Below, piece by piece: positions 1 to 23,963 of a stretch of 23,963 nt of DNA (position 1 is the stretch's first letter; every line of letters starts with the position of its first letter). The position numbers and the translations under genes were made by a program. The notes under the pieces were generated by a model, which had not been told where the DNA came from, did not search any database, and worked only from the letters and a program-made list of their open reading frames with translations. The DNA is taken from contig JAQIWT010000307.1 in NCBI GenBank assembly GCA_034696485.1, positions 1 through 23,963 of the forward strand, read 5' to 3'. The stretch is from Isohypsibius dastychi (taxonomy: Eukaryota > Tardigrada > Eutardigrada > Parachela > Isohypsibiidae).

Positions 1-87
1 ACACCCGCTGACAGCTCAGTGGTCTGGGACCACCATGAAGGACATCATCATGACAGAAGAGATACCAACCGTGAACTACATGCGTGA
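1..87 (+). CDS. possible 3' end of an unknown gene, His/Asp-rich tail (weak)
   Basis: The frame starting at the first base stays open to a TGA at 85-87. It gives a 28-residue tail that is strikingly rich in histidine and aspartate (one stretch reads DHHEGHHHDRRD). It would be the last exon of a gene entering from the left edge. I recognise no family. Short open stretches arise easily by chance, so only the biased composition supports it. Confidence 0.2.
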   Translation, partial: TPADSSVVWDHHEGHHHDRRDTNRELHA

Positions 88-1917
88 TCGATCACGAGAA
101 CAAAAAGTCGGATATTGCACTCTGAACTGATTATAAAATGACGGTAGCCCACAACTGTCGATCAACATGGCTTTGACGAGCAAAAGATCTTCTAGTTTGC
201 TTGTAATGTGCGGTTGTGGTTCAGGTGAGCACATTTAGTCGAAAAACTTTGCCCTGTATACATCTGACTGTCGGATACGAGCTAGATGCGAACTTTTGGT
301 TTTCGCCTCACTCAGATGAATGCTGTTTCCCTAGAGGCACGGATTATTTTCGTCTTGGAAACAGTCGACAAAACCAATCAAAGTAACCCTGTATTCTCCA
401 CTGTTCTGAGTTCTCTGAGATCCACAAAATATGCTGAAACTTGGGGGGATTATAATACTATGTGGTAGGTAACGTGATCGTTTTTCATATGCTTTTTTGT
501 GCACTACGGATGCAATGCTGACCACTTCGGTCGCTGAACGCATTACAACGTACATCGCGAGTTGAAGTTTTGGCTCGAAGCGTTTTGTTTGTTGTTCCTA
601 CTGGTTTAATGACCTATTTCTTCTCAGGAGCCCTGGCAGCTGCCCAAGAGGACTCAACAACCGCAACCTTACAAACTGACACCACCATTCTGGGGGCTGA
701 GGTTAGCACATTGCCGCGAGAAAAGATAGAGAGGAGGAAATTCACGGTTGATCGGGCAATTGCAAACCTTGCAAAAAACGCTCATGTGCAAAATTTACCT
801 CGTCAGAAGATCCGCAATCTTCCAGTGCACAACCGAAATCAGAATAACACGCGAAAAGGCATTCTTAAGCACGAACCTCAAGCAGCAGCTCACAAGAAAA
901 ATCAACTGCTTGCCAAAGGTCAAGAGAGCAAGCGTACGGTACCTTAAAGAACAAGGTGGCTCGCTCCATGCTCATCAAAGCAAGATTGACTGCACGCAGT
1001 TCTCACAATAAAGCTTGACCAACAACTAGATCGTCCTCTGGATATAACAAGGAGATGCGAGTGTCGAGATTGAGTGGCGCGGACTGTGTTACTCCTCTTG
1101 CTTTAGTTAGTTGACGTTTGTGGTAACTTGTTGCCCTTCTGGCCATTGCACTCTGTTTGTTACGATAACCAATCTTCTGCTCTCTCTACTCTTTCAGCTA
1201 CTACTGATTGTTCTGATTGTAACCGTGACGGGTAAGGTCACTGCCTCCTAGCCAAGGGTGAGTTAAATCAATTTGCTAACTTACTTAGCTCTCATATGAC
1301 CTCTGAATATTTGACAGTTCTGATAAGCAAACCTCGCGAACTCGATGAATCGAAAAAAATGACCGGATATTGCAAACGATAGCTATTTTTGCGCTGATAA
1401 TTGTCTCGCTAATGACTCAGTTGATTTGGGGCGCTGGAGCGTACAAAAAAGGGAAGAAGGGACTCGTGGCTTACCTGCATCAACTAACGAGGTTCATGAC
1501 TTGGAAATTCTATTCTGTCATAATTATCCCCGGCAACTTTCGCACAAATATTGTTGTCTCCATATGTCTCAGCAAAGTCTTTCTTTTCTCACAGGAAAAT
1601 GTCAATAGTAACATTGATTCAAGAAGCTCAACGTAGTGCAGCTTGCGTAATTTTGGAATTTCCACCGATCGGTTGGAAATTTCTTACCAGTCTATCGATG
1701 ACCATGTTAGCACACATGATCCTACCACCAACGTTACACATGGTCATAAATGTGTAGTTTCGTGAGCAGATTTTCTTTTTCAAGAGATACCCTGGGGTCA
1801 ACTTGCTAGTTCAATGCAATTGCATGCGAGCTATCTTTGTAACGACCAGTTCCCGAAAAGTCGCTTGTGCTCCACACAGCTAATCCGTGTATACCATACG
1901 GAGCAATCATTCTGCAT
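88..1917. other. left flank with no confident gene
   Basis: This 1.8-kb stretch upstream of PCE-1 has no recognisable enzyme, repeat or RNA gene. It holds one compositionally biased open frame (separate entry, 609-947). A hydrophobic open stretch around 1370-1636 lacks an ATG ahead of its hydrophobic part. A short ATG ORF at 286-468 resembles nothing I know. The promoter of PCE-1 must lie in the last few hundred bases, but I see no TATA box that I would trust. Confidence 0.4.
609..947 (+). CDS. hypothetical small basic protein or terminal exon
   Basis: The frame is open from 522 to the TAA at 945-947, with its only ATG at 609 (112 residues). The start reads MTYFFSGALAAAQEDSTT, short for a signal peptide but with an Ala-x-Ala cleavage-like site. 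The rest is hydrophilic, rich in Lys, Arg, Asn, Gln and Thr, and without cysteines, like a disordered secreted or structural protein. Alternatively it is a last exon: a good polypyrimidine acceptor ends at 626 (tatttcttctcag), inside the hydrophobic part. An overlapping frame at 748-1011 is also open, which weakens the case. I recognise no family, and nothing ties it to the glycan enzymes downstream. Confidence 0.25.
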   Translation: MTYFFSGALAAAQEDSTTATLQTDTTILGAEVSTLPREKIERRKFTVDRAIANLAKNAHVQNLPRQKIRNLPVHNRNQNNTRKGILKHEPQAAAHKKNQLLAKGQESKRTVP

Positions 1918-3169
1918 ATGACTTCAAATGCCAAAATCATCTTCGTGCTTCTAGTTTTGGTAGCCATGTTAATCTTTCTCATTGCCAACCGACATGACTT
2001 TCCCAGATTGCGTGTGGATAATTGTCTGAACTTGTTCGAAGATGGTGAGACTCACGAAGATCATCGGCACAAAACATGGAAGCCCAAGGGATGCAGTTTA
2101 AAATGGTACTCGATATTCTCCGGGTATGTTTCGCTTGTGCAACACTTTGATTCAAGCAGTACTGTAGCTAATCTGTCGTAGAACTGCTGTCAAACACTGC
2201 TTCGAGAGACGGGCTACGCAATCGGCCAAAAATCAAACGAGCATTCTTTTGTTGGGAGATTCACGGGCTCGACAAATCCAGGTATTTTGAATCAACAAAA
2301 AAAAGTTTACCAATTGAAAATTGGAAAAATTAAGGGTTCTTCAAAAACAGCTCGCTATATCGTCGGAATTTTTAAAAATTTGCAAAGCAAACAAATTTTT
2401 CATTTTTTCATCCTGTTTACACCGCATTCAATACAGGGCTCATTCCACCAGTACTTTTCTCCTGATCACCACCCATACTCGTGCTTGACAGACCCGGAAA
2501 ACCCGTTCCCGCTCGTTAAAACGTGCAACTTCTCTCATGACTATTCCGAATACCGACTGGTCCTGGAGCGGTGGTGGTCACCAGTGGATCATGATTGGTC
2601 AGAGGCGAATTCACTGATCCGCAAGATATCAAGGAAAACAGACAATGAACTCCCGGATTTGATTTACATCAACACCGGAATCCACTTGGTTCGCTGGTGC
2701 TGGAAAGCGGAAATTAAACCACTTAATTGTGCAGCAGTTTACGAAAGGTGAGGGTTTTGTTAGTATGTGCTCAAAGCAGTTACTGTTCTAAGTGCCAACT
2801 TGAATTTGTTCGCGGAGGAATATCAAAACGTTGTTGAAGTATCTTGGGCCGCTCAGCCGTCGGACTGTTGTTGTTTGGGCACCCATGACGCTTGTACATG
2901 GAGAGATCATTCCCCGGCTTTCGGTGAACGGACTGAGAACGAATGAGATACTGCAAGCATTTAACACAGTGGCTCAAAGAGCACTGAATAATTCAAATAT
3001 CATGTGGTGGTCGTCCTATTTCCAGATTTTCCACTTCTTCAATGATACGTATGACGGAAAACATTTGGGACAGCGCTCCTTGTCTTACGTAACCCAGGTG
3101 CTGCTCAACCTACTGTGCAATCGATTTACTTCGACAAACTTGCAACCCTCCGACTATTGTTGTTCGTAA
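1918..3169 (+). CDS. PCE-1: CASD1-like PC-esterase, Golgi type II membrane protein
   Basis: Exons 1918-2123, 2182-2281, 2437-2747 and 2818-3169 give about 322 residues. A short tail and a membrane anchor (about residues 7-24, IIFVLLVLVAMLIFLIA) are followed by a luminal domain of the PC-esterase family, the catalytic domain of CASD1. That domain transfers or removes O-acetyl groups on sugars. Visible motifs are LLLGDSRARQ with nucleophile Ser at about 96, and DGKHL near the C-terminus with Asp at about 285 and His at about 288. IYINTGIHLVRWCW and VVWAPMTL lie between. The first ATG in the exon frame is 1867; I chose 1918 because it gives the usual short tail before the anchor. The multi-pass C-terminal domain of vertebrate CASD1 is absent. 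The intron 2282-2436 interrupts the codons right after the GDS motif and is missing from PCE-2 and PCE-3. PCE-1 is the most divergent copy and converges with FUT-1. Whether it is a transferase or an esterase cannot be read from sequence. Confidence 0.85.
2282..2436 (+). other. extra phase-0 intron unique to PCE-1
   Basis: The donor follows CAATCCAG and reads gtatttt; the acceptor is attcaatacag. Removing it joins RARQIQ to GSFHQYF, exactly the uninterrupted sequence of PCE-2 and PCE-3. It is AT-rich and holds a perfect 14-bp palindrome at 2367-2380 (aatttttaaaaatt). At 155 bp it is longer than the other introns of this family. Confidence 0.85.
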
Positions 3170-3233
3170 AGTACCGAATCATGACATGTCCAGATCGTTG
3201 CATGTTGTTTTATCTATTTTTTTCATCATCTTG

Positions 3234-3239
3234 ATTAAA
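3234..3239 (+). terminator. candidate poly(A) signal ATTAAA for PCE-1
   Basis: ATTAAA sits 65 bases after the PCE-1 stop codon, a normal distance for a compact animal gene. It is a common variant of AATAAA. The hexamer is also frequent by chance in AT-rich DNA. Confidence 0.4.
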
Positions 3240-3830
3240 TTCCCAATCAGTTGCGTTTGTGTGTGCCAAAGAAATATAATTCTTCGATGTGGTGTTTTGC
3301 AATGAGGGAGTTCACTTTCGATTCTGACTGCTTACTGTAAAATCTATATATTCGGTGGAACATGACCAAACAACCCAGAAACGTCAAGATAAGAGAGCGA
3401 ATTTTAAGTTTTAGTCCTCTGCTTGTGAGGAAGCGGAACCGGTCCCGCGAATAGTCGAATCCCGTGGGTCAAGTGTGGGGATTATTGGTGATTGAATTAG
3501 CTGACATCATGAACAAAGTCGTCAGAATATAGAATTTATATCATCATTGAGTATGCATAGCTCTATCGACAGATACATGTATATCTTTTGAAAGTAGGGC
3601 TGGCAAATTTCGATATCTTGCACTGTCCAAGAATGCTCTCGGGCTTCCTCAGTTTAAAAACATGTTTTCATAAGCTCTGCTGCCGAGATAATAATCAACT
3701 ACGGAGCTCGGGCCACAGCCACTCGGGTCACCGATGCAGCCCAGGGCGGTAGTGGTCAGAACCGAAGTGTGCACCTTAAGTATCGATGTGTTATGATCAT
3801 CATACCAGTAAAATCCAAGAGGGTTCAAGT

Positions 3831-3870
3831 CCTTTCAGCAGGCCACAACAACCTTTCAGCAGGCCACCAA
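3831..3870. repeat. two-copy tandem repeat, 21-bp period
   Basis: The 16-mer cctttcagcaggccac occurs at 3831-3846 and again at 3852-3867, in direct orientation with a 21-base period. It ends exactly where the hairpin at 3869 begins. Confidence 0.85.
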
Positions 3871-3911
3871 TTTACACACTACCCCCCAAACTGGGGGGTA
3901 GTGTGTAAATT
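3869..3911. repeat. perfect 20-bp inverted repeat with 3-base loop
   Basis: The left arm 3869-3888 (aatttacacactacccccca) is the exact reverse complement of the right arm 3892-3911, with loop aac. The stem contains a run of six G-C pairs. It lies about 110 bp beyond the FUT-1 stop and about 700 bp beyond the PCE-1 stop. It could be a small foldback element, a structured 3' UTR or a transcript barrier. Confidence 0.9.
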
Positions 3912-4021
3912 AGGTTTTTAGAAGAGTTTTCAGAAACCCAGGTTTTTTTTGTGGCATTTTTTCTGATTCAGCGCAGACATTCTGGTTATGGAATTTCGGA
4001 ACGAAGGAAACTTCGTCTTTA

Positions 4022-5230
4022 CTATGAGCCACCATACCAGGCAGGGTAAAAAAAATCATCTGGTTCCAATATCGCAGAGAGTTTGGAATTTCTACGGAAA
4101 GGTCTTTTGTAGTAAAACACAGTTGTTGCATCACTTAAATAAGCGCTCCACCATCCAAAGGTACCAACGGTCAGAATTAAACGGTCCATGAGAGTGAGAA
4201 CTGCCATATCCATCAGCCGCGAGTGGCCATCGAAGAATATGAAGTTTGAACCATTCATCAGGGTTCTACAGTAAGCCAGGTCGTTAGAAACCACAATGAA
4301 AATGGTAATTGCCGAAGACTTCTTCGTGAGATCAATCGTACGAAGCAGATACTCGTCGCTGGCCACGTAGTAACCCAGGTTTTGGTTCTTCTGGGTTAAG
4401 AGATCTCCACGTCGTACGTGGATGCCGACCAACTGGATGTTTTGTTCCGGGCAGGGATCCGTGTTTTTTAATTGACTGACCTCTTGGACGATAATTTTCG
4501 ACGCTTGCACGAGCAGATTCTTGTTGATGCCTAGCAAGGCTCGAATTTCGTCTCTCATAAAGTCAAAATATTTCCATGATTGCAGAAATTTCCACAAAAA
4601 CGTTGATTTGAACTTGAATGTCTTTCTGATATCGAATGCTCCAGGTGAAAACCGCTCTGTTCCGTTCTCGACAAACATCTTCAATCTGCCTGTGCTTCTT
4701 CTGTTGAAATGGCGCATCAGTGACAAGTCCTTCATCACGGGGATCAACCTTAACCCCTTTAATGCAACTGCATAATCTCTTCTCCTCGATCGAGTAACCG
4801 GTACCATGTCATTTTTACGAGATATTCCCATTAGAGAGGCTACCATGAAAAGGTAGTTGCCCAGGTTTTCCTTAAGTGCTGCTGAAACCAACACCGGCTC
4901 GTTCCTTGCAGTGTACCTACGGCTCTTGTTTCTGAGGTCCTCTGTAATGCGCTCAAGGTGCGACGACTGATTTTTGGAGCGGGTTAGTATGCGGTAATCC
5001 AGTACTTCTCTGACCCTGTTAGAGAATCCATATCTCGTGCAGTGTCGCATCCTGGCTACCTACCGATACAGAAGGTTAAGAGAATCGCAGACAATAGTCC
5101 TACTCAAGTTAAATCCCAATTACATCCCATGCATTACCTTCAGTCCACAATGGAAACACACAAATGTGGTCGCCAGAAGAAGAATTAAAATGTTCTTCGG
5201 AGCCTTTCTACGAAACATTCGGATCTCCAT
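4022..5230 (-). CDS. FUT-1: GT11 fucosyltransferase (alpha-1,2-fucosyltransferase family)
   Basis: Exon 1 is 5230-5138 and exon 2 is 5059-4022, joined across a 78-bp phase-0 intron, for about 376 residues. Exon 1 encodes a basic tail and an anchor (NILILLLATTFVCF) and is exactly 31 codons, as in FUT-2. The exon 2 join uses the acceptor ctgtatcggtag and adds Val-Ala-Arg before the first Met of the long frame. GT11 transfers fucose from GDP-fucose in the Golgi lumen. Motifs: NLGNYLFMVASL near residue 97; LVGIHVRRGD at about 242-250, the nucleotide-sugar motif; VVSNDLAYC; GTFGWWSAYL, matching GTFGIWAAYL of human FUT1/FUT2; and the closing FFYPAWYG. It is closest to FUT-3 (both have NGSNFIFFDG). 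It is divergent from PCE-2 with only 258 bp between the starts. Linkage and acceptor are not readable from sequence. Confidence 0.88.
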
Positions 5231-5488
5231 GGAAATTCGCGTCAATGGAGTGTTCAAGGAGGACAGAAACTGTGTGCCCTAAAGATTAGGTGCAGTCATC
5301 GGGATGATCACAGCGTATGACATCTAACCAGCTCCGCTCTCTGTTTTTCAAAGCTCCTGATGATTCTCAAAAAAACGCGGGTCAGTCACCTACGCTGCCG
5401 CTGGTCAATTCATAAGCGACGCAGCAGAACAATTTTACAGCGTAGAGGTAAACCGGCAGTGGTCCGCACTGAATTTGCACTGACTGTT
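5231..5488. promoter_or_regulatory. shared divergent promoter region of FUT-1 and PCE-2
   Basis: Only 258 bp separate the start codons of two genes read in opposite directions, so both promoters and 5' UTRs must share this space. I see no clear TATA box on either strand. A frame continues open upstream of the PCE-2 start to an ATG at 5360, but its Arg-rich translation has no counterpart in PCE-3. Confidence 0.5.
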
Positions 5489-6628
5489 ATGTCAAATCGG
5501 TTGCGAATGGCACCTCTCAATAAACTCGTGTTTCGCCTCCGATTTCTCATTTTACTAGTTGCTAGTGGAGTTTTGTCCTCATTGTTTCTGTTGATTCCCA
5601 CCAGCAGTTTACACAGCCGGCAGCAGGACTGTACAAATTTGTTTGAAGAAGGCGATCTCCATGAAGATAACAGGGACAAGACCTGGTCCCCTAAAGGATG
5701 TGGGCTCAGGTGGTACTCTGGCTTCGGGGAGTGAGTCTCGTTCAGACAATCATCCATTCTCTATTTCCACAATGTTTAATTCCACTACAGACCGACAACG
5801 AAACGATGCTTTGAAACTCTCGCAAAAAAGTCGGCAACAAACCGCACCGAGATCCTTGTGCTGGGTGATTCTAGAGCTCGGCAAATGCAAGGATCATTCC
5901 ATCAACTCTTTTCACCAGGACATTTCCCATATTCTTGCCTGACAGAGCCGGGAACTTCCAATGAGTTGATAAAACAATGCAACTACTCACGTTACTATCC
6001 AGATTTTAAAGTTTATGTAGAGAGATGGTTCACGCCAACTGCTGAAGATTGGTCCAGTGCCATTTCTTTGCTGAAACGCATATGCAATGAGCAACGGAAG
6101 ATGCCGGACCTCATCTACATCAACACAGGGATTCATTTGATTAAGTGGTGTTGGGAGATGGAGATCGAGCCAGGAGATTGTGCAGCGCTTTACGAAAGGT
6201 TAGTTTTCGATAGAAAATTCGTGTACTGTAGCATCCGCAGAGCTTACTGGGGTTTCATTTCGTTACTTTTTTGATTTGACAGCAACATAAACGCGCTACT
6301 AGAATATTTGGATCCGCTCAGCCGGCGAACAAAAGTTGTTTGGGCACCGATGACCTTGATGTATGGCGAAAACATGAAAAATTTGTATGAAAATGGGCAT
6401 CGCACCAACCAAATGTTGCTCGCCTTCAATGAAGCTGCAAAGAAAGCTCTTCGTGGCTCGAATGTTCAATGGTGGTCATCTTATCTGCAGATATTTCATT
6501 TCTACGGAGATACCATCGATGGAGTGCACCTGGGACACCGCTCGCTTGCTTACTCTACTCAAATTTTGCTGAATATGATGTGCAACGCTATTATATCTCC
6601 TGAGTCTGAGTTTTGTTGCTCCTCTTGA
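5489..6628 (+). CDS. PCE-2: CASD1-like PC-esterase, Golgi type II membrane protein
   Basis: Exons 5489-5730, 5791-6198 and 6283-6628 give about 331 residues. The start could instead be 5507, where MAPL aligns with the MCPL start of PCE-3. Anchor FLILLVASGVLSSLFLLIP is followed by a Cys-containing stem (QQDCTNLFEEGD). The catalytic domain begins with ILVLGDSRARQ (nucleophile Ser about 108) and ends with DGVHLGHRS (Asp about 296, His about 299). The pair CCSS closes the protein, as in PCE-3. Both introns are phase 2 and sit at the same codons as in PCE-1 and PCE-3. Exon 3 is 346 bp in both PCE-2 and PCE-3, and the two proteins are near-identical over long stretches, so this is a recent duplicate pair. 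The expected role is addition or removal of O-acetyl groups on a luminal glycan. It shares its promoter region with FUT-1 and converges with ST-1. Confidence 0.87.
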
Positions 6629-7234
6629 AAAATGTAAAAGCTCAATTGCCACATGCAAAACTCGTGAAAACGCCGTTGGAAGTTTGAGAAGAAAGAATTC
6701 AGGAACTGGATTTTAGTTGTTACAGATATTGTGAGAAATCTGAGTTGAACCATTACCTCGAGCAGTGATCTGAAATTTCATGAAAGACACGGCTTTCGTA
6801 GAGAATGTTAAATCACTTCAGTTGCATCCAGGCGTTGAAAGCGTGTATTCTTACGAAACAAACTGACCCCTGAAGGGATACCAAACGCAAAGGAGCTATT
6901 TTCATCCTAGCAGACCCTCAACCCCACTCACAACTTTTCGCATTCGGACTTTTGAGTCTCACGCATGTCAATTGATATTCGATAAAGATTCCCCTCTTTT
7001 CTATCACCAACGGTTCAAGATGAAACAGCTTCATGTGCTCTGCAAGTTTCAACTTCATTGGTTTGTTCGTTTATCTTCACGTACCAAAAACTTGTCATCG
7101 GACGTGACAGAGAAACAGGTTCACGTTCTTCTGAACGGTAAGACAGTTGTTCACATTCGAGAGGCTACCCAAATAGACTTGAAATTTTATTTCGGGTTTT
7201 CGATGAAAGAATTCCCTGTTAAACCGCTAAAAGT
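6629..7234. other. intergenic region between convergent PCE-2 and ST-1
   Basis: This is 3' flank of both genes. I see no repeats, RNA genes or standard AATAAA for PCE-2. An open frame on the plus strand (6972-7316) begins with TTG, not ATG, and runs antisense into the ST-1 end. I treat it as chance. Confidence 0.4.
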
Positions 7235-7239
7235 TTATT
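7234..7239 (-). terminator. AATAAA overlapping the ST-1 stop codon
   Basis: On the minus strand the sequence GAATAAAC contains both the TAA stop (7237-7235) and a canonical AATAAA. If used, it would leave a 3' UTR of only about 15-25 bases. Confidence 0.4.
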
Positions 7240-8495
7240 CAGTAACACAGTTCGGCACAGGGCAAGCAATTTCAGGTGCTAGATATATGTCTGGAACATC
7301 TGGGATACCAAACTGAAGAAACACTTCGTAAGACTGCTGAATAAGATCGTTTATTTGACCTTGTTCTTCCACTGTGAATATTCCGTGAAGCGGCTTTATG
7401 CGCTTAGGGCGTTTGTTACGTCCCATCGAATTCCTGACGGTACACTGCAGCCTTGCATCATCGACTCTCACAAACAAAAAATCCGAGATTTTGCGTAACT
7501 CCTCGACAAGGCTCTTCTTCAGGTTGTCGTAGAACACGACCAATACATCGTCAGCGACAGCAAGGGCCAGCTTTATTTGACCCAACCAAACACGACTTTC
7601 TCGTAACACGAATACATGCCATTCTAAAAATGATGGGGTCATGTGTATGGAACTCAACATTTCCGACATGAAGAAAATTGTGATACCCGGTGTTTCAAAA
7701 TCCTTGTCGTCAGCTATGCCGACATGTACCCCCGTCATCTGTCTGTTGTACTCGGCTATCAACATTTCGTATGGATTACGGACAAGCAGCAACATCTTGG
7801 ACGAATTGAAATGTATCATATAGTGCGTTTTGTAGACAATGGCTGTTTGTTGAGCGACATCGTCCATTTCACAGGGAAATTTGTCTAGCGCGGCTGCAAA
7901 AACCATTGAATATAATTTGAGGTTACCAAATCACTGGTAGTACAGTCAACTTAAATTTCTTCATATCGAGATTGCAAGTAAGCATTTCCCATATGAAACG
8001 CACATGTACTCTAAAGAGAATATTTATTACCTTTTGCATGATATACGCTTCCTGGAAAATATGTACAGTATGAAATATATAACAGAGCGAGTGATTGTAG
8101 TACAGTATGTACTCTACCTGTGCAAAGTCCCGTAAGGTGTTCAATCATCCAACGTAACCAAGTGTTCCCGCTTCCAGGAGAGCTCAGGAAGGCAGTTAAT
8201 GGCAGCGGAGACGCAGATCGCCTGCCAGCTGGATGACACTCAGCACCTGGAAAAGGAGATAACGTGGACTCAAGCAAGGTGACCGTTTTGGTCACGCTCT
8301 ACCTCGGGCGTCAACAAGCCAACCGGGCTCCACGGTCTCTTCACCCATATCTTCCTCGAGTTCGGTGAAATGCTGAGTACCCGCAATTGTTCGATTCTGA
8401 TCTATCATAAAAAGGCAAAAAATAGCAGTTAGAAGTAAAGGCACTGCTCTTCGTAGTGAGCGATGAGAATGGGTGCCGTAACGAACACAATCCAT
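7235..8495 (-). CDS. ST-1: WSCD-type carbohydrate sulfotransferase
   Basis: Five exons (8495-8303, 8246-8118, 8051-8031, 7893-7687, 7623-7235) give about 312 residues. Exon 1 has a short tail, an anchor (VPLLLTAIFCLFMI) and a stem ending PGWLVDARG. Exon 2 carries the 5'-phosphosulfate-binding loop, FLSSPGSGNTWLRWMIEHLTG. Exon 3 is a 21-base microexon. Exon 4 has YKTHY and the 3'-phosphate-binding segment LLVRNPYEMLIAEYNRQ. Exon 5 contains EWHVFV and VLVVFYDNLKK. These match the sulfotransferase domain of WSCD1/2, whose vertebrate members are sialate O-sulfotransferases; the two WSC domains are absent. The donor is PAPS in the Golgi lumen and the acceptor is unknown. Four of five exons match ST-2 in phase and near-match in size, and exon 4 is 207 bp in both. 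The last intron (7686-7624) is 63 bp and free of stops, so a naive translation reads through it and adds 21 false residues. Confidence 0.85.
7624..7686 (-). other. stop-free intron of length 3n in ST-1
   Basis: Donor CCGG|gtatca and acceptor catcatttttag|AATGG. Splicing converts the run between ETP and WHVFV into a single Glu, which aligns with the spliced TEEWRAFV of ST-2. The intron has no stop codon in the coding frame and its 63 bp keep the frame, so retention would give a longer protein with a 21-residue insertion. Confidence 0.8.
8031..8051 (-). other. 21-base microexon of ST-1
   Basis: It is flanked by acceptor atattttccag and donor gtaataaa. It supplies G-SVYHAK between the LCTG end of exon 2 and AALDKFPCEMD. 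ST-2 has the matching microexon at 15731-15708, 24 bases long, with the same phases. Confidence 0.8.
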
Positions 8496-8993
8496 TGAAG
8501 CTAAGCTCAACAAAACTCGAAAGAATATAACCTCGATATGTACGGTATTGCCCCGATCAGACCAAGGCTGTACAGATATCTCTCCAGCCTTGGGTCAAAC
8601 CGTCCGAAACTATTACTGTGGTGAGAAATTACCAGTGTAGCATCGCGCATGGTAGCCTTCTCAGCTGGATCTAGCTTCACTGATTGCGCCGCATTTTCGC
8701 ATGGTCTGATTGACGAACTCCAGTGATCCCGCGAAAAGTGGTAGTCCAACAATGATTATGAGCTCGCAGGGCCTCCGATGCAAACGTCTTACGAAAGTTT
8801 TCATCCCACATACAGCACGTCCATATGAGTTTCAAATGTTTGCCCGTTAAATAAACAGGACAGATAGAACACGGAACACCAAGTGGTACGGAGATTTTGG
8901 ATTCTGATTCAAGTATCTCTAACACAAGTACAGACTGTCACAAGGTAACTTTCTGGATTACACGATTCATGCATTTTGGCAAATTTGACACCT
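8496..8993. other. gap between ST-1 and the GT23 gene with an unassigned open frame
   Basis: On the minus strand a frame is open from 8937 to the stop at 8677. Its translation looks protein-like, with segments PLGVPCSICPVYLTG and LIWTCCMWDENFRKTFASEA and a cysteine-rich, aromatic composition. A CAG acceptor stands just ahead of it (ttgtgacag, ending at 8935). A second overlapping frame covers 8752-8507. Neither resembles the sulfotransferase or fucosyltransferase families and neither has an ATG in a sensible place. It could be a degraded exon or chance. Confidence 0.25.
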
Positions 8994-9033
8994 TCAGTAC
9001 TCTTTTCTCCAATGCATGATACTCTGATGCAGG

Positions 9034-10575
9034 TCAATCTCCCTGGAAGATTAGGATGAACTCGCTATTCATTAACCTGATGTGACAACTACCCAGAACT
9101 TGAATTCCGAGGACTGCAAAGCAGTTGTAAGCGTTTTTTAATCCAAGATTGTCGCCAGAGAGCTGAAAGTCCACTGCTCGGTTGTCTAGCGCCCATTCAA
9201 CGTCTAAACTATGGACCAAATGCTGTTCCATATCACCTTTCAAGAGGGCCACCAATCGGCAAATGTTTGAAGAATGAGTACAAACAACACGATCTGCCAT
9301 CGACATCAAAGTTAGGTTAATAATCAGTTCAGCAGTAGAAATATCCAGTATTCGGTCCTGTCTTCTTTGGAACTCTTGTGCTCGTGCTTCTTCTTTGGAA
9401 GCTGAATATGGCTTCAGATGACTTTGCACTGAACTGACCGCGTCGGTAGATGTGATAATCTTGAAGCTACCGCGAGCGAGGTCAGTGAACTCGGAAATGG
9501 CCTCGGCGTCGTCAGACATGAGCAGGATATTGCGAGGACACATACTGTACAGTCGATAACAGATTTTTTCAACACGTTCAAAATACGTCGACGTCTCGAT
9601 TGGTTTCATTTCTAGCTTGGTCAGCTTGTCACCACGGCGAATATGAACTGCAAAGAATCGCCCGTGGGAATCGATCACTCTCCGCCAAACTCGAAAAACA
9701 ATTTTCTTGAATTCTGGCTTTGGACTCCATATCGCTTGGAGCATCAATGACTTCCGACGAAAAATGGTGTCAATTCCATCCCGTCTAACAACATCGAGTA
9801 TGACTTCTCGCATCTGCTGCCATGTGTCATCCTCTTCGTGGACACCAAAACGTATTACAGCGGCAGAACTTCCTTCCAACATCACAGATTCCTGACCGAC
9901 ACTGTAACTCAGAGTACAATTGGGTAGCCCATTACCATCAGGCAACGCCTCAGTGTTCTTCAAGTTAAAATCCTCAAAAAACCGACAGGAAAATTCTGAG
10001 CCAATATCTTCAAAAAACAAGTGTAGTGGGGCATAGGACCATTCTCCGAATAGCATGCAGTATCTACGTTGGATGTTCTTTTCGAGTGCAATCACGAACG
10101 TGTTGAGCGCGTTGTTGACAACTGCGCCAAATCCAGTCCTGGATTCCAACATGGCGCAGATGGTGTTTGTTGTCCAGCGGCTAGCACAACCTTCCAGGTA
10201 TTCACGGATTCCTTCGATTTTCTGTAAGAAAAAGGAGTCGGATTCGAATATCGCATTGATGGGGGACTACCTCTACCTTGTTTCTGTTGAAAAAACTGTT
10301 GAACTGTTGTTTAAGGGTGTTCCCATCCAGCTCCATACTCTTCCGCATTCTCTCGTTCATCGATATCGAAGATCCTCCAAAAGAGTCTGCTCTGTTTAGG
10401 TGAAAAATCATTGTTCAAGCAAGTAGAGTTTGAAGATCTTACCGTGAGAATCATGGTAGTCCCTGACTGTTGAAGACAAGTCCCAACGTTCCGGACCAAC
10501 AATTCTTACAAATACAGATGTGCAGACTAAGATGACAAAGCTGACTAAAGTCCCCAATCGAAATTTGTGTTTCAT
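9034..10575 (-). CDS. GT23 (FUT8-like) fucosyltransferase, divergent
   Basis: Exons 10575-10443, 10386-10277 and 10221-9034. Exon 1 encodes an anchor (LGTLVSFVILVCTSVFV). A hydrophilic stem follows, then IREYLEGC and NTIC, which align with the cysteine-bearing region of FUT8 before the GDP-fucose fold, and GFGAVVNNAL. The catalytic core has FFAVHIRRGDK (His at about 274), the HxRRxDK motif of GT23; NILLMSDDAEAISEF; and MSMADRVVCTHSSNICRLVALL, matching LSQADFLVCTFSSQVCRVA of human FUT8. FUT8 adds alpha-1,6-fucose to the N-glycan core, but this protein is about 100 residues shorter, lacks a clear SH3 domain and is diverged, so its acceptor may differ. The 3' end is uncertain. The open frame stops at 9034-9036, but a hidden final intron is possible, ending at 8994 with a tail reading MHWRKEY, reminiscent of FUT8 NHWDGYS. 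The exon 2 acceptor is also ambiguous (10386 or 10389). Confidence 0.72.
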
Positions 10576-11677
10576 CTTTGATTGACTCTTTCTCAAATAT
10601 CAACACTGAACAGCCGGTTGAGACCTGGAAAGAATCGTGCATTAAACCAACACAAGAACTGATCAGTCCACCCAGCGCAACGCCGCCTAGCGCACCAAAA
10701 TTCAACAGAATATCCAATGAAACCAGTTGTTTAGAGAATTCAGCTGTCGCCAGCATTCTCATGTCTGGTCATATTCTTGGAAAACGCTTATTTCTCACCC
10801 AGTTCTGCAATTACTTTTTAGCTTCCTGGGTATTCAATTGAGTTAACTTCAGTTAAATCTTTCGACATGTCGATAGTTGAACTCGGTTGGATTCTGGTTG
10901 AATTAATTCAGTTGTGCGCACAACTGTATAAGCACAAACATATAACGTCACAACTCAGATTCTGAAAAAGCTCAAGACGGAGAACTATTGCATTCGATTA
11001 GTCTTGAGGTTTAAGACACAACGTAGGAAATTGGCAAACGCAGCCTATAATATCTTTGTGGAATATAATGCACTGAAATAAATCGTAAGACACTCATACT
11101 TGTCTTTCTCATCTCGTCTCAGCCCCCCCCCCCCGGGTTGTTGATTCTTTGAAAATTCTCACAGCGAGACACATGGACCACCGATCCCTAATGCAAACCT
11201 AACTTACTATCCTATACAGGGCCCATGTGGGGTAACTAATTATTGCCCCCCACTCCCCTTGGTGGTGGACAAAAAACATATTCTCAGTGCCCGCTTAGTT
11301 CAATGGTTAACTGTGTCTTCGTTGTGAACGATCTTGTTCGAGCTGAAGAGCGTTGACCTCGTCAACAGCGCTGTTTTTTTCTACTTACCCCACTCGCATC
11401 AAGCTTGTCTTCAACGTGCATGTTTTCATTCATTTTCATCAGTGAACGGTGACAAGGCTGCTACTGGCAGCAGTCATTGCAGTTGCCAAGACTGATGTCG
11501 AACTCAGTAGCTGTATTACAATACATTCACTTATAGACTTAAGGGGTTGATCTCACCACCGAATTGTCGTGCGTGGGCGTCAACATATCCGAGCTCAAAA
11601 TTGAGCTATTGACCAGAAAATTGGATGTTAACGTTTACAATAAGTGAGATTTCATGTTGTTACGAGGAGCAGCCGCC
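10576..11677. promoter_or_regulatory. divergent upstream region of the GT23 gene and FUT-2
   Basis: About 1.1 kb between two divergent start codons. It holds the palindrome cluster at 10863-10926, a 12-base C run at 11123-11134 and a tRNA-like A-box sequence near 11296 that does not fold into a tRNA. Short ORFs overlap here on both strands, but none has family features. No TATA box is convincing. Confidence 0.4.
10863..10926. repeat. cluster of three perfect palindromes
   Basis: Within 64 bp lie cgacatgtcg (10863-10872), tgaattaattca (10899-10910) and the 18-bp cagttgtgcgcacaactg (10909-10926). The last two overlap by two bases. The CAnnTG cores resemble binding sites of dimeric factors such as bHLH proteins, but no function is shown. 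The position is 300-350 bp upstream of the GT23 start and 750 bp upstream of FUT-2. Confidence 0.75.
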
Positions 11678-12840
11678 ATGATACACTATGGTCAGCCCAG
11701 TCTACCTCACAGACGGTTGCTCCTTTTAGTCGTTGCTTTGGCATTTCCTGTGATGTACATGGTTTTCAAGGTAATGCGTGGTGACTTCTGGTTATTTTTG
11801 AAATTATGGGATTGCTTATGATCTAGATGACAATGAACCACCAATCACAGTGCCTGCGACGGGTGGAAAGTAGATTGAGTGAAGCAATAGATAGCCGGCT
11901 ATCGCGAGATAAATTTTATTTTCAAAAAATCAAAACGGAATTGAATGCATTCAGGTCACGACATCATTCTAGACGGGAGCCTGTCTTTGTGTCTGCTGCT
12001 TCAAAGGAAAATTTGGGGAACTACCTTTTTATGATTGCCTCGCTGGTTGGAATCAGCAAGAAAAACGACCGAATACCTGTCATCCGCTGGCCGAGAAAGG
12101 ACTACATAACAGCGATCACGGGACTGAGTCTGATTCCGGTGATCAGAAATAACGCTGCCTTTCGGGACCGGCTCGAGGCGATGAACAAGTTCCGCGAGAA
12201 CGGCACTGAAAAGTTTAGTCCCGAAGCCTTCCACATTGCCAAGAATTATGGAACCAACTCCGTCTTCATATTTTATTACCTGCAGTCCTGGAAATATTTT
12301 GACTACATGCGCAACGAAATTCGTGCTCTGCTCGCGTTCAACGAAGCAATATTTCGAAAAGCATCGGCAGTGATAGTAAATGAAATCAAGAAACAAGTCA
12401 CCATGAGGAGTTTAGGAAGTGAGCCTCAGCTAGTTGGAGTTCACGTTCGTCGCGGTGACATCTTGTTTCCCAAGTACCAATCACTCGGTTACCAAACAGC
12501 CAGTGATGATTACCTCCTTCGAACTGTGAGCCTTGTCGAGGGGTATGCACGCTCCACCATTTTTGTCGTGGTCTCCAACGATCTACCATATTGCAAGAAC
12601 TTGTTCAACGGAACGAACTTCGTTTTTCTGGATGGTCATTCAAGGATGATGGATATGGCTGTATTGACTCTGATGGACAGGCTCATTCTAACCGTCGGAA
12701 CATTCGGCTGGTGGAGTGCGTATTTGAGTGATGCGGAAACCATTTTCCATTTCAAACGACCGTTTCGTCAGAATACCAAGCTCTCCGCAATACTGAATTC
12801 AGATGATTTTTTTTATCCTGACTGGTACGGAAGTGCATAG
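11678..12840 (+). CDS. FUT-2: GT11 fucosyltransferase (alpha-1,2-fucosyltransferase family)
   Basis: Exon 1 (11678-11770, 31 codons) and exon 2 (11827-12840) are joined by a 56-bp phase-0 intron, for about 368 residues. The chosen ATG has the context gccgccatg; an in-frame ATG at 11654 would add eight residues. The anchor is LLLLVVALAFPVMYMVF. The catalytic domain begins with EPVFVSAASKENLGNYLFM and has LVGVHVRRGD at about 234-242, VVSNDLPYC, LTVGTFGWWSAYL and the end FFYPDWYGSA. It is expected to use GDP-fucose in the Golgi lumen. Among the three GT11 copies it is the outlier: it has NGTNFVFLDG and HVRRGDILFPKYQ, where FUT-1 and FUT-3 share NGSNFIFFDG and HVRRGDLLTxKNQ. It is divergent from the GT23 gene and converges with ST-2. 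An ATTAAA at 12994-12999 is the nearest plausible poly(A) signal. Confidence 0.88.
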
Positions 12841-14140
12841 GAATAACAACAACAGCATTGGTTGGGGATTTTCTTGCACATAACCGTCATTAACGTCTGT
12901 TCAAACCTGACGTATCTACACTAAACAAATAATTTTTACCACCAAAGTCGCAAAATTCTCAATCCTTCTGAAACTGAGATAACGAACTGTTAAATTAAAA
13001 ATTTGATTTATCACCGTGTGCTCGAAAGCGGATATATTGTGACGTTGAAGAAAGTGTTCTCTTATTTGGTGTATTTTGGCATCAGTGGCTATAGTACCGA
13101 GCCTGAAGCTCGGTAATCAAAACGAAAAACACCCAGGAGCAATACGATTCTAGTTTGATCGACACCAGTTCATTCAACTGTGTGCAAGTGTAATTCACAA
13201 TGCTCTCTCACGTGCACTTCCACGACTGCGGAAGTAATTCAGTTCTGTGGTCGAGCAAGATCGACGAGTGAACTCGAATTGGTCGCACAGATTGCGAGAC
13301 ATGCCAAATGACCGCGCAAAGTAGTTTCGTTGAAAGAAGATGACGTTGCCAATCTAGAATTATATCTTTCGAAAAAACGATAGTGTAGAAAATAGCAGAT
13401 TGCCCTTGGAGCTATTGGGATTATATCAAAGGGTGATCACCCATTTTTGCGGTATCTTAAGAATTCTGATACATTAGAACAGGATCAAACCGTGTTCCGT
13501 ATCGGATTTCGACATCGTTTTTAATGGTAGTTTAGACCGCTGAAAGTTATACCGTTTACTTAAATGAGTCTTATGTTAGATCTCGAACCCACCTTATGTT
13601 TTGATGGCAGATAATCCTGACATTTGTATATGGTGGGACCCGGAAACTTTGTCTCGGTAGAAAATAAGGTTTTGAAGCTTTAATTAACAGATTTCGTCAA
13701 TTACAGGCATGGCTAGTAACGTCGGTTCAGTGAGAAGAAGGCTAGATTGATCGATCGCATTATTTCCCCAGTATACTTTCCTGGCACCTGAAATAAGCTT
13801 CACACGACGAAATAGCTGTTGAATTTCACATAGGAGCCCAGTGGCTTTGCATTCTATAAATCAGCCAAAACTAATCCTGTGACCCAAAAAACACCAACGC
13901 TCCACGTCGAAACCGGACCAATCAAACTCTCAAATAGCGAGTGTGGGCCAACATTGACTACCCGGCTACATTTTCATTGGAGTGATTGGAGAAATCTCTT
14001 CATTTTCTGGTCGACTGAATAGCTGATGCGCAAATCGGCATATGCTCTGCGTTCCTAACATTTAGCCAATCAGGGTGAGTCTGTTGCTATTTGGTGCAAC
14101 ACCTCTTTGATCGTCCGATACTTCCAAGAATTCTGTTTTA
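12841..14140. other. intergenic region between convergent FUT-2 and ST-2
   Basis: 1.3 kb without a credible gene. I see an 8-bp perfect stem at 13095-13115 (taccgagc, loop ctgaa, gctcggta) and a 12-bp palindrome at 13431-13442 (gggtgatcaccc). ATTAAA at 12994-12999 could end the FUT-2 transcript. The rest shows no repeats I can identify by eye. Confidence 0.45.
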
Positions 14141-14142
14141 TT
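14137..14142 (-). terminator. AATAAA overlapping the ST-2 stop codon
   Basis: On the minus strand TTGTAATAAAAC contains the stop TAA (14143-14141) and an AATAAA that begins with its last two bases. ST-1 shows the same overlap at its own stop. Confidence 0.4.
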
Positions 14143-16185
14143 ACAATGTATCATACATTTTCCACGGTTGCCGGTAAAATTCAGGTATGTTGGGAACACC
14201 GTGTGACTTGAAGAGCACAAATGCCTGCTTTATGCGGGTGTTCATATTTTCTATTTCTTTAAAAGTAAAAATTTTATTCGCTGATTTTGATCTTTTAGGG
14301 CGTTTGTACTGGCCGACGCGTGATTTATTGATGGTGCACTGGATTCGAGCGTCATCAACTCTCACTTGTAGAAATCCGGCGATCCGATACAGTTCCTGTG
14401 TCAAGTTGCGCTTGAGGTTCTCGTAGAATACAACCAGGATATCTTCTGCTATTTCGAAAGCCTTCTTTACTTGTGAAATCCAAACCAAAGTCCCCATTTT
14501 TACAAAAGCCCTCCATTCTGTAAGAAACAGATACTGTTAGACGGTGGTGTCAGCATGAGCGAAAGGCTGAGTGGTCTGTTTGAGATAACACGCTTTAGAA
14601 CCAGTGCAAGTTTGAAGAAGTTCAACGTGGCGAGCTGCGGCGCAGTTACGCGCAGTACAAATTTTTTCGCTCGCCTGGTAACCGTCAGCACCTACAGAAA
14701 GTGTTGTACGTCTCCGCCAAAAAGAAGTCCTCACTTCGCCCTATCGAATGACTGAGTGGGCAGGCCCAAGTAAGGACTTCTTTTTGGCGGAGACGTATTG
14801 GATTTTTCGCTATCTGCACCCTGACGTTCCGAAGTAACCGAAACCGCCGCCACGGACGGAATTAGCTTTCTCGAGCATAGAACAAGATTTTGCTCTGCAC
14901 TTTGCGGTTCCACTTTCCGAATCTCCAGCGATAGCTCACAGCAGTAACGCGTAATCAGTAAAAGAAGCCCCCCCCCCCCACTCACGTCAGATTTTATAAC
15001 GGCAGTTTGCGATCACGTGAAAACGTGTGAGATTGGCGTCGGAGAAAAACGTCGGGAGAAAGACATAGTAAACTCCAGTTCACAGAATGAACCTACCCAC
15101 GCTGACCTATGTGTAAGTGGTAGAGAAACCACACGAAATATGATGACCGATAAGAATGAGATTTGATTACCAAGTTATCTCTCACAATAAGTTCATAAGT
15201 AGAGTTTCAAGCTATACGGCCTGTTGTGCACAGTTTTGCTGTACAGTCAGCTACGCGGAAGTGAGCGCTGCGAATTGCGAACAAGAATTTCGTTCCCGGT
15301 GAGCGAATCATGAACGTACCCGAGTAGGGGAACCATAGGCCGTAACACGGCATTGCTCATGACATGTGTGAAGCTGTGAATGCTGGACACTGAACACATA
15401 CTTTCAAAATCTCCCGAATTTCTCCCGTATTTCCCAGTCTTAAGTTACCTTCGGTATAGAAGGCTCGATCGTCGGCTAGGCCAGTATGATTATCGTTCGT
15501 CTTCTGTCTGTTGAATTCAGCAATCATCGCAGCATAAGGATTTCGGATCAGGAACAACATCTTCCGCGAAGTGAGGTGTTCGAAATAGTGGCTTTTATAA
15601 ACGATAGCCGAACTTGAATTAATAGAATCCATTTCGCAAAGAAAGTCGCTCGCAACTGTGAACATAAAACTGAACAGCACATCATAAGGTCAAAACAAAT
15701 GTCTCACCAAGTTTGTCCTGGTAGTTGCTGCCTTAGAAAGTCCAAAAATGAAAATAGTCAAACATCGAGACGCCAACTACTCACCCGTACAGATCCCTGT
15801 CATGTGCTCTATCATCCACCTCGTCCAAGTGTTGCCGCTACCTGCGGGGCTGAGTAGTACGACGAACGGTAGCGGAACCTGATTGTTTGTATACCGCTTT
15901 CCCTGAGCGTTACATTCCGGGCCTGTCGGCGCGAGAGTTAAAAAAGCAAGAAACATCAAAAGGTGACCGGTTCGCTGTTGAGAACTAACCTCTCGCGTCA
16001 ACCAACCAAATGGAAACAGATTTTGTAGCGTTCAAGTAATCAACATACTCTTGGCTAAACGATGGCGTTGTTTCGGAAATATCTCTGGTACTTACAAGAA
16101 ATAAACAGCAGAACCCCACTAAGAGCAAAACATCAGCAGGACAACACAATCTGTTTCTGTTGGAAAACCAACGCTTGAAACGCAT
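14141..16185 (-). CDS. ST-2: WSCD-type carbohydrate sulfotransferase
   Basis: Five exons (16185-15990, 15922-15785, 15731-15708, 15655-15449, 14517-14141) give about 313 residues. Exon 1 starts MRFKRWFSNRN and has an anchor (VLLLVGFCCLFLV) and a stem ending IWLVDARG. Exon 2 carries the PAPS-binding loop LLSPAGSGNTWTRWMIEHMTG. A 24-base microexon follows. Exon 4 has YKSHY and LFLIRNPYAAMIAEFNRQ, the 3'-phosphate-binding segment. Exon 5 opens with EWRAFV and has ILVVFYENLKR. No WSC domains are present. All introns are phase 1, as in ST-1. The last intron (15448-14518) is 931 bp against 63 bp in ST-1 and contains a foldback element and a 12-base C run. The predicted reaction is transfer of sulfate from PAPS to a sugar hydroxyl in the Golgi; the acceptor is unknown. 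The gene is followed upstream by PCE-3 on the same strand and converges with FUT-2. Confidence 0.85.
14707..14797. repeat. 91-bp foldback element in the ST-2 intron
   Basis: The left arm 14707-14736 and right arm 14768-14797 are inverted copies of 30 bp with one mismatch, separated by 31 bp. The termini read tacgtctccgcc and ggcggagacgta. Both flanks show TTG at the boundary, a possible 3-bp target duplication. It resembles a small foldback MITE, but no known family or transposase match can be claimed. Confidence 0.85.
15708..15731 (-). other. 24-base microexon of ST-2
   Basis: Acceptor gactttctaag, donor gtgagac. It encodes G-SNYQDKL between GICTG and VASDFLCEMD. It matches the ST-1 microexon in place and phase and is one codon longer. 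Confidence 0.78.
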
Positions 16186-17325
16186 TTTCCAAAAGCAGCG
16201 GTTCGGAAATGGTCAGTTGAACCAATCTCAGTTGTTTTCTTGGCGATGCCGCAAGCCTGGCTTACCCGAAGTCAGGTAATAACTGACCGGTGAATGCCCT
16301 ACGCTGGCAGACTTGTTTCACGGTGTCCATGGCAGTTTTGATCTCTTGACAGCATAATTTGTTTAAGATTACTTGAAATAACTTTTTATTGGTGTGGAAA
16401 TGCTTGCAATGTTTGAGGGTCTTATGCATTCACATCAGCATTTTCTTGATTATCTCCGGAATTTTCGATCTGAATATGGCCCATGATTTTCGAACTTTGC
16501 TCGCGGTTTAAAGACGACTGAGATGCCGGTTAGACTGACTTCTGGCAGAACTGAATTTTGCTTGGGGGTCTCGTTCGATCCACATTGAAACCCCTTGTAA
16601 TGAATCCCCCATGCAAAATTCGCTTCTGTACCAAGCATGAGAAATTCACAAAAAGAATGTTTTATTGATCAAGGAACTGCTTTGAATGCAAATCTCGAAT
16701 TTTGCACACGAAAAAATGACATGCTCCAGCTCAAATTCTTCTTTGGTTATATAAGAAGGCTGCATAAACAATTTTTTCAAAACCCCTGATATTGAGATTC
16801 CGTTGAACAATTCTACATGGCGATCACTGATGGACAAACCCGATGTATGTATACGTTCTAAATTGGTTCACGGAACCGATTCACTCAATATCTGCTAGTT
16901 TTCATGTTTGGTGTGGTTATTTTTCTTGTTTACCTCGCTACCGGTGTGATACGATGGTCTCTTCCATTGCCTGGTATTGCGTTCAGTGATTACCGTAGAT
17001 TGAATGTGGTTTGTAATTGCAGAAAGTCAACTTTTTTCTCTCTTCTCTTTTAAACCTCGGTTTCATTCTGTGATTTGGTTTTTTAAATCTTGATCGGACT
17101 GGTTGAAAATTTTCACGTATGCATGTACGTAGTTTCACTCGATATTCGCGTAAATGTGTGGTAAATATCGCGAATGTGGAATTGTGGAGCCCTTTGGTTC
17201 TGATTTTATGTATCCGCATCATCACGCTTTCTAACAGTTTAAGCTATGCATCCCATCCATGTCATCCAGCTTGCATTCGACACTGCATGCTCAGTTTGGC
17301 AAGTAGAAATAAGACTGTCTCTTTC
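16186..17325. other. intergenic region between PCE-3 and ST-2 (same strand)
   Basis: This 1.1 kb is 3' flank of PCE-3 and promoter side of ST-2. Short minus-strand ORFs at 16450-16638 and 16646-16837 have no recognisable features. I see no poly(A) signal for PCE-3, no RNA gene and no strong repeat. Confidence 0.4.
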
Positions 17326-18434
17326 TCACGAGGAGCAACATAGCTCAGAGTTCGGAAATAAAACTGCGTTGCACATTCTATTGAGCAACACCTGAGTGGA
17401 ATAAGCAAGTGAGCGGTGTCCCAAGTGGACTCCATCGGTAGTATCCCCAAAGAAATGAAATATCTGCAAATATGATGACCACCATTGAACATTTGAGCCG
17501 ACCAGAGCTTTCTTCGCCGCTTCATTGAAAGCCCTCAGCACTTGGTTAGTGCGGTATCCGTTTTCGAACAAACGGTGTATCGATTCTCCATATATCAGTG
17601 TCATCGGTGCCCAGATGACCGTCGTTCGCCTGCTCAGGGGATCCAGATACTTCAACAATGCCCGTATTTTGCTGGCAGATCAAAGCACGAATTAGATCCA
17701 AAAAACTGAAAACAGACAAATACAGTACTGGCTTTATGGCGAACTTACCTAGTGTAAAGCGCGGCGCATTCTGCTGGCTCGATTTCCATCTCCCAACACC
17801 AAGGGATCAAATGGATTCCTGTGTTGATGTAAATCAGGTCCGGCACGTGATGGTACTGATCATGTAGTATATTCTTGATGAAAGAAATGGCGCTCGACCA
17901 GTCCTCAGCAGTCGGCGTCCACCACCTCTCCACATGAACTTTGAAATCTGGATAATATTGGGAGAAATTACAGCCTTTTATCAACAACTTGGAAGTTCCT
18001 GGCTCCGTCAGACACGAGTATGGGAAATGTCCCGGTGAAAAGAGCTGGTGAAATGATCCTTGCATTTGCCGAGCTCTCGAATCACCGAGCACTAGAATCT
18101 CAGTGCGGTTTCTCGGTGATTTTTTTGCGAGATTTTCGAAGCATCGTCTCGTTGTTGATCTATGGTCAAGGCACATGATTGCATGACAGACAGATGAATT
18201 TTTACATCAGACTCACTCCCCGAATCCAGAGTACCATCTGAGCCCACATTGTTTGGGTGACCAGGTCTTGTCCCTGTTATCTTCATGGAAATCGCCTTCT
18301 TCAAACAGGTTTGTACAGTCCTGTTGTCGAGTTACATAATCACGGGTGGGAATCAAGACAAACAGCATGGACACCAGTCCAGATGCAACTAACAAAACAA
18401 GAAACCTGGAACGATGGTTTTTTAAAGGGCACAT
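17326..18434 (-). CDS. PCE-3: CASD1-like PC-esterase, Golgi type II membrane protein
   Basis: Exons 18434-18217, 18159-17749 and 17671-17326 give about 324 residues. The frame upstream of the ATG at 18434 contains only a TTG and then a stop, so the MCPL start is firm. Anchor FLVLLVASGLVSMLFVLIP is followed by the same stem as PCE-2 (RQQDCTNLFEEGD). ILVLGDSRARQ supplies the nucleophile (Ser about 100), and DGVHLGHRS the Asp (about 289) and His (about 292). It ends CCSS. Both introns (57 and 77 bp) are phase 2 at the positions used in PCE-1 and PCE-2. It is nearly identical to PCE-2 over long stretches, for example HEDNRDKTWSPK and GSFHQLFSPGHFPYSCLTEP, which points to recent duplication or gene conversion. 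It is divergent from FUT-3, in the same head-to-head relation as PCE-2 with FUT-1, but with 2.5 kb between starts. Confidence 0.88.
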
Positions 18435-20977
18435 TTGCAACTCAAATCGAAGAAATGGCAACTTTCACTGCTTCGCAAACGCGGTTTAAGATATTGATCA
18501 AGTAGCTGCATGCCAATCACGACATTTAGTTGCTTTCAGGCTTGTGGACGATGAGGTCAACTGCTCACAGAATGCCTCAAGAAGAGATCGTTAGCGCTCA
18601 CTTTCTAGTTCGTTACTTAGTAGTTGAATGTCATCATGTGAACAGTTACCCAAGAAATGACCAGTAAAAGAGAACGGCTTCAGGTGCCAAAACCTTTCAA
18701 ACTCTCGGATTTATCAGTTTTTGAAACAAAACACTAATTAAAATACGTTGGCCATGAAAGTTTGGATACCTCTTTTGTTATTAGAGCTCTGTAGTAGTAT
18801 ATTTGTTGCCGCTAGGGTTGGCAGTATAGAGCATTCATTGTTGGCCGTGCTCGTGAGCAGAAGCTCTTGAAGTTCATATTTTGTCGTCATGGTCGTCCTG
18901 GAGATCATGGCCTTTATCATAGATCAAGGAATCCTCAAGGACGCCAAAATTCTTGACTACCCGGTGCCCAAAACAAACTATGAGTGAAATAAATAATAAG
19001 TGAAGCATACGGCTGCTCTTAGAAAAACCATATTCAGCCGAAAAATGCAGGTGAATGACGCATTCATAGCTACTACTTTCAGAATATTGATCAAATACAC
19101 ATATCAAAGCCATAGGCAAGGTTACTGCCCATAGTAGGTATGTATCTATGATTACCTGATCCATGGTTTATATGGTATACTTACGGCCACTGGTCTTATG
19201 CGTGTTATCTGGACAGACTTCGATACGAGTAGGTTTTCGATCAGTATACACAAAACTGTTTTAGCACCGGATGGGTAAGAACCTCCCTCGCGATCATATC
19301 CCTGTTCCCATTGTGTAATGAAGTAACGCATAAAATGATGATATCGGAGTCAACAGAGCGTCTTGCTGCGACCCTAAACCGACAGAAAATCAAGTTGATT
19401 TGGTCGCACAACGTTCTGTGCGACTACTGTGGCAACAACAGGAATGCTCGCAACATTTCAAGCAGTATGTAGCATTTGAACACCGAAATACTTTCAAACC
19501 GGAATCAACGTTCCAGTGGATCTTTGTAGTCACGGGAATGTGTGTGATTTTGAGAGCGAGAAGTCCGAGCTTCGAGTATTGTCGCCCGAGAGATGGATTC
19601 CAAGCTTAACATTCATACGATGATGTGCTTCATAAAACTCAAACATTCAAGTTTTACCTGCCTTTTATGGCAGCATCAAATTTAGTGATTGATTCGCGTT
19701 AAAAAACTTTACAATTGTATGTGGTTTATCCAGTTTTGTCGATCAGGAGCTTCCAAAATCAATGACAAAATAGAGGGTTCCTATAGCTAACAATGTTGTG
19801 GTGGCGGCTAAAGTGAAACGGTGTCTTTTGTGACGGCTGCAATTTCAATCGAATGTTCAACAGGTAGCACCGGTATTTCAGCGTAGTTCGATTCCCATGG
19901 CCAGAGGGTAAGTAGACGCGAAAACATGTTTTTCTTACTGAACGCTGTTATTTATCAATCAAGTCTTTTGCGCTTCTAGCCATTCGGCTGGTCAAGCTCA
20001 TACGTACCATTTGCCATTTGGCAGCTGGCTACTTGAGCCAAATGTGAAATTGTGAAATCCGTTTTCGGCTGTGTCTGACCTTTGAAGCTGCACAGCGCTG
20101 TCGTGATAGGTCAAGCGGTGAAGTAACTAAACGCTGCGGTTAGATGGCTGCAAACCGCTATGTACATTCTCATATATACCCGACATATCAGCTTACAAGT
20201 TTTTTCCGCGTGATGTTCGGAAAAAAATTCCCTACCATGAGAACCTATGGTCCAGCGCGTTAAAGCTTGGTAGTTGTAGATAAAACGTTGCTAAATTAAT
20301 TCATGTCTTTTCGGGGTGACAAAGCTCTTGTTTGAACTTTTGTGAATTTTCCCGAAGTTCGCAAGCACATGAATTACGATACTCACTATGACAGTTTACC
20401 ATGGAGAATATATGATCATTAAGAAAATCACGTCACGACGTTTAGCCAAGCAATGCTTGTTTCAGTTACAGATTTGTACCCTTAAACAAGGTGGTGCGTT
20501 CTTGCAGAATGACTTTCGGCTTGACAACATAACTTCTTCCAGAATCCGGTTCGCTACATTCTTGATTACATTCCGACTGTATCTCAAATGCTGGTTCGAT
20601 TGGCACACACGACACACAGGAGCGGATGATGAACGTCCTTCTCAATTTCGATGGTGTCACATAAATTTCTCCTGAGCCATTGATTCACTATCGACATATC
20701 TCATTTGGGCCACTCGGCCCCTACACCACAAACATCTTAAAATCTTCGTTATCTGGCATGGATACTAACGGTCTCCTTGAACCGAGACAAACCAACCCCA
20801 TACAGTCTGAAATTGGTAACTCAAATCGTTTACCCGAACGGATTCAACACGAACAAGCTCCACCCTGTCGGTCGGGGTCTCCTCTACCAACAGAAAGCTT
20901 CATTCCATCGATTGCGTTTCATGTTCACCTCCGCAATCATAACCTTCTCGCAACAATTAATCCAGATTTTTAATGAC
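18435..20977. promoter_or_regulatory. long divergent intergenic region between PCE-3 and FUT-3
   Basis: At 2.5 kb this is the largest gap inside the cluster. It contains one weak candidate peptide gene (18874-19008, separate entry) and a short ATG ORF at 20388-20675 without family features. The equivalent FUT-1/PCE-2 gap is only 258 bp, so DNA was inserted here or lost there. I find no transposase, tRNA or clear terminal repeats that would explain the extra length. Confidence 0.45.
18874..19008 (-). CDS. possible small secreted acidic peptide (weak)
   Basis: An ATG at 19008 opens a 44-residue frame that begins like a signal peptide (MLHLLFISLIVCFG) and ends in an acidic, His-containing tail (KGHDLQDDHDDKI) before TGA. 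The frame is also open upstream to an ATG at 19164. The Asp/His-rich tail is reminiscent of the open frame at the left edge (1-87), but the similarity is compositional only. No homologue is recognised and a chance ORF is quite possible. Confidence 0.2.
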   Translation of the reverse strand: MLHLLFISLIVCFGHRVVKNFGVLEDSLIYDKGHDLQDDHDDKI

Positions 20978-22146
20978 ATGATTCTCACAAGGCGCCTTGT
21001 TTTTGGAGCGACTACAACAGCTCTGTTTTTGTACTTTGCATTTAAGGTAACGTTGCAGACTAAGCGGCTACTTATTTCAGCATCATGTTACTTTCTCATT
21101 AGATGCTGGACTACCAGAGCCTGATGAGCTTCAATACTTTATCTGTGAGGGTGATGAGCAAGTTGCAGAAGCGCATTCAGGCACGAACACGGATCAACAC
21201 GGATAATGTCGGATTTATCGCCAGTCAACTTAAGAACCAAACAGTTTGGTACAATGTCAAGCACAATTTCCACAAAAAGCCAATACTCATCTCGGCAGCA
21301 ACGGAAGAAAATATCGGCAATTACTTGTTCATGATAGCATCTTTGATCGGCGTTGCTCGAAAAAACAATATGGTGCCCGTGCTTCGAAAGCGACGGAGAG
21401 ATTATTCAGTTGCGATTAAAGGTCTCGGCTCGATACCTGTGATGAGGAGGGCACCTATTATACCCTGGAATGGAAAGCCGAATCTGAAAGTTTTCAAAGA
21501 GAAAGGTACCGAGAAGTTCGCACCAGAAGCTTTCCAAATTCGGAGAAGGTTCGGGAATGCAACGGTATTCTTAAGATACTTCATGCAGTCGTGGAAATAT
21601 TTCGATTTCATGAGAGGGGAGATTCGAGCGTTGCTGGGCATAGACGTGGAACGTCTGACTCGAGCAGCAAAAATCATCACGAGCCGTATCAGTAAACAAG
21701 GCATCGTCAGTTGGTCCCGTGAGAAAGATGTCCAGTTGGTTGGAATACATGTTCGTCGTGGTGACTTGTTGACAACAAAGAACCAGCGTTTGGGCTATAA
21801 AGTGGCCAGTGATCAGTATATACTGCGTACCATTGAGGTGGTGGAAGGCTTGTCCCCAACCACTGTATTTATAGTGGTTTCGAATGATATCACATACTGC
21901 AAAACCTTGATGAATGGCTCCAACTTTATTTTCTTCGACGGCTACTCACGGCTTATGGACTTGGCAGTCCTGACCCTAATGGACCGATTGATCTTAACAG
22001 TTGGGACTTTCGGATGGTGGAGCGCTTATCTCAGCGATGCCAATACCGTGTTCCACTACAAAAGGCCGTTCCAACAACACACTAAGCTCTCCGCAATTTT
22101 GGACGTGGATGACTTTTTTTACCCAACTTGGTATGGAAGCGCTTGA
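20978..22146 (+). CDS. FUT-3: GT11 fucosyltransferase (alpha-1,2-fucosyltransferase family)
   Basis: Exon 1 (20978-21046, 23 codons) and exon 2 (21103-22146) are joined by a 56-bp phase-0 intron, for about 370 residues. The tail is short (MILTRR) and the anchor is LVFGATTTALFLYFAF. The frame is open further upstream to 20777, but the chosen ATG puts the anchor where the paralogues have it. Motifs: ENIGNYLFMIASL; LVGIHVRRGD at about 236-244; VVSNDITYC; LTVGTFGWWSAYL; and FFYPTWYGSA at the end. GDP-fucose is the expected donor and the Golgi lumen the site. It is closest to FUT-1. It is divergent from PCE-3 and converges with the orphan sulfotransferase exon. AATAAA at 22311-22316 is a good candidate poly(A) signal. 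Confidence 0.88.
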
Positions 22147-22652
22147 GAACTTACGAATTTGTGTTGTTTTCCGACAAGTGTTTATCATGCTCATGGTCAA
22201 AATGGTTAAGCGACCGGGATTCGATGCCAACTTTAGTGATCTCAGCGGTGCTTTTTGGAACGTAACTTTTCATCTTGCTCCCGCTGGTCTGTGGTTTTGG
22301 CAGAGAGACGAATAAATCTCTTTGACAGCCCATCGCACTCGCAGTATCAGGTGTGCTGTTCAGTTGCATACGTGTTATGTTTCGTAGTGGTATGAAACCG
22401 ATGGCGCGATGAAGTACTGCCGGCCAGCCTCGCTTTAACCTGATTGTCGAATACCGGTCAGAATTAGTTTTGTAGATAATCACTGACAAAATGAGTGATA
22501 CCTTACGAAAAACGGGATGAGCCCGTTAGTACAATCGATATTCAAAGAAATGACGCCTTTTGACGTATCGTTCCTTTCGAGCTTGTGTGCTAGGCGTTTA
22601 TTAGACAATAGAGGTAGAACAGTATTAGGTCAATGTATCAGTCTCGCTTAAC
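22147..22652. other. 3' flank of FUT-3; no exons 2-5 of the adjacent sulfotransferase relic
   Basis: I searched the minus strand here for the PAPS-loop exon (SPGSGNTW) and the RNPY exon expected to follow the relic first exon, and found neither. AATAAA at 22311 on the plus strand serves FUT-3. A minus-strand AATAAA lies at 22602-22597. Confidence 0.5.
22311..22316 (+). terminator. candidate poly(A) signal AATAAA for FUT-3
   Basis: Canonical AATAAA 165 bases after the FUT-3 stop codon, on the coding strand, with no competing gene between. Confidence 0.5.
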
Positions 22653-22803
22653 CCAGAGCTTTGACAAGCCAACCGGGACTTGTGATGTCCATGTCCCCTT
22701 TTACCTTAGATTTTGTGAGGGATTCGTTTGACGTGTCTGCTCGATGTCTATCCATCAAAAGTAGAGAACCAGCTACACGGAAGAAGAGTCTTCCTGCACG
22801 CAG
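22653..22803 (-). pseudogene. orphan first exon of a third WSCD-type sulfotransferase (relic)
   Basis: On the minus strand the frame from 22803 to 22653 ends with SPGWLVKALG followed by a splice donor (CTGG|gttaag). ST-1 ends its first exon with EPGWLVDARG in the same phase. From LLLMDRHR to PGWLV the relic aligns with LFMIDQNR to PGWLV of ST-1 without gaps, with 29 residues between the shared MD/ID and the end of the motif. Fourteen bases (cccggttggcttgt) are identical in the two genes. The frame is closed by TAA at 22806-22804, before a start codon and full anchor can be formed. No second exon lies between here and FUT-3. It is therefore most likely a decayed copy, and it stands in the same convergent position next to FUT-3 that ST-2 has next to FUT-2. 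Confidence 0.68.
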
Positions 22804-23963
22804 TTACAATTGGTACTGATAGCCGAATCAAGAAAAAAATTGCTTTGCAACCCGCTCGTTCTACTCACGTTAACCGGAGGCTTTCCATTTTTCTCAATTT
22901 TGTTAGCACCAAATATACAAGCCAAACGCGCCCCTTCGGGCCGCGAATAGCCACGTCTCAGTTTCGAAGTTTCTAGGTTTTACACTTCTTGAGAGTGTGA
23001 AAATCGTTTTTCAGAAATTATTGATTGATCTTCACAACACAACATTCAAAAACTCGGGTTGATCATTCGTGAAAACAAAAATTCAATTTTGAATATTGGA
23101 GAATGTTGTGGAATGGCGAGACTTGATGTGATACAATAGTCGCCACAATTATCTAAGATTATTCATGAATACTCTCATTTCTATTCACTCACTTTGTTAC
23201 CATAATTCTATTTCAAATTTCTTCTTCACACTTATTCGTATTAACGTCGAATTTTTGTTTATATCAGCTCTCTATATCAGTAGACGCATTTCGAAAAATG
23301 GTTCCAAATGATATACGTATTGAATCTCAAAAAATGGGGGTTTCTCAAGTTTTGTTTGAAACTCAGCTACGTTTCACCTTTACTCGCACCAGTAGGCTGT
23401 TTCAATTATTTGATGGTTGTGTAACCCACTTTCCTAAATTTTCTCCATTTTCTCGTGTGGCCAAAGATTTTTTTAAAAATTTATAGTTGGTTGCAAAATA
23501 ACTGACAGTGAGGGGGCATTCGAAATCGAACTCCATCTGTGCACGGATCAGAACATTCGATCACCATGGCACAAATGGGTAGGATAAGGTCAGGGGTTCG
23601 ATTTACTGCACTGAAGTCCGGATTTTTACTTGATTGACCACCTCGCCATTTTTCATAAAAGTTTGAGATCCGTTATACGGTGACGGGATGTTTGCGGAAC
23701 TTATTAGTGACCCAATCAACCGTCTAGTAGCAATAATGAATGAGGAGATCTCTGTTGAATAAAATGATGCGTAGCAGTAATAGTATTAAAATGGCCCCTG
23801 TTGCTAGTTGATATTAAAACTTTGTCCTTGAATTCTTTGACTTTCATTTGATCTCAAAAAAACAAACTTTGTTTAATAGATCTTAGAATTCCGGTTTCGA
23901 ACGGAATCGTTCCAAAAGCTCATCAACTTTAGATAGGTTTGAGGTCTATCGAATGCAATTCAT
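22804..23963. other. right flank, AT-rich, no confident gene
   Basis: No enzyme motif, RNA gene or long ORF is supported. A 10-bp inverted repeat pairs 23038-23047 (cacaacattc) with 23101-23110 around an AT-rich core. A B-box-like ggttcgattt near 23595 is not part of a foldable tRNA. The ORF at 23298-23486 shows no family features. Confidence 0.4.

Follow-up and report, generated by a model that had tools for sequence, protein, structure and literature searches.

The glycan genes of animals are mostly scattered, and enzymes of the GT11 and GT23 families transfer fucose from GDP-fucose.

Multi-gene "bundles" occur in animals, e.g., the oroidin bundle of sponges, which gathers unrelated enzyme genes of a single presumed pathway in one region (PMC12833800). 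The isolated luminal domain of CASD1 acts as an acetyltransferase (PMC4510713), its acetyl-CoA comes via SLC33A1 and the C-terminal region of CASD1, with 12 transmembrane (TM) segments, is a second catalytic site (PMC13043746), and orthologs of the sulfotransferases WSCD1 and WSCD2 are reported in deuterostomes (PMC9304399). The window analyzed here, contig C307 (JAQIWT010000307.1, 23,963 nucleotides) of a partial 30.4-Mb assembly of the tardigrade Isohypsibius dastychi, carries nine adjoining intact genes of four enzyme families of fucose, acetyl, and sulfate transfer, spanning positions 1918 to 22146 (Table 1). It resembles the oroidin bundle in bringing non-homologous enzyme genes together, but it and its counterpart on contig C651 hold putative Golgi glycan-modifying genes rather than genes of small-molecule metabolism, and are tightly packed and block-duplicated.

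Table 1. Features of the window, with gene models given exon by exon in order of transcription.
Feature	Position	Strand	Model	Assignment and evidence
PCE1	1918..3169	+	322 aa; exons 1918-2123, 2182-2281, 2437-2747, 2818-3169	Stand-alone CASD1-luminal-domain-like PC-esterase/O-acetyltransferase
GT11_1	4022..5230	-	376 aa; exons 5138-5230, 4022-5059	GT11, alpha-1,2-fucosyltransferase family; PF01531 91.1 bits
PCE2	5489..6628	+	331 aa; exons 5489-5730, 5791-6198, 6283-6628	CASD1-luminal-domain-like; 63.7% aa identity to C651 copy, dN/dS 0.23
ST-A	7235..8495	-	312 aa; exons 8303-8495, 8118-8246, 8031-8051 (micro-exon), 7687-7893, 7235-7623	PF00685 26.1 bits; 67.3% identity to C651 ST-A, dN/dS 0.18
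GT23	9034..10575	-	476 aa; exons 10443-10575, 10277-10386, 9034-10221	GT23 (FUT8 family) fucosyltransferase-like; PF19745 27.6 bits; PDB profile matches FUT8 only
GT11_2	11678..12840	+	368 aa; exons 11678-11770, 11827-12840	PF01531 86.3 bits
ST-B	14141..16185	-	313 aa; exons 15990-16185, 15785-15922, 15708-15731 (micro-exon), 15449-15655, 14141-14517	PF00685 33.9 bits; 53.2% identity to C651 ST-B
PCE3	17326..18434	-	324 aa; exons 18217-18434, 17749-18159, 17326-17671	CASD1-luminal-domain-like; 79.6% identity to PCE2, dN/dS 0.14
GT11_3	20978..22146	+	370 aa; exons 20978-21046, 21103-22146	PF01531 80.0 bits
ST-A-like relic, first exon	about 22622..22825	-		68.4% identity over 209 bp to C651:6088-6294
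Non-coding stretch	23816..23963			70.9% over 148 bp to C651:6978-7124, upstream of the C651 ST-A gene

Gene content of the window

The first-pass annotation had described three GT11 genes, one GT23 gene, three CASD1-like PC-esterases (PCE), and two WSCD-type sulfotransferases (ST) plus a relic, with almost no other genes between, and every named family is indeed present. The nine spliced models contain no internal stops, all their introns are GT-AG, and 17 of the 20 introns measure 52–84 bp. As far as Pfam shows, little else lies between them: none of 10 chosen ORFs of 85–105 aa outside the models matched at E 0.01, and neither did ORFs 522-944 and 10454-10768 at E 1. A hydrophobic N-terminal stretch was detected in all nine models (best 19-residue mean 1.59 to 3.08), as in type II Golgi enzymes, scarcely above the best window elsewhere in ST-A (1.77 vs 1.60) and GT11_3 (1.59 vs 1.44).

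The three GT11 proteins lie above the Pfam cut-off of 23.9 bits and carry HVRRGD, which we take to be the family motif. In these respects they resemble the FUT1/FUT2 family, as they do in grouping with tardigrades across a 100/97 branch from the lophotrochozoan rows. They differ in that the five lineage-specific copies form a clade of their own at the end of a long stem (length 1.41, 100/100) and share 32–37% identity with the three best-scoring named proteins. In Ramazzottius, the contigs that bear the two GT11 proteins RvY_02872 and RvY_02895 have an identical listed length of 9,333,084 bases. For GT23, the FUT8_N_cat score equals the cut-off of 27.6 bits, and the C651 copy reaches 34.5. The single exon found no PDB match at E 0.001. 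When the four best copies of this genome were combined into a profile, eight PDB sequences matched at E up to 1, all of them FUT8 (best 5.2e-6). The catalytic region fits the FUT8 profile and structures, but the proteins (437–476 aa) are divergent and cover the 499-position model only at 362–476 or 331–491. A structure predicted from the main exon alone was discarded (mean pLDDT 32.3).

The PCE assignment rests on a profile of seven own-genome copies, which scored 82.1 bits against a working sequence of the CASD1 luminal domain (best of 2000 shuffles, 13.3). The alignment runs over the luminal domain, residues 47 to 303 of that sequence, up to a CC pair, with the GDS nucleophile and DxxH in place, and its S94, D270, and H273 match those given in PMC4510713. 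The serine and D/H columns do not vary among the four copies of the two blocks. No Pfam model exceeded its cut-off in the CASD1-like genes; PF13839 did not match them but has little power, since the working CASD1 sequence itself stays at 12.9 bits where 27 are required. The label "CASD1-like" stands for the luminal catalytic domain and the N-terminal hydrophobic stretch, but not for the transmembrane half: all four block models end at the CC pair or 1–2 residues past it, their best 19-residue hydropathy beyond residue 60 is 0.79–1.05, and the 12-TM C-terminal region is absent.

"WSCD-type" likewise applies to the sulfotransferase domain only. This domain scored 121.4 bits against a working WSCD1 sequence, compared with 29.6 for SULT 5x2b (best of 2000 shuffles, 6.8), and the spliced ST models exceed the PF00685 cut-off of 22 bits. 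ST-A and the two C651 proteins carry the PAPS-binding 5'-PSB motif P-x-x-G-x-T-W as PGSGNTW, and ST-B of the window reads AGSGNTW, with alanine in place of the WSCD proline. This motif is common to other sulfotransferases too. The proteins share with WSCD1/WSCD2 the domain, the single N-terminal hydrophobic stretch, and, in three of four copies, the motif, but are about 312 aa long against the 571–572 aa given in PMC9304399, and no WSC domain was found in ST-A or ST-B by Pfam at E 10. ST-B was considered as a relic and rejected, having five open exons. In the ST-A-like relic, about 50 codons can be read without a stop, but a stop lies directly upstream, there is no ATG ahead of the hydrophobic stretch, and no further exons were seen.

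A second block and the origin of the linkage

Contig C651 matches C307 in the order and orientation of PCE(+), ST-A(-), GT23(-), and ST-B(-), and all four are open models without stops. Protein identities between the contigs are 63.7% (PCE), 67.3% (ST-A), 42.6% (GT23), and 53.2% (ST-B), and this range of 43–67% rejects the two blocks as alleles. The sulfotransferase search of the assembly hit C307 and C651 only, and each of 17 other contigs with relatives holds one family. Because C651 is colinear and those 17 contigs are single-family, a four-gene, three-family block predates the split of the copies and both were kept, which makes it more than a local tandem expansion. Within this assembly, both blocks preserve the linkage of PCE, ST, and GT23. 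The first-pass annotation had held that scattered families would reduce the cluster to coincidental tandem expansions; inside this genome, the repeated four-gene order on C651 contradicts that. GT11 is absent from C651 and therefore not a proven member of the ancestral unit. The duplicated block counts as one event, not as two independent co-locations. C115 was rejected as a third block, since it holds two GT11 genes and no PCE, ST, or GT23 (tblastn, E 0.001, positions 8415-34090).

In the trees, the four PCEs of both blocks form one clade against C36, C1016, and C133 (96/99), PCE1 sharing 54.5–57.4% aa identity with PCE2, PCE3, and the C651 copy. Each of the two sulfotransferases groups with its C651 namesake, the A|B split appearing in 100% of 200 bootstrap trees. 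The GT23 block pair appears in 36% of bootstrap trees and is not separated from C528. Of 23 pairs, four have a dS below 1.5, and their dN/dS ratio is 0.14–0.23; a fifth, at dS 3.2, gives 0.14, and the remaining 18 are saturated.

The explanation preferred here, to which we give an even chance, is a multi-family cluster for Golgi-lumen glycan-modifying enzymes acting on one glycan class, whose core was preassembled, duplicated en bloc, and kept. The core unit PCE–ST-A–GT23–ST-B would have been assembled first, followed by en-bloc duplication, retention of both copies, and expansion of the C307 copy; one of the copies has GT11 in the interval from GT23 to ST-B. The gene content, open frames, order, second block, catalytic motifs, and N-terminal hydrophobic stretches are observed, and from them a Golgi location, a common acceptor, the sequence of steps, and selection for the linkage are inferred. 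As type II membrane enzymes, the products would most likely work sequentially in the Golgi on a secreted or surface glycan class: GT11 and GT23 would transfer fucose from GDP-fucose onto the chain, the CASD1-type luminal enzymes would O-acetylate it from luminal acetyl-CoA through an acetyl-serine intermediate, and the WSCD-type enzymes would sulfate it from PAPS.

However, it is also quite conceivable, although short of an even chance, that three or four unrelated Golgi-enzyme genes with different acceptors came to adjoin by chance and were then multiplied by tandem and segmental duplication, the linkage being functionless. Duplication is frequent here, as seen in the inverted PCE2/PCE3 pair (79.6% identical), the relic ST exon, and the ends of C115 and C307, which are 91–95% alike; the second block is itself a duplicate rather than an independent assembly, and no upstream motif common to the genes was found, no 6-, 7-, or 8-mer exceeding dinucleotide shuffles when the 300-bp upstream regions of 15 genes were compared. 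What speaks against a neutral origin is that the nine C307 genes and the four C651 genes, 13 in total, remain open despite synonymous sites near or at saturation, that both copies retain all four members in the same order, and that no second family joins the relatives on the 17 other contigs. Under random placement, given a sulfotransferase on a contig as large as C307, the probability of at least one GT11, GT23, and CASD1-like locus there is 1.8e-7, a post hoc value. The linkage has no cross-species support, since no relative was found at E 0.001 among 4029 candidates for the PCE alignment or 592 for the ST-A exon; this protein search spans only 0.55–1.75 times the query length, which puts CASD1 at its full 797 aa beyond its reach, as it does WSCD (571–572 aa) when the query is the 231-aa exon.

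Acceptor of the modifications

The packed four-family cluster of the first-pass annotation holds, but sialic acid, the first acceptor it proposed, is unsupported. An O-acetylated, O-sulfated sialic acid with the fucosyltransferases as accessories would agree with the nearest known relatives of the cluster domains, those of CASD1 and WSCD, since CMP-sialic acid is a substrate for acetylation by human CASD1 (PMC4510713) and WSCD1/2 of the mouse act as sulfotransferases on sialoglycans (PMC9304399). This is nevertheless improbable: searches of the partial assembly, run without a positive control, gave no match to sialyltransferase (PF00777, GT29) or Cas1_AcylT (PF07779), no sialic-acid gene was recognized in the cluster, and a tardigrade N-glycan paper (PMC12167791) contains no mention of sialic, sialyltransferase, sulfat, or O-acetyl. 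As a still unproven acceptor, a fucosylated chain fits better, and a non-sialylated one, e.g., on mucin, cuticle, or egg-coat glycoproteins, is likelier than sialic acid.

A further reading, tentative and rather doubtful, is that of a selected, heritable glycan-decoration cassette that is kept, duplicated, and diversified as a unit like bacterial polysaccharide loci, with stripped-down CASD1 and WSCD domains re-used on a non-sialylated chain. The cluster would then point to a new use of these catalytic domains beyond sialic acid chemistry. The two blocks hint that genes for building sugars can stay side by side in animals as well. A multi-family cluster surviving duplication would let neighborhood predict animal glycan pathways, as in bacteria, and selection for their linkage becomes directly testable in tardigrades.

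Provenance of the second block and the right end of the window

That C651 stems from a second co-assembled species, its genes being orthologs rather than paralogs, is highly improbable: one CCT gene does occur twice (C1006 and C1270, 75–90% nucleotide identity by aligned piece, 88–90% in the longest), but across the 119 residues of the compared exon the two proteins are 99% identical, as haplotypes would be and not species whose Golgi enzymes differ by 33–57%. None of the other five Cpn60/CCT loci is duplicated, and the assembly yielded a single gene for the second subunit of RNA polymerase. If true, a second species would strengthen the case for the cluster, as gene order would be conserved between species. 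At the right end of the window, the terminal non-coding stretch resembles the sequence that precedes ST-A on C651, which suggests that this end belongs to a further copy of the block.

Structure of the cluster and its second copy

Exons were linked by homology and GT-AG sites across the whole of contig C307 (23,963 bp), giving nine complete models with no internal stops: three CASD1-luminal-domain-like PC-esterase/O-acetyltransferase genes (PCE1–3), three GT11 and one GT23 fucosyltransferase-family genes (GT11_1–3, GT23), and two WSCD-type sulfotransferase genes (ST-A, ST-B). They lie in the order PCE1, GT11_1, PCE2, ST-A, GT23, GT11_2, ST-B, PCE3, GT11_3. The genes are spliced and eukaryotic, and ST-A and ST-B each contain a micro-exon (21 and 24 bp, respectively). 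All nine models carry an N-terminal hydrophobic stretch (best 19-residue mean 1.59 to 3.08; just slightly above the best window elsewhere in the protein for ST-A and GT11_3), which fits predicted type II Golgi enzymes.

In searches of the same assembly at E 0.001, each family was represented by a single exon or domain and PCE by two. Relatives of the four families occurred on 19 contigs, 17 of which carried one family each: GT11 on C115, C127, C732, C1203 and C255; GT23 on C528, C852, C1571, C441, C790, C382 and C181; and PCE on C1016, C36, C133, C480 and C1104. More than one family was found only on C307 and on the 16,744-bp contig C651, the only two contigs matched by the sulfotransferase query. 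The four C651 models (see table) lack internal stops and match PCE2, ST-A, GT23 and ST-B of C307 in both order and orientation, with protein identities of 63.7, 67.3, 42.6 and 53.2%, respectively; no trace of GT11 was found on C651. The cluster proposed in the first-pass annotation is thus real, with nine open gene models and a core duplicated as a unit.

ST-A/ST-B cross pairs share 43.0–46.5% identity, and 100% of the 200 bootstrap trees separate the A from the B type (branch support as printed, with a distant root included, is only 64/28), so the two types predate the doubling of the block. The PCEs of both blocks, four in all, formed a single clade against those of C36, C1016 and C133 (96/99). 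The block GT23 genes clustered with that of C528 (94/98), and the C307 and C651 copies paired in 36% of bootstrap trees. Of 23 pairs compared for dN/dS, 18 were saturated; at dS <1.5 the ratio was 0.14 for PCE2/PCE3, 0.23 for PCE2/C651, 0.16 for PCE3/C651 and 0.18 for ST-A/C651, and GT11_1/c115b gave 0.14 at a dS of 3.2. Given the sulfotransferase, random placement would bring at least one GT11, GT23 and PCE into the length of C307 with P = 1.8e-7, and GT23 and PCE onto C651 with P = 1.9e-5; these figures are post hoc, with loci collapsed before placement, and are not to be multiplied because both contigs reflect one duplication event.

Contig ends and assembly completeness

Further traces of duplication lie at both ends of C307 (see table). 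Its left end is 91–95% identical to the end of C115, the two contigs terminate at the same base, and the matching flanks differ by insertions of 314 bp (C307) and 3.4 kb (C115). Considering this match and the two GT11 genes on C115, C115 may be a neighbour of C307 or another copy.

Coordinates of features on C307 and other contigs of the assembly
Contig	Position	Strand	Feature
C651	1825-2933	+	PCE
C651	6311-5027	-	ST-A
C651	13579-12144	-	GT23
C651	15354-14053	-	ST-B
C651	8.2-8.9 kb		short tandem repeat between ST-A and GT23, VHQLP-like units in ORFs
C307	1-1296		match to C115 end (34090-29626, reverse)
C307	522-944		ORF within 1-1296, short Lys/Arg-rich protein
C307	14707-14797		MITE-like inverted repeat in ST-B last intron (931 bp): 36 nt, 92% complementary, 19-nt spacer
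C307	22622-22825		ST-A-like exon-1 relic near right end
C307	23816-23963		non-coding match to sequence upstream of C651 ST-A
C115	25404-25787	-	Lys/Arg-rich too (by eye)
C115	26829-27302		serpin-like C-terminal ORF near both GT11 genes (by eye)
C36	3.3-4.5 kb		CASD1-luminal-domain-like gene
C1016	5.35-6.5 kb		CASD1-luminal-domain-like gene
C133	13.7-14.7 kb		CASD1-luminal-domain-like gene

The assembly (30.4 Mb, 1648 contigs) is partial, with one RNA polymerase second-subunit gene found against an expected three. Cpn60/CCT matches occurred on seven contigs. C1006 and C1270 carry the same CCT gene (proteins 99% identical across one exon; DNA identity 75–90% by piece, 88–90% in the longest) and are probably haplotypes that the assembly left uncollapsed, the animal being highly heterozygous. 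The remaining five are distinct from this gene and from one another, leaving six loci where about nine are expected.

Family assignment of the enzymes

The GT11 assignment is clear from Pfam. GT11_2 has 209 relatives, and the best named among the 120 listed are from tardigrades, then molluscs; the 13 tardigrade proteins among these 120 (Paramacrobiotus, Hypsibius, Ramazzottius) are 29–37% identical. In a tree of 35 of the 120 and six copies from the assembly, a 100/97 branch separated all six own copies, 12 of 13 tardigrade proteins and 10 of 11 others from all 11 lophotrochozoan proteins, one Hypsibius and one other protein; support did not settle the position of the own genes within the tardigrade side. 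On these grounds the assembly is probably that of a tardigrade. The two C115 genes were sister to GT11_1 plus GT11_3.

The GT23 Pfam score is at the cut-off on C307 and above it on C651. A profile of four of the nine contig-level GT23 loci gave eight PDB matches at E up to 1, all FUT8; the single C307 exon gave none at E 0.001.

ST-A and ST-B match Sulfotransfer_1. Their profile scored 121.4 bits against what we take to be the WSCD1 domain and 29.6 against PDB 5x2b (best of 2000 shuffles, 6.8); in PDB it matched ordinary sulfotransferases (best 1.1e-6).

A seven-copy PCE profile aligned at 82.1 bits with what is presumably the CASD1 luminal domain, where the highest of 2000 shuffles reached 13.3. 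The letters of this CASD1 sequence were checked by S94, D270 and H273, whose numbering agrees with PMC4510713. Relaxing the threshold to E 10 still gave no Pfam match for PCE2 or PCE3, and the PCE profile had no meaningful PDB match; the Pfam negatives weigh little because this CASD1 sequence itself falls below the PF13839 cut-off (12.9 bits against 27). The same CASD1 sequence matches NXPE4_C (33.9 bits), a family to which the PCE proteins showed no match. Unlike CASD1, every PCE model ends at a CC pair, just ahead of where the CASD1 multi-TM region starts. A stand-alone luminal domain can work without the multi-TM half, since the isolated CASD1 domain transfers acetyl from acetyl-CoA via acetyl-serine and SLC33A1 supplies luminal acetyl-CoA, according to PMC4510713 and PMC13043746. 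The CASD1-luminal-domain-like genes, as judged from their sequences, are a wider lineage-specific family; GDSRxRQL motifs and a terminal CC pair were present in the three read elsewhere (C36, C1016, C133).

Predicted glycan modification and novelty

GT11 and GT23 enzymes use GDP-fucose. From the known chemistry of GT11/GT23, CASD1 and WSCD, one glycan class would be fucosylated first and then O-acetylated and O-sulfated. Of the two acceptors initially suggested, a fucose-bearing chain or sialic acid, the latter is without support: PF00777 and PF07779 had no match in this partial assembly, in a search that lacked a match in any control genome too. A tardigrade N-glycan study (PMC12167791) describes fucose in core alpha-1,6 and terminal alpha-1,3 linkage; it contains no instance of sialic, sialyltransferase, sulfat or O-acetyl, and its method may miss sulfate and O-acetyl groups. 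According to PMC9304399, WSCD enzymes transfer sulfate from PAPS to sialoglycans, with no product seen with CMP-sialic acid. No upstream word common to the genes was found, which counts against co-regulation. Joint function of the cluster enzymes and selection for their linkage are put forward as hypotheses.

No comparable animal glycan gene cluster turned up in the literature searched, as judged by titles and abstract openings. Bundled genes that make small molecules are already known in animals (PMC12833800), whereas the C307 cluster consists of glycan-enzyme genes.
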